Assembly (NCBI GenBank): GCA_037176845.1
Contig: JAYKXP010000048.1
Location: forward strand, 186,001 to 250,000
DNA: 64,000 nt
Origin: Paramarasmius palmivorus
Lineage: Eukaryota; Basidiomycota; Agaricomycetes; Agaricales; Marasmiaceae
Direction of reading: 5' to 3'
This document shows, piece by piece, positions 1 to 64,000 of this stretch. Position numbers and translations under genes: made by a program. How positions within the stretch are numbered: position 1 is the first letter of the stretch; every line of letters starts with the position of its first letter. The notes beneath the pieces are model-generated. The model worked only from the letters and a program-made list of their open reading frames with translations. It was not told the DNA's origin and did no database searches.

Positions 1-770
1 CGGAATGAGTTCCAACATCCGCAATGGCAGGGCTGCAGCAAAATCGATAAGTAGGAAGCATGGCTACACGATGCTGTACGTAAGTAGGAGGAAAGGCGAA
101 ATGGTATTGCACGTGACGAGTTGGCCCTTTCCTTCCACCACGACAGTGCTCTCCAGGAATGTTCACCCTGCTTGCTCTCAAGCTGGATATCCGGGCTAGG
201 CGTCTGAAAATAAGACGCATTGGGAATCAACTGAAGTTAATATCTTGATTTCTACACGACACAGGATCTTCCTATATTTATTCGACTCAGAAGCAATTTA
301 CTCCCTAGGATCTCCAGATGATGCTTTCTCGACAAGTCTTTCATAAGAGCGACCTCAAAGACGAAAGATCCCGAGGTTTGTCTCTTAAAAGACCATGATG
401 TGGCGGACTTCCTTGTTCAAGAATCGATGTTCGACTTCAATGACAAACAAAGGATAGAGAGCCTCATTGCTTGACACGCTGCAAGATGAATGTTCCACAA
501 GACCTTGGAACATTCATAATCTAGCGCTGGTGAGTCGTTAAACTTAGTCTGATGCTTTGTTCTTACCTAGTTGCTATGTAATAGCCACTGCTCCCTTACA
601 TTGTGACTCACAGTCGTTCTCAAAGAAAGGTTACGTCCCTTGTGTTTGCCGATTACCTTTAAAAAGAGGGATATCGGCGACTGTTTCTACACCCAATCAG
701 TCACAGCTCCACACACTCCTCGCGCTTCTCAAATCTAAATCTCGAAGCCAAACAGTCACCGTTTCTTCTG
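1..770. other. No supported gene; upstream region of first small gene
   Basis: I see no reading frame here with family resemblance or a convincing exon chain. Short open stretches near 5-199 and 557-814 have no recognisable motif and no neighbouring exon in phase. The last few hundred bases before 771 are pyrimidine-rich on the plus strand, as is common upstream of fungal start codons, and presumably hold the promoter and 5' UTR of the gene at 771. Confidence 0.4.
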
Positions 771-1275
771 ATGTCTTCCTCCGACTCTACCCCCGAGATC
801 CCCACTCTCCTTGAGGAGTTTCGCGCTCTTGCTATCTCTGAGGGTCTCAAGAAGAAGAGCAAAATCTACAAAGAACGACGCAGGCAATTCCTCGCAGAAC
901 ACGTTCGAGACGGTTTCATCGATTCGTTCGGCGTCAACGCCAGCAGCCTCGAGAACTGGAAGAAGTTGCTCGCCACTATTGGGATAGATGGGTACAGCGA
1001 TTTCACCAGTATCAAACAATGCAAGGCGGTAAGTTCAACGTCCCTGTATCCACACGATTAGTCACTGACGTACCTCGCAGGCTCTCAAAGGACTTTACAT
1101 CAACTTGGTGGATCTCGTCGACGCGGGCAGGAGAGGCAAGGTGATCGATCCGCCAAACCCTTTCCCATCTCAGAAGGCGCTGGCGAGATACATCCGGGGT
1201 ACTGGCAAGGTCTTTCCCAAAGAGCGAGCCAAAGCCAATCCTCTCTTGCGACAGTTCCTGATCGTTGTCAATTGA
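771..1275 (+). CDS. Small Agaricomycete orphan-family protein, copy 1
   Basis: The function is unknown. Two exons (771-1028 and 1081-1275) join in phase 0 across a 52-nt intron with GTAAGT donor and CGCAG acceptor, giving about 150 residues. The N-terminal half holds an NWKKL segment and the C-terminal half the block YINLVDLVD, followed by ARYIRGTGKVFPKE and LLRQFL. From memory, this order (a short helical region, then an x-NLVDLVD core, then a TGK-FP-E segment) is a widespread small-protein family in mushroom genomes with no assigned activity. The ATG at 771 is chosen because the paralogue at 1556 starts at the matching place (MSxS...PTLLE). No signal peptide or membrane segment is visible. 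It forms a tandem pair with the next gene, so local duplication is likely. Confidence 0.75.
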
Positions 1276-1555
1276 TTCATGTCGTGGTATCTTATTGGTA
1301 GTGAGTGGGTCACTCTATCAGCGGTTGCTTTCATATCTGACCACGCTCTATTAGGACCTTCTGTTCGCCACCCCGTTACTATTCCCCTAACATTGTTACT
1401 ATCGAATCATCTGTATGGCTCTTGTAAACCTAATCTCGAAATTTGAACTTTATCTGCTCTTTTACTCATGTCCGCTCGTCTGACAGTACTTATAACGCCT
1501 CATGGGCACCCACTGTTGTTGTGGGTCCCATTCTGTCTCTTGCTCTCTGTCTCCC

Positions 1556-2204
1556 ATGTCTACTTCCCCTGTGCCCACCCTTTTGGAGTCCTTCCGCGCT
1601 CACGCTCTCAGCCAGGGATTGACGAATCGCAAATCGAAAGCGTATAAAGAACAACGACGACTGTGGCTTGCAGACAAAGTCACTACGGGTTTTGCCGAAC
1701 AATTCGGTGCCGATGTGTACAGCTTGTCCAACTGGAAGAAGCTGTGTGTAACCATTGGGATTGAAGGTGCAAGCGGTTTCACCAGTATCACACAGTGCCA
1801 GGAGGTGAGTTGTGATCCACGTACTGACCATATTGAGGCTTATCACGTCGTAGTCTCTGAAGGGAAAATACATCAATCTTGTTGATCTCGTTGACGCCGC
1901 CAACGCCGACAAAGTGATCATTAAACCAAACCCGTTCCCAGACCCCAAGAAGCTGGCAAAGTACATTGTCAGGACAGAGAAAGTTTATCCTCTGAATCGA
2001 GCGAAGAGCAATCCCCTTCTCAGGCAGTTCTTGATCAGCGTCAGGGACAATCTCGGTCGAAGGAAGAAGGGCAAGAAGGGGAGGAAGAATCCAGCACAGA
2101 AACCTGGTGAGTGTCACTGCCGCATGCATGTGGCGTTCCAACCTGTTGATATCATATCACTGATCACTGATAATGAATCAGGGAACTCATCTGGAGCGCA
2201 GTGA
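1556..2204 (+). CDS. Small Agaricomycete orphan-family protein, copy 2
   Basis: Paralogue of the gene at 771. Three exons: 1556-1804, 1854-2106 and 2182-2204. The first intron is 49 nt and sits at exactly the same codon as in copy 1, which confirms both models. About 174 residues. The shared core is YINLVDLVDA, then KYIVRTEKVYP and NPLLRQFLISVRD. Unlike copy 1, it continues past LLRQFL with a basic segment rich in lysine, arginine and glycine (RRKKGKKGRK) and a short third exon ending in SSGAQ. Copy 1 stops shortly after LLRQFL, so either copy 1 lost or copy 2 gained the basic tail, which could be a nuclear or nucleic-acid-binding signal (inference). An earlier ATG at 1502 is in frame but extends beyond the paralogue start and is less likely. 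Function unknown. Confidence 0.75.
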
Positions 2205-2305
2205 ATATAAAGCAGCTAGTATTTTTGACAGCAGTGACATGCTAGGCCCACGATAATAATAAAAAAATAACTTAAAATAAAGTTAACCCATGATACATAT
2301 ATATA

Positions 2306-3579
2306 CTACTCGTCTAGCGAGCGTGATACGCTATTTGTTGGCAGTAAAGTAACGCGAAGGGATTGACGAATATTCTTGTTCTCTTTTCCGAAATATCTTT
2401 CCGTTTCAAAGCTCCATCTGCAGTTGGAAGTCAACTCGAGGCATGAGGAAGACGCGATACTATGTACTCACTCGACGTTACCTCGTACCCAGTGGCCGTA
2501 TGCTTCCAGGACACGTATAGCATCTCTTAATATATCGGCTTCATCTTCTCCTGCTTCGCGAGCTAATGCTTCCATTTCTCGCTGACTTCCTTGAAATTCC
2601 GAGAGCAAGTTCTCGCAGAGATTACCGATGTAATCGGAGGCTTCTTGAAGACCGATCATTTTCGCTTTCATCACGACCGTCATGGCGTTTGCACCACTAT
2701 GTCCCTTTGACTGTTCCATGTTGTAGGAATAAAGGTCCTGATTGTATACTAGTGTGAGCAGAATTCCATCAGTGAAGACAATACATCACAACTTACATTT
2801 GCTAGGCATACCAAGTCCATCGAGGCTTCGTACCCTTTGCGGAAGCTGTCCATGTTGTATATGGCCTCTGGTAAATCGACACCCATCAAACACTCGGACA
2901 AGTCAAAGCAGGTCCTGACACCACTTGTCTCTTTCCGAAGTGTGAGGTAGTCTCTAATCGAGAGCACTTCACTGCGCTCGCGAAGTTCGGCTTCCTTGGA
3001 GAATGCAGAGAATGTTTGTTTGCAGTGGTCCAAGAATCGTCTGGCGGTCTCAGGACCAGCTCGAGAGAGATGATTGTCTCGGAAGCTGTAAAGCATTCTT
3101 GCAGTGAGCCTCGGTAAGCGAGGCGAGAACTGAAAATCTTACTCTGCAATGAGATGGCAAAGGGTAGTACCATCATCATAATCAGATTCCTGAAGGGCAC
3201 GGCAGACTACCTCGGCGGTTATGCCTGCGTTTTCTCCAGTCTCGGTGTCTGTCACCTCGTCGACATACCACAATATATTGACCTGCAAAAGGTCAGCGCC
3301 CATGTTTTACGGTAACGTCGGTACACCTACCCAGTCCATGGTCGCACGAAGCCCTTCCTTGTCGAGTTGGGGGTAGGTGTAAGAGCTGCTCAGTTCAAAT
3401 TCGCAATTCTCCAGGAAGGCAGTCATCATTGGCCCAAAGGCAAGCCGATTGTAATGGGAGATCCAATGACGAGCCTCTCGACGCGCAGCTTCGTAATGAG
3501 GATTTGTGCCGCCGTCCGGAAGGACAGAGAACATCCTCTCAAGATCAGGTAGTGTAAACGTGGGAGTGAGAGAATCCAT
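2306..3579 (-). CDS. Sesquiterpene synthase (class I terpene cyclase)
   Basis: Predicted to cyclise farnesyl diphosphate in a Mg2+-dependent reaction. Five exons on the minus strand (3579-3331, 3282-3143, 3085-2797, 2737-2472, 2417-2306) join in phase to 351 residues, the usual length for Agaricomycete sesquiterpene synthases. The N-terminus has the family PDLERMF and NPHYE segments. The aspartate-rich motif is WYVDEVTD near residue 90. The NSE motif is complete and spans a splice junction: NDLYSYNMEQSKG near residue 225. The C-terminus carries the family signature VEWSFETERYFG. Pyrophosphate-sensing Arg and effector helices fit the expected spacing. The closest group by motif is the protoilludene-type clade of mushroom cyclases, but the product cannot be told from sequence. 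No P450 or other tailoring gene sits beside it in this window, so it looks like a solitary cyclase. Confidence 0.93.
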
Positions 3580-5001
3580 GATGCAATGTGAGTGAAGAGA
3601 AGATGTCGCGACTAGTCCCCTTTTAAACGATTTCCTAGGCGCTATACTACGACAAAAATGTAAGAAAGCGGACATCAACGAGAGGACCACAGCACTTACC
3701 TTTCCACCTGTAAATCATTGGAGCCCAACCGTTGCGATAGTCAAGTGCCGGGCATAGCTTCAAGTGCGTCCTTGCGATTCTCATCCGCCCAGGGCGGCTG
3801 ATAGTATCTGGAATGCAGATCTCAAACCAAACAAGAGTTTGAATCTTAGTCCCAAGCAACCCGTCAGACGAGCGTCAGACACCAAAAGACCAACCAGAGG
3901 GCTGCTTCAGCCTTCTTGCGGGTCGGGCTAACTCCGGATTGATCGCAAAGATAACACGACTCTGAGAAGTCCCATGCTTGCGTGCGAGTGTATCTCTTTC
4001 CCGAAGATATCACAGTGCCAACGCACAGGTTAAAAGTCCAGGATGTTAAATCTGGAAAGTCGAGCGCATCCTATGTGGTATAAGAACCAGTACACTCAAA
4101 GTTGAATGAGCGAATATCCGAAATCCCAAAATCAACAAGCGATGACACTGGTGACGAAATTTGAGCCGCCGAGTCCTAACCTCTGGCGGCGGAAACCTGG
4201 ATACAGGGTCGCGACAGGATGAGAACGCTTTGCCCTATCATGAAACATGACACTGAGCTTTGAGAATGAATGATAACTTATTCCCAAGTGTAGTGATCCT
4301 ATCTGCCTGTTTAGGATGCTTCATGTTTGCACCTCGTGAGTAGGTCGAAACATCTCATTGACGATTCCAATCATAAAGAGTTTGACGTCCAGAATATATG
4401 AAAACGACCGGTTTTCCAGGAAGGCAAGGCATAAGATGAATGGCACTGGTAAGTGAGAAAAGCCAGGTCATACCGGTCATGCTGATTGGTCTACCATGAC
4501 CCGTATCAGCGAGAGAAAGCTGTTTTTTACGCCTGAAAGTTAATTAAAATCACTCTACAACAAATGAGACAGAAACCACGGTGACGTACTGGGGGTCCTG
4601 CGAAGCGAAGTAGACTTCTTCATGTGCCGAAGCACGTACTTACCAAAGGGCCAAGGACATGCGAGCCTTCCTGATTTCCTTCATACTCGGTCGGTACCTA
4701 GGCAGATTGTGGGACAAATGAGCATACCAAATGTCAAAGGTCAAAGATTCAGAGATCTCAGATGGTATGAGAAAAAGTCACCGAGGCCGAACCATTTGCT
4801 CGGCATTTCGAATTGTCGCGTGACCGGAATTATGTACATCCGTCATGATGCGTCTTTCCGAAAGATTCAGAACCGCCCATGAACCGCCACTGTTGAAAGA
4901 AACACTACTAAGTTGCAGATTGCATTGTTTTGACACATAGATCCAGTACTTATGCAGGTTACACGGCCCCAATCATAGCAAGAACGTGGGGGAACTGTTT
5001 C
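3580..5001. other. About 1.4 kb without a supported gene
   Basis: Contains the promoter side of the terpene synthase (a TTTAAA-like A/T stretch lies near 3615-3622) and the 3' side of the ABM gene at 5002. Open stretches on either strand (for example 4622-4882 plus and 3647-3859 minus) have no recognisable domain, and I could not build a spliced model from them. Nothing repetitive is visible. Confidence 0.35.
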
Positions 5002-5568
5002 TCAATATGAGATCTCCTTCGTGAACGAAAGAGATACATCGGCAAGGAGCCCAGATTCCTTCAGCGCCTCGTATGCCTAGAGCATCGCGAGGCCACATGA
5101 GCTCATCAAATGAATGAAAGATGCACTGGCTCACTTCGGTTCCTTGATGATACTCCCAAGCCTTCAGGCTGGGATATCTGAATGGTTGATGATCAGACGT
5201 CGACACAAGCGACATGTTCAGAATGCCTTGCTCACTCTTCTATAATTGTAAACTTTTCATTATCCGGCCCCAAGCCGCGGGTAGCACGAAATCTGAGTGT
5301 TCTGGATTAGTCTCCCTTCGACTGGCATGGAACGGATGGAGAGTAAAGACATCATACGTTAATGTATCGGGTTCTTTCGACGGATCGTTGCTACTTCGGG
5401 ACACTGCTGCAATCAACCGCTCGAGTTCATCAGCTTTGCCTTCAACCGCAGTTGCCAACACAATCAGAAAGAATTTGCCCTGGAAGTTTTCGCTGTATAA
5501 TCTAACATCAGGCTTGCCGCAGAGACTGAGATGAAAATGCTGGATACGTACGGGAGCACAGAGACCAT
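5002..5568 (-). CDS. ABM-like (antibiotic biosynthesis monooxygenase fold) protein, copy 1
   Basis: Small ferredoxin-like alpha/beta dimer fold, about 108 residues. Members act as cofactor-free monooxygenases or haem-degrading enzymes, or have no known activity. Exons 5568-5552, 5492-5358, 5292-5236, 5177-5135 and 5076-5002 join in phase. Sequence order: a short MVSVLPE start, strand KFFLIVLATAVEGKADEL, helix, TFRATRGLG, strand KFTIIEEY, then AWEYHQ and AYEALKESGLL. This aligns throughout with the copy at 8690 (KFIFIAYLTAADGKADEM, TYRTTRGVG, KFIVIEEY), which is how the exon edges were fixed. It has an extra intron inside the EEY codons that the other copy lacks. The specific reaction cannot be assigned. 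The pair flanks the secreted-protein gene at 6502. Confidence 0.85.
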
Positions 5569-6501
5569 TGTGGTAGGGTGATGACCAGTGTGAGAATAGG
5601 AGTGGCACCAATTGTCAATGCGTCATTTGCTTTGGTTTCAGGCGCCTTCTGGCGTCTAAGTCTTTCCGACCGTATCGCTGTTTCCACGCCTCTTGGGTAA
5701 ACAAAATGCTAGCGTGCTAATTTGTTGCGATGCCCAAAGGCTGTTGCAAGTTCCAAAGCAAAGAGGATAGAAACGTGCTCTGACGCGAGGACGAAGGTCG
5801 ATAAAACTGATAAGGATCAGCAATCACGACCTCGTGTTCTGGGTGTGGATGCTGTGAAGGGATACGAAAGACCAACGCGGTAGGGGTGCACTTTGACTGG
5901 AATCGGAAAATAAAGTGATTGGAATAGCAATCTAAGACCCAGCAAGAGTTTCTATGGCACTTGGCGGCAATTTGCCAAGGGTCTCCTGTACAAGAGTTCT
6001 TTACGAGCCATGTTGTGTACGAGTTGAACACCGAATGACCGAGAACACTTTCCCAACAGCGTAACCAGTCAATTATGTCGGTGCAGGCAAACATGCAAAC
6101 TTCAAACAGGCACCGAGGCTTTCACTGATTCCCCGTCATTTTCTGTCATTTGATTTGGCTTCTGCAGATCTGATTCTCTGATACATATTAGCTAGGGTCA
6201 ATTCAGAACTAAGCCTGCTTACCGCCGCAACCACGAAAACAGGTATTTGGGCAGCTTCTGGTATGGTCCAAAGCACAGCGACGAAACAGAACAATGCGAA
6301 TACCGCAAAACACTGCCTCCTACCTCCAGGCGACTATCATCACTTTTCGAGAACAAAAGAGGCAGAAAAGGAGGGTCAAAATATTCTTGGGATTACCTAA
6401 CCTCGCATTGTACAAATTTGGGGTGCTGCCGAGGACCTTTTCATTACAACCGTTTCATACTTTTCTCCTCTCCACTCACGGCTTCCCTCTCGAGCCATAC
6501 C
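5569..6501. other. Intergenic region with one unassigned open stretch
   Basis: Separates the divergent starts of the ABM gene (5568, minus) and the secreted-protein gene (6502, plus), so it probably holds both promoters. A minus-strand open stretch of 125 codons at 5717-6094 has no recognisable motif, starts from a generic ATG and is cysteine- and tryptophan-rich in an irregular way. I do not support it as a gene. Confidence 0.35.
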
Positions 6502-7816
6502 ATGGCGTCTCTGAATCATTTCTTTCTTTTGCTATGTCTTCCCTCATTAGTGCTATCGCATGACCAGTCACGGGCGCTTCACAAGTTCCCGTCCTTTTGG
6601 CGTCGAGCGTCATCAAGAAATGTACCTGCTGCTGGGTTCCACAATCCGTTGGATACTGGAGGGTCGTTCTTCACGGTATGTGGCAAATATTACTTCCCGA
6701 GCATGGCAAGCTGACTGTGGACCACAGAAAGTGGAAGGTACATTCCCTCCGGGCCAGGTCGAGCCTGTCAATATGGTTATCTCTGCCAACTCAGACGAAG
6801 ACGTGTTGAAGGATCGGGAAGATGGAGGCGGGCTCAGAAATTACTGGCTGTGCGTTTCTGGATACTCGAGGAGCAGTGCAAAGGCTGACGTTCTATTCCA
6901 TTCCATCCATCAGGTCGTTAGATTTCGGTGGAGAATGCTTAGGCCAGCACTCTGGTTCGGACCAGCAGGTGAACCTGGGAGATGGCAACGGATATAGTAC
7001 GTCGGGAATCAATCATATCTCTCCGCTCATCCTCACATTTATTCAGAGAACCAAACTGCAGTAATGCGCTACAACTACCAAGACCCACAATTAGGAACCT
7101 GTAAGGAGAGTATACAAGGAGGAAACCACTTCCGGTATTGGGTCCAAGATGGATCACAAGCCAATACGTGCGTTCTATTTTCTCCGCGAAATTGCACCGG
7201 CTGATATATTTTCGCCAGTGGTGCTATATTTATGGCTGCATCGTACGAGAAACCCATAGCTGGTAAGTCTGTTGCCTCAGTCCAGTCAGTGATTCGCTAA
7301 CAGCCTCAAGCAGAGAACCACGACATCGTCTCGAACGGATACAATCTCGGTCGGTATGTCACCTCAACACCTACGACTCCACACTGTTTGACATTTCAAT
7401 AAAGGGACTACATCATTGGCAACATAACCGGCTCTGCCATACCCACATTGAACCTCACAAACCAGACAACGTACACCGGTACAACACAAGCGGGCGGCTA
7501 TACGTACGAATCGCACGTTCAATACTTAACAGGCCTCCTCCCCAACACAAGCGACAACATCAACCACAACTGGTCAGTAATGACGCCAGAAATCAACGCT
7601 TGTGACGGTTTCGTCGCAGTAATCGAAGTCAGAATAACCGAGAGACCTGCAAATAGCGCGGCCGGGTAAGTCAAGTTTTTGAATGGTGACAGTCTCCGCC
7701 ACTCACTCGTCGCCAGCACAAGCGCTAGATTCATTAATCCACCGTCAAGAACGTGGCAAATACCTCCTGTGCTTGTGCTTTGCACAGCGTTCGTTCTTTC
7801 GCTCGCTTGCTTATAA
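6502..7816 (+). CDS. Secreted, probably GPI-anchored orphan-family protein
   Basis: Function unknown; predicted to sit on the cell surface. Eight exons: 6502-6675, 6728-6849, 6914-6996, 7047-7167, 7219-7262, 7314-7353, 7405-7665 and 7717-7816. All junctions are in phase. The N-terminus is a clear signal peptide (hydrophobic run FFLLLCLPSLVLS). The mature part has the blocks LDFGGECLGQHSGSDQQVN, RYNYQDPQLGTC, GGNHFRYWVQDGSQANTGA, FMAASYEKPIAENHDI and NGYNLGRDYI. From memory these are typical of a secreted family common in Agaricomycetes. Several N-x-S/T sites are present (NITG, NLTN, NTSD). If the GTAAGT at 7666 is used as a donor, the last exon gives a hydrophobic C-terminus (PPVLVLCTAFVLSLACL) after a small-residue stretch, as expected for a GPI signal. 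Reading through would stop at 7669 without an anchor. Confidence 0.82.
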
Positions 7817-8689
7817 CAGGCCACCTTGACGACACACGCTCTCCCTTTCCGTTGCTACTCCCGCTCCATCATCCATTCCTGTTATCATTCCCGCTGTCCC
7901 CGAAGTCGGAAGCGGAAGGAATATGGCACCACTATCAAAGGATCGCATTTGACATTCTCCACCGATCGTTCTTTTCCGAACATTCAAATATTCACCACCG
8001 TCTACGTCACCGATACTTACTCCGACTTGTCTTCCAATTCGTCACGCTATCACGACCACGGCCTGGAGCCCTCAATTTGCTATTACCCGCCCACATAATG
8101 ATTTCTCGTTTTTTTTTTGCTCCTCTGAACAATCGAATTGGAGAGAGGATTGTATACCATCGACATTCACGCATGGACTTGTTGCTCGTTACTCGTTACA
8201 TACCTGTTTTATTGGCTCAACTAGACTTCATTACGCATAGCATTTAGTTTCCTCTTCTTCATGGAATAGTAGTTATTTTTCAGTTTTCTTGCATAGCATC
8301 AATTGATGAACGTTTGTTTCGCGAACCGAGTGGAAGCAGTACCGGCTATCCGGCTTTAATCGTAACCGCGTTCTGAGAAGCTCCTCACCTCCTTCCCATC
8401 TCTTTGGCCATTTTCTAGATTGTTGAAACGCGAAGACGCGTTATGATAAGCATCTATCCACCTAGACCGTTTACTCTTCCCCTAAGATTCTTATCATATC
8501 GCGCTAGTGTCAACATCGGTGACCCCAGCTGACCGATTCCTCAAACCACAATCGACTTTAACCGTGGACCTTCTGACTTGAGAACGCAAGTCTCGGGGTC
8601 TCTCTCGGGACCTCTCTTGTGAAATTCTTTTGGGAAGACCTATATAAGACTGCGCACGTCGCATTCCTGTGTCATCCCAGACACCCATC
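7817..8689. other. Intergenic region; promoter of ABM copy 2 at the right end
   Basis: Open stretches on the plus strand at 7753-8247 have irregular composition, rich in H, R, S and P, and look like the pyrimidine-rich 3' UTR and spacer. I see no domain and no spliced model. The right end holds the TATA element of the next gene. Confidence 0.4.
8641..8648 (+). promoter_or_regulatory. Probable TATA element of ABM copy 2
   Basis: TATATAAG lies 42-49 bases before the ATG at 8690, with a pyrimidine-rich stretch and CATCATG start context in between. The position fits a basidiomycete TATA box with a short 5' UTR. Support is positional only. Confidence 0.5.
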
Positions 8690-9181
8690 ATGGCAACTCT
8701 CCCGTAAGTCACTTCCCTGCTCTGGACGCTGACAATGACATGAAGTTGATCGATATTGATAGCGAATCGCTCAAAAACAAGAAATTCATCTTCATCGCCT
8801 ATCTCACGGCTGCAGATGGGAAAGCAGACGAGATGCAGACGTTGTTGGCGGATATACGCAAGTTTTCGAATTCGAATGATGAGCCTGGGTGTTTGACGTG
8901 CGTTTACTTCCCTTTTCGTTGATTTCTCACTGACCCGGACCGATTATGACGGTATAGATATCGTACGACGAGAGGTGTAGGAGAGGAAAGTAACAAGTTT
9001 ATCGTTATCGAGGAGTACGCGGATGAGAAGGCCTTCAATTTCCATATGTCTTGCGAGGTGTGTTTGTTGGTGACCTGTCACGGTAGATTATGAGCTGATA
9101 TAGAGGTAGAAATTCCTTGCTTTGACGAAATCTGGCACGATTGGGGATATCAAGTTCAGTTTCAGTGAAGAGTTCCAGTAG
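8690..9181 (+). CDS. ABM-like (antibiotic biosynthesis monooxygenase fold) protein, copy 2
   Basis: Paralogue of the gene at 5002. Exons 8690-8703, 8763-8897, 8958-9057 and 9110-9181 join in phase to 106 residues. The first exon encodes only MATLP, like the short first exon of copy 1. Blocks in order: KFIFIAYLTAADGKADEM, a helix, CLTYRTTRGVG, KFIVIEEYADEKAF, then a C-terminal helix and strand (KFLALTKSGTIGDIKFSF). The fold is a single ABM domain that would dimerise. Exons 2 are exactly the same length (135 nt) in both copies, a strong sign of recent common origin, while copy 1 has one additional intron. The gene converges on the GNAT gene, with 92 bases between stops. The reaction and substrate are unknown. 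Confidence 0.88.
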
Positions 9182-9273
9182 AGAAGAGCTTTAGGACGGC
9201 GACGCGAATGTACTAACAGCGAAGTGTGTATTTGTAGTTCGAATCAAACATCGTTCAAGAAACAATCGTCCAT

Positions 9274-9849
9274 CTACGCGATATCCAGATACATAAACTG
9301 GCAGCCTTCCGTTTTTATCTCTTCAGTCTCGATTTTGACAAAACCAGTCTTCGAATAGAGCGCAATCGCATCGTTGTTCGTCAACAACACCTCCAAGAGT
9401 AACGCTGCCTTCTTCGTTCCTGAGTCCTTCTCCATTTCCCTGTCCTTCGCCCACTCTGCAGCCTGTTTAACCAGCCGACCACCAAGGCCTTTCCGTCTAT
9501 GCTCTGGATGCACCCACATCCCCACAACGATATACATCTCCTCTACACTGCGCATCGCCTTCACCTGCGAGGGTATATAATACGTGAAGTCGATGAATTG
9601 GGGAGAGAGAACTGTTATCATCCCAACCCAGTTCCCTTCCGTAGTGGTAGCGGCAATAGTGACCTTTCTTCCTCCAAAACCAGATAGCCTCTCCTGCCAT
9701 TGCTCGTCTGTGAATTTTACTTCGTCGGCATATTTGGAGCTGAAGCTACCAGGGTCAAGCTCGAGTGAGAGTAGGCGGAAGGATTTGTATTGTTCAACCT
9801 GGGATGAGCTGGGAGGTGAAGGTATCGGGGCGATTTGGTAGGAAGACAT
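9274..9849 (-). CDS. GNAT-family N-acetyltransferase
   Basis: Predicted acetyl-CoA-dependent N-acetyltransferase; the substrate is unknown. A single uninterrupted exon encodes 191 residues, a normal size for a one-domain GNAT. The N-terminal third has the strand and helix region ending in WQERLSGFGG. Motif A is seen as IVVGMWVHPEHRRKGLGGR near residues 105-125, with the R/Q-x-x-G-x-G/A type acetyl-CoA pyrophosphate loop as RRKGLGG. The following helix is LVKQAAEWAK. Motif B is seen as LLEVLLTNNDAIALYSKTGF, with the usual N-x-x-A-x-x-L-Y-x-K-x-G-F signature, and a C-terminal strand. The start at 9849 is the only ATG before the fold. It converges on the ABM gene. Confidence 0.92.
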   Translation of the reverse strand: MSSYQIAPIPSPPSSSQVEQYKSFRLLSLELDPGSFSSKYADEVKFTDEQWQERLSGFGGRKVTIAATTTEGNWVGMITVLSPQFIDFTYYIPSQVKAMRSVEEMYIVVGMWVHPEHRRKGLGGRLVKQAAEWAKDREMEKDSGTKKAALLLEVLLTNNDAIALYSKTGFVKIETEEIKTEGCQFMYLDIA

Positions 9850-11242
9850 GCTTTGAAAATTAGGCTTGATGCTTGACAGTTTTGATGTATTTAAAAGGAC
9901 ATTGGGCGCGTTTTGAGATGACTCGATTTGGGTTTGACTCGAAATTGGAAGATGGGATCCTTGGTTATCGGGGTGTAGATAAGGAGGCTACATGCGGTGC
10001 ACAAGTATTCGTTCGTTGGGTTGTATTCGTTGGTTTCGATGTTGACGCGTTGAATCGAGGAGCCTGCACGTGGCACGTGATGTGCCGCCAGAATTTAGGG
10101 CAGGTCTTTCTAGCTAAGGCTTGAACATTGTCCTGACTTGTCATATCATCCTGGCGGCAGCAGGCTGAGGTGCGTTTTTTGCTTTCTTTCCTGTGAGATT
10201 TATGTGTACTAAAGCTATGGTATGCGGAATTTGAAGGGATATCCAAGTCGGGAGCAATGCACGTACAATTCAAACACGTTTCTCCTTCGTCGTCGGACGA
10301 GTTCTTTGCGTAGTTTCCAATACTCAAGACTCGAGCTCCATACTTCTGCGTGTATTGGCCTACTCATAGCAAGTCAGTGTTTTAGTGGCTCTCCTGACAG
10401 TGATCTCTCGGGATGAGATTGATCTTCAACTTGAACTTCAAGCGCAAGCACGTCCAATCGTTCCTGGTCCACGTGAAATATGTAAAGGTTTCTGAGGGAT
10501 TGGTGGGAGAGCTGAGAGCTTCTAAGTTCAGAAGACTGAGAAAGGAGGTCATTGGAGCTCAGGGTCTCAACGTATGGGATAGATAAGTGTGGTACGTGAT
10601 GGACTTTGACGTCGGTGTTGGAATTGTCTGATGTTTTTTTTTGGGATCAGGTACCACTTACTCTCGTTTTGGTACGAGCGATAGCTACAGTATGCATAAG
10701 TGCTCGTACTGCCCAAGAACATCATCATTCTTTCTCCGGGAACAAGCAAAGCGGTGATCATTCACCGTCCTATGCTCCATAGCAACTTGTGGATCTACTC
10801 AAGTTATAACACCGGTTACCACGTATGTCAAGGCACACCACAAAAGACAGGCACCAAATGGCGCAAATCTCTCGTCAAAAACATCCATACGACCCGTGAC
10901 TCACACTTTTCATCCAAGCTTTCACTTACATCTTAAAGCTCCAATCACTGCTTACTCCACTGCGGCATCCATTCACCGCGTCGCTCGTCCTCATCCACGG
11001 ATTTTGTTCTCAGGATATTGCCAATTGACCCGGACGTTCTTTATCTTTGGGGCGTTCTGGAACCTGGAGCGCGGGTTTTCGGATGGTGCGAGGGTGCAAA
11101 TACGCTCTTGTCTCCCGAATAATCACGTCCATCATGCGCCGCCCGCGTCATTGAAGGTCATATTGGCACCTTACGCCCTACATGCAATATGGAAGAGGAA
11201 GAGGTGCGTCATTCCGCGTCACTGACAGCCTGTCATCTTGGA
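9850..11242. other. About 1.4 kb with no firmly supported gene
   Basis: Several overlapping open stretches exist on both strands between 9965 and 10761. A minus-strand chain beginning at an ATG near 10740 (MMMFLGSTSTYAYC) with a GTAAGT donor near 10660 could lead into an exon covering 10390-10570, but two frames remain open there and neither matches a family I know. I record it as a possible small gene only. The stretch 10780-11240 contains nothing I can support. Confidence 0.3.
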
Positions 11243-11250
11243 TATAAAAA
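11243..11250 (+). promoter_or_regulatory. Probable TATA element of the S/N-Y-G-S repeat gene
   Basis: TATAAAAA lies 45-52 bases before the ATG at 11295, in a window that otherwise lacks A/T runs. The spacing matches the element before 8690. Positional evidence only. Confidence 0.5.
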
Positions 11251-11294
11251 GACTGAGTCTCTATGGGTTTAGGCATTCATTCCTACTGTGAAAC

Positions 11295-12425
11295 ATGTCC
11301 GACTCTTACAACAACCCCTCGAGCTACGGTTCCAACAACAACGACTCGTACGGCTCTGGTCGTCGAGGGTATGATAACGACAACTCTTATGGCTCAGGGA
11401 ACACTGGTAGTGAGTTCCCTTCCATACACTATGCCATTGGGCCTCTGACTCTAACACTACTACTCCTATAGGCCGCAACGAATACTCTTCGTCCAACACC
11501 AACACTGGCTATGGCTCCAGTGACAGTACGTTTCCCGTTCTTCCAACGGTAGCCAATAGATACTGATTCTTACATACCAGGGTCCTCCAACAGCAACTCA
11601 TACGGCGAATCCAACACCTACGGTAGCTCCAACACTGGTGGATTCAATGATAACACCAGCGGAGGACTAGGTGGCTCTGACTCCTACGGGTCCTCTCGCA
11701 AGGATCGTGATGATAACGATTCCTACGGGTCTTCAAACAGATACGGCCGCGACAACGACGACTCTTCCAACAGGAACCAATATGGTTCTAGCGACCGGGA
11801 CCGGGACAGTGACAACACTTATGGCTCCTCGAGAAAGTCTGGGAACGACACATATGGTTCTTCGGGCGGTTATGGAGGCAGTGACAACACATATGGAAGT
11901 AGCGATACCAGTAGCAACACATATGGATCCTCTGGTGGCTACGGCGGCGATAACAACACATCGAGGAAATCTGGGAACGACACGTACGGTTCCTCGGGTG
12001 GTTATGGAAGCAGCGACAATAGCAGCAATACATACGGCTCTTCGGGTGGCTATGGGAGTCGCGACAACAGCCAAAGCAACACTTACGGCGGATCCTCTGG
12101 TGGATTCAACGACAACGATAATGACACCTCTTCTGGAGGATACTCTGGCAGAACCGCTGCTGATTTCGGTAGCACCGGTGTTAATAAGCCTGGGCTTGGG
12201 GATAAGATTAAAGGTCGGTGTTCTTGCAGTGTTCGCGAGTGCTTTTCTTTGACCATTGGGCTTTTTTGCATAGGTACTTTAGAGACTGCTGCTGGCAAGG
12301 CTCTCGGAAACTCGGATTTGGCTGAAAGGGGATATGAGAGGAAGGTTGGTGTTTTCTTTTGCTCTTGCCTCTCGTCGGAGATGTTGACGGGCTTCTGGTA
12401 GACTGGAGGCCGTGATGACTATTAG
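11295..12425 (+). CDS. S/N-Y-G-S repeat protein with CsbD-like C-terminus
   Basis: Exons 11295-11409, 11472-11525, 11581-12213, 12274-12344 and 12402-12425 join in phase to about 298 residues. Residues 1-240 or so are low complexity, built from short units such as SYGSS, NTYGSSGGYG and SGNDTYGSS, rich in S, G, N, D and Y and almost free of hydrophobic residues, so predicted disordered. The C-terminal 40 residues (KPGLGDKIKGTLETAAGK, then ALGNSDLAERG) resemble the CsbD-like stress-response domain, and the protein ends in GGRDDY. Known fungal proteins of this type are small hydrophilins associated with stress; the role here is inference. The correct frame is the one with SYGS repeats. The two other frames are also open over 500 bases because of the repeat composition, and must not be taken as genes. 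Confidence 0.82.
11590..12115 (+). repeat. Imperfect tandem repeat coding for S/N-x-Y-G-S-S units
   Basis: The DNA repeats short blocks such as ACATATGG(C/T)TCCTC and GGTGGCTATGG at irregular spacing of about 30-60 bases. Longer near-duplicates occur: a block around AGAAAGTCTGGGAACGACAC near 11830 recurs near 11965. This explains why all frames stay open. Such arrays change length by slippage, so allele length differences between strains are likely (inference). Confidence 0.75.
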
Positions 12426-12907
12426 GCCAAAGCATTAGAAGTGAAAGACATGGACAATCGGACTTGTAATTTGTATTCTCTTTGGTGTATAACTTTCAGG
12501 TGATTGTACTACAACTGCAACTCAATCGGACCAAGCGTTGCTGTGTTTTCTATCCACAGGGGTTGCTTGGAGCTTTCAACTATGGCAATTCAAAGCGTGT
12601 CTTCTATTTCAAACCCGGAACTTCGTGCCCGAGTTCATGTTCACACATGAGTATTCTATCGCGGTTCGCTGCGCTGAACCTCGAGCGACTGAATTGTTGT
12701 ATGGGTCGCCCATGGGCGACCCGGATCTGTCGGGGATGCTGCGCCTCGGTTAACCTCCCACCTTCCATTCCTTTAGTGATAATACTGATGAATTACAAAG
12801 TCGATCCAGTGCTAGGGAAAGTTTCGACACCGGATGAAGAGTGCCAGTATAAGAACGGGGTACCTCTGAAAGTTGAGACTTTGCACGGGTCTAAACGAAA
12901 CGACTAC
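12426..12907. other. Intergenic region and 5' side of the membrane-protein gene
   Basis: A long plus-strand open stretch runs from 12482 through the first exon of the next gene, but its upstream part has irregular cysteine-rich composition and no paralogue support. The membrane-protein family normally starts close to the first transmembrane segment, so I treat this as promoter and 5' UTR. Confidence 0.4.
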
Positions 12908-14424
12908 ATGTCCGACTCGGATAGCCTTGCGGCGACGTACGCTTCGTTCCTCACTGTCAGAAAGGTTATCGTGGATCCCATCTCCAGTTTATCGGTATGT
13001 TCTTCTCATGAGCGATCTCTTCCTTTGGAGTTGACTCTGGTTTGCAGATCATGTATTTCGGATATGGTATGTCTCCAGGTTTTCCTAACACGAGCATCGT
13101 ATTCCATCCCGTCGCTAGGCTTCTATGTCCTCCTTTTTGGCCTCTGCATGCGGATAATGCACGCCCGGAAACGGGAGCACGTCAACCAGACGTTGTACCT
13201 CACACTCACGATCATCCTTTTTATTCTATCGACACTGTTCGTTGTGGACTACACGATAAACATTGTGGGAGAAACTATCTTATACTTTACCGCAATGAAG
13301 ACTGCGAATTACGATAGGCTCGATGAGTACTTGTCGGGTGATCTTGGGCGGACGATCGTTTTGTGAGTGTGTAGACTGGTCGGAGGAAGTAATATAACCT
13401 ACCACTTACGCTCTTTAGTTCGTTCCATCAGGGTATCACAGTTCTTCTCAAGTGCGTTGATGGTCTCGGTACCTGCTCTGAGATGGCAATTGACTACTGC
13501 ATAGTATCACAGCAGACTACATGCTGGTCCGTTGATCTCTTGCCCACTGAAAACCAAAAACTATGACCTTTTTGACAGATCCATCGCTGTTATCTCATCT
13601 GGGACTGCAGGAAGCGTATCGCCATACCCCTCATCGTAGCGTCAGCGCTCGTGAATGGTGTGTCTCTTCCCTACATGCGCTTTACTCCTCTCATCAAAAG
13701 GATGTCAGGCTTAGGTATCTCAGGAACGATAGTTAAGGCCATAGGCCTTCGTCAAACCACCAATTCGGCCAACTACGCTCTCTACCTTGTGGGGGAGTCG
13801 AAGATCGCACCTGTGTATAGCCTTAGCGGTGTGATTGTTAACGGGATACTTACATTGCTTATCGGTAGGCTTGTCGTTTGTTTTTTTACTCCTCCTGCTC
13901 ATCCTTGAGGTAAGTAAAGCCGGCCGAATATGGTACGTCCACCGCCAAGTGACCGCGGTGGTCGGCAGTAGCGGTGGCAATCCATTCCTTTCGTCCATCA
14001 CAAGAATAATGTGAGTCTTCCGTCGTTCTACTTGCTTATGCAAATAGTTTACCTATGACAGCCTCGAATCAGGCGTCATCTGCCCGCTCTTCCATGTCGG
14101 TGCCATCGTCACTGCCAGGACAAGACCGTCAGATACGTTCAGATTCGATTTTTACCCGCTCGCTGCGTTAAGTCCCGTGAGTTATTCTATATTTTCGATG
14201 ACATTCCGGCCTTTTAATGTATACTAAACACGAAGGGAATAGCATCGATGCTCATTATTGTCCGCGCTAAATTGGGACAGAACGTGGAAACTCTGGACTT
14301 GGAGGGTATTTCGAGTATACACTTTAGATCACCGCAGGATGACCAGACCCTAAGCAATGGAGCAGCGGAAGAGACTACAAATGTGCTGGTAAAGATTGAG
14401 AGTAGGATGATTAGATTAGATTAG
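12908..14424 (+). CDS. Multi-pass (about seven-helix) fungal membrane protein
   Basis: Member of a large Agaricomycete family of integral membrane proteins of unknown function with seven-helix-like topology. Ten exons: 12908-12994, 13048-13066, 13119-13362, 13419-13462, 13516-13526, 13579-13657, 13709-13864, 13920-14010, 14062-14176 and 14236-14424, all in phase. Helices seen: GFYVLLFGLCMRIMH; TLYLTLTIILFILSTLFVV; a loop with YFTAMKTANYDRLDEYL; ITVLLKCVDDYMLIHRCYLI; IAIPLIVASALVNG; VIVNGILTLLIAGRIWYV; GVICPLFHVGAIV; and a last one near SMLIIVRAKLG. Typical family landmarks are the M-L-I-x-R-C-Y block after the third helix, AGRIW, and the C-terminal VRAKLGQNVE followed by a soluble tail. Second and fifth exons are only 19 and 11 nt long. 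Ligand or partner unknown. Confidence 0.85.
13516..13526 (+). other. 11-nt microexon in the membrane-protein gene
   Basis: The bases ACTACATGCTG lie between an AG acceptor and a GTCCGT donor. Splicing 13462 to 13516 and 13526 to 13579 restores the family block D-Y-M-L-I-H-R-C-Y in frame; skipping the 11 bases would break the frame. The alternative donors I tried do not restore this conserved block. Confidence 0.72.
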
Positions 14425-14602
14425 ATTAGTACAATTTTACAGCACGCCAGCTTTCTAGCTTTTTCCTTGAGATTTCTAGACTCAACACACACACGTTTTC
14501 CTTCGATGGGAAGATTAGACATCCTTTGAAACAGTCGTGTTGGCGGATATGCTCGAGTCAGAAGATGTCGGAAGGCTGACTCGAATATGGTGATCGGTGA
14601 GA

Positions 14603-15948
14603 ATGACCTGTTTTCCATTCCTCGGTCACCAATCTCGGTCTAGAAGCACCAATCGCTCATCCGCGCTATTTCGAATTCGAGTCTTCTCATATAGTACGTG
14701 GCAAGTTCACTTTTCTGGCCACCTCTCTCCCTAATCCATGGCGTTAAACATCCAGCCCGCCCTCGGCGGTTCCAGGATAATCCGACTGACGCTCTCAAGC
14801 GCGATGACGAGACAGACGAAGACTGGCTTCGTCGACTGAATCCCGACGGCGCACCATTGCACAAGATGTCAATGAAATTCTTTCGAAGCTTGGGCGACAA
14901 GACGATGGAAAGCTGGCTTCGTTGCTTCCACATCAACCTAAAGAAGCACACAACTGGGAAGAGGTGTGCAGATTTGATTTGATTCATTGGAATCACAGTT
15001 CCACTGGACATTCTACCAGCAGTCATGGGGATCGAGAGGATGGAGAGTCATCCTCGGAGCAGTGAGTATCGATTCTCGAACGAGGACAGCATTTCTGTTA
15101 TATGACGTGCTTTTAGGGATGCACCTGTGTCTTCAGCGAGCGCCTTGGAACCGTTCAAATCGGCCAGGAATATGCGCTCTGCAAATTCAGCATACAACAA
15201 GAAGCGGCTCAATGCCATCTTCAAGGAAATGGAGAACGTATGGGAGGCTGTAGTGAGTCTAGCGGAAGAAGGAGAGGCGCAAGTGACAAGCGCTACGCGT
15301 AAGGGGGAGCTGGCTAAGGAGAAGAACAGGCAATTGCGGCACGATTTGGAGGAACTAGGGAATAGCCAGGCTGACTATGAGCTTAAGATTCGGGATCTCG
15401 AACTGGAGCTAGTGGAACTCCAGCGAAAGTGCGACGCTCAGGAAGCCGAGCTAACTGCTGCTAGACAACAACTCGAAGGTGAATAGTATTCCTTATTACT
15501 ATGACAGGAAGATGACAACTTCGGTACATCAATAGACCCAATGTTTCAGCAAAAATACGGTTCGAATATCCTGCTCATCTCTTCTCGCCTCTCGCTGAAC
15601 GTCTTTGTAGCATATGTAGTCGACAACACAGAGTTAAGGGCCCGTCTCGAGGCAGTCAGGGCTAACGGTACGTCATCGTCCCAACCTCTCCAAGCGCCAG
15701 CCAGCTAAGAATGATCATTCACAGATGAAGTGATGTTGGCGGGGCTGGGCTGCCAATTTGGCAAGGCAATCGCGGACTTTGAGCAATACCCGAACACTGC
15801 CAAGCTCATCCGAGATTGTCGAGACTTGAAAGCGCGAGTGCAGGCTTTGGCCAGTACTAAAAGCAAGGAAAAGATGGCGCTGGATGGCTCCGATGCACTC
15901 GTGCATGGCGACACAGCTCATCCTGCGAAGAGGCAAAGAACAGAGTAA
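14603..15948 (+). CDS. Coiled-coil protein with EDWL-R-NPDG N-terminal module (class A, copy 1)
   Basis: Function unknown; predicted nuclear. The N-terminal module has RFQDNPTD, then DETDEDWLRRLNPDG, a short linker and ESWLRCFHINLKK. An acidic Ser-rich linker follows (exon near 15016-15058), then a coiled coil from about 15127 to 15480 (ELGNSQADYELKIRDLELEL). The C-terminal hairpin LAGLGCQFGKAI / LIRDCRDLKARVQAL leads to the terminal AKRQRTE. The start is inferred: no ATG lies in frame before the module, but an exon 14603-14693 with a GTACGT donor and an acceptor at 14754 gives an in-phase start (MTCFPFLG) and an FSY block resembling FSIY of the copy at 53712. The ATG at 14738 is out of frame. 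The next gene downstream is a tandem paralogue in the same direction. Confidence 0.68.
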
Positions 15949-16204
15949 ACGAGGTCTACTGTCCCTCTCAACTTTATCTACCTTTCCGTCTCTCATGTAC
16001 AAGTAGTCTACATCGACAGCCCAAAATGTTTCACCTTTAGATAGTATCCTTTGTGTTTCGATCTGAGCGGCTGACGAGCCAGACAAATGATTTAAATCTC
16101 AGATTTACTTCCGATTTGTCGTTGTTGTCTTCGAGTCGGGATTCTTAAGGATCTCGCGATGACCCCATTCTCCCCCGAGTCTCCATTTTCCAGGTCTGTC
16201 AGCA

Positions 16205-17251
16205 ATGTCTGAGTCACCTAGTACTTCTCGTACTCGCGGTCGGGAAACGCTCAAGATCTACCAACGCTTCAAGAACAATCCCCTTTCTGTCAAGATGCGT
16301 TATGACGAGACTGAACAAGAGTGGTTCAACAGGATCAACCCCGACGGAAAATCACTGAACGGGAACACGGTTCGTTTTCTGAAGGGTCGCGAGTACGACG
16401 ACCAAACCTTTATCCAACATTTTCACAATAACAAGGCCTTGTTATTGAAGAGGTAAGATGCTAACATTCGCTAAGAAAACTCGTTTTACTGATGCCCAAG
16501 CACTAGGGAAAGCGATAACCAGTCTTTGTATGTCCATCATCAAATGCTTCCACTGCCCTAAGTACTGACTGGTAATCAATAGCAAGGAGGAGTCTTCATC
16601 GAAACGACCTGAGACCCCACCTTCCCAGCCCTCCAGAGACAGCTCGACCGCAGCGGCGCCTGACCCCCGAGCAAAGTGCCTCGATGCCGAGCTGGATGTG
16701 ATTTTGGATGCCGTATCACGAACAAGACAGTATGGGCAAGCGGACAAGCTTGAAATCGACAGTCTCAGACAGAAGAATAGCGAACTCGAGGAACGAAATG
16801 TGGTGCTTACCGGCGACCTCGAAGCGGCGCGTCAAGCCCCAATTGCGACCTCCAGGGCAAGCGAGTCGGATACGATCCGAGGTATGTACCGCATGCTATT
16901 TGATTCTACTCGAGAATTGAACGTCTCGTTATTAGTTTACGAAGAGCATATTGCAAAATTGAAACCTCAGGCGGAGCGAGTAGAGACCGTAGAGGCATTG
17001 ATGTACATGGGTAAGTCATTTCTTGCCACCATATGACAAGCTAAGACTGATATTGTTGGTGAGTGGCAGACGGTATCATGCTCGTTGATTTTAAAGGTAA
17101 AATGAGCACGATCATCGCAGCTTTGGAGCGGAACGCAAACCCCAAGGATATCATTGATGCGTGTAAGGATGTAGAGAAACAGCTACGAGGCTGGGAGATT
17201 AGCAGGGAAAACCATCCCGCGCGTCCATACAAAAGACAAAGATCGGAATAG
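16205..17251 (+). CDS. Coiled-coil protein with class A N-terminal module, copy 2
   Basis: Paralogue of the gene at 14603, about 250 bases downstream. The first exon starts at the ATG 16205 and carries LKIYQRFKNNP, DETEQEWFNRINPDGKSL, FLKGREYDDQ and a terminal LLLKR where the module ends at a GTAAGA donor. A small exon (ESDNQS) and a Ser/Pro-rich linker follow. The coiled coil (about 16690-16880, with LRQKNSELEERNVVLTGDLE) is shorter than in other copies. After more introns comes the C-terminal hairpin (VDFKGKMSTIIAAL / DIIDACKDVEKQL) and the end YKRQRSE. The terminal basic motif matches monopartite nuclear localisation signals. No stop interrupts the exons I could join. The intron placement after the module (K-R) is shared with copy 1. 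Confidence 0.75.
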
Positions 17252-17324
17252 TTCGCCTTTCCGTTCCTAGGTTCTTTATGACTATGTGACTTTCTTTGTA
17301 CGATTGTGTATAGTACCGCAGCAT

Positions 17325-19983
17325 CTAGTGCATCAAGATAGTCGAAGCGCGATCAAGTTTTGCCTTCACTTGCCTCATGATTAATGAGCTCGAGGGATGC
17401 AACGGGAAGTTCAGGATGGACTTACAGATACGGGTGGTCTTGACACTGTCCCGGCTACGACTAGATTTATTCAGCGTCTGTAGCTGAGCAACGAGAAGCG
17501 AGGTTTTAGACGAGTACTCCGGTGGAAAAGACTGAATCAAGCAGTAAGCATGTGCTCAAAAGTCATAGCATTGCGTATTACCTGTAACCACTTCATTAAC
17601 TCATGCTTATCCATCTGAGATTTTATCAGAGGAATAAGGCGAGATAACACATCCAGAAACCTTGGGGCGGGACCGCAAACGTCCAGAAGCGCACAGAGGC
17701 TCCAGAATCTACGACAAGAAGGAACAAGGTGATGTGTCACTTCCTCCGGATGCCACTCCCAGACATCCATCGCAATGAACGCTGCCTTCCTCATAGCGAT
17801 AGATAGTTGGACATGGTGTATGTCGCGAGAAATGTCTTCTGGGCAAGGAAGTGTCATATATAACGAGCTGGTGTGCGCACGTGTGCAGCTACAATCGTTT
17901 CCGAAGGAGACGACTCGAACATGATCGGAACGGAAGAAATCAAAGTATTGCGGGTCTGCCTTTTGCTTGAGCTTTATTGACAGTAGGCTGTTCTCCCAAA
18001 CAGCTGGTTCATCAAGAGTACTGCTATGAGCGCGGTAGCGGTAGCGTCCAAAACCTCGCGCAACAATGTCTCGTGAATATTTTCCAGCACTTGAACACGA
18101 AACCCTCGCCTGTAATCGGAGAAGCGCTCTATTACGTCGGCACATGCAGGAGAACTAATTTGCTGCGTGAATCGTCAACTTTGTGAGACCAGATAAAGGA
18201 TAATGAGCCTTACCCGTAAGCTACTCAAAAGCCGTTCTGATAATATGAAGAACGACTGTATCCTCCACCGAATCGTCCACCATGGCGTCGAGGTCTCGCG
18301 TAAAGATCTCGAGAAATATGTTCCAAGGACCTTTGAGAAATCGACGGTCCGGAGAGTATCTAGGACTTCATCGTCGATCGTGCTTTCTGTGCAGTAGAAA
18401 CCCCAGGTCCCCCATGCTGCCTTGAAGACGGTGTGTCTACACCAAGCAAGTTCAGTATTGTGCCTTATACGCGATTGTATAAACTTACTGGGTTGGGGAT
18501 AAGGCGTCCTCATCCCCTCCGCAGATTGCGAAGTAGTGATCTATGGCGTGAAGAAGACAGCGGCCAAGAAAGCCAAGTCGTCTCTGTTCATCTCCAACAT
18601 AAAAGTATCCGGATCGTGCCTCGTCACGAAGGAAGTCGTCGAAGGCTGCATGAAAAGTCTGGATCTCATCATCTGGGCCCCCGATGTCAAGTATCGAATG
18701 CATTCCACGCAAGATTGAGAGGACGTCTCCTTCACGTAGCAATAGCAGGGCTTCAATATGTCTCGGTGTGCATTTCAGCCGATAATGAGCTCGGGAAGGT
18801 CTGGATAGTAGTGGAATCGATGCGATAGCACAAATTACGTCTCGAAGTTTGGAACGCCGAGGATTAGTCGAGAGAATTTGATGATAGAGGATGTCTAGAT
18901 CATGCAAGGGTGAGCATGAATCCGGGTCCAAACGAAGCAAAGGGCAAAGCACAACCTCCAGTTGTGTGCATGGGTTAGAATACTCGTCATCAACAAACTT
19001 GACCACAGTAGCAGCATAAATGAACTGTCCGCATGCTTTGTGGACAAGTTCGTAGACGGCACCGCCTGCAGGCCACTGAGCTGGAAACGGAATGTGACAG
19101 TTACGAGGTGATTTCCGAATTTGTTCGAACTTGTTGACGAGGAAAAGTCTAATGTCCTTGTCTGGGCTGAACGTGTCATCCAACGCGACACGCATTAGGT
19201 AAGGACGGAAATATTCGGTGTTAAACACCTCCCGGATCGGCGGTTCCGGCCTGCTGCAGATGAGAATGCGAAAGGGTATATCCTCGGGCAATGCAGAGGC
19301 CAAAATAGAGAGGATACGCTGCTGAGAGGAGCTACCGATACACTCGTCTAGGCCATCAATGACAAGAAGCCATGGAAGGCAGTGAGGCCGAGGAAGCAGT
19401 CTGCAGGGATCGATTATCAGCTCTCTGAATTGATCCTCGAGCGTCGCCTGTATAACAGCGGGATTCCTTCGGATCGCATCTTCAACCAAGCCTTGAAGCT
19501 CGGGTATAGCATACGCGAGTGAATGTGCGAGAGAGAGAACCAAGGAATTTGGATTATTCCTTCTTGGGTCATTGCGCGAAAAGAAAAAGCTACCCGCAAG
19601 AAAGCCTTCCCTTTGTCCTGCTTCAGCGATAGTCTGGGCAATCGCTGATTTGCCTGCGCCGGCGGGACCATATAGCCAGAATATGCGGTCTTCAGGTAAA
19701 GTGCTATTGATCCAGCTTTGAAGGATCTGGATGACCTCTCGACGAGTGTCTGGGTGACATTGGGGAGGGGGATAGCGTGTTTCTGAGTTATGGCTTGCAC
19801 CGACGTCTTTGATGGCGGTCCACAGTAGGTGAAGAGCTATAATTCATTGGCTGTCAAAAGTCTGAAAAGAAACAGAGAAAGAGACGTACGGTCTGAGGCA
19901 TACCAATTATTGATATCTCGTCCTGCCACACTAAATTGCCCGTTGTAAATCTGGAAGCCTCGAGCATTCGCAAACATTGACAT
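17325..19983 (-). CDS. NACHT-domain NTPase (fungal NLR-like), copy 1
   Basis: Predicted signal-transducing STAND NTPase. The start MSMFANARGFQIYNGQF at 19983 is a short N-terminal exon with the motif FQIYNGQFSVAGRD; a 70-nt-scale intron follows. The main exon (about 19836-18490) has HNSETRYPPPQCHPDTR, Walker A GPAGAGKSA, SFFFSRND, Walker B LLVIDGLDEC, the sensor segment ICSRPEPPI, and GQFIYAATVVKF, all standard for Agaricomycete NACHT proteins. The winged-helix-like part ends with LDIGGPDDE and SPTQ. Two or more exons follow with WGTWGFYCT, CALLDVCGPAPRFLDVL and KWLQ-SFPPEYSSKT. I see no WD40, ankyrin or TPR repeats, so the C-terminal recognition part is short or absent. No stop or frameshift interrupts the NACHT exon. 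It sits between class A and class B coiled-coil genes. Confidence 0.87.
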
Positions 19984-20644
19984 TATATGCCGCAAAGACT
20001 GGGGATCAGGCAGAAATATGTGTACGTCGCTTCTGCAGCATAAAGAGTGATGTTCATGGTGTAGATGTAGTCCAATATTAATAGCTCGGAGAAGAGGCGA
20101 TGCCATGCAGTAAATCCTATTTGCTGTGTTCGCTGTCCAGTCAAGTTGCACGGTCGAGGGCCAATTGTATTCTTTGGGCGCTGTGGGCTAGAGCCACGTT
20201 CGAGTTCCAAGCTCTATAATGCTGTCAAGTAAGAGGAATCCAGACGAGCACTGAACGCACCAATCCCGGAAGACCGCTCGTGCCTGGAGAGCTAGAATCT
20301 CTCGGGAGTCTCTGAGCTCCTTTGCTTCGTGTTCGAATTCTTTGGAAACCATACAGGTAGAAACGCTTGAGGAAGAGTGTGCGTGAGGGTGGAAGGACCC
20401 AAGAAAGTTGTAGCCATCATGGGGGTGAAAAAAAAACACTGATAAGCGCTGACAGGCGTCGTCTATCCATGCTGGTGTTCACTAAGTTACTTATATGTAG
20501 ATAGGTCCTGCGGGCACGTATATGTAAACATGGTGGTGGTACTTGGTATAAAAATACAGAACTACGTCTCGGTGTACAGTGTACTGAGAAAGAATGCAAA
20601 AAGTACGTGTGCATCTGAGCAAGAGTCCGAGTCAACTTTGCCCG
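19984..20644. other. Spacer upstream of NACHT copy 1
   Basis: A minus-strand open stretch at 20188-20439 (containing EFEHEAKELRDSREI) is mildly helical but joins to no downstream exon I could confirm. I treat the NACHT start at 19983 as more likely because NACHT copy 2 starts at the same motif. The rest is promoter and the 3' side of the next gene. Confidence 0.35.
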
Positions 20645-22471
20645 TCAGGAATCAGTTCTCCGTCTCTTCTTTTTCCTCTCTTCCTCTACTGGTATCTCGC
20701 CCTGGGGTAGAGCTTCCGAGAGACGTTCGTGTATGATAAATAACTCCTTGCCCAGATGATCACAGCGTTCAATCACGTCGTCTTTGCGTATCTTGCCTTC
20801 GGCGAAGGCATAACGAGTGCCGATGAATTGGGAAATTAGACCTGGAAGTGCCTTTCGTTCGCGATGATAGCGTTCGTGTAATGTCTTATTGATGGACTTC
20901 TCCATTGAAAGGTCATCTACCAAGACTCAGGTCAACGTTGTGCGATGAGGAACAAGATGGATCCATATACCGTTTAATTTTCTAATCCTTTTGTCCAGTT
21001 TACGTCTATCCTCCTTTGCCGATTCTTCCTGGCTACGCAGTTTTGAAACATTCGAATCGCACTGAGCTTTCATATCTGATAGCGCTTGGTTGGACGCTTC
21101 TAGTGCTGCATTTTTCTCTTCCTTCTGTCGTATAACGACTTCCAACTCCTCTCTCAGCTCGCTCCTCGCAGTCTTCACTTCGTCCAATTCTTTGTTGAGC
21201 TCAGCGTTCGCAGTTTCTTCTCCGGAAATTCGACTATATGCCTCGGACAATTGTTGAGTGAGATTTTCGACCGCCTTTTCAGACGATTGTAGTCGTTCGT
21301 TCTCTGCGTGGGCCTGTTCCAAGTCCGTCGTACAGGAAGCCAGCCTCTCTTCGAGCCGAATCTGTGAGTGCAGTGCTTCCTTCTGGCTTTTCCGAAGTTC
21401 CACGGTGCGCGCTACTTCCTCTGTTGAAGAACTGTCAGAAATCACACCAAAAATGAACGCCAGAAGAGCTTACCCTCGAGCTTCTTCGTCGCTTCGGCCT
21501 CTCTATCCCGCACGTTCCTCAGCTCCTGCTCCTTCTGGCCCATTCTCGCCTCCCAATCATTCATATTCTGCACCAACCTCTCCTCCATCGCCTGGAACTC
21601 TGTTGCCAGGTCTTCATTCTTCTTCTCAGCTGCCTCTGCACGCCTCTCCAAATCATCCTTCTCCCTAAGCACTGCCTCCAACTCCAACTTGACACCCTTG
21701 GACTGCAAGACCTGCAACTTAAGCTCGTCTATTTGATGCTGGTGCTGGTTGGCAGACCGTAATGAAGCTTCCTTGTCGTCTTCATGTGACCTAATGCGAT
21801 CCAATAGGTCGGTATTGGTCTCGAGTAGTGTCTTGTTCGAGGAAATCACGCCTTCGTACGCCTCGAGGGTTTCCCTGAGTGCGTTGCGTGCGTCGTTGAG
21901 GCTAGCTTGAAGGTGAGCGGTATTGCTGCGACCTTGTGATGAGTTAGACGAATTGGTGAGAGCTTGAGAGCCTGCAGATGACCCTGCTCCGATAGAGATC
22001 GAGGTAGATGTGGAAAGTCTTGCAGTAATTTCTGATGTCTGTGTGATCGTGACCGTCTCCTTGTGCTCTAGTATCCGTAGCAGAACTTCGGCGCCGCCGC
22101 AGACATTCCATAGCGACTCGAAGGTGCCCTCATCGACAAGTAATACTCTTCGTACCCTCTCCTTTCGCTCATCCACGACCCTTGAACATCGGATGCTCAG
22201 CGTTGTGCAGTTCGCACACGAAAGCTGCGTCGGCGTTGCTGGGGTACATTTGGCACCTTGAACGCGTGAATCACTGCACGAAGTACATGGCTTTGTATCG
22301 TATCAGTATCAATCACTAGATGCGAGGTGAATCGGTCCACACCTTGTGCTCAAAACTATTCCAGTAATATATTTCTCGATCGTTTGCCTCCCGAGACCAC
22401 TCCGTTAAGAAGGCGTTTTTGAAACCATCTTTTCCGGCTGAGATGATATTCTCGAGATCTTTCTCCGACAT
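20645..22471 (-). CDS. Coiled-coil protein with cysteine-cluster N-terminus (class B, copy 1)
   Basis: Function unknown; predicted nuclear. The first exon from 22471 has FLTEWSREANDREIYYW and ends at a GTGTGG donor. The second exon has a cysteine cluster, PCTSC...KC...LSCANC...RC, resembling the spacing of a fungal Zn(II)2Cys6 cluster but looser, followed by VVDERKERVRRVLLVDEGTF. A long coiled coil then covers roughly 22000-20930 (ELKLQVLQSKGVKLELEAVL, AEKKNEDLATEFQAMEERL, ELNKELDEVKTARSELREEL). The last exon has the hairpin LPGLISQFIGTRYAFAEG / DVIERCDHLGKELFII and ends in KKKRRRTDS. Two in-tandem relatives follow upstream on the same strand at 22946 and 25221. DNA binding by the cysteine cluster is a hypothesis only. 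Confidence 0.76.
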
Positions 22472-22945
22472 GGAATCATGAATTCGAGTGGGGGCAAGTC
22501 ATGGGAGTGAGATAACATGGGAGACAGTGCGGTGGAAGACGCAAGCCTTTCATGTTGCCGTAATTCATTTTGTCCTCTCCTGGTCATGCATGGGCGTGCG
22601 TTAGGCACGCGTCAATGATCATCGCGAATCTTAGTCCAGATAGTACAAATCGCTTGAATACAAGCTAATCTACGGGTGTGCTGAGAATCTTAGATATCTC
22701 AGTATCATGGTACAACTCTTCGGCATGCAGACAAAGCTCCTTGACTAAGATAGAAACAGGCGCCCGGAGTGTCTGTTTGTTATTACTGCAAACCGTACAG
22801 CTTAGTCGACGCGTCGAAGACGCATCTTGCGGGATCTGGCGTCTCATTGAGTGCATTCTGACGAAATCGTTAGATATTGTTCCAGGAAAAAGCGATGGTA
22901 ACCCACTATAAGGCAGTTTATTCGACTAGAGAGAAGGTTGTCAGG

Positions 22946-24816
22946 TCAACCACGGTCGAGCTTTCGTTTCTTTGGCGGAGCTTCAGTGTCTTCACTGTCA
23001 CTATATTTTGCTTGGAGCCTGTTCATGATCACCATTAAGTCCACGCCCAACTTATCGCACATGTCTTCGACGTCCTCTCGCGTAACCTGATTGGCGGAGA
23101 AGTGGGCTCGGACTTGGGCGAATTCTTTCACAAGTTGTTTCATATTTGCCAGTTCTTGGGTAACGAAATGAGCTAGGACCACCAAACGAGTTAATACCAC
23201 TCACCGTTTGTCTGATGTTGGAGTAGCCGTTGAGAGTGTTCTTGTGTTCTTGTTAGGCCAGATAATAGGAATTCCTTTTCGCCTGGGAAGCCTCATTAAC
23301 TTGGACGGCCATACGGAAATGCATATGGACTCACTTTTCAGGTGTTCAACAGCATCCTCAGTCGCCTTCTTCTCGTGCTGTAGCTGCCCGACTACTTCCC
23401 GCAGCTCTGCTGTACCTGATATAGGCGCGTAAGTACCGGCTAGACTAAAGGTAAAGACGTGTTTACCTGCAAAAGCATCTTCTTTTTCGCGTTTGGCTTG
23501 TTCAAGAGCCTCTTTAAGTCGCTGAACTTCCAGAGATTGGCCTGCAGTTTTGCGATATGAGTAAATACCTTGACAATAGGAATCAGCATCACGATAACTC
23601 ACCAAATACCTCCGCCTTGACATTATTCAACGTTTCCATCGTTCTCCCTGCCTCCTTTCTCGCGCTCCTACATTCTTCTTCGGCTTGAAAGAGCCGGTGC
23701 TGTACCAAAACAGTCACATCGCACAATGTGGCCCTGTTTAACGAGGCCATTGTCAACTCTGCTTTTGTCTTCTCTACCGACCCCTCCAATCGCAGCTTCT
23801 TCGATAATAATTCGTTTTTCTCGACGCGTTCTCGGATCAGATCTTGTTGGAAAGCTTCCTTCGCACCCTGCTCCTCCTGTACTCTTTGCTCTAACCGTGT
23901 TATATTCTCCTTCAACTGTTCCATCGCGACATCTCGTTGCAAATCCCTCAACAACAGACCCTGAGCTTCCTCTCTGACAGCAAAGGCATCCAAACCAGAT
24001 GCCTCGAGCTGACTCCTGAGGTTTTGGATAGTTTGATGTAGCTCCTCATTTCGGCGCTGCATGGCTTCGGAATGCCTGGTTTGCTCCGTAAGAGAGGCTC
24101 TGAGCTGTTCGCACTCGGCTCGGGAGGCTTCGTATTTCTGGAGGAGTTTGTAGTTAGCCTCGCGAGCGTGTTCGACGAATCTTGCAAGGCGATGCATAAC
24201 GGAGTTGGTGTCTGTAGTTTCGGAGATATTTGTTGGTAGTAATTCGGAAGCCGTGGGCGTAAGAGACGCGTTTGGAATTGGGTTGGGAGTAGTAGGCGTC
24301 ATTTGTGTCGTGCATTCCTTTGTTGACGATGAACCGATGCTGATAGAGCTTGAAGAGTGAGGATTCCTGAGTTCTTCCACTCTCCGGCCCATATGCTCTC
24401 GAAACAGGGTAATGAACGTTTCACTGTCGAGGCCCAGTGTCTTCTTCACCCTAGATGAAAGCTCCTCCAAAACCAGACTGCAACAGAGTCTTGCCTGCAG
24501 ACATTGTGTGCATGAAACAGAAAGTTGCCCAGATGATGAAGGTGAGTGCGAAATACACGTCGGTGGAGATGGTGTCCCACAACTTGAAGGTCGTAGTTGA
24601 TGTTGTCGAAGAAGGGATTGACATCGCACGCAGGTCTATTGTTGTTATTGCAATCAGGAATTGCAGTTATATGAATGTGAACACGACGATTGAACATACC
24701 CTGTGCTGGTTCTCGCTTCTCCAGAGGCTCAATTCCTCAGCGGTAGGGGATCTTTGACATTCGCGAGCAAAGTCTTCCCTGAGTTGATTCGAGATTGGCG
24801 GTGTCAATTGCTGCAT
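22946..24816 (-). CDS. Coiled-coil protein with cysteine-cluster N-terminus (class B, copy 2)
   Basis: Tandem relative of the gene at 20645. First exon from 24816: MQQLTPPISNQLREDF, then ECQRSPTAEELSLWRSENQ, matching the F-x2-E-x2-R-x2-T-x-E-E-x3-W pattern of the other class B copies. The next exon carries TCVRCQ, a spaced Cys-rich region and CTQCLQARLCC, then LSSRVKKTLGLDSETFITLF in place of the ER-x-R-R-V-x-x-L-D segment of copy 1. The coiled coil runs about 24200-23230 (ECEQLRASLTEQTRHSEAM, ITRLEQRVQEEQGAKEAF). The C-terminus has the hairpin MKQLVKEFAQVRAHFSANQ / DVEDMCDKLGVDLMVIMNRL and ends KKRKLDRG. Cysteine spacing differs from copy 1, so zinc coordination is uncertain. All junctions seen keep frame. 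Confidence 0.74.
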
Positions 24817-25220
24817 GGCTATGACTTTCTGGATTTCGGAGTATCATACGGAAAATGAAGAAGAACTAAGAGGATATAGAGGAACAGCTGGAAATGATGA
24901 TGGTAGTAGGGTTAACACATGTTCGAAGATTTCAGCTTGTCTGAGCTGCAAACCACCCCCCGAACTTTCCATCAGAAGTTAGAATTTGTCATCTCGTAGA
25001 CTCGTCTTCACGTTATACATTCCCATGCACTTAACATCATACAGTGACAAAGAAACGGAAAGGCTAGTAAACCATGGTGAAATAAAAACTGGTTTGCTAC
25101 TACTATTCGACCACTGCCCACATTCCCAAGGTACCTAGCTCAACCCTTGTCAAGACCACTGGCGAGAACTCTGTCGAAGTTCACTTGCCATAAATCCCAT
25201 GATTACCATTCTGACTGTCT

Positions 25221-27140
25221 TCACGTCACACCTGACATTTTCCGCTTCTTTCGTGGAGGCTGCACCTGGACTTCAGCCTCCCCATCTTCTCCATTATCGG
25301 GCTGATCTTCCACTTCGACTTGGAAACGTTTAACCATGATGAACAAGCCCGTGCCGAGCTTGTCGCACGTATTTTCGATGTCTTCCCGAGTGCTCTTCCC
25401 ACTAGCAAACTCATACCGAACCCTGGCTAGCTCCATGGCGAGCCCTTGCAAATTGCCTGATTCTAGGGATGGTCAAAGGAAGGAACTATTCAATGTACCG
25501 TTGCAGCTTACTAGCTATCTGGCGTGTCCTAAGCCGTTCGGCTTGTTCCGTCACTCGCTCCAAATTGGAAGATAAAGTTTGCTTCTCATCTTGGTAAAAA
25601 TCAGCATGCCAGGATGTCAAAGGTAGGAGTGTCATTTGGCATTACCTTCCAATCGCTCGACTATCTCCTCGTTCTCCCGTTGGAGCTTTTGAATCTCTTC
25701 GGCATGTTCTGAAGGACGCATTCAAACGGACAAGATTTAACGAGACATATTAACGCACTAGATGCCTCATCATACGCGATCTTCGAGTCTTCCTCTGCTT
25801 TCTTAGCGTGTTCATCTGGGATATACCTCAGCTGGAAACATTGGCGCAGAAACGACCGTACCCACCCTGGAGCTCGCGGATGGCCGTTTCAGTCTCTTCT
25901 TTATCGCGTTTGGCCTCTTCAAGGGCTCCCTGTAGACGTTTCATCTCCTCAGCTTGAGCTATGAGCGACGGTATATCAGAAACGGCGACATTGGGGCAAG
26001 TTTGACAGCTTACCAGACATCTGAGCTTGAATAGCCTCAAGAGCATCAGTCTTCTGCTCAACCTCTTGCCTTGCGTCCTTAGTTTCTTGCTCTGCCTTCG
26101 ATGCCTTTGCGTGCCATTGGCCGACCGCGTGTTGAAGCTGGGAAACGTCTGTGGCCAACTGATCGTTCTCGCCTTGCAACTCGCCGACCCGGGCGGAAGC
26201 TGCAGCGAAATCCTGTCTTGTCTCATGTAGCCAGACCTCCAATTGCGTCCCAAGCCGTACCAACTCCGTCTTTTCCTGCTCGAGACGAGTCACAGTCACG
26301 TTTAAGTGATCGACTTCACCGTCCCGATACAAATCCCTCATCAACAAGTTCTGGTTTTCGTCCCGGACCTGTAGGATCTCTTGCCCAGCAGCCTGGAAGT
26401 GACTGTCGATATGTCGATTCGCATGATTCAATTTCTTGTTTTGGTTCCACATGGTCATCAGCTGCATTCGTGTATCACTGAGTTGGGTACAGAGTTGTTC
26501 GTTCTGGAGCCGGGAAGCGACAAGCTGCTCGTAGAGATTTTGGTTGGCTGCTCGAGCGTTTTCGATGGCTTGTGTGACGCGAGTGTCAGTGGTGGTCGGG
26601 AGGGCCGGTATGTTCGGATTAAAAATGGTAAGGCTGGACGACTGAGAACTTGAAGACGTGGAGAGGGCGACAGTAGTACATGATCCTTCCCCTTCCTCTT
26701 TGACCTTCTCCGGCTCTGGCCTCGCCCCATTATGCACTAAGCGAGCTCTCCGAATCACCATAAAGAAATCCGCCCAAAGAGTTTGAAACTTGTCTGTGTC
26801 AATCTGGAGTGCTCGCATTATACGAAGACCTCGTTCCTCTCCGGCGAGGCTGCAAGGTTTCCCCTCTTTGAGGCATTGTATGCACTCGGCGTGGCTAGGG
26901 CTTGGGCTGATTTTGCATTGAAGCGTCTCTGCCTTCTGCGACCGTTGTTTTTGAAGAGTTTCACAGCGGTGACAGATCTGCTTCAAGGGTAAAGAGACTA
27001 AAACGCTAAATGAAGGTAAACTTGGTGTGTACCTTGGTCTGATTCTGATTTTCACTCTTCCACGCTCTGATTTCTTCTTCGGTAGAGGGTCTTGTATATT
27101 CTCGGAAGAACGCCTTTTTGAGCTGAGCTTCGGGTTGCAT
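25221..27140 (-). CDS. Coiled-coil protein with cysteine-cluster N-terminus (class B, copy 3)
   Basis: Third tandem class B gene. First exon from 27140: MQPEAQLKKAFFREYTRPST, then EEEIRAWKSEN. The second exon has ICHRC, a longer insert to LQC, then CIQCLKEGKPC, followed by RGLRIMRALQIDTDKFQTLW, clearly homologous to the segment after the cysteines in copies 1 and 4. The coiled coil covers about 26530-25650 over several exons (VTRLEQEKTELVRLGTQLEV, QEVEQKTDALEAIQAQM). The C-terminal hairpin is LQGLAMELARVRYEFASG / DIENTCDKLGTGLFIMVKR, then an acidic linker (EDQPDNGEDGEAE) and PPRKKRKMSGVT. The insert in the first half of the cysteine cluster is unlike a canonical Zn2Cys6. Upstream, divergent start context is absent because the next gene (NACHT copy 2) is also on the minus strand. 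Confidence 0.74.
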
Positions 27141-27337
27141 CTTTCATGTAATATCAAGAGAATGGGTGAATGGATTCAGAGTTATGTAGTGGCGTCGGGC
27201 GATAGTGGTGGTAGAGAACAAAGAGGCAACGGCGGGCCGCCGCCCCTTTGTTCGATAACCTTCCATGGACATGCATCTCAAATTTGCTTCCGCTTAGCCT
27301 AGTAGGATCATCTATATTACTAAGTTGATGCATGAGG

Positions 27338-29905
27338 CTATGGCCAGATACAACGAACACCTCGCAATTCCTCGACTAAGGGTGAGGTTTGAGAACCATA
27401 ATCTGATGGGAAGGACTGGAATATGAAGTCATCAGCACGCCAAATTAAGATGGGATCATATCAATCTTCTCGACGTACCTGAAGCCATTTCACCAGGTCG
27501 TTTTGATCGTGAGTTGTCACAATGCGATAGAAAGTGGAGGAAGCAACTCTAGAAATTCCGGACATGGACCACAAATGTCCAGAAGCGCACAGAGAGAATA
27601 AACCGAACGACTCTTCTCCGTGGTACGAACCAAACGACGTGTATCAAAGTCGGGGTGCCATTCTTCGGTATTATGCAATGCGGCACGAACCGACTCTCGC
27701 AATGCAACCGTCGTTTGAACGTGGTACACGCCAAAAGCGAATGTGGATTCGAGGCATGGGAGTGACAGGATCGTTGAAGCGTCCTCCCCTCGAGTGCGAC
27801 CACAATCGTTTCTCATCGATAGTACTTACAGTAACTTCGAAGTGCTTGAGGGTGAAGAAGTCCAAGTGCTTGTGGTAGTGATCAGTATCTTTCTGTTTCA
27901 ATTCGGTCATGGCGTCGGGCCATGAAGGTGCAACAGAATCCCCGACCAAGAAGCGGCCCAGGGCGGTCGCAGCAGCACCGAGAACCTCGGTGGTTTCCAT
28001 GCCGCGACTGTTTGGACGGAAAACTCTGACAATGAATCCCTTTCTCTCAATTCAAAGAGTGACTTTATAAGGTTGGTATAGCTGTTGTCATCGATGGACT
28101 TTCATTAGTGTGAGTGGGGTGTTGTAAGATAACTAACATACCAATAAACGTTGCAGAACGTGTTCGACTTGCATAAAGAACTCCCGTAACTTTTGGCCAG
28201 GTGATTTGAATCCAGACGATAACCCTCGTTCTTGGTGCAGGTAACCTGCAACATATAGCCCAAAACTTCTCGTGAAATCTATTTTGCGGAGAGCATCCAA
28301 CGCCTCTTCACTAATGTTACTCTGCGAATAGTGATATCCCCAATTTGCCCAAGCTTCATGGTATATAGTCGTTCTACACGTCGCCAGAGTTAGTACGTTC
28401 TAACTCGTACTGAACTAGTGACTTACTGAGGTGGAGATAATGCGTCTTCGTATGCTTTGTCCCAAACTTGCGAGTAATGATCGATGACGCGGAGATATTG
28501 ACACCCAAGGAAGCTATGTTGACTTCTTTCATCTCCGACGCAAAAATACCCAGATCGGGCTGGGTCACTTAGGAAGTCACCGAACGACGCATGAAGAGTA
28601 CGGACTGGTTCATCGGGTCCACCAATGTCCAATACGGAATGCATCCCACGCAACGCCAGAATGACACTTCCTTCCCTCATGAGGAGTAATGCTTCAAAAT
28701 CTCTTGGCGTAAGCTTGAAACGGTATGGTGATAGGTGAATTGATCCCAGCGCTCGGACGATGTCTCGAACCTTGGAACGTTGAGGGTCGGATGAAAGATT
28801 CTGATGGTACAGGGAATCCAAATCTCGGAAAAGTTCCAGCAACCCTGGATCAGGTTCGGGCGCTCCAGTTGGGCTTAGAGCAAGCTCAAGCTGCGTGAAT
28901 GGATCGGAGTACTCGTCGTCCACGAACTTGAGCACCGTCGCTGCGTAGACGAACTGCCCGCACGCCTTTTGTACCAGTTCATCAAGTATGCCTGGAGCAG
29001 GCCACGGCGATGGGAATTCAATGTGTTGGTAGCGAGGATTCTTTCTGATCTGCTCGAAACCGGAAACCAGAAAGGTTTTGATATCACGATCTGGTCGAAA
29101 GGACTCGTCCAGAGCAACGCGGCGCGAATAGGGCCGGAAGGCGGTCGTATCGAACACCTCCCGAATGGGCGGTTCAGGCCTACTAGAGACGAGGAAACGC
29201 ACTAGCACTTCCGTCGGGAAAGTAGTAGAAAGGATGGAAAGGATGCGTTGCTGTACTCGACCAACGTCGCACTCATCAAGCCCATCGATGATGATTGGCC
29301 ATGGACGATCATGCATCTGCCCAAGGGCTTTCATGGGTTCCAAGATGAGCTTCTGGAACTGCTCAAGAGAAGCATGCAAAAGATCAGAGTTCTTCTGGAT
29401 TGCTTGGCGAATCAGGTCCTAAAGCTCTGGAATGGTATTCGCTAGCCCGTAGGCTACGCTGAGAGAAACAGAGGCTTGGCATTGTTGCGTTTCGGATCTC
29501 CTCTTGAAAAGAAAAGGCTCGATACCAGGTATCCATCCTGCTGACCCACGATGGTCTGTGCAAGGGCCGATTTACCAGCGCCAGCGGGACCATAGAGCCA
29601 GAAAATGCGATCTTCCGGTGAGTGACTATGAATCCATGTTTGAATTACATTCAAGACCTCTTTCCGTGTGTCTGGATGACATTGCGGTGGTGGGTAACGA
29701 GATTCTGGGTTGTGACTAGCTCCCACGTCTCTGACGGTTCTCCAAAGAGCCTGGAGAGCTACATGGGAATCGGGTTATTAATATTGAACGAGAGAAAAGA
29801 GAGAGAAAACGCACGATACGCCAAATACCAGTTGTGAACGATATCACCTCCTGCAACATTGAATTGCCCGTCGTGAATCTGGAAGCCACGAGCATTTACA
29901 AACAT
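27338..29905 (-). pseudogene. NACHT-domain NTPase, copy 2, broken by frameshift and stop
   Basis: Paralogue of the gene at 17325 over its whole length: N-terminal GFQIHDGQFNVAGGD, RYPPPQCHPDTR, Walker A GPAGAGKSA, Walker B IIIDGLDECD, VSSRPEPPI, GQFVYAATVLKF, LDIGGPDEP, then CALLDICGPCPEFLEL and SFPSDYGSQTSPLVEEL before a stop at 27338. Two lesions follow Walker A. After RNNAKPLFLS the frame meets a TAG near 29451-29460. The copy 1-like continuation (VAYGLANTIPEL) is open only in another frame, and that frame meets a TAG directly before DLIRQAIQ near 29421-29423. A 39-nt GT-AG segment lies here, but removing it does not restore frame and it would delete sequence that is coding in copy 1. Two sequence errors are an alternative. 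Expressed function is unlikely unless an unseen splice exists. Confidence 0.75.
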
Positions 29906-30458
29906 GAGATGCAATGGGTGTTAAAATGAAGTCCAAGCTCCAAAGCTGGTAGTGCTATTTATTTTATACGTCAGGACAACGTTGGATATAAGTAGCAAAA
30001 TGTTCGACATACATACTCGCTTCCCGTCACTGAGGTGGAGGCCTGTCAAACACTACGCATGGTGGAGTTGCAGTATTTGGAAATTGGGCCTTCCCCGCTA
30101 CCACGGATCTTCTCGAGTATTTCCAAGTGAATTGATACTTGAAGCTTGAAGTGTTGGCTAGTGTGTTGGTCAAATCAACGTTGTGGTCCCTGGGCAACAT
30201 GTTAAGCGCCGACACTCAGGGTGGCTCAGCCCAAACGTCAACATCCTTATGACAGACACGTATGAGGGCTATTCATACAATAAAACACCACGAATACAGG
30301 CGGAGATAACAGAGTTAAACTAAAGGGCTTTAAGTTGTAGTCTTAATTTGTTCAAAACCGAACGGGTATCATAACTTTGGAACTGGGTATACTAGAACGC
30401 CAGCGTCAATTCGCGGCCACACGAAGATCGAAATGTAGTACTAGTAGCCAATTCAAGA
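29906..30458. other. Spacer between NACHT copy 2 and the class C coiled-coil gene
   Basis: No supported gene. Contains the region upstream of the NACHT copy 2 start and the 3' side of the next gene. A/T content rises around 29940-30020 and 30270-30340, as expected for promoter and UTR sequence. Short open stretches show no motif. Confidence 0.35.
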
Positions 30459-32579
30459 CTACGTTCTCTGTCTCTTCGCGCTCCTCTCATCCACCTCCTC
30501 TGACTCTTGCTTTCGCTTATTCGACATAGTGGTAATGTCATTTTGCTTTCTGTCGCGCAAGATCATCAACTGCATCCCTAGTTCGTCCAATAGCTCGAAT
30601 ACCCCTTGTTGAGTGATTGTGCCATGACAGAAGCTTTTGCGCGCTTCCGATAATTCCTTGAAGACGCTCTGTATAATAGCGAAGTCTGGCTAGGTATCAG
30701 TTACTGGTAATTTGAACGATGATAGAGAACTTGCCGTTCTTGAGAGTTGCTACGACACGCACTCGCATTTGTAGCCTTTTGGTGATTTCCTCTGGGTGAG
30801 AAGTTATATTGAGGTTCACAAGTGAGTCAAAAATAACACACCTTCTAACACCTGCTGAAGACCGGTATCCGGGGGCCTCTCGCTGAGCGCTCGTTCATGA
30901 TCCTGAATCAACAGCCGTTGCTCTTCCTCCTTCACCCTCAACTTCTCTTCAAACTCCGACCGGGTTTTAAGAATATCCTGTTCATGAGTATCCGCCAGCT
31001 GGCGCATCTCTTGTTGTTTCTCCTTCAGCTTCTCCGCATATTCTTTTCGTATACCCCGAATCTCTCGTTCATGGGCCTCCTTCGATAACCTGATCTCCTC
31101 ATCCTTCACCCTCGAGCTCTCCGCAAACTTCCTTTGTGCATCTAGCACTGCCAATGACAGTGCATCACTCTTGGCTCTCATCTCCGCGATATCTCGGGAG
31201 CGGCCTTTGAGCGTATCTTTCACACCATCCAGCGCTTCGTTAGCCGTCCGAAGCTCCTCTTCTTTTGCAGCTAGTGTCTCTTCCAGAGCGATTTGCGATG
31301 CAAGCAAATCCTTCTGCACCGCCTTCGCTTTGCCCAGCGCTTCGTTCGATATACGAAGCTCATTTTCTTTGGCGGCAAGTCTCTCCTCGATATCGATCTG
31401 AAAGACGAGTGCTTTCTTGTGTTCCTTCCGAAGCTGCTCAAGTTGTTCCCTGGTTTGAGCATGGGATGCTGCTTCGGCTGTGGGAAATAGTTCAGGAAAA
31501 AGGGGATTGATATAACCAGGATGGTACTTACATTCGTGCTTTGTAGTCATAACGACGATGGTTTGGTTGCGTTCCTCTAATGAGGCTTTCATTTGGTCGT
31601 GTTCGGAAGTGACAGCTGGGACATACGAATCAGCTACTGTTCGTGGTTAAATGCAAGAATGAACGTACTTTGACATTGAGCAATCAACTCTTCGATCCTT
31701 TGTGTACTGTGTTCGAGTTGGGTATTGATCTCGTTGCGTTTCAATGTCTCCTCTGATGGTTGTTTGAGGATATGAATGATGATGGCGGTCGCGAATTCGT
31801 ACCTTGCAACTGAGTCTTCATTTCTTCCAACTCTCTGTCTCGGTCCTCCAGTTGTACGACCATCTCCAAATGTTTCGCTGTCGGTTAGGTGGTCTTGTTC
31901 AATAGTTGTGATATTTGAGAGGATCGGCGTCTTCACCTTCGTGGCCCTTGACGATTTCATCGTGTTCTTCATGGGCATTTTGGAGCTGTTCCTTGGTCTG
32001 TCCGTGACTGTTACCTTCGGCTGTAGAGAAAAGAGGTTGAGCAACGCTTACATCTTCAAACAAAGTAAACGCACCTTGTAACTGGCGTCCAAGGTCTGCC
32101 AACCTCTCGTTCAATCTTGCATTTTGTGACTGCACAAGTCGGTTGCCCGCTTCCAATCTTTTGACATGGGACTCGTTCTCGATCTTAGCCCTTGCATACT
32201 TGGCTTCCTCTGCCAGCAGTTGACGCGAAGCAGCCGCATTGTCATCTTGCAGTTTGGCAATAGTATTCTTCATTGTCTGAATCTGAGCCCCATAAAATCG
32301 TTTCATCCCCTCAGCCCAATCCCTGATGTTTTCCTGGCTAACTACAAGCTGACCATTGCCGGCTGGTCGTAAGTCCAAGGCTGGAGAGCCTGGGACTAGT
32401 GGGACCGTTACTCGAACCTGTATCATCGAAGAATCTTGGGTCATTTCTGGGTTAAATCGTACGAGAAAAAACTCACGGGTTTGCTCGGAGATCTTGCGGG
32501 AGTTGGTGTACCAGTATTCGGAGGACCTGATATGCGGGGACGCTTCGCATTTTTGTTATTCTGAACGATCGGGGACATT
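30459..32579 (-). CDS. Coiled-coil protein with basic N-terminal motif (class C)
   Basis: Function unknown; predicted nuclear. Starts at the ATG 32579 with MSPIVQNNKNAKRPRISGPP, a basic AKRPR motif near residue 11, then a Pro/Thr/Ser-rich linker. The rest is mostly coiled coil over several exons: GMKRFYGAQIQTMKNTIAKL, AEEAKYARAKIENESHVKRL, and from 31500 to 30840 a long heptad region (ELRTANEALDGVKDTLKGR, KEAHEREIRGIRKEYAEKL). The C-terminal exon has the family-type hairpin IIQSVFKELSEARKSFCHG / GVFELLDELGMQLMIL, where the usual Cys is replaced by Leu, and ends SAKRQRT at 30459. It lacks both the class A module and the class B cysteine cluster. Some inner exon edges (31500-31900) are not resolved. 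Same strand as its coiled-coil neighbours. Confidence 0.66.
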
Positions 32580-32836
32580 CTGAGGGATGTATCGCGGGGC
32601 GATGGTGCTCGTATGAAAGAGGAAGAGGGAGCGATACTGATAAGCGGTCGCGAGACAAAGCAACGGCAATTCGGCGGCAATTTGGTCTCGTGTCACCATG
32701 GTACAATCTCCTCAAAGTTTTGACGACAGTTGCAGGATGCATCTTTATTCGGATTCTTTGCGCCAGGTGCTGTGTACTCAATTATAATTTATTGTTAAGT
32801 ATATACAAGGTGTCATTGGATATCGCCGCAACTGTT

Positions 32837-34171
32837 TCAGGCTGTCCTTTGCCTTTTTAGCGGGCGCTCACCAACGCCCGAACCACCTTCTTCAGGCGAC
32901 TCTACTACTCCTATCTTCGTATCCGCGATAAGGCTGATTCGCAGCCTAAGCCCATTGCAGATATTTATGACATTCTCGAGAGATGGCTGAGCTTGATCGC
33001 TGATTGAGGCTGTCGCGTTGGCGAGGTCACTTGCAATAGCACGCAGGAGTGCTTGATCTGAATACACTTAAGAATCAGCAGCGCGAGCGCAAGAAAGCGT
33101 TAGCTTACCGTTTGCTCTAACCGCTTTCATATGGTCTTGAAGACGGGTATTCTCTTCTGTACGAAAAACAGTTACTAGATTGTCTTGTGTAGAAAGACAA
33201 TGTACGGACCTTCTGATGCCCTTTTTTCGCCCTTGAGGGTCTCAAGCTCATCTTCCTTTTGGGTGAGCGTGTTTGTCAATCCTTCGGCAATGTCATTGGC
33301 TTAGGTTAACGCTTCGCGAACCCTGTTTTCGTTTGCCCGACATTCGGCCAAGTCATCTTCTTTCTCGGTGAGAAGTTGCTGCAACATCATCGAATTCTCT
33401 GTGGTACCTTGAGTTATAGTATTGTGGGGACGATATATGAGACAAACTCACCTTCCATGTCGGACTGAACTACCCTCAGCCTGTCTTGAATTTCCTTCAG
33501 CGCATTGTCCTTTTCCTGAAGCTGAGTTTGGCAATTGGTATGACTGGCACGAAATTGGTCGAAATCCCTCCTCAAGTCTCGATTGGCCTGCATAAGACTT
33601 CCTCTCTCCCGCCTGAGTTCGTTGAGTCGTGATTCCATGTTCCGGTTTGCTTCGGTTGCCTCTTCGAGCGCTCTCACAGATTCCCATATTCTAGCACTCC
33701 CAGAGGAAGACATGGATTGTTCACGCATACTTGACTGCGGGGAAGGAGATGGCGTTGGTAGCCCACTGGAAACAATGGAACTGTATTGACTAGTTAGCAC
33801 GTTTAGGATTCCAAAAAAAAAAAAAACCGCGAACTCACGTAGGTGATCCACTTTGGCGTCTTTCGTTGGTCTTGGCGGCTCTACTGCACTGTGAGCAGAT
33901 CTACCAGCGTTCATAACATTGAGAACACGCACCGTTCCGCCGCCCTTCGATTGGTGTGGAACCTCTGGATCCAGTCTGCTGGATCCTCGTTTGGCCTGGG
34001 ACCCCTCAGAAAGCTTATTGTGTTCGGAGCCAGCGCATAGCCTTGGGGGTTAATCCTTGTGAGCCAGTCCTCCTCCGTTTCTCCTTCACGCTTCTGAGCA
34101 CCGACTGGCTCGTCCTTGTGAAGCTTGTAAATGCTCAGCGTTTGTAAAGCCGAGCGAAGCTCCAAGCTCAT
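32837..34171 (-). pseudogene. Class A coiled-coil gene, copy 3, with in-frame stop
   Basis: Starts at the ATG 34171 with LSIYKLHKDEP, then EGETEEDWLTRINPQGYALA, SFLRGPRP and DWIQRFHTN, the full class A module. A Ser/Pro linker and coiled coil follow (ESRLNELRRERGSLMQ, LQEKDNALKEIQDRLRVV). In the next coiled-coil exon the heptad frame reads CRANENRVREALT, a TAA (33301-33303 on the plus strand), then ANDIAEGLTNTLTQKEDEL. The same frame and character continue on both sides, and the upstream splice fixes the frame, so this is a point nonsense change rather than a wrong frame. The C-terminus is intact: LLRAIASDLANATA / NVINICNGLRLRISLI and PLKRQRTA. A truncated product without hairpin and basic tail is possible. 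A sequencing error at one base is the alternative. Confidence 0.72.
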
Positions 34172-34749
34172 GATGGCAAAAAGAGAGTGATGATATTGAG
34201 GGCATGAATTGGAAAACGATATGGATTCGGCGGCTTCATGGTCGTGAGGAAGGAAAAACGTTTTGCATGGCGCCGCGCGGAGCAGACCCAGTCAAATCGG
34301 CTATCAATCTTGCACCATCTTGCTCTTATCCATAGACCAGTTCCCTCCAGTTCCGTTCGGGCGAGGCAAACCTCCCGCGGTGCGTTAAATCTTGCACTCA
34401 TCCACACTTTGAATTTAGGTGCCTTCTGTATATACACGATCCAGAACTTGGCAAATCTGGCTCGTATCACGGTGGGTATCGCTAAGCTTCGCTGTACGAG
34501 TTGGACTGGGACCGTTGACGGGTTTGTAGTGATGGGTGTAGCACAGGTAAGCCTCGCTCCTGTCTCAACGGTGTCAGCCAGATACAACCAGTGCTTTCTC
34601 AGGTGTATTTTCAATATAATATCACTAGTATCATCAAACAGAACGCTGTGTGTGGGAGACAGAATGCATAATAAACCCACTGAACGCTTCATGCAGTGAG
34701 GCACCTTCCTTCACCACCACCTCTATCCATCTTGCGTAGTCCCCAGAAG
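34172..34749. other. Divergent spacer between class A copy 3 and the orphan gene
   Basis: Both neighbours are transcribed away from this stretch, so it probably holds two promoters. Long open stretches occur on both strands (34168-34704 minus and 34238-34699 plus) as mirror images; neither has a domain or splice partner, and I take them as chance. Confidence 0.4.
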
Positions 34750-36927
34750 ATGAGCATCTCAAACTCGTCTATGATTCAAATCGACCACGGAAGCACTTTG
34801 AATAGCGTAGGAAGAGACCAAATCAATCGGATTGTTCAACACATTACAACGCAAGTAGTCCAACCAAAGAACGAAGTTGCGATGGCGACAGAGATCCCTG
34901 AAGACGCAGAATATGCTGAGGTAAATATCTCATGTATAATCCAGATCACTGTCATACTGATTATTTTGTTCTTCCTCAGTTCCACACTGTCAAACGGGGC
35001 GATATGTACATTCTTAAGACAATTGGCTCAGAAGAAATTACAGAATGGGAATGGGATGAAGAGTTGCGGACCATCAGGGTGGGTATGCGAGCCCAACAAA
35101 CGATTTCTACGGTCAAATTGCGAGGAGTGAAATGCACCGCCCTAAGTTATGATGGGCAAGATGCACACAAGGTAAACTCCGTTTGCGTTTTCCAACGTAG
35201 AGAACTGATTTATGCATTTCAAACTCTGCAGCTATGGAGAAGAGATTTTCTGAGGTTTGCGCGAAACCAGTCAGTTTCCTTCACTTGGACCGACCTCTTG
35301 AATACTGAATCTAATAACGGACTTCCAGGGACGAAACTCGTGGTCAACTCTTTGGAATAAATCGCTCAAAGATCCCATCGCTACTTCTCCATCACGGTAC
35401 TGTGTCCCCACATCCCAAGCTCGATACACTAACAGGCGCATTTATCACTAGAACTTATACCGGTCAGACACTTTGTTCGGAGGTATGATATGTTTTGGAG
35501 AATCCTCGCTATCAGCTTTCTGCAGGTAGATGTCCAACCATCCTTCGATGCCGCTTGCTAACGCTCCTTGAAGCATGCCAGAAACTCGCGTAACGAGTGC
35601 GGGAATATTCTATTCATGTACCTCGACACAGAGACCGGACGTTTTTGTCAAGATCCGACTCGCACGACGGACAGTATTCCGTTTCGACATGCCTCGAATT
35701 ACACCATGTCGGATCTGGATTCGTACAAGTTCAAGCTCGACTCCATAACGCCTTCAGCTATGAACATGCTCGATCGGAGCTTTGCCATGGCTTTCTTTCA
35801 AGACCAAGGCTCTCATTTCGACCGCCCTGTTGTTTATCACGCATATCATGTCTACAAGCGACATTCGAACAGTCCTCCGCCTACCACGTCGAAGGAGCAT
35901 CCCTTGGGCTGGAACCAAGGCCTGAGCCCAGCAGACGCACGTTTCGATACAATCTACTCTCGCTCGGGAGCGGAGATCGCCAGAATACCGAATTATAAGG
36001 CCAGATTTACCTTTAACCATCACACGATTACGTCGTTATCTACGATGGAGGAAAGCGGAATGATGCGGTACATTGTTTATGACTCTGTCAAGTTTGGGCG
36101 GTGCTGACCCTGCTTAAAGGTTCACAATGAACCCTTCAAGCCCAGGCAAATATAAGGGCGAAATCTCGGTCGATTCAACGGTTCTAGGAAAAGCGTGGCT
36201 GTTGCAAGCATATAGCATATGTTCCAACCTGCCTGCCTCAAATAACGTTCCAGAGCACTGCAGTATGTTCGATCTCTCCAACGAAGACGAACAGAAGCTG
36301 ATTCTCTACCTGACGGTTCTCCCAGTCATAGCGGACAACCCCATTATCATGTCTTATAAGGGTGTCCAGAGACAGTACCGACGTCCTTTCTACCTTTTCC
36401 TGAGCCCTCTGCCTTGCCCCCTGAGTCACAATAGCCTGAACGCCTGGAAGCGAGGGAAAACCCATTTCTGGTCACTCGATAGGGCAGGCGAAATTGCAAT
36501 CCCGGAGGAAGAGCTGGAATCTCAACTGGGGCTCAGCGACGTTCGGATTGTACCATATATTCCCGGAAGATTCGATACGGTGATGTGGCAATCATTCGTC
36601 TATGAAGCTCTCCGTGAGTGGCAAATTGCTCGTGGTTTTGACCCCACGACCGCAGACTTTGCGAAGTTGCTTGGATACCCCAAGTTGGAAAATCTGGGTA
36701 AGATCCTTGCTGATGCCTCTACGCTGAGTGGTCACTAACATTACCAGCAGAAGCGGATGTTCCACAAGGAGAGTCGAAGTTACCTGAACTCAAGGAAAGC
36801 TCCTTCTGGGAGACGGCTGTCGGATCTGGAATCAGCGCGTTTGCATGGTAAGCTAGGAATGACAACCAGTTACGTACGTTGGCCAATTTCAACATGGATA
36901 ATACATCTCAGCTCTGTCTTTGGGTAG
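34750..36927 (+). CDS. Large Agaricomycete orphan-family protein with NACHT-like N-terminal motif
   Basis: Function unknown. From memory it matches a family greatly expanded in mushroom genomes. Start 34750; N-terminal motif IQIDHGSTLNSVGRDQINRI; then the family blocks VKRGDMYILKTIGS, KCTALSYDGQDAHKLW, RDFLRFARN, QLFGINRSKIPSLLLHHELI (across introns), a central region with FMYLDTETGRFCQDP, and the C-terminal WSLDRAGEIAIPEEE, SFVYEALREWQIARGFDPTT and WETAVGSGISAFA. An apparent stop and frame change near 36105 is removed by a 51-nt intron with donor GTACAT at about 36070 and branch-like CTGAC, joining MMRFTMNPSSP. At the end, a GTAAGC donor at 36848 leads to a short last exon (CSVFG, stop 36927); without it the protein stops at 36851. 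No signal peptide. The N-terminal motif resembles that of the two NACHT proteins. Confidence 0.83.
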
Positions 36928-37673
36928 CTAAGAGTCGGGTGTAACCTCTGCAGACAAGGCCTTGGAAGAACAATCATTCATTTACTTGCCCATATATCCA
37001 ACACGAATTTGAGCGAAGCCTTCTTGCTGTTTTGACATCCATGAGCTCCACTTGCCGAATACATATATTACAGAGTGGATAATAAGGGTCGATGAGCCTC
37101 GAGCCTACATATACAATTACTACTTTACTCAACATCGACGCGAAGACATTCCAAGTTGCAGCTTGACATACAATCTTTGACAAGCATCTGCATCTTCCCG
37201 TTCACCTCCAAACGAATCCAGCAGTTACCAGTCCTGACAAACATGAAGTGTCAGTATCGTCGAGAAGAGAACGAGTTCCATAACGTACTACTCGAAGCAT
37301 TCGGCGTCGAAGAGGTATCCCGCTTCAAGGCTTGAACACAACTACGATATTAGGTTGGGCACCTGGAAGCGATGATCGATAAGGCGAGCATAAAATGGCA
37401 AAAATGTGGACATACCTGTATATAGCTGCAGAAGCTTCCGTACCATAGAGATTGACGGGCTCCACAAGGATACGAAGTTCCTTCTAGTGAAACTCCGTCA
37501 GGGACCAGAAAATGACAACTATGCCTCGTTGGATGTCTTGAGCCGGACTTGATCTTGCGCCATTGCAACTGTATGCGAGAATTGACACATAAGCCGATAG
37601 TCAGAGAGTAGCGCAGACAGTGGAACCCAGGAACACTCGAGCGGAAACGGTGATATAAGAACGAAGCAAACCT
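36928..37673. other. Spacer before the duplicated unit
   Basis: No supported gene. Minus-strand open stretches at 36974-37183 and 37350-37568 have no motif. The right part may be the 3' UTR of the minus-strand gene ending at 37674; sequence near 37662-37680 (GAAGCAAACCTTCACCGC) is also present near 43447-43465 beside the duplicate gene. Confidence 0.4.
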
Positions 37674-38260
37674 TCACCGCCGCCCAGTCGAGAGCATCAC
37701 TTCGAGCAAAGGCAGCGGTGTGATTCTTCGTTCACGTTTTGAAGACGAGGGACGTAGCTTGATGTTTTCTTTTTGAGGTTGAGACTTGGTGTTGGGAATA
37801 GGGGGTAGCGGCATGTTGGGCACAGGGAAAGGCGATTTGCTGGTCTTCTTCTTGGGCGAAGGTGGAACGACGAGGATAGAAGGGGTAGAGCTTGCAGACT
37901 TGAAGGAAATTTGAGGGTTGAAGTCTTCGAATTCGACAAGCTGATCTACATGATGGAAGAAAGACTCGTAGACCTCAGAGGTCTTGTTAGTATCAACAAA
38001 TGCATCTAACATCATCTCCATCTCCTCGACGTCCTCGAACTCGAATCTAGAAGATTCAGACGAGGACTCACTTTGAACATCATCTTCAAAGTCACCGTAC
38101 ATGTCGACAATGTCGTCTATTTCGTCCCTTTTGGACAGCTAAAAAAAGGGGTCAGAAACCATTTTCTACTGATGCGGGCCTGGAACAAATGTACCTCGAC
38201 ACCATAGATAATGGCTTCAAAGTTGAAGATATCAAATTTGGTAGCAGTTGTAGCGGGCAT
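37674..38260 (-). CDS. Acidic/basic disordered orphan protein, duplicated unit gene 1, copy a
   Basis: Function unknown. The first exon starts at the ATG 38260 (MPATTATKFDIFNFEAIIYG) and ends at a GTACAT donor after VE; the second exon begins LSKRDEIDDIVDMYGDF near 38140 and ends with a stop at 37674. About 170 residues. The middle is strongly acidic and Ser-rich (DDVQSESSSESSRFEFEDVEE), followed by a helical stretch (MMLDAFVDTNKTSEVYESFF). The last third is basic, Pro-rich and disordered (SPKKKTSKSPFPVPNMPLPP), ending PLPLLEVMLSTGRR. No catalytic motif, signal peptide or membrane segment. Nearly identical to the gene at 43459; both copies keep the frame although they differ by several substitutions and one deleted Lys codon, which suggests some selection on the protein. 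Confidence 0.68.
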
Positions 38261-38744
38261 TGTAAAAGATCTGTGCGATATAGCAGAGATGATGGGGGTT
38301 CGACTCGAAGAGGCGAATGCGGTGCACATTTTTCGAGCATGTCTAAAATACCAGGGGCTACTCAAAAGCAGTCCTCTGCGGAGTCACGTTTGAGGTATCT
38401 TCAATCTGATTGAGGCCCGGGTGCTAGAAACGAGGAGGAAGTGTAGTATTAGTAGAAGAATGTGATGCGTCAGGCGTTTCAAGACTATGTAATGGTAGGG
38501 TAGTCTCCCCTAGGCAGCTCAGCAGCTCGCTTGATAAGGATGGTAGGGAGCACGACCGCCGACAGACTCAATAACTTTTACCAAGTAAGCATCTCATTTG
38601 GGACTGATTAGGCTCAGAGCTGCTGGAATGCGAGGATGCGAGAGTCGACAGCGTATAACGGTACAACTAATGATACATAATCTACAGGTACTAATGCTAC
38701 AATGGGTATCCTTAAATCTTGTGTCCATAACGTGTACAGATGTG

Positions 38745-39935
38745 CTATATAAACCAAATAGATATGTCATCCCGAGACCGTCTCTCGGGCCTTCGCCGTG
38801 AATAAGGCTCAAATCGAACCGAAACACGACTAGTACGCATCACCTCCTCGTATGACCGACACTTTTCCTTCGCATACAATTCCAGTTGGTTATCGTTAGT
38901 AACCTCCTGCTCGAAAGGAAGATTACGACCGATTATCTTCTTTATTCTCCTCGCCCATCGCGTCGTACCGGGGTTTTGTATCCACTCCTCGGGATGTAGT
39001 GCCAGTTCGGTATCGAGGCTGCTCTCCGAGACTGAGGAAGAGGTATCGGGAATGAGATCGGGAACGGGCTCTTCCTTCTTAGAACCAAGGATATCCGCCA
39101 CAAGATCGTCTGTTTGGTCGAAAGGATGCGTTAATGCCATCCAGTCGGGTTTTTCTGCAAATGTCGACGGTGGTGTACGCCATTGCCGCTGCAAATACCA
39201 TACTTTGGCTTCCGCAACACTCTGAAACGGTAATCCTTTCGAAAGCACTTTCTCAAACAGAGCGCGCGCTGCGTTGGCGAGGACTAAGACTATAGATGCC
39301 GATGAACGGAAGTGGGGCATGTCTTCAAGTGTTGGCAGATATGTCTGGCGAGTGCCATCAGGAAGGATAACTGACAAGGGCTCCTCTAGACTGATTGAAC
39401 GAAGACGATAGTCGTATTCTTGTTGCGGAAGGAACTGAGAAAATGAAAGTTTAGCCATATCCTCGGAAACCAACTAGCAAGACACACCTCGGTATATCGT
39501 ATCCTTTCATACAGCTTTGACTGGCAACTACAATTGTGTTTCTGTATATCGAGGAGCTTGTCAAGAACGTCCTCGTCGGGGATCAGCACAAGCTTCTTCT
39601 CCTCCAGAAGTCTCCTGATACTAGAGCGAACTAGGAGATTAATCAGAGATTTGCTCGTTTTGTTCTAGGAAACAGATAAACTCACCGTAGATAATGTTCG
39701 GAGACATCCCTAAATTGAGTTCTTTGTAGTTCAGGCCCATATAAAATTCAAGAGAATACGACTGCTCGCATTGCATTTTAGAAAGTTTACAGAAAAATAG
39801 CAGTTGAACACCTACACGCCATGGCATCGCATTCTCAGTGCCTACAGCATTCAAATGGAACCTCTCAATGGGATCTTCAATTCCTGGATCGCATGCAGTG
39901 AGTTGGCTGAGAAGGGGAAGGTCGTGTAGCGACAT
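38745..39935 (-). CDS. Orphan protein, duplicated unit gene 2, copy a
   Basis: Function unknown. Start 39935 with MSLHDLPLLSQLTACDPGIE and DPIERFHLNAVG, donor after MPWR, next exon SYSLEFYMGLNYKELNLGM, then RSSIRRLLEEKKLVLI and NCSCQSKLYERIRYTE, and a long last exon (from about 39440) with QQEYDYRLRSI, MPHFRSSASIVLVLANAARA, TFAEKPDWMALTHPFDQ and SSLDTELALHPEEWIQNPG, ending in a basic tail (YSRRRPERRSRDD) and a stop at 38745. About 340 residues, no signal peptide, and no domain I recognise. The pairing of a helical N-terminal part with HPFD- and HPEEW-type segments is seen in fungal orphan proteins near HNH-like genes, but I cannot name the family. The duplicate at 44511 is broken, which makes this the functional copy. 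Confidence 0.68.
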
Positions 39936-40132
39936 GGTGCGAAGAGGAAAAGGTGTTAGGCGGTGTCACACTTGCCGTCACACTAGTTCAACCTCACGTG
40001 CGCCATAGGGAGTGAGTCACATAATGTGACTGGACGCGCTTTGACGCTGTCCACATTTATCCCGCTGCACGGATGTCCATTGTCTTCCAGATTTGTATGG
40101 GGCCCACTGATCGTGGCCAGAAAATGCCAGGT

Positions 40133-40141
40133 TATAAAAAG
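40133..40141 (+). promoter_or_regulatory. Probable TATA element of the HNH-like gene
   Basis: TATAAAAAG lies 72-80 bases before the ATG at 40213, at the end of a spacer that separates it from the minus-strand start at 39935. Positional support only. Confidence 0.45.
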
Positions 40142-40212
40142 AGCATTACCCTAGCGGGTGTCGCCCTCTGTCTCCCTTCCCTGGTACTCCTTCGGATTCC
40201 GAATTGTCAGTA

Positions 40213-42589
40213 ATGGCCGAGCGGAAATTGCGCAGCAGCACTCTCGATGCACAACCAGGGAAGTATGCTCCAGATCCGCCGTCTGATGGACTTCTATCCG
40301 ACCAAGCCACCTCGTCACCAGCGCACACTGGGGACAACGCTACTTACGTCGACGTGGATACCACCACCCCGGTCAAAAATTACGATCCAAAGAAGAGGGC
40401 TTCCCTTAACGAGAACCGCAAAGCTAGAGTGGTCAAGAGGTCTCGTTATGGAAAACGTTGTGGATTTTGCAAAGAAAGTTTCAAGGGGAATCGAGATCAC
40501 GAGTTTTTCCATGCAATGGAAAAGTGTACCCCTCTGGAATTTGTAAGTAGTATGATTCGCACAAGCTCAACCGTGTCGCTGATCGTCTCACAGGTTCATC
40601 ATGTGGAGCCTCAGTGGGGAAGGGCTCATGGTACACTCAACATATTCGAATCGCGGTGGAACATCGGAGTTGGTATGTGATTACACTGGTTCTTGACCAT
40701 TGCTCACCACAGTACTTCATAGCGACGGCGAGTCTTCACAAGGCATTCGATTCTAGTGCTTTCATGCTTCTTCCGGAGAAGAGTGTCCTCGAAAGGGTGA
40801 GGGATTACACGGAGTCACCTATGGAACGGCGTAAACCTTTTGACGAGGTATGGTACTTTTCTTTTCAAAGCAACGTTCCTAGCACTGATGTCCTCGCATC
40901 GAAGGTGTTCAAACTTCTCCTGGGACAATATTGGGTTTACACGTTCTTTCCATTGACGTGGAATAAAAAGCGCTCCATCTTCATCAAGAACCTCAACGAG
41001 ACAGGAGATCCGGCGAACTCAGAAGAAGAAGAGCCAGAGAAACCAGACGACGAGGACAAATTCCCCAATGCTCCAGGGTATACAGAGTTTCGTCCATGGA
41101 ACAAAGACGATAATGGACGCCATGTGCCGCTCGAAGTCGAGTTCCACATCCATCCTTTCTATATGATCTATAATGCTGGTCAGAAACTGGCTGTACTTCC
41201 ACTCAACAAATATCTGGAAATATCCGCCCGGGACGAACGTATACACTTAATCAGCACAATCTGGGAAGCCTGGATAATGAACTACGATGGCCCTCCATTA
41301 GTACCATCGCAACCTTCTGATGAGGGTGATCGTAACCTGATACCTACTATCCAAACGGCCGAGCAACAGGGCCTGGATGATACTACATCCCAAGCACAAG
41401 ACAAAGAGCAGCAGCCCCTGCGCATTCCTATAGTCGCAGCAGACGAGGACAATTACCAAGATTCAGAAGATGAAGCTGATGAAGCAGATCCTGAGATTAG
41501 CCATCAAGGAGCCTCCCGTATTACCGGCGACGAACATTCCACTGCCATTCCACCCCCATCCACCGTCGTTGGTCCCTCCTCGGCTGTCGATGGAAACAAC
41601 GAGACCCACGGTCACAGAAAGCCAGGGGGTGCCAAGTCGACAGTGTCTGCACCAATCAGGGACCGCATGGATCGGGTGCTCGGACTATCCTCAGATGGAC
41701 GGCGTCGGGTAGCAATGACCGACCTAGGATATGGTCGTGACTCATCGACATCCCCTGGCCATCAGCAAATGGGCAAAATCTTGCCGCCTTTACGGCTTTT
41801 ACGGCACTTCAGGGCAACTTCTTTGGCCTCTGTATACTACTATCCAGCGCGAAACTTGTATATAATACATGATTTGGCGACAATTGAGTACCCTGAATAT
41901 TGCTATAGTCGTTTTGAGCATGATTGACCACGGGAAATGATGGATAAAAAATGTAGTTTCTGCCGAAAGGGACGTAGCCTGCCGCTTGTGACTTTCCTCC
42001 TTTTTTGGGCATATTTACCCCTGAAAAAGCGAAAAAAGCCACATAAAAGTGACGAAAAAGAATCTGCGCAAATTCTGATGCGCCTGCTTCAGTTCCAGGA
42101 TCTTCGCCGACGCCACAGAATAGGTGGTCACCCTTCCCACTTCCAAATTTGCCTGCGAAGCGAAAGTACGAGGACGGGGTGGCTGCTTCAGAACCAAGAC
42201 AGGGTAGTATGAGCATGTCTCTGCAGCCTCCTCCGGTTCCACCCAAGCCTCCGAGGGCTCGCACCGTGACAGACGGTGGTCTCGGCCAGAACTCGAACCA
42301 GGATCAACAGGATACGCAATCTTCAGCAACATTTAACATGCCAGCACAGGCTGTGCGACGTTCGTCTAGGCATCAGATGGGTTCGGCTGCAGGCCGATCC
42401 ACGGGCTCTGGTGGAACTACGAACAGCTCTATTCGGATAGGGGCAGGTCCTGGTCCTCGAGCACGTTCTGCAGCTTCTGCTGGTTCGAGCAGAGCTTTGC
42501 GAGCTCCGGTGCAGGATACTTCGGATGAGTCTGGCGATGGTTCGGGTGAGTACTTGCCCAACAATTCGAAACGGAGGAAGCAACAGTAG
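40213..42589 (+). CDS. HNH-nuclease-like (HNH_2-type) protein with long disordered tail
   Basis: Possibly a degenerate HNH endonuclease-like protein. First exon MAERKLRSSTLDAQP to about 40541, with a CGFCKESFKGNRDHEFF segment. The next exon ends NIFESRWNIGV, and the following one opens YFIATASLHKAFDSSAFMLL; N-x-x-x-L-x-x-x-L-H-x-x-F-D-x-x-x-F is the typical second half of fungal HNH_2 domains. The expected His-rich first half is not obvious. A long exon from 40713 carries GYTEFRPWNKDDNGRHVPLE and HPFYMIYNAGQKL, then a disordered acidic and Ser/Pro-rich stretch. The final part (42119-42589; KRKYEDG, RRSSRHQMGS, end NSKRRKQQ) is joined only by an unusually long 287-nt intron (41832-42118, phase 0), which is uncertain; otherwise the gene stops at 41927. 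It lies between the two copies of the duplicated unit. Confidence 0.62.
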
Positions 42590-43458
42590 GAGCGTGGCTG
42601 CGGGACATTGTGGTGAACTCTTTTCTTTGGTTCCAGATGGTTTACTTGCGTCTCAGTTGGATTTTTGTGTTTATTTATGTATTTGTTGACCGCGAGCATG
42701 GTCTCGAGTCGTGTCTTTTCATCTGTTATATCCTTAACCTGTACGTTCATTAGCACCCTCATCTTTGTGACTTTGAATAGTATCACTTAACCTACACGCT
42801 CCTTTCCGATTCTTTTGTAGCTTCCAGTGTACTATCCCTGCCCTTTTACATTGATGTATCAACCTGGTTTCTCCATGAATGAATGAAACGTTTTACGAAT
42901 TCCGCCCAAGTGCTGTTCTATTCAACGATACAAGTGATACACCAAAGACAGGCAACTGCTCATGAACACATACATGCACGACACGTTGACCATTGTACAG
43001 GATACCCCCGCCAGAAAAGCAGTGTCCTTTCCTTTCTTCTCTCAATCTCATCCGAACTCGCACTTCTATACCAGAATCTTGAGGAACCTGTTGAGAGGCT
43101 ACTCGTCAGCAACAACGGGAACATGAGCGGTACAGGAAACCCATACTGTACGATGACAACACAAAGATCTAGTCCAAACGCCGCAAGAGGGGGCTAGTAT
43201 GCGGTAGCTTGCAAAGTTAAGAAGACAGAGTTGCATCTGGATCCAGGGGAATGTCAGCTATATATCGTTTACAGAAAACCGATACAAATACATCTTGACG
43301 AACAGTCGACTGGTAATCTTCGGAGCCAGCAAATGCGATTTGAACCTGCGTAGCCGTCAGCTAGAGAACTAGAACATAGCCCAGCATGATCCAGAAACAA
43401 CAGCCGTAACGAGAAAAGGGGCTTGAAGATGGCGGAATAGACTAAACGAAGCAAACCT
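42590..43458. other. Spacer downstream of the HNH-like gene
   Basis: No supported gene. Contains the likely 3' UTR of the HNH-like gene and, at the right end, sequence shared with the flank of the other copy of the duplicated unit. Open stretches at 42883-43197 plus and 43269-43454 minus have no motif. Confidence 0.4.
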
Positions 43459-44042
43459 TCACCGCTGCCCAGTCGAGAGCATCACCTCGAGCAAAGGCAG
43501 CGGTGTGATTCTTCGTTCACGTTTTGAGGTCGAGAATTGTAGCTTGAGGTTTTCTTTTTGAGGTTGAGACTTGGTGTTGGGAATAGGGGGTAGCGGCATG
43601 TTGGGCACAGGGAAAGGCGACTTGCTGGTCTTCTTGGGGGAAGCTGGAATGACTAGGATTGAAGGAGTAGAGCTTGCAGTCTTGAAGGAAACTTGAGGGT
43701 TGAAGTCTTCGAATTCGACGAGCTGGTCTACATGATGGAAGAAGGAATTATAGACCTCAGAGGTCTTGTTAGTAGCAACAAACGCATCTAACATCATTTC
43801 CATCTCCTCGACGTCCTCGAACTCGAATCCAGAAGATTCAGACGAGGACTCACTTTGAACATCATCTTCAAAGTCACCGTACATGTCGACAATGTCGTCT
43901 ATTTCGTCCCTTTTGGACAGCTGTGAAAAAAGGGGTCAGAAACCATTTTTCAGTACTAGGGCTGCGACAAACTTACCTCGACACTATCGACAATGGCTTC
44001 AAAGTTGAAGATATCGAATTTGGTAGCAGTAGTAGCAGGCAT
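43459..44042 (-). CDS. Acidic/basic disordered orphan protein, duplicated unit gene 1, copy b
   Basis: Duplicate of the gene at 37674. Starts at the ATG 44042 (MPATTATKFDIFNFEAI), donor GTAAGT after the VE codons, second exon from LSKRDEIDDIVDMYGDF to a stop at 43459. The intact frame differs from copy a by scattered substitutions (for example SSGFEFED for SSRFEFED, FVATNKTSEVYNSFF for FVDTNKTSEVYESFF) and lacks one Lys in the basic stretch (SPKKTSKSPFPVP). Its donor is a better consensus (GTAAGT) than that of copy a (GTACAT). Function unknown. It remains open while its neighbour in the same duplicated unit has decayed, so the two genes of the unit are apparently under different constraint. 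Confidence 0.66.
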
Positions 44043-44510
44043 TGTAAAAGATCTGTGCGATATAGCAAAGATGATGGGGGTTCGACTCGAAGAGGCGAAT
44101 GCGGTGCACGGTTTTCGAGCATGTCTAAAATAGCTAGGGGCTACCCAAAGTGGTCCTCTGCGGAGTCACGTTTTCCGGCCAGATATCCTCAACAACCTTG
44201 GAGGGATGCGATTGAGGGTGCCAGAAACGAGGAAAGTGCAATATGTGTCGAAGAATGCGGTGAGTAGAGAGCAAGCCTAGTCACGGTATGCCGACAAATT
44301 CGGCAAGTTTACTTCCCTTAGCACCTTGCGAGTAAGCTGGAATGCAAATGCGAGAGTCGATATGGGTACTAATGCTACAATGGGTATCCTTAAATCCTTT
44401 GGTCTCAACGTGCGCTATATAAACCAAATAGATATATCATTCTCTGGATTTCGCCGTAAATAAGGCTCAAATCGAACCGAAAAAAGACTAGTACGCATCA
44501 CCTCGTACGA

Positions 44511-45578
44511 CTACGACCGACATCTCTCCTTCGCAGATGATTCTAGCTGCTTGTCATTGGTGACTTCTTCCTCAAAAGGGAGGTTGCGATCTATGATCTT
44601 CTTTGTCCACCGTGTCCAGCGCTTGATCCCAGGATTTTGGAGCCACTCGGTGGGATGGAGTGCTAGTTCAGTATCAAGGCTGCTCTCCAACGTCGAAGAG
44701 AAGATATCAGGAGTGAGGTCAGGAACCGGTCCTTCTTCCTGCGGATCGAGGATGTCTCTAATGGGGTTGTGTGTGCGCTCGAAGGGATGTGTTAAGTCCT
44801 GCCAATTGGGTTTCTGGGCAAATGTCGCGGGCGGTGCATACCACTGTCCCGATATGTCCAACACTCCGACTTCCAGAATGTTCTGAAATGGTTCGACGAT
44901 TTGGTCATGCAAAGTCCGTGCTGCATTGCTGAGAACCAGGAGTATAGATGCGGATGAGCGAAAATGCGGAATATCTTCGAACGGTGACTGGTACCTCTGG
45001 CGAGCACCATCAAGTGACACGATAGAAAGAGGGGCATCTATAGCAATTGGACGGAGGCGGTACGCGTATTCTTGCGACGGAAGTTACTAGTTGCGCATTA
45101 GAAATAAGCGTGTTGACAACAAATGACGAACACACCTCGCTATATCGCATTCTGCTGTAAAACTTGCACCTGCAACCTGCATTGTATTGTTGTATCGCGA
45201 AAAGCTTGTGAACGATCTCCTCTCTCGAGATAAATGCTAGCTTCTTTTCCTCCAATAGCTTTTTGATGCTGGAACGAACTATGGCTCTAGTTAAATAATA
45301 GATAGATTCGACGGCAAAACGACAGCGCTCACCGTAACTGATACTCTCAGACATTCCTAGCTTCAGTTCCCCGTAGTTCAAGCCCGTGAAGAATTCAAGA
45401 GAATACAGCTGCGAAGCCTGTTGGCATAACTCAATATAAGACCTATACCAATACTTACTTGCAGTTCCGTCTCTTCATCGAAATCCAACGGGTTCAAATA
45501 GTAATGCTCAATTGGATCCTCCAATCAAGGTTCGAAGGCAGTAAGCTGACTGAGTAGAGGGATATCATGTAGCGGGAA
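44511..45578 (-). pseudogene. Orphan protein, duplicated unit gene 2, copy b, decayed
   Basis: Paralogue of the gene at 38745 across its length (LHDIPLLSQLTAFEP; YSLEFFTGLNYGELKLGM; RSSIKKLLEEKKLAFI; MPHFRSS-type block as DIPHFRSSASILLVLSNAAR; LDTELALHPTEWLQNPG). Three lesions: the codon matching the start ATG reads TTC (45576-45578); a TGA stands at 45525-45527 where copy a has GGA (Gly); and a TAG after KERCRS near 44511 cuts the tail, while sequence matching the tail of copy a (VMRTS, SVRFEPY) continues beyond it. The middle exons are open, so decay may be recent or a downstream start could still give a shorter product. No alternative intron removes the TGA without also removing the conserved DPIE segment. 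Confidence 0.75.
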
Positions 45579-45803
45579 ATTAATGGTCAGGAGCGAGGGA
45601 GGGAGCACTACATACATTCCAGTATGCCTGTGAAAGCAACTGGGGAATGTAAAGAGCCTTTTAAGTGTTAAATTAAAGAGTGAGTATGATGGTGACGGTC
45701 CGTATCGGCTACCTCGGCAGATCACGCAATACTTCGACGTTTGTCGTTTCTCACGTGGATCTTATCCTTGCTTCCGAATTCTTGACACAAAAGTGCAGCT
45801 TTC

Positions 45804-46199
45804 ATGTCTTCGTCTTCGCTTGGCTATCCCTCCATAACCCCGCCAGGGGATATCACCTTATGCTCGAGGTTTTTTCCTGCAGGCACGAATTACATGGTTC
45901 CGGAGTTGGATACTATCACACTGGGAAGCATTTCGCAGGATTCTGCCACCTCTCGTCAAGTCATGCTGCTCAGCTACATTCTGCAACAATACCAACTGTT
46001 CTACCGGGACCTTATTCAAAATATACTACTCAATTTTACCGCGCTTTCGCAAATCAGCTACTCATTCAAGTTCCAAGGGTCAGACTACGCAACCTCGAAT
46101 CTCTCTTCCTATGCTTTTACGGATTACGCCATGTCCTTCAAGATTCACCTTCGCCTCACTGCAGGTTCGACTGGTCCTAGCATTGACGTCACCGCCTGA
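45804..46199 (+). CDS. Hypothetical single-exon protein
   Basis: A 131-codon open frame from the ATG 45804 to a TGA at 46199. The composition looks coding (MVPELDTITLGSISQDSAT, then a hydrophobic-aromatic region LLSYILQQYQLFYRDLIQN, and FTDYAMSFKIHLRLTAGSTG), but I recognise no family. No signal peptide. It lies between the decayed duplicate (start side) and the 3' end of the alcohol dehydrogenase, converging with the latter. An upstream in-frame extension is not supported. It could be an exon of a larger gene or spurious. Confidence 0.4.
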   Translation: MSSSSLGYPSITPPGDITLCSRFFPAGTNYMVPELDTITLGSISQDSATSRQVMLLSYILQQYQLFYRDLIQNILLNFTALSQISYSFKFQGSDYATSNLSSYAFTDYAMSFKIHLRLTAGSTGPSIDVTA

Positions 46200-46355
46200 A
46201 CTCCTGCTAAAGCAGTATACACCTCACTTTCCTTGATGTGAATACCTATTCCTTGGGCTTGGGCAGATCAACCTGGGACGCCAGTATTCTTGACATGTTT
46301 TCAATCTGGTTGCTTGGAGTGATGATATACATTTAAAACACCGCACAATTTGTAT

Positions 46356-47544
46356 CTAAGCCGACTCGTTGACAAGTATCCCGCGGTACCTCATTGTACC
46401 ATCTTGCAGCTTCTTGATAGCAGCCGTAGCGCCATCCGTATTCAAGGGGAAGAGCTCAATATAAGGAGCAATCTTGTTACGGGCAGCAAACTCGAGGAGC
46501 TTATTCCTGACAGACGAAGCCGAAGTTAGTCCCCGCCCACAAGGAGAACTAAATAAAATGCGTACATAATGAAACGCGAAGCAATTTTCGTGCCAATAAT
46601 ACTGATCCCTCGGAATGTCATATCAGGATGAGACGTCACCAGATCTCCCAACGCATATGTCGTCAAGAGAATGTTGGCGTGTTCGTCAAGCAGAGGGTGG
46701 TACATGCCTAGGTGAGTTGGTCCCGAGTTGGTAAGCAACAAGTGCTTGAGCGGTTTCTTCAACCCAAGGTCGGCAAGATTGGTGACACCCTTTGTAGCAT
46801 AGAACTCGGATGCGCCTAGGGCGAGAGCCTCCTCACGTTTGGACTCGGAAGACGAGAAGACGACGACGTCGCAGCCCATCTTGGAGGCGAACTGGATGGC
46901 GAGGTGACCCAGGCCTCCAATGCCAACGATACCGATACGGTCAATGGGCTTGACATGGTCGATGAGTGGCGTGAATACCGTCGCGCCAGCGCCTGGAGGA
47001 TGTATAGGTCAGTGGGCTTTGATCTACCGGTGGAGTGCGACGACCACATACACATGAGAGGAGCAGCGTGCTCCGACTTGAGACCGTCAGGAATAACGAA
47101 CAGCCATTCTTCTTTACGAACAGAAAGGTTGCTGAAGGAGCCTTGGTCGGTGTTGTCGGACGCGAACACTTTTGCATGTTTGCAGTACTGGTCCTCGCTG
47201 GGACCCGACAAGCAATGATCACAGTAGCCACAGGTGGCATGGTTGAAACCCCAGCCTACCCTTTCGCCGACCTTGACACGTTTGCAAGCAGAGCCGACCT
47301 CTTGCACAACGCCGACACCTGAGGAATCAGTCAGTTCTTTCGGTATGGCGAGCGCAACATCGACGAACATACCTTCATGGCCAAGGACCACGTCCATGTG
47401 GAGGAAATGTAGCTCTGAGCCGCATACGCCACTGTGAGTGACCTTGATAACGACCTCGTCGGGCTCGAGAGAGGTGCGGGTGAATGAAGATTGGACAATT
47501 TGTCCAGAAGCCGAACCGCGATATGTAGTGCCTTGGTAAACCAT
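46356..47544 (-). CDS. Zinc-dependent alcohol dehydrogenase (MDR superfamily, cinnamyl/NADP-type)
   Basis: Predicted NAD(P)H-dependent aldehyde/alcohol oxidoreductase, cytosolic. Start 47544 (MVYQGTTYRGSASGQ). The catalytic-zinc region is VTHSGVCGSELHFLHMDVVLGHEG, read in parts: C in GVCGSE and the GHEG motif. The structural-zinc loop is CGYCDHCLSGPSEDQYC near residues 95-111. The Rossmann motif is GIVGIGGLGHLAIQFA, followed by VVVFSSSESKREEAL and the variable C-terminal catalytic half (LLTNSGPTHLGMYHPLL). The last exon encodes NKLLEFAARNKIAPYIELFP and ends RGILVNESA before a stop at 46356. Introns near 47320-47370, 46995-47045 and 46505-46565 keep frame. About 350 residues, as expected. A Ser in SSSESKR after the dinucleotide fold would favour NADP(H), as in cinnamyl alcohol dehydrogenases (inference). 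The substrate is unknown. Confidence 0.9.
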
Positions 47545-49356
47545 CGGGGGTCTGGGAGTAAGATATGTGGAATGGAGACGACAAGAACCAGAAAGCTTTT
47601 ATAGCCACTTCCTACACAGGGTTGGCTCCGAGAGAGGAACCGGCCGTGACTCAAGCTCAAAGGTAGTGGTGAATGAGATAATTAATGTGACGCAGAATCG
47701 GAAGGCAACCGATGGCCAAGAGCTAGGCATGACTCGCTATAAATGGGACTCTATCTGATTTCGATTGAAACCTGAACGAAGCAAAGGACTATTGAAAGAG
47801 AGGTGACGAGCGATGTGGGATATGCGAGCGATGTGAACGGACAAGTGCGGAGCCTGGAGGAATAAGTTCAACAAATCGTCAGGATAAGATGTTTATCACG
47901 AACTAATTGTATAAGACCAAGTCTTTCTAGCGTTTCTATGTTTTCTCTTCCAAGGCATATGACCCTCGCTGTATCCGATCCACAATCCTGATAAGGATTC
48001 TTGAATTTAGCCGACAAGCAGAATCAAAATTGGGCTCCTTCTCGAAAGTTTGTCTTGGCCGCGACAGGATCTAGAGGCTATTAGGAAGATGATCAATGAA
48101 ATCAGACGATATGAACGCACCACGAAGCTTCAAAACTTTCCAATCGCCTTCGATGTAGCTCATAACACTACCACTAACACCTTGACGTGTCAGTGGAAGC
48201 ACCCAGTAGGTAAGTGACAGCAAATATCTTCGTAAGAGCCATAAATCTGGGCTATCGCCGCTACATATAAGCTGGTCTTTGTTCTACAAAATCATATGGA
48301 ACGCACCATGACATGAAATTTGGATATTCTTAGACGTCGTCCGTTCGCCTGAGTAAGTGAGTTGGATATCCGTGAGATGTGTGTGGGTCGATGTCCTCAA
48401 ACGCTCGTCATCAACATCCGCCAATTATATCTCGGGTTCGAGTGGGTCCAAGCTCAAACCTGTACAGGAAAACGGTGAATTACAAGTGAATGCCATATTC
48501 AAAGACACTGCGAAAGGAGGTACATACCGGCGAGTGGAAAGCTAACAGTCGCAGAGAGCGCTGTATCTATGTAACGACTTCATGCGAGAGTTCAAATTTT
48601 GAGTAAGGACGGTATTATGTTCACAGTGAAAGGTGAAAACGGAGAGTCACAGTGTAAAATTTTGAAGGTCACAGAACGCGGAACTGTCACTTGCACGTGT
48701 CGATGTGACCAGGCAATGGGCCAACGGCGTCGCTTTTTACTCAATTCTACCAACTGCTCGTGCTGATCGACTTGGAGGCATAATCAAAGAAGCACCGAGA
48801 AGATTATCCACCTATCACGTCAACTTCTCCCTAGAACGTACTTCGAGTCCACATCCGTCGCGTACGGACCAAGCTAGCCAATGTGGTGTTCCTCTACGCC
48901 CGAATCTCACCACATCATAGGACCTCGGATAGGTACCGCGCCAGGCGCAAGGACTTCTGATTCAATGTGCGCTTTCATCGGTACGGCTTAGTAAATTGCG
49001 GGTGAAAGATAGCGTTCTCGTCTCGTAAGTAGTCGTTTCATTTGTTCGGGTCTCGAAGTTTGGATGGAGCCCCATGGTCTTCGTGAAAAAAGAAACACGC
49101 AGAAGACCGTAGTGTTAGCTTCACGGGCACCATTCGCTACAGTCGTGGAAATTTGAACCTATGAAGGGTATATGATACAGCCAATATTATTATACTGTCT
49201 TCAAACCGAACAACGGCCCAACATGGCGAGGCCGAGAGGTTCTAGGAACAAGACATCATGCATCAGGCGTTGCTCAAACAGTGAGAAACAGCGAGAGGAT
49301 CACGACGAGACTCTTGAGGGGTGCTTTGCGATACATACAGGAACAGTAACCGTGTT
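47545..49356. other. About 1.8 kb without a supported gene
   Basis: A TATA-like element for the alcohol dehydrogenase is at 47596-47603 (CTTTTATA on the plus strand, 52-59 bases before its ATG). The rest shows short open stretches on both strands (for example 48357-48545 and 48705-48920) without motif or splice continuity. I see no repeat structure. A plus-strand open stretch at 49172-49558 overlaps the 3' part of the Smr gene in antisense and is not a gene. Confidence 0.35.
47596..47603 (-). promoter_or_regulatory. Probable TATA element of the alcohol dehydrogenase
   Basis: Reads TATAAAAG on the minus strand, 52-59 bases upstream of the ATG at 47544. Spacing agrees with the elements before 8690 and 11295. 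Positional support only. Confidence 0.5.
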
Positions 49357-50269
49357 CTACATGACGATACAGTTGTCGTCCTTTGTCTCGAGCCTCCTGG
49401 CTAGTTCATCTGGGCCAACACCTCGGTCTCTTGCTGTGTTTACTTGGACGACAAGTACGCCCGCATTTTCGGGATCAAGCTCAGCAATGAGCTGGTGTCT
49501 ATTCGCGTCGGATTTATTGACACGGTTTTCAGAGCTTTCAGACTATAGACGCACTTGATCATGAGCTCTTCAATGGCAGGTTTAATTTTCGCTACTCCGC
49601 CGGTCGAATGGAGACCTTTGCCTGTTCATAGCCAAGGTTCTTGAGCATTTTATTGTGGAAAGAACACCCAACACCCACCAACAATTAGCCTTACTTCATG
49701 CTGGCCGTTCATTTTCGCCTCTTCCAGCGACCGGTCGGTGTACTCAATAGCTTCTTTGACATATAATCCATGCAAATCGATCTCTCCAGGAGCACTGTCC
49801 TTGTTATTCTCTACGAATTACTCAGCCCCGACTCATTCATCCAAAGGAGGGAAACTCACCAATGAAGATCCATTCGCTCGCTTCTCTATTCAACTTTTCC
49901 ATCTGTTGTTGATGTTCCTTCCCTTCGTTACTCAGTTCCTTCGCCCTAGCACCATCCCCATTATGATATGCTTCTTGAGATTCTCGGAAGCAGTTTGCCA
50001 TAGCATCGCCTTCTTCATTAGCCCGTTTTCGCAGATCTAAGTAGTAGGGGTTAGATTGGTTAATTTGGTTCTGGTCTTGGTCCTGGTGTCCATGAGGTGG
50101 ATATTCGTGAGAAGGGTAGCCTTCTTGTTGATGAGGGTAATGTCCCGGAAACTGTGGATGATCTTGAGCCGGCTGCTGCTGTTGCCGGCACTTCCGGCCA
50201 CTGTCGGACCGGATAGTCGTGACTAGCCTCGATTTTCTTTCTTCTTTTGTTATGCACGATTTTACTCAT
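49357..50269 (-). CDS. DUF1771-Smr domain protein
   Basis: Smr domains bind or cleave nucleic acids; fungal and animal members with a preceding DUF1771 helix are linked to RNA metabolism. Sequence order: a Gln/His/Pro-rich N-terminus (HYPHQQEGYPSHEYPPHG), DUF1771 helices (YYLDLRKRANEEGDAM, AYHNGDGARAKELSNEG), then Smr: EIDLHGLYVKEAIEYTDRSL, LIVGKGLHSTGGVAKIKPAI (rebuilt across an intron of about 54 nt), EELMIKHQLIAELDPENAGV (across a second 54-nt GTGCGT-AG intron) and a C-terminal tail ending NCIVM at 49357. The D-L-H-G and G-K-G-x-H-S motifs are both complete. The 5' end is unclear: the ATG at 50269 is one base out of frame with the Gln-rich part, so a small intron or another start is needed. 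About 230 residues. Confidence 0.85.
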
Positions 50270-50283
50270 GTACCTTGACTACC

Positions 50284-50543
50284 ATGTCCTCTCACTATCG
50301 ACTTGATGGCATCAACCACGGGAGCTGGTCCAAAAATCTACTGGCTGAAAAGGTGAGTCTCGCTCGGTCTTTGGAAAACTTTCATTTTATTGATTTTTGG
50401 TACGCAGTCAGCGCGCATGAACCAAGAAAAACGCAATTGACGACACATACGAAGCTGTATTGTCAAGCCTTGTAGGGTTCAAAGCCGATGGATACGCAGG
50501 AGAACTGGAATGGCCCTTTGTGCGATGCAGCTTCGAATGTTAA
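50284..50543 (+). CDS. Possible small two-exon protein
   Basis: Weak model. Exon 50284-50352 (MSSHYRLDGINHGSWSKNLL), GTGAGT donor, acceptor AG at 50425-50426, exon 50427-50543 (KNAIDDTYEAVLSSLVGF, end VRCSFEC) in phase, 61 residues. Composition is protein-like, but I know no family. Its ATG is only 14 bases from the nominal start of the divergent Smr gene, which is odd and lowers confidence. It may be the first exons of a larger gene whose later exons I could not place. Confidence 0.3.
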
Positions 50544-50928
50544 CTTAGTTGCACCTGGGGTCGAACATCGAACAAGAAGTCATCATTCTTCAATTTGTAG
50601 GAAGTATATCAATCGGACTCCAAATGGCTGCATAGCCTCGCCAGAACTCTGGATTGGTCTATCCTGAAGTTCTTGCTTTTGACTAGCACTCCGAGTACGT
50701 TTCAAACTTGCCTATGATCGTACAGCCCTAATGCAATGGCATCTAGTCACCATCCAAGTTGATTTTTGACTACGGATGCACCGGAATCCTGAACGAGGTA
50801 AGTAATGGCAACAGTTTCGTTTGAACAATTTGGTGTCCTAAATCCTCACGCCATTGATGTCACCAGGCAACAACTGACATGAGGAATATAAATACCTCCC
50901 TCAAGGTTCCTGTCTTTCTAATTACAAC
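50544..50928. other. Spacer upstream of the pseudokinase gene
   Basis: No supported gene. A TATA-like AATATAAATA lies near 50884-50893, about 35-45 bases before the ATG at 50929, so this region is likely the promoter of the next gene. Confidence 0.4.
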
Positions 50929-53435
50929 ATGCCTCGTCATTACATCCCCCCGTTGGTCACAGTGTTGAGCGGTGTGACCTCTGTAAGTTTAATCTCTTCC
51001 CTCCCCTTCTCCATACTCATACAAAAAACAGGCTTTGTCCAAGATTCCTGAACCGATCTCCGCCTCTGTGCTCGAAGTTCTTGACAGCATTCTCAAGGTT
51101 GTGGAACAGGTATGACAGGTTCCCATGTCCACCGCCAATGATGTTTTGAAACCGAGTTACATATAAGACCAGCGACAACAAATATCAGCTCCAGTTGCTA
51201 TTCGTCCGTGTATGTGACATCCTCAAATCGCTACAAGTCCCGGAGGCTTTCGTCGGAGATGATTCGCTCCAAAAGAGTGCCGATCAGCTCATAGAGTATG
51301 TCCCCAGACCTTCGTGGCCAATTGGTGCTAACACCCTTCTCAAATTTCAGGAACTTAGAAGCCATCAGAGATTTCGCAGTTGCGACCAAAAGCAAGAACT
51401 TCTTCAAGGCGATGATACAAGTTGATGACATCCGATTCAAAATCGAAGAGTTGGAGCGGAGGTTGTGGTCTTCGTGTCTAGCATTCCAGGTACGCTAATT
51501 ACTCTTCGCCAGTGCTGTGTCATTGAAGCCGTGCCTCGCAGAACTCTGCCCTCATCACCGCCAACAGGAAGCTCGACAAGCTCTGGGAATTAGCTGCCAA
51601 CAGTGACAAGAACCGGATATCAGCTGAACAGCTTCACGAGGCCCAGATGCGAGATCAGAGCGCGCAACTCAAACGTATTCAAGATGCGCTCGAATCGTTG
51701 TCAAAACCGTCTCCGGACCTTCGCCCGCTCGATGAATTATTGGAGACACTCGATGTCAACCCTATCGTAACTATGACGGGTATGAGCGCTCTCCTTGAGA
51801 GGCATGAACTGGGCCGGGTAAAGTTGCGAGATGAAGAGGTCAAGTTTTTGAGAGCTGGTATAAGCCGTCTGAGGGACCAGTCGGCTGCAGCGTCTACAGC
51901 CAAGGTCAAATCTTGGACAGTGACCAGTTTTGAGGTGGAGAAGGGATTCCTTTTAGGATGGGATACGACCTCGATGGTCCGAAGCGCTCGATGGCTAGGT
52001 AAACGTGTGGGCATGATTGAGGTAGTCGATGAGAAAGTAGTTCATCGCTTCGTCAAGATGTGGAAAGGCTTGCGGAGCAATCGTATACAGGGTACGTATA
52101 GCATTACCGATCCCCATATGAACAAGGTCTCATTCGCATTTTGAGCCAGGTCTATTAGGAGCTTCTACCGTTGATAAACCTCCCTTTCTTTTGGTTCCAC
52201 ATCCCAATCTTAGCCTTGTTGAGTATATTCGGACAGGCTCAAGACAAGGACGCTACCTCGCCCTGTTTCTCGAAGTAGCACGGTGCTTGGAATACCTGCA
52301 TACCCGCGATTTGCCTGTCATACACGGAGGGATATGCTCTGTAAGCTCAAAGTGTTCCTCAGTTTTGGTCAGCTGATTGAATTCTCACTAGACTTCGCTT
52401 ACCGTCGACGAAGAAGGCAATGTCAGCCTTTCGTCTGTTGGAATCAAACCAGAAGACCTTGCTATGTCAGAGGAACAGCGGCAGACCCTATACTGCGATC
52501 TTGAACGATGGCGCGCGCCCGAGATCCGCGGCGAAGCAAATGGCAATTACACACAAGCTTCGGATGTATTCGCTCTGGGAGTCGTCTTCTCTGATATCCT
52601 TGATACTATGGCAGACCAGAAACTACCCCATACCGTCCGACCCATACCTAAGGAGCTAGTCACCGAGTTGGTTCGGGAGTGCACAGCAGACGACCCAGGA
52701 CGCCGTCCGAGCGTTTCTCAAGTAGTTGAACGACTCCAAGAGAAATGCACCAATGTTTTGTCGACAGATCTCATGGCGGTTGCCCCATCCAGCAGAGAGA
52801 CTGATCTGCCCGATGGAGTACTGGACTCGAATCGGTGGCGTGTTGCGTTCTTCTCGCACCGAGTGCCTACGTTCGCCAGCGATCCAGATCACAATATCAA
52901 CTATGTATCCTCCGCACCTCTTCCTGGTTCTACTGAACACCCGTTGCGCCAATTGTGTATTGAAGTTCAGTGTCACGACCAGGGCAAAGACTATACCGGT
53001 GAGTCATCATTACAGTCAATCAACATCAAATCTCTCATACCTTCTATGCTTCAGATGCACATCCACGCGACGGTGCTTGGGCATGGGTAGAACTTTCTCT
53101 TCATCGTGCAAATCCCGATGGAACGAGATATCAAGTCGACCTTGAGAAGGAGTTGAAAGGCCATCCTCGTGGCTTCATGGTTGACGATACACGATATGAA
53201 ATTTTACGGTGCCCCTTTGCGGACGATACTCCACGTGTGCATCGCGTCACATTAGACCATCGGAATCCATTCGTGAAGGCCGCGAGGAAGGGAGATATGG
53301 TTGTTTTGAACCCGAGAGCAAGGTCGGTCCCTTTCCTGATGTGCATCCTCGCAGCTGGTTAACTTGTGGTTGAAAGGTTTCCTGGATGGTTCATTATCGT
53401 TTATTCTGCCGAGATGCAGGTCGTGACTGAGTAGT
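50929..53435 (+). CDS. Helical-bundle plus pseudokinase protein (MLKL-like architecture)
   Basis: Predicted signalling protein, catalytically dead. Start 50929 (MPRHYIPPLVTVLSGVTSAL); introns at about 50983, 51111, 51298, 51490, 52092, 52340 and 53000. Residues 1-150 form amphipathic helices (SVLEVLDSILKVVEQL, LFVRVCDILKSLQVPEAF, FKAMIQVDDIRFKIEELERR), like the four-helix bundles ahead of kinase or NTPase domains in fungi and in MLKL. A linker follows, then a kinase-like domain: glycine-loop region SFEVEKGFLLGWD, GKRVGMIEV in place of V-A-I-K, HGGICSTSLTV in place of H-R-D...N, LSSVGI in place of DFG, but a kept RAPEI and SDVFALGVVFSDI. A C-terminal beta domain ends NPRARFPGWFIIVYSAEMQV, joined across the last intron (53322-53378). 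No signal peptide or transmembrane segment. Substrate binding and partners unknown. Confidence 0.84.
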
Positions 53436-53711
53436 CGTCGTGATGGTTGGAACTCGACAAATTAGATGTTTGCAGACACTCGGTGAATAGATAGGATAGA
53501 TTGATACCCAGCGTGTTAACCGGCAATCACGAAGCTAAAAGCTAAGTGTTGTTGTCAAACGTTCATCATTGCACAACCTCGAAAGGGGTGGCTAGTTCCA
53601 AATTTGATAAAAAGGATATAACCCAATGGCCAGCACATTTCAAAAGATACGTGGTGGGTCGATGCGGAGTCATAACAAGAACAAACTAAAGCTGTCTCTT
53701 CTTCCGCTATC

Positions 53712-55400
53712 ATGGCGATTGCATCCGCCGGCCAGATTTTTAGCATCTATGAAAGGTTCAAGAAAAACCCGACCGATGTGCAACAGAGGGAAGGAGAATC
53801 TGAAGAGGATTGGCTCAAAAGGATTCGCGAAGGAGCCGACTACACTATCCCTTGGGCTACCAAAGAGTTCTTGAAGGGCTGTAAAGATGGACAGTCTTTG
53901 GAGGACTGGATGAAACGATATTACACCAACCATTGCTCCAATCGCGGAAAATCTGGGGAAACGTATGTTTATGAGTTGGGTTATACTTCTCTGACATGCT
54001 GAACGTTACTTCCTCCCAGAAAACCGGTCATCCAGCAGTGAGTATACATGCTATCTCGGCGAACTACTACATTCTTATTCCATGGTCTTGAAAAGCCTTC
54101 CAACTCCTTCTCCCCCTTCTCCTGATCCCCAACAGACTAGTTCCAACCTGTTCACCCCGACTCCGGATCCTCCATCCACCTCAAGGTCGACAGGAAAAGC
54201 ACCGGAACTCGAGCGGATCACCGACGACGATTCGGATGACGACCTTGTAGTTTCTGTCACCACGCGTCGAAATGCATGGAAAGCCGAGAAAAAGGACCTG
54301 TTGTCCAAGATGGGGTGTCTCAGAACAGAAAATGCAAGCTTGAGAGAAGAGATTGAGACCCTACGCGCTCAAGCAGGTTCACGACAGGATGGCAGCCAGA
54401 GGGCAGCTTCGGAGACTACAATGGCAGAGAAAGAGGGTGAGTACCTTTGTACTGAAAGAAAGGAGATAACTAATAACAGGTCTGAAGGTCTCCGAAAAAA
54501 AGTAGAAGACGAGGAAACGGCACGAGGTGTATTACAGGCTAAACTCAAGGAGAGAGATACTACTTTGGCTGCTAAAACACAGGAGGTGGACGGTAAGCCG
54601 TTATCGGTTATCTCTTGTTGAAGTGAGGGGTGTTAACGAGAAATATAGCTTTGAGGGAGGAACTAAGCAGGTACAAACATGCTCAAGAAGAGAACGAACG
54701 CAAGAAAAACGATCTGGAGGCATCGTTAAACGAGAAGCTGAGAGGTTCACTGACCCGATATCTCGATGACCTTCCATACATCTGATACACTTCTTCAGTG
54801 AAAACCGCACGAGTTCTTGTACTGGAGAATGCGCTGCAGGATACGCGTATGGATAGCCGTATGATTCAGGAAGATATCCGTGAACTATCAAAAATGAAGG
54901 ACGAACTTTTGCTCCAGTCGCAGCGCTTCGAGGAAGAGCTTACCCGAGAACGCGCCTTATCAGAAGACGCTCGAGGAAGGCTTGAAGGGCTACAGGAGGA
55001 GACAGCCGAACTCACAGGTACGGACTAGGGTGATGATATACAACGGTGTAGGTTCATTTCCATTCTTCCCAGGCCAAGTTACCGACTTGAAGGGGTGCAT
55101 CGCGGCAACGTTTGCGAATGGTAACGTTTCCTTCTGCCGTCCTATCACCGACCAAAACTAAAGAATTCTCCCGCAGACAGAATACTTCTCAAGGGTCTCG
55201 CCAGCCAATTCGCTAACGCAGCGAAGGATCTTTCGGGAAATGATAGTCCCAACGCCCGGGCTATAATCAAAGCCTGCGAAGACCTGGAAAGACAGTTGAA
55301 CGCGCTCGCCAGGACAAAACTCGAATCACCGACTGGCGGAAGACCACTCGAAGACCCGGGAGACGGTGAGCGTTCGCCTAAACGGGCAAGAACTGAATGA
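53712..55400 (+). CDS. Class A coiled-coil protein, copy 4
   Basis: Relative of the genes at 14603, 16205 and 32837. Start 53712 with QIFSIYERFKKNPTDVQQ, then EGESEEDWLKRIREG, KEFLKGCKDGQSLEDWMKRY; here the usual R-I-N-P-x-G reads R-I-R-E-G. A Ser/Thr/Pro linker (FTPTPDPPSTSRSTGK) and an acidic patch (TDDDSDDDLVV) lead to a long coiled coil over several exons: NASLREEIETLRAQ, LRKKVEDEETARGVLQAKL, LREELSRYKHAQEENERKK, EDARGRLEGLQEETAEL. The C-terminal hairpin is LLKGLASQFANAAKDL / AIIKACEDLERQLNAL, followed by a Pro/Gly linker and SPKRARTE. Exons remain open and in phase at all junctions examined. The gene follows the pseudokinase gene in the same direction, with class B copy 4 next. Confidence 0.76.
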
Positions 55401-57469
55401 GCTACACCTTTGTTGGAACAAATTTAAATAGTTTACTTGCTGTAATCGGTGTTTGTGTATCAGTATTGTGACGGTTTGGTAGTACGCATCAGATAGCCCT
55501 CGTTAAACAGTGTGTCACTCCAGCCCTTCCAAGCCGTTCTGCCTGGTAAGTATCATAAACGCGAATAATTTCGGGAGGGTACACGACTGCAATGACCATA
55601 TTTAAATGTCGGAAGGAATAAAGTAGAACTTCCCGAGGTCGGATTCGGGGATTTGCGGTGAAGAGGAAGCTGAGTCGGCCCTCGGGCGCCATGCGCACGC
55701 CCTTGATGTTGGAACGTTCAACCACAACCACCATTGGCGCCATCCTCTTTTCTTCATGAATACGGCTCTTCATGTGTCACACTCGGTCTTTTCAGTTCTT
55801 CTATTCTCCCCCGCTGTAAACCAGGACCGCGAAATTCGAACCGTCACAAGTATGGAAAAGATGCGACATACAGAAAGAGCTGATGCGACATTATTGAATG
55901 AAGGACCTGCCGAGAGGGTATAATGTTCCTAGGCAAAATTGTCGAAGATTCTTCTGGTGCGTTGTCCGCATAGTACATTCTCTGACTGTAATTGATCATG
56001 TACTGGTAGAACCAGAAGGAATAAGATTACATTTATATGTCACAAACGGGCTTAATCTCCCCAACTAGGGGCTCGGTGCTTGTAAACAAATCCGCATTCG
56101 CTTTGGCTCCTATAACCATTCCTGATATTTGCCGTTCTCGTTCTTCAAACCCAAATCCTTTCCATGCGGTCGGTATAATTGGCTTCGAAGCTATCGTCAA
56201 AGCGCAAAGATATGAATACTGCGGACCCGTGAAGACGGTCGAGTGCGGTCTTCGATGAAAGTGAATACGTACGTTCTCTGGCTTCTGATTCCATAAGACG
56301 ACTCAATACGACCACATCATTATCAAGCTGAAGGCCCAGGGCAGAATTTCTTTGGTTTTCTGATGGCCCACGGAGAATAGGGTTCAAGCTGTTAAGCAAC
56401 ACCTGAATCACGGTACGCCTCTAGACCGCCCTTTCGTGCTGAAAGTCTAAAATAGATGGCTCAGACCCAGCTGTTGGCGTCAAACTGCATTCTTTGGTCT
56501 TTGCCGTTCACCTTGATTGGTACAAGTGGAGCCAAGGGATACTACGCGGGAGTGTCGACCTGATGATCACCGTTCTCGCATCTACAAATGATGATCTAGA
56601 GCGGGTTTCTGTGCAGATATTAACCTCGCCTCACGGCCCCCAGAATGGAGCCAGCGTTGCTGTACTACTGGTACGCACACATCTCTCATTGGGGCTATGA
56701 TACTAATCTCTTTGTTTGACTTAAAAGTCCCTAGGGATCTCCTCGTTTAGAAGATTTGGCCGAATTGATCTTATTGTTGATCCCGTTCCGAGTCATACCG
56801 TGTGTGAGTCAATGTCTACTCTCTTTCCCACTGTCAAACATCCTTAATGTCATCGGACTTTGTAATTGAAGAAGTTTCGAGCGTGTACTTGGGGACAAAC
56901 ATATCCATATCATGATTGCAGCATACGGCTGAGCTTCCAGTCGCAGTCGGATCTCACCTCTTCCTTACGAGACAGGTATGGGATGGTCCTCAGCGGCGTA
57001 GAGGGAAAGCTAAACAGACATTTCAACAGCTTCGTTTGTCTAATTATGGTTGCGCCCATAGGGATCTATATTGGGCAGTGTGAGAGTTTACGATTAGAGT
57101 ATGTGTATGTGGGGCCGTATATTACAGCAAGGTTCATTTTCCCATGCCATCTCGTACCTTTTGATCATTGTTGTGAACAATGTTCGCCGACAGGTCCACA
57201 AGTTTACCTTATTCGCCCTTCTACCGCCGTCAGCTAGCAACATGATGCTGATATCAGAGCTTCCCCCAAAATGAAACTGGTCTCATGACTAGAATCGCAT
57301 GCGGTCTGATGCTTCTTAACTCCTTTATTCCCAGCGGGAATAGCTGTCTACTTCCACAAATGGGTCCATGGATGAGCTCAATCATTGGATGTAAGCCTTA
57401 TACTTATTTACTCGTCCCGTTCATTCTCCGTGATTTACTTCCCACTCTCTCACACCTAGCCCTCGCGAA
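55401..57469. other. About 2 kb, no firm gene; possible degenerate exons at 56440-57237
   Basis: A plus-strand stretch looks coding by composition: an exon ending near 56671 (VHLDWYKWSQGILRGSVDL, TSPHGPQNGASVAVLL), a GTACGC donor, an exon at about 56733-56801 (SSFRRFGRIDLIVDPVPSH), then an open part 56866-57237. I find no start with confidence and no family match, so it may be a relic. A minus-strand stretch of 94 codons at 55489-55773 (SFRHLNMVIAVVYPPEIIRV) is likewise unassigned. Nothing repetitive is seen. Confidence 0.3.
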
Positions 57470-59531
57470 ATGACAGCACGAGCACCACAACCACCACCAG
57501 CAGGATCGGAGTTTCACGTCCCGAATGCAGTTGAAGGTATGAAGACAAAGTTCCTGCAAGAATGGTCGAGAGAAGCGACGGAAGAGGAAGCTAGCATATG
57601 GAACAATTCAAACGCTGGTAAAAGTATGGTGCGTTTTAATACACCTCGTTTCCTTGAGCTCCCTACTCACAGTAACTTCCTCTAGACCTGTTGGACCTGC
57701 ACACAACTCAAAGTACAGTGTACACCGGGATCTCCTAGCAAACTACCATGCACGCGCTGCATTCATCAGAAATCCGAAACCATATGCACCAGGGTGATAG
57801 AGGAGCGTCGGGAAAGGGTAAAGAGAGTGATGAATCTAGACGAGGAGACGTTTACCGCGCTTCGAGCTACTTGTAACAGCTCTCCGTCGCATCAGAGAAC
57901 GACGTCTCCTGCATTTCCCCCACAGGAGACCACCGACAAACATCGGGCCCATGCCATTCGTAACCCTTCACATCAAAATAGAACTTCAGCTGGGCCAGAA
58001 GTCATCGACCTCACAGGTCCTGAACCAGCACGCTTAGTTCCTCCGAAAAGTCCATACCGCAGTATTTCTAGCAGTGGCCACCCTTTTTCGGGTTCATCTG
58101 CGGCTGAACCACAGCGTCAATACAATGCATCTCTTCCACCCCCGCCACCACCCAATCCTTCCTTCGGAGTTTTTCCGGTGGCACGAAGTCAGACTGCACC
58201 ATATAGAACGCCGTCTACTTCCGCTGCTCGAGCTCGACATTCCCCTTATCGTTCTCCACCAATCGCGACTAGAACCGCGTATACGTACGTTCCAGACCAT
58301 CGAATGAACTCTGTCCAATCACCCATTTCACCCCCTACGTCCGCTCATTCAGGTCCGCCGCCTTCATCGGCCTCGTCTAGTTTTTCGTTTTCCTATCCGC
58401 CGTCGCTACATCAGCACCAGCCTGCTTCTGCTCCCGCAGTCACTACACACTATAGTTCATCAAGGTCAAACGATCAGAACCATAGTCAGCATGTCATAAC
58501 TGCCGTACAACACCAAATTGAGAGTCTAAACCAGGTGAACCACATGCTAGCAAGAAGGAATCAGGAGATGTATGCTTTTAGCGAGGATTACGCTCGTAAA
58601 ACGAGGGAGAACCTTTCACGGGCATCGAATGCAACGGTATCCGGAGTCGCTGTAAAACAGGAAGATAACGATGAGACGCCGACGCTGTCCCCAACTAGTT
58701 TACAGGAACAACTGGATAATTCAAGGCGAATAAATAGGAGACTAATTCAACAAAATTCAAACTTACAAAAGGAAGTCGATGAGTTGAAGGGTATCCGAAG
58801 GTCAGGGTCAGAAGGTGAGCCAACGAGAATGCTGGGGCAGATGCAGCTTTCCTCGCCGGTACCTGAGCGAGAGGGAGATTTGGACATGCGGTATCCGGGG
58901 AATGGTGTATCGAGAAAGAATGGGCTAGTAAACGGGGATCTGGCTTCAACTTTACAGGAATTGAAGGATGCAAAGGCTAGGAGTGACGGAATGGCAGCCC
59001 GTTTGGAGGGTATGTAGTGGAGCACTCTATCATTGCGATCTAATGTGGAATTTTCCGCAGAGGAAATGTCCGAAAATCACCGCCTTAGGCAATTTCTTGC
59101 AGACCAGCACCCTAGCCGTTCTACGCAAGGTTAGTTGTTGATTCGTCGCGATTATGTACATTCATGCCGACGATCTCTGTGTAGCTCAAAATGCTATTGC
59201 CGAGCATACGAATCTTCAGTTGCTTATCCGCACGCTAGAGCAAGCGAGAACGAAGGGAGAGATTTCGAGGGTATGCGAAGAGCTGAGACAGGTGGCAGCA
59301 AGAATGTTGGAGCATGTTCCGAGGGGATTCGGATGGGAAGGGATCGTTAGGGTATTAGGTCACGGCAGTGGCCCAACAGAATCAACAATGGGCGTGCAAA
59401 GTCCTGCTGGAGGTTTTGGTATGCATACAGGACCTGGGTCGCCTGCAAGGATCTATAACGCTAGACGTGACGAGGATAGTTTGACAAGGACGAAGCGAAG
59501 AAGAGTTGAGGGGGGCGAGAGTTCAGCATGA
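57470..59531 (+). CDS. Coiled-coil protein with cysteine-cluster N-terminus (class B, copy 4)
   Basis: Relative of the tandem genes at 20645, 22946 and 25221, about 30 kb away and on the other strand. First exon from 57470 with FLQEWSREATEEEASIWNN, donor GTGCGT after KSM. The second exon begins TCWTCTQLKVQC and continues PCTRCIHQKSETIC: spacing C-x2-C-x6-C-x9-C-x2-C-x8-C, a nearly canonical Zn(II)2Cys6 binuclear cluster. Then IEERRERVKRVMNLDEETF, as in copy 1, followed by a long Ser/Pro-rich disordered region (about 57880-58480) absent from the other copies. The coiled part (VQHQIESLNQVNHMLARRN, LIQQNSNLQKEVDEL) is shorter. The C-terminal region has NLQLLIRTLEQARTKGE / RVCEELRQVAARMLEHV and ends TKRRRVEGGESSA. 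Zn2Cys6 clusters bind DNA in fungal regulators, so a DNA-binding role is plausible for this copy (inference). Confidence 0.78.
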
Positions 59532-59956
59532 ACTACTTGGCTTTAATTGTTAGACTCGATTCGCCCCTACTCGCACTTAGTGTTTGTTCTGCCTTCTAGA
59601 GTCTCAATAGCTATTCCTATACTTAGACCAACCTTGTGGCTCGTCTCTTTCGGCCCATCTCGTTCGATACTCAATAATCAGGTCGATGTCAAGTTCTAGT
59701 CAAAATCAGTCACACTCTTCACTACGGCTTGCCAGTCGCCAGCCTCTGTTCCCTGGAAGACCACAAACAAAAGAAGTTACAGCCACCTTCCTTCCAAGGT
59801 GACCCACGATCGAGGGCAGTCCCCATTTGACGTTGATATCGACGAGGTACAAATGAATGTTATTGGAAACGAGTGGTCGTTACTTATAGGTAATGTAATG
59901 AATGGCAGAAATGAGCGTCCGTGTCCATAGTGTATATGATAGTCCTCCTGTATACC
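59532..59956. other. Convergent spacer before the tyrosinase gene
   Basis: 3' regions of two converging genes; no open frame of interest and no obvious repeat. Confidence 0.45.
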
Positions 59957-61409
59957 TCAAGTCGAATACTCGTAGCACAAAGTTCCCCCCTTTGTGTTCA
60001 TGTAATCCCTCACTATAGGGCGATGGTCTGTGAAATTGCCAACGGGCATTTCATCGTCGATGTTCGCCGGAATCGTTTCCTGTCTGTCATTCCAACCGCG
60101 ATAGTCATCGAGTCGGCGTGAATCAGCCGCTTGCCACTAAGGAAATAAGTTTAGCCAAGAAGGGTGAATCGTCTCTAGATGGTGAAGACTTGCCTTGGCC
60201 CAGATACGGTCAACGTTACCGTGATGCAAGAAGAACAATGCGTCATTAGGTGCTGCGGACGTTAGCATGTCGCCACCAACTGCATTATGGACTAATTAGA
60301 CAGATACATGGCATTAGAGCATTCCCTGTCACAATGGTATTCAACACATACCAGCTGCATGAGGTCTGTCTTCCAAGTTCATCTCCAGGGTGTAGTAGTT
60401 GTTCGAGTTGTACACCCGTTGCATTGCCGTTGACGTGTACTATAGGGTAATTATAAGTGTCAGGATATTCTGAGAAAGCGGAAAGTAAAAGATGTACGTA
60501 TTGCCCAGCCATCATATCTCCGACGACAAAGTCACCATTAGCATCTTGCCTTCCGTTGTTGAAGGTCCGAGACAGACAATGCTGCACATTGTCAGTGTCG
60601 ATATAATCCGGATAGGTGCCACCGAGAGTTAGCGTGATGTTGGCGTAAGGGCCGTCCGTTACGCAGTACTCGAAGCCCGTGGTGGAGTTACCAGTGCGAT
60701 GACCATTTCCACCAAAGCCAGTAACATTGTTAAAGACGGGCGAAGTAGCAACGGATCCGGCATCAGCATCAATAGTCCAATCCCAGTATGCGAGAGGACC
60801 GGTGTAGTTGCATTCGGAGCGGAGAGCGTTCTCGTATTCGTGAAGGAACCAACGGTGGAAAGGTAGGAAGGTGGCCTAAGGATAATGAATTAGCAACCGA
60901 GACTCCTGTGAAGGGATGCTACATACCGTCTGATGTGCTTCGCGGTTTACCACCATATGAGTCCAAGTAAAATCATCAACCCTACTGACAACCTTCGGTT
61001 CATCGGGATATCGTTGAGAAGGTTGTTTCATCAAACATATGACGGCTTCGTGGTATGCAGCTTGCTCGGTAGGATTTAATTCCCGCCTGCCAGGTAAATC
61101 ATCAGCACTGATGTAGGAAAGACACGAATGGATAGAATCATACCATTCTTTACGGACAGTGGGATTCTCGCATGTTTGTGTTTGCCTTACGTCCAACTCA
61201 GGAGACCGGACGGACTTGAGCTCGCTGATCCGCACTGGAGATCGAGGTCGAGTGCGACCACCAGGTGTGTACATTTCTCTCACAGAGATGAGAGGGCTAT
61301 TTCTTGCGGGCGACCGAACTGATATTAAGGGTGAGTTCCGGATTGGCGATGTAGAAACGAGCGGAAGAGACAAAAGGCCGAGAAGGCCGATGACTCGGAA
61401 GAAAAACAT
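59957..61409 (-). CDS. Secreted tyrosinase-family copper oxidase
   Basis: Type-3 copper protein predicted to oxidise phenols (monophenol or catechol), probably secreted. Start 61409 with signal peptide (VIGLLGLLSLPLVSTSP). Then a repeat-rich propeptide-like stretch (RNSPLISVR twice), followed by RKEWYDSIHSCLSYI and the CuA site: WTHMVVNREAHQTATFLPFH, read across an intron, with FHRWFLHEYENAL. Middle: WDWTIDADAGSV, FNNVTGFGGNGHRTGN, TLGGTYPDYIDTDNVQHC. The CuB site is RPHAAVHNAVGGDMLTSA, then NDALFFLHHGNVDRIWAKWQ. The end is MNTKGGTLCYEYST at 59957. All six expected copper-ligand histidines appear present. Size about 380 residues, typical of short secreted fungal tyrosinases without a large C-terminal cap. 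Several N-glycosylation sites (NYT, NVT, NST). The substrate class (tyrosinase or catechol oxidase) cannot be told. Confidence 0.9.
61278..61350 (-). repeat. Tandem repeat in the tyrosinase N-terminal region
   Basis: Two adjacent units code for RNSPLISVR separated by SPA, and looser units follow (SPVRISELKSVR, SPELDVR). At DNA level the units are nearly identical over about 27 bases each. It lies between the signal peptide and the copper domain, so length changes would not disturb the active site. Confidence 0.65.
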
Positions 61410-63459
61410 CGCGACAGAGGGAGGAGAGGTAGAAGGGAGAAGGAAAGAAAAGGATATCCAAGAGGTTGAGGCATTTTTAATTTATACCGTAACCTTGTCG
61501 AACCGAGTCGCCTGGCAAAGTACTGCCAAGAAGCACATTCTGAGCGTTCGACTTCTGAAGCACTTTTTTACCGAGGGTAACCAGCAAAATTACGCTCGGT
61601 ACCCGATGTCCGACCCTGTTCTGTAGACAGGAGCTCCACGAACATACCCTTGTACGTAGGCCTGTGAATGTTTCAGAAACCGAAAACGAGAGCGAGAAAT
61701 AACCTTTGAATTACTGTTGACAGATAGTTCGTTGTCACCGGTCGCACCTCGACAATATTCGGTACAAGCGTTGAGTACTCGCCTCCCGCAGGAAGAGCCT
61801 CACGGAGGGTTGGATGACGGTAGCCTAAGACTACACAACTTGCTCTACACCCTTCCGTATAGGTGCCAGGTCTTTAGTGTGAAAATAAAGCCATGTGCAC
61901 GCGCATGGCGGTGAAAAGACAGTACTGCCAAACAAAAGGTATGTTAGCGGCGCTGTCCCAAGGATAAACGGAAAGTTGCATACCTCAACCAAAGGAAATG
62001 TAGCTTCATGACTCCACCAGAAGTTTGAGTCAAGTAGCCCCGCAAGAGTATCGACCATTAACTTGCTCCAAAGCACGGCTATACCGGACTGCGCTCAGGC
62101 CTAATTGTTCCGCCCAGAGGTCCGAAAGAATGGGAGTCGGGTCTAGACAAGTGACCCTGAGATAGTAAACAGGTTGTTATTGCATTTCATCTTGAATGGC
62201 GTCCATCGCGTCCTCGCTGAGGGATGTTGTTCGTTTGCTCTAGTTGGAGCATCCACTTTCGCGACTACACTCATCCAGATACCGCACTAAACTCTGGGCA
62301 TGTTTTGGTAGCTTGGGTAGATGCTAGCTCGATGTGACACTGAACAGTCTCTGCTACGCGACTTCATGAGTAAGATGAATAGGAAAGGAGGCAGTACGCT
62401 TACTCGAAGCATCTCCGGATATCCATCTATATCGCCCGTACCGACAGCTTCAGATGCTTGTTATCCTCCGTCGCGTGAGAATCCAGACAAACTTGAAGTT
62501 GAAGATGAATCTGGTTTCGGAAAAAGCTTGTAAAGGTGCTATCTTCGAGATGAAAAGACTCCGAGTCTCACTGGTATCACATCCCCCACTCCCCCAGGAC
62601 ACCGAGTCAGAATTATCGGGATTCATAGTCCTACAGCTTGCCTATTCCAACCTTAGTACTTGAGAACTTAAGGCCTAGGCGCAACCATCGCGCTTTTTTT
62701 CATTGCTATTATTCGTGACCTACTTCGTCATTGGAGTCAGGTTTCTTGTTCAGAACCGGTGAAAGTTGACAACTCACCCCATCACGGTCCGTTCTTTCAC
62801 TCTCCAACGTGTGGGCTACACTTGGCCCCAGATGCTCGGCGGCCAATACGCGACAAGGCGAGGTGAGGATCAATGGTGTTCACGATAGCTTCGAGTCTTC
62901 ATCGTGTTCAAGCACCAGCAATCTTGCGTGGTTCTGCTGAAAATTGTTGATCAAATGAGGCCCTTCGATAGTGCTGAATCACTTGAGCCCAATATAACCT
63001 TTTTGCGCGATAAACGAGCCAGGTGGTGGTAGCATGCCAAGTGCGACACATACATCATTTCAATTTCCGACCAAACTCGGCATTGTCCGAAGTGAACTTC
63101 ATCACTGTGTACAATGTCTTTTGCAACTTGAACGTTTTCCTCCTTAATGATCTTGAGTATTGTTCGATTCATACTCTTCAGAAGCTCGCTACTGGAGCCG
63201 AAAATTCAAAATGTATTCTGGCAGGAGAGTAATAGCCTCCGTTCGACAAGAACTTAAACTACCTTCATAACGACACATAATTGATACTGGACGTTGAAAT
63301 TTTGAAACGTCGAAGTTATATAAGGTGTCTAAGACTCAAGTGGGAGCTCAGTATCTAACATTTCAATAGTAACCAACAGCCGGGTTTGTATTCAAGAGAC
63401 CAAATGCTATCGTTTCCCAAGAAATCTGCTGTCATCGATTAGCCTTCTCGGATGCTAGA
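61410..63459. other. About 2 kb without a supported gene
   Basis: Open stretches at 61831-62076 minus, 62321-62533 plus and 62951-63172 minus have no recognisable motif and no splice partner I could confirm. The 62951-63172 stretch (MNRTILKIIKEENVQVAKDI) is the most protein-like but stays unassigned. The left part is likely the tyrosinase promoter. Confidence 0.35.
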
Positions 63460-64000
63460 TCACGACTCTCCTTCGACAGGATCCCGAAGATATCCCTTGA
63501 GAGTTTTCATCTGCTCACTCAGCTCGCGGCAGACCCGTAGAGTTTGCTTTCGAGCTGCAGTGAGTCCTTCTATGCGTTCATTCAGCTCAATGATCTCTCC
63601 TATACGCAAATAGATTGTCAGTAGCAAGTCTAAGCTGGATACCTACCTATACGCACCATCAAGATCTGCGTTCTCTAATCGCAACGTGATCACCGCGGCC
63701 AACTGTTCTTCTAGTTCTAAAAGTAGCTCCTCCTTTCTCATTCCAGAGTAGCGTTCTAGCATATGCTTCTGCCCAAGAAACATCATCTGTTCTGAATAGC
63801 AGAGAACCGGAGCTCAGTATCGAGAGAGTAACGTGCAACGCGGTGAACTTACTGCCCAACTCTGACACTCCGCTGGCAGAGCCATTCTCCTCATTCTTCA
63901 ATTCGTGATCCTTAACTGTCCACTGTTCGAGCTGCGAATGAAGCTTTTGAGCTTCTTCACCATTCTTATGCTCCAACGAACGTCCAGACGGGTCCGAACA
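63460..64000 (-). CDS. Coiled-coil protein, 5' part cut by the window edge
   Basis: Three exons of the 3' part are visible: from the edge to 63853, 63791-63657 and 63599-63460, all in phase. They encode KLHSQLEQWTVKDHELKNEE, GQKHMLERYSGMRKEELLLE, LEEQLAAVITLRLENADLD and IIELNERIEGLTAARKQ, then RVCRELSEQMKTLKGYLRD and the end PVEGES. The R-V-C-R-E-L...L pattern resembles the C-terminal hairpin of the coiled-coil family (RVCEELRQ in class B copy 4), but the terminal basic motif is missing. It may be a divergent member or an unrelated coiled coil. The N-terminal module lies outside the window. Confidence 0.6.

Follow-up and report, generated by a model that had tools for sequence, protein, structure and literature searches.

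How a run of neighboring genes in Paramarasmius palmivorus came to encode proteins that begin differently and seem to end alike is the question raised by a 64-kb stretch of one contig (C48), hereafter the window (64,000 nucleotides in all). The reading that we favor, with a probability of roughly 0.55, is that the locus consists of locally duplicated, probably nuclear regulators in which two 5' halves have been joined to one 3' half, their function being predicted from sequence.

The nine genes and the extent of the cluster

Nine genes, all inside 45 kb of the contig, are real and spliced at the positions of Table 1, with 44 of 44 introns in the curated models being GT-AG, 50-86 nt in length, and zero internal stops. 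Automatic models scored 37.4-94.5, as against 1.7-13.2 for shuffled sequences (6 shuffles each) and 1.5-4.2 for the opposite strand, on a codon table trained partly on these very genes and with models that predate correction of the Cys exons. These exons were absent from the automatic models of g57470, g22946, and g25221 and partly absent from that of g20645; with a bonus for the Cys frame, the predictor found three of the four, though not that of g25221, whose splice was set by eye. For a class A gene immediately beyond the window, the NCBI protein P0001 agrees residue for residue with the final 368 of the 434 residues of our own model, which has 66 additional residues upstream.

The nine genes of the preliminary description are therefore borne out by their introns, open frames, and scores above shuffles, and the local expansion that it called striking proved larger than stated. 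A class A head is found at C48:257162 and another, as a weak match (E 1.16) modelled afterwards, at C48:261230, while zinc-type heads lie outside the window at C48:103209 and C48:168178. The gene cut at 63460, tentatively included in that description, does have a class A head but ends in DPVEGES; the available models of the three class A genes that the window cuts or that lie past its end all lack the basic tail motif (C48:250177, DPVEGES; C48:261230, LQGWLR; P0001, KSRKID). A protein database search with the class A alignment was dominated by coil words, with 8000 candidates scored, and gave a single P. palmivorus protein, a second evidenced no match among 8 candidates, and a third yielded three P. 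palmivorus proteins and one remote Suillus fragment. In the portion of the literature accessible to our search, a description of a family with this plan was not found, which does not in itself prove absence.

Table 1. Coiled-coil genes of the window (window positions unless marked C48)
Gene	Class	Positions	Strand	Length (aa)	Parts
g14603	A	14603..15948	+	351	exons 14603-14693, 14756-14963, 15023-15061, 15117-15478, 15536-15667, 15725-15948; head in 14756-14963; hairpin and tail AKRQRTE in 15725-15948; first exon the least certain part
g16205	A	16205..17251	+	274	head 16205-16452; hairpin and tail YKRQRSE 17070-17251
g20645	B	20645..22471	-	555	exon 1 22343-22471; zinc-cluster-like exon 21474-22290, C-x2-C-x9-C-x9-C-x2-C-x6-C; coil; hairpin and tail KKKRRRTDS in 20645-20916
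g22946	B	22946..24816	-	547	exon 1 24700-24816; Cys-rich exon 23603-24635, expanded first loop, eight Cys in all; coil; hairpin and tail PPKKRKLDRG in 22946-23154
g25221	B	25221..27140	-	532	exon 1 27033-27140; Cys exon 26014-26977 (splice by eye), C-x2-C-x15-C-x10-C-x2-C-x6-C; coil; hairpin and tail RKKRKMSGVT in 25221-25456
g30459		30459..32578	-	573	class B hairpin and tail AKRQRT; long coil; phase-0 intron at residue 34
g32837	A	32837..34171	-	328	head 33933-34171; hairpin and tail PLKRQRTA 32837-33057
g53712	A	53712..55400	+	431	head 53712-53962; hairpin and tail SPKRARTE 55181-55400
g57470	C	57470..59531	+	632	from ATG at 57470; exons 57470-57628, 57686-59009, 59061-59129, 59185-59531; C-x2-C-x6-C-x9-C-x2-C-x8-C at start of exon 2; tail TKRRRVEG; hairpin marginal
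Cut gene	A	63460..64000; whole gene C48:249460-250425 (window 63460-64425)	-	264	head outside window; without basic tail

Two kinds of head with relatives elsewhere in the genome

Judging from its sequence, the head of classes B and C is related to the fungal Zn(II)2Cys6 cluster, though divergent. Six aligned cysteines are kept in all four zinc-type heads of the cluster (g57470, g20645, g22946, and g25221) at 33-43% identity to that of g57470, which argues that zinc binding has probably been retained. The spacers of g57470 (2-6-9-2-8) agree with the spacing Cys-X2-Cys-X6-Cys-X5-12-Cys-X2-Cys-X6-8-Cys given in the accessible text of PMC5412356. Those of the other three do not, the first loop holding 9 residues in g20645, 13 or 21 in g22946 with its eight Cys, and 15 in g25221 instead of 6, and we thus term these heads Zn2Cys6-like rather than members. 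Pfam Zn_clus (PF00172, gathering score 21 bits) matched g57470 at 18.0 bits (E 0.0031) and g20645 at 11.2 bits, and did not list g22946 and g25221; the gathering score was reached by none of the eight proteins scanned, that is, four from the cluster and four dispersed relatives, one of the latter at 10.5 bits and three not listed. For g20645 and g25221, better yet sub-threshold Pfam matches were recorded elsewhere (DUF7636, E 0.052; tRNA_NucTran2_2, E 0.0015). Searched against the PDB, the zinc head profile drew the zinc-cluster proteins Leu3, Lac9, and Cep3 as three of seven sequences at E<=10 (E 0.46-0.78, none significant), the two best matches being ribosomal protein L34 (E 0.23-0.24). Spacing, sub-threshold Zn_clus scores, and PDB matches together overturn, for this head, the initial view that no described fungal family was known to match.

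The likeness to Zn(II)2Cys6 proteins of the Gal4/Ppr1 type may extend to the predicted coiled coil that lies further on, as one does after the zinc cluster of Gal4 and Ppr1 (PMC5412356, accessible text); coil-like stretches exceed shuffles, by a crude score, in all four zinc-headed genes. Unlike that type, the cluster heads have, ahead of the first Cys, a conserved helix-like segment encoded by a separate exon and, past the last Cys, a conserved E-x3-R ... D-x3-F-x2-L segment, and the genes carry long coils, a C-terminal hairpin, and a terminal NLS-like tail. The Pfam scan of the first gene models listed no middle homology region.

Genome-wide, the zinc head gave 36 matches at E<=10, 24 of them with E<0.01, counts that cover the query itself, two genes of the cluster, and probable near-copies. 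Eleven dispersed loci from this family were modelled. Of the 11 dispersed heads read, at 10 loci, 6 have the published spacing and the other 5 deviate only by a last spacer of 5. The relatives (e.g., C48:103209, C73:57268, and C134:113467) have a homologous head, and in a tree of 12 heads those of the cluster, four in number, group together as a single clade (97/99), C298, C18, and C210 being left out of both tree and intron table because their models start at or lack the exon preceding the first Cys. Behind the head, the dispersed genes differ from the cluster: coil-like residues number 0 in seven loci and 28-53 in C18, C210, C85, and C59 (above their shuffles), as compared with 79-299 in all genes of the cluster but one, and none of the 11 has the basic tail, seven ending in a different conserved helical segment. 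By eye, the dispersed C-terminal helix pair resembled the cluster hairpin, a relation that was not borne out when the profiles were compared. A weak match of the class B head at C2:961909 was dropped for its position in what is presumably an SDA1-like gene.

The remaining gene of class B type, g30459, has neither a Cys cluster nor a class A head and may have lost its zinc head. This headless copy, the stretched first zinc loop of three others, and coil regions that match generic coil models only, all below cut-off (DUF3450, YabA, SMC, and others in Pfam/NCBIfam), would suit structural or scaffold nuclear proteins whose zinc-like and class A heads serve as protein-docking modules only, DNA or chromatin binding having been lost. 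We consider this possible but rather unlikely, since the six Cys persist in four copies despite their divergence, and a supposed loss of basic residues in the cluster zinc loops was rejected, the 1-3 K/R between Cys 2 and 3 not being below the 1-4 of dispersed relatives.

The class A head, a W-containing module of about 75 residues, is not unique to the coiled-coil proteins, as JmjC-like proteins begin with it too. A class A query retrieved JmjC-like genes at E 6e-9 to 9e-6, and with a JmjC query six genes of class A came up at E values from 4e-12 to 2e-5; Pfam offered only three weak single-member matches for this head (best DUF2934, E 0.0025, in 1 of 12 members). The JmjC fold binds Fe(II) through H-x-D ... 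H, and both the H-x-D and the later H are invariant in the four JmjC-like proteins aligned. Pfam JmjC scored 18.8 bits against a cut-off of 24 in one of two relatives scanned, and the UniRef names of three start with "JmjC domain-containing". Only the head is common, as there was no Pfam JmjC match in four class A proteins, which carry coil, hairpin, and tail instead of a dioxygenase-like domain and lack the basic patch that, by our reading of the alignment, lies behind the head in three of the four aligned JmjC-like proteins. In our own models of VNI00_001017, VNI00_003342, and VNI00_017616 the head is followed by the same phase-2 intron as in class A; the NCBI model of VNI00_003342 has a different 5' end and includes the head only in part. 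A head tree without C1 (a near-copy of C28), C88, and C13, although C88 was retained in alignment A6, gave no direction. ASXL1, the best PDB match of this head (E 0.11, not significant), was set aside, and common ancestry with the zinc-type head was not supported (hhalign probability 0.1). The presence of this head, which Pfam leaves unassigned, on JmjC-like enzymes as well as on coiled-coil proteins could, if the favored reading is right, provide a handle on its binding target.

The 3' half and the joints between modules

Sequence and introns support the 3' half as a common chassis, made up of a coiled coil on mostly phase-1 exons, a two-helix hairpin, and a terminal tail of the classical NLS type through which the proteins might be imported into the nucleus. 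The classical monopartite NLS consensus is K-(K/R)-x-(K/R), and all nine tails conform to it, in agreement with the final basic motif first read in these genes. Within the last 14 residues, K[KR]x[KR] occurs in 9/9 genes as against 24 of 1005 stop-to-stop segments of at least 60 aa, for a motif picked after being seen and in a region where another multi-copy family also has basic ends. Nuclear location of the cluster proteins is predicted from the tail only; the Bimax1 peptide, an importin ligand, was the weakest of 10 PDB matches (E 2.5, not significant). The coiled coil ascribed to all nine genes is supported in eight, whose coil-like stretches are above those of every one of 20 shuffles, but g16205 scores 0 by this crude measure.

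As for the hairpin, profile-profile comparison of classes A and B scored 21.2 (probability 40.5%), while the highest of 300 controls reached 15.3. Class C is marginal, its score being equalled by 1 of 100 shuffles against B and by 2 of 100 against A; the hairpin proposed as common to all members is supported for A and B by this comparison and is doubtful for C. A single-class HMM found no other class above background, the best cross match (g53712, 6.0 bits, E 1.5) lying inside the noise; this goes part of the way toward the failure to connect the classes by HMM that the preliminary description had named as evidence against itself. With four hairpin queries run against the genome, every match at E<0.1 fell within the C48 cluster.

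Introns lend stronger support than sequence to the proposal that modules were swapped onto a common chassis, and they fit a head swap. A phase-0 intron lies one residue before the first Cys in 4/4 zinc-type cluster heads and in 8/8 tabulated dispersed relatives (11 modelled), and a phase-2 intron soon after the head in 6/6 tabulated class A genes (of 7) and 4/4 tabulated JmjC-like genes (of 5), C257162 and C1 not being in the table. In the coil region of the nine genes, 28 of 31 introns are phase 1, as compared with 10 of 78 introns in 12 tabulated relatives, a bias with a probability of 3e-8 even allowing for G-rich codons, in paralogous introns that are not independent. All phase counts derive from our own gene models; for C181 and c261230, whose position anchors were misplaced and missing, respectively, phases were read directly.

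These intron phases also bear on whether classes A, B, and C might be unrelated genes that converged on a coil and a basic tail, the apparent chassis being a common outcome for nuclear coiled-coil proteins. Coils converge easily, the other family nearby is basic-ended as well, and both the failing single-class HMMs and the marginal class C hairpin would be expected from such an origin. We nonetheless hold it to be quite improbable in view of the A-B profile score above every control, the phase-1 bias of the coil introns, and nine of nine tails in genes confined to 45 kb, four hairpin queries having matched nothing elsewhere at E<0.1.

A proposed model of duplicated regulators with exchanged heads

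Under the favored reading of duplicated regulators, the first head would be a Zn(II)2Cys6-like cluster taken from the dispersed gene family, and the second the class A head that also starts JmjC-like proteins. The tail would direct nuclear entry and the coil would mediate pairing, by analogy with zinc-cluster proteins of the Gal4/Ppr1 type, leaving the head to set the target: DNA for the zinc head, and for the class A head a site or partner that JmjC-like proteins recognise. Mixed pairs would then combine heads, and g30459, which lacks one, could act as an altered or titrating partner, as could those class B copies whose zinc loop is stretched. If right, this reading would be a concrete instance of exon-level head swapping between two gene-regulation-related families in one fungal tandem array, with the joints of the swap still readable as intron phases. 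It would also bring out a dispersed zinc-cluster-like family that fungal transcription factor counts based on Pfam may miss.

That the cluster is instead part of a nonself-recognition region, in which the coiled-coil genes co-evolve with interspersed NLR-type (NACHT/NPHP3_N) genes, appears very improbable: NPHP3_N genes do lie within and beside it (window 18488-19843 and 28426-29418; C48:269126 and 271949) and two degenerate class A heads elsewhere, at C88 and C13, adjoin NLR genes, but C88 and C13 belong to one duplicated segment, so that their NLR adjacency is one event rather than two, NLR genes are common (in this genome, 246 candidates, of which 150 were scored; 72 matches per agaricomycete species in the accessible part of PMC4986451), and a functional link is absent.

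A more speculative extension of the duplicated-regulator reading, which we deem unlikely, is that the locus is an active generator of combinatorial regulators. Recombination would swap heads (zinc, JmjC-associated, or none) onto a dimerising nuclear coil body, symmetric phase-1 exons would let coil length change without frame shift, and a network of mixed dimers with different targets would arise and turn over at one site of the genome.

Gene models and introns at the joints

All nine coiled-coil genes of the window, which spans positions 186001-250000 of contig C48 (410,419 bases) in the 68.3-Mb genome of Paramarasmius palmivorus, were modelled with a splice-aware gene finder written for this analysis. 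The preliminary description had claimed nine genes, and the curated models bear this out with 44 introns, all GT-AG and 50-86 nt long, and no internal stops. The automatic models, whose codon table was trained partly on these same genes, reached 37.4-94.5; the highest score was 13.2 among 54 shuffles and 4.2 on the opposite strand. As an external test, four models were compared with NCBI proteins. All 368 residues of P0001, from a class A gene just outside the window, are identical to the model, which extends 66 residues further upstream; the model for P0002 lacks 12 of its residues, that for P0004 has 38 extra upstream and 9 extra internal residues, and P0003 mismatches its model across the 5' end. 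VNI00_011277 of P. palmivorus was returned by protein search.

The clearest evidence for the proposed swapping of N-terminal modules onto a common chassis of coiled coil, C-terminal hairpin and basic tail comes from intron phase, a property that plays no part in the gene finder's scoring. A phase-0 intron lies exactly one residue ahead of the first cysteine in 4/4 zinc-type genes of the cluster (classes B and C) and in 8/8 tabulated relatives (11 modelled). Likewise, a phase-2 intron follows the head in all six tabulated class A genes (of seven), 9-14 residues past an F/Y-x-x-N motif in the five with this anchor, and in all four tabulated JmjC-like genes (of five), at 13 residues in the three correctly anchored. 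Across the nine genes, 28/31 coil-region introns are in phase 1, versus 10/78 across all introns of the 12 tabulated relatives just named, eight zinc-type and four JmjC-like (Fisher P = 2e-14). Because a Glu-rich coil may be biased towards phase 1 by its many codons with G in first place, positions after G were also taken as the null, which predicts 42% phase 1 and gives P = 3e-8 for 28/31. Both P values are too small, since paralogous introns are not independent, but the contrast is still large. Phase 1-1 symmetry is seen in several internal coil exons; two of these, both in g30459, measure exactly 84 nt, or four heptads, a structure that would let coil length change without a frame shift.

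Two head families and their relatives

In each of g20645, g22946, g25221 and g57470, reading of upstream frames revealed a conserved helix-like stretch in one exon, followed by a phase-0 intron and then a six-cysteine stretch. The spacers in g57470 (2-6-9-2-8) match the textbook zinc-cluster spacing (PMC5412356). Pfam Zn_clus scores 18.0 bits in g57470, just below cut-off, and 11.2 in g20645; it is not listed for g22946 or g25221, and the best match of the latter is a different family, also sub-threshold. For the class B/C head, a divergent relative of the fungal Zn(II)2Cys6 cluster, the statement that no described fungal family is involved does not hold. A profile of eight heads listed seven PDB sequences, among them Leu3, Lac9 and Cep3 at E 0.46-0.78, none of these three significant and all outranked by ribosomal protein L34. 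In class B the first cysteine loop measures 9 residues in g20645, 13 or 21 in g22946 and 15 in g25221; g30459 has no cysteine cluster, but its residue 34 is the site of a phase-0 intron. In a tree, the heads of the four cluster genes group as a single clade (97/99 support), and the program flagged long branches.

Genome-wide, the zinc-type head gave 36 matches at E<=10, 24 of them below 0.01, a count that takes in the query, two cluster genes and equal-score pairs (possible alleles or copies). Eleven dispersed loci outside the cluster were modelled, and the head was readable at ten, yielding 11 heads because a C18 model has two in tandem. The first loop is six residues long in all 11, and six follow the full spacing rule. 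The basic tail is missing from all 11 models; coil-like residues number zero in seven and 28-53 in those on C18, C210, C85 and C59. A profile of C-terminal segments from seven dispersed zinc-type genes scored 13.5 (probability 2.7) against three JmjC-like C-termini, with 0/80 shuffles as high (best 13.1), a resemblance possibly due to chance.

The class A head (~75 residues, N-terminal) has 14 genome matches at E<=10, 13 of them below 0.02. Seven lie in the C48 cluster, namely four of the nine genes, the truncated gene starting at window 63460 and two further right, the rightmost of which reaches C48:262642 and was a weak match (E 1.16) modelled afterwards. Five start JmjC-like proteins of 630-710 aa on our own models (C3, C8, C181, C28, C1). 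The remaining two (C88, C13) are degenerate; both sit in one duplicated segment together with NLR genes. The reverse search with a JmjC-like query recovered the identical set minus C48:261230. Pfam gave weak matches only, each in single members, and no solved structure matched significantly. The relatives are tentatively JmjC proteins by sequence: one of two scanned scores 18.8 bits with Pfam JmjC (cut-off 24), UniRef so names three, and H-x-D...H is invariant in four. The head tree gives no direction of movement. The near-identical genes near the ends of two large contigs, C28 and C1, represent either a recent duplication or two haplotypes. Three JmjC-like proteins (L032, L034, L031) carry after the common head a patch like NRINQANSRARRK, resembling the consensus of the bZIP basic region; no leucine zipper was seen downstream of it.

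C-terminal hairpin and tail

The claimed terminal basic tail was confirmed, K[KR]x[KR] occurring in the last 14 residues of 9/9 proteins versus 24/1005 background segments; on the models at hand it is absent from the class A gene truncated at the window's edge and from the two lying past it. A further multi-copy family also has basic open-frame ends (SKRRKQQ, KKKMKQ, SKRRKHQ); no Pfam match came from its scanned frames (window 40551-41924 and, on C48 past the window but in window numbering, 77155-78597, both whole, and 94001-95050 in part).

Class A and B hairpins are alignable. Their whole last exons, tails included, gave an hhalign probability of 83.5, and the hairpins by themselves 40.5 with a score of 21.2, above the best (15.3) of 300 controls (150 random coil windows, 150 column shuffles). 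Class C comparisons were marginal (B-C 17.2, 1/100 shuffles as high; A-C 12.6, 2/100). The common hairpin thus holds for classes A and B by profile-profile comparison and marginally for C, but not by the proposed HMM check, as a single-class hairpin HMM does not pick the other class above noise (144 kb tested). Four hairpin queries found no match at E<0.1 beyond the C48 cluster among the best candidates scored, and searches of Pfam, NCBIfam, PDB, literature and proteins identified no described family for the chassis.

Proposed origin and neighbourhood

Two different 5' halves would each have been fused to a 3' half of a single type, with tandem duplication of the products; the zinc-type half probably derives from a family that has further members on C48 (103209, 168178). 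Tail, coil and head families would point to nuclear import, dimerisation and target binding, respectively. Given the stretched class B zinc loops and a g30459 that lacks a head, part of the set may act as altered or titrating partners instead of binding DNA directly; by K/R content, class B loops are not less basic than those of the dispersed heads.

Coordinates of features in the window, on C48 and elsewhere in the genome
Feature	Position	Strand	Remark
NPHP3_N/NACHT (NLR-type) genes	window 18488-19843, 28426-29418	-	between/beside coiled-coil genes
NPHP3_N/NACHT (NLR-type) genes	C48:269126, 271949	+	between/beside coiled-coil genes
Tandem duplication	window 37660-39765 and 43445-45412		
Symmetric coil exons	window 25512-25958, 31532-31877, 54506-54744		phase 1-1
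Multi-copy family with basic ends	window 40551-42586; C48 in window numbering 77155-78597, 93557-95050		
Candidate diverged coiled-coil relative (open frames)	window numbering 68514-70490 (C48:254514-256490)	+	
Two-headed zinc-cluster-like model (L052)	G000:C18:283854-285778		
Near-identical JmjC-like genes	G000:C28:2828-5117; C1:1321777-1324047		

The frame at 28426-29418 matches the second half of NPHP3_N only. The open frame 38748-39473 within the tandem duplication has no Pfam match; on our own reading, C48 has similar frames again at about 80.0, 96.3 and 97.6 kb in window numbering, so several multi-copy families have been duplicated in this stretch. Beyond the window's right edge, open frames resemble a further, diverged coiled-coil relative.
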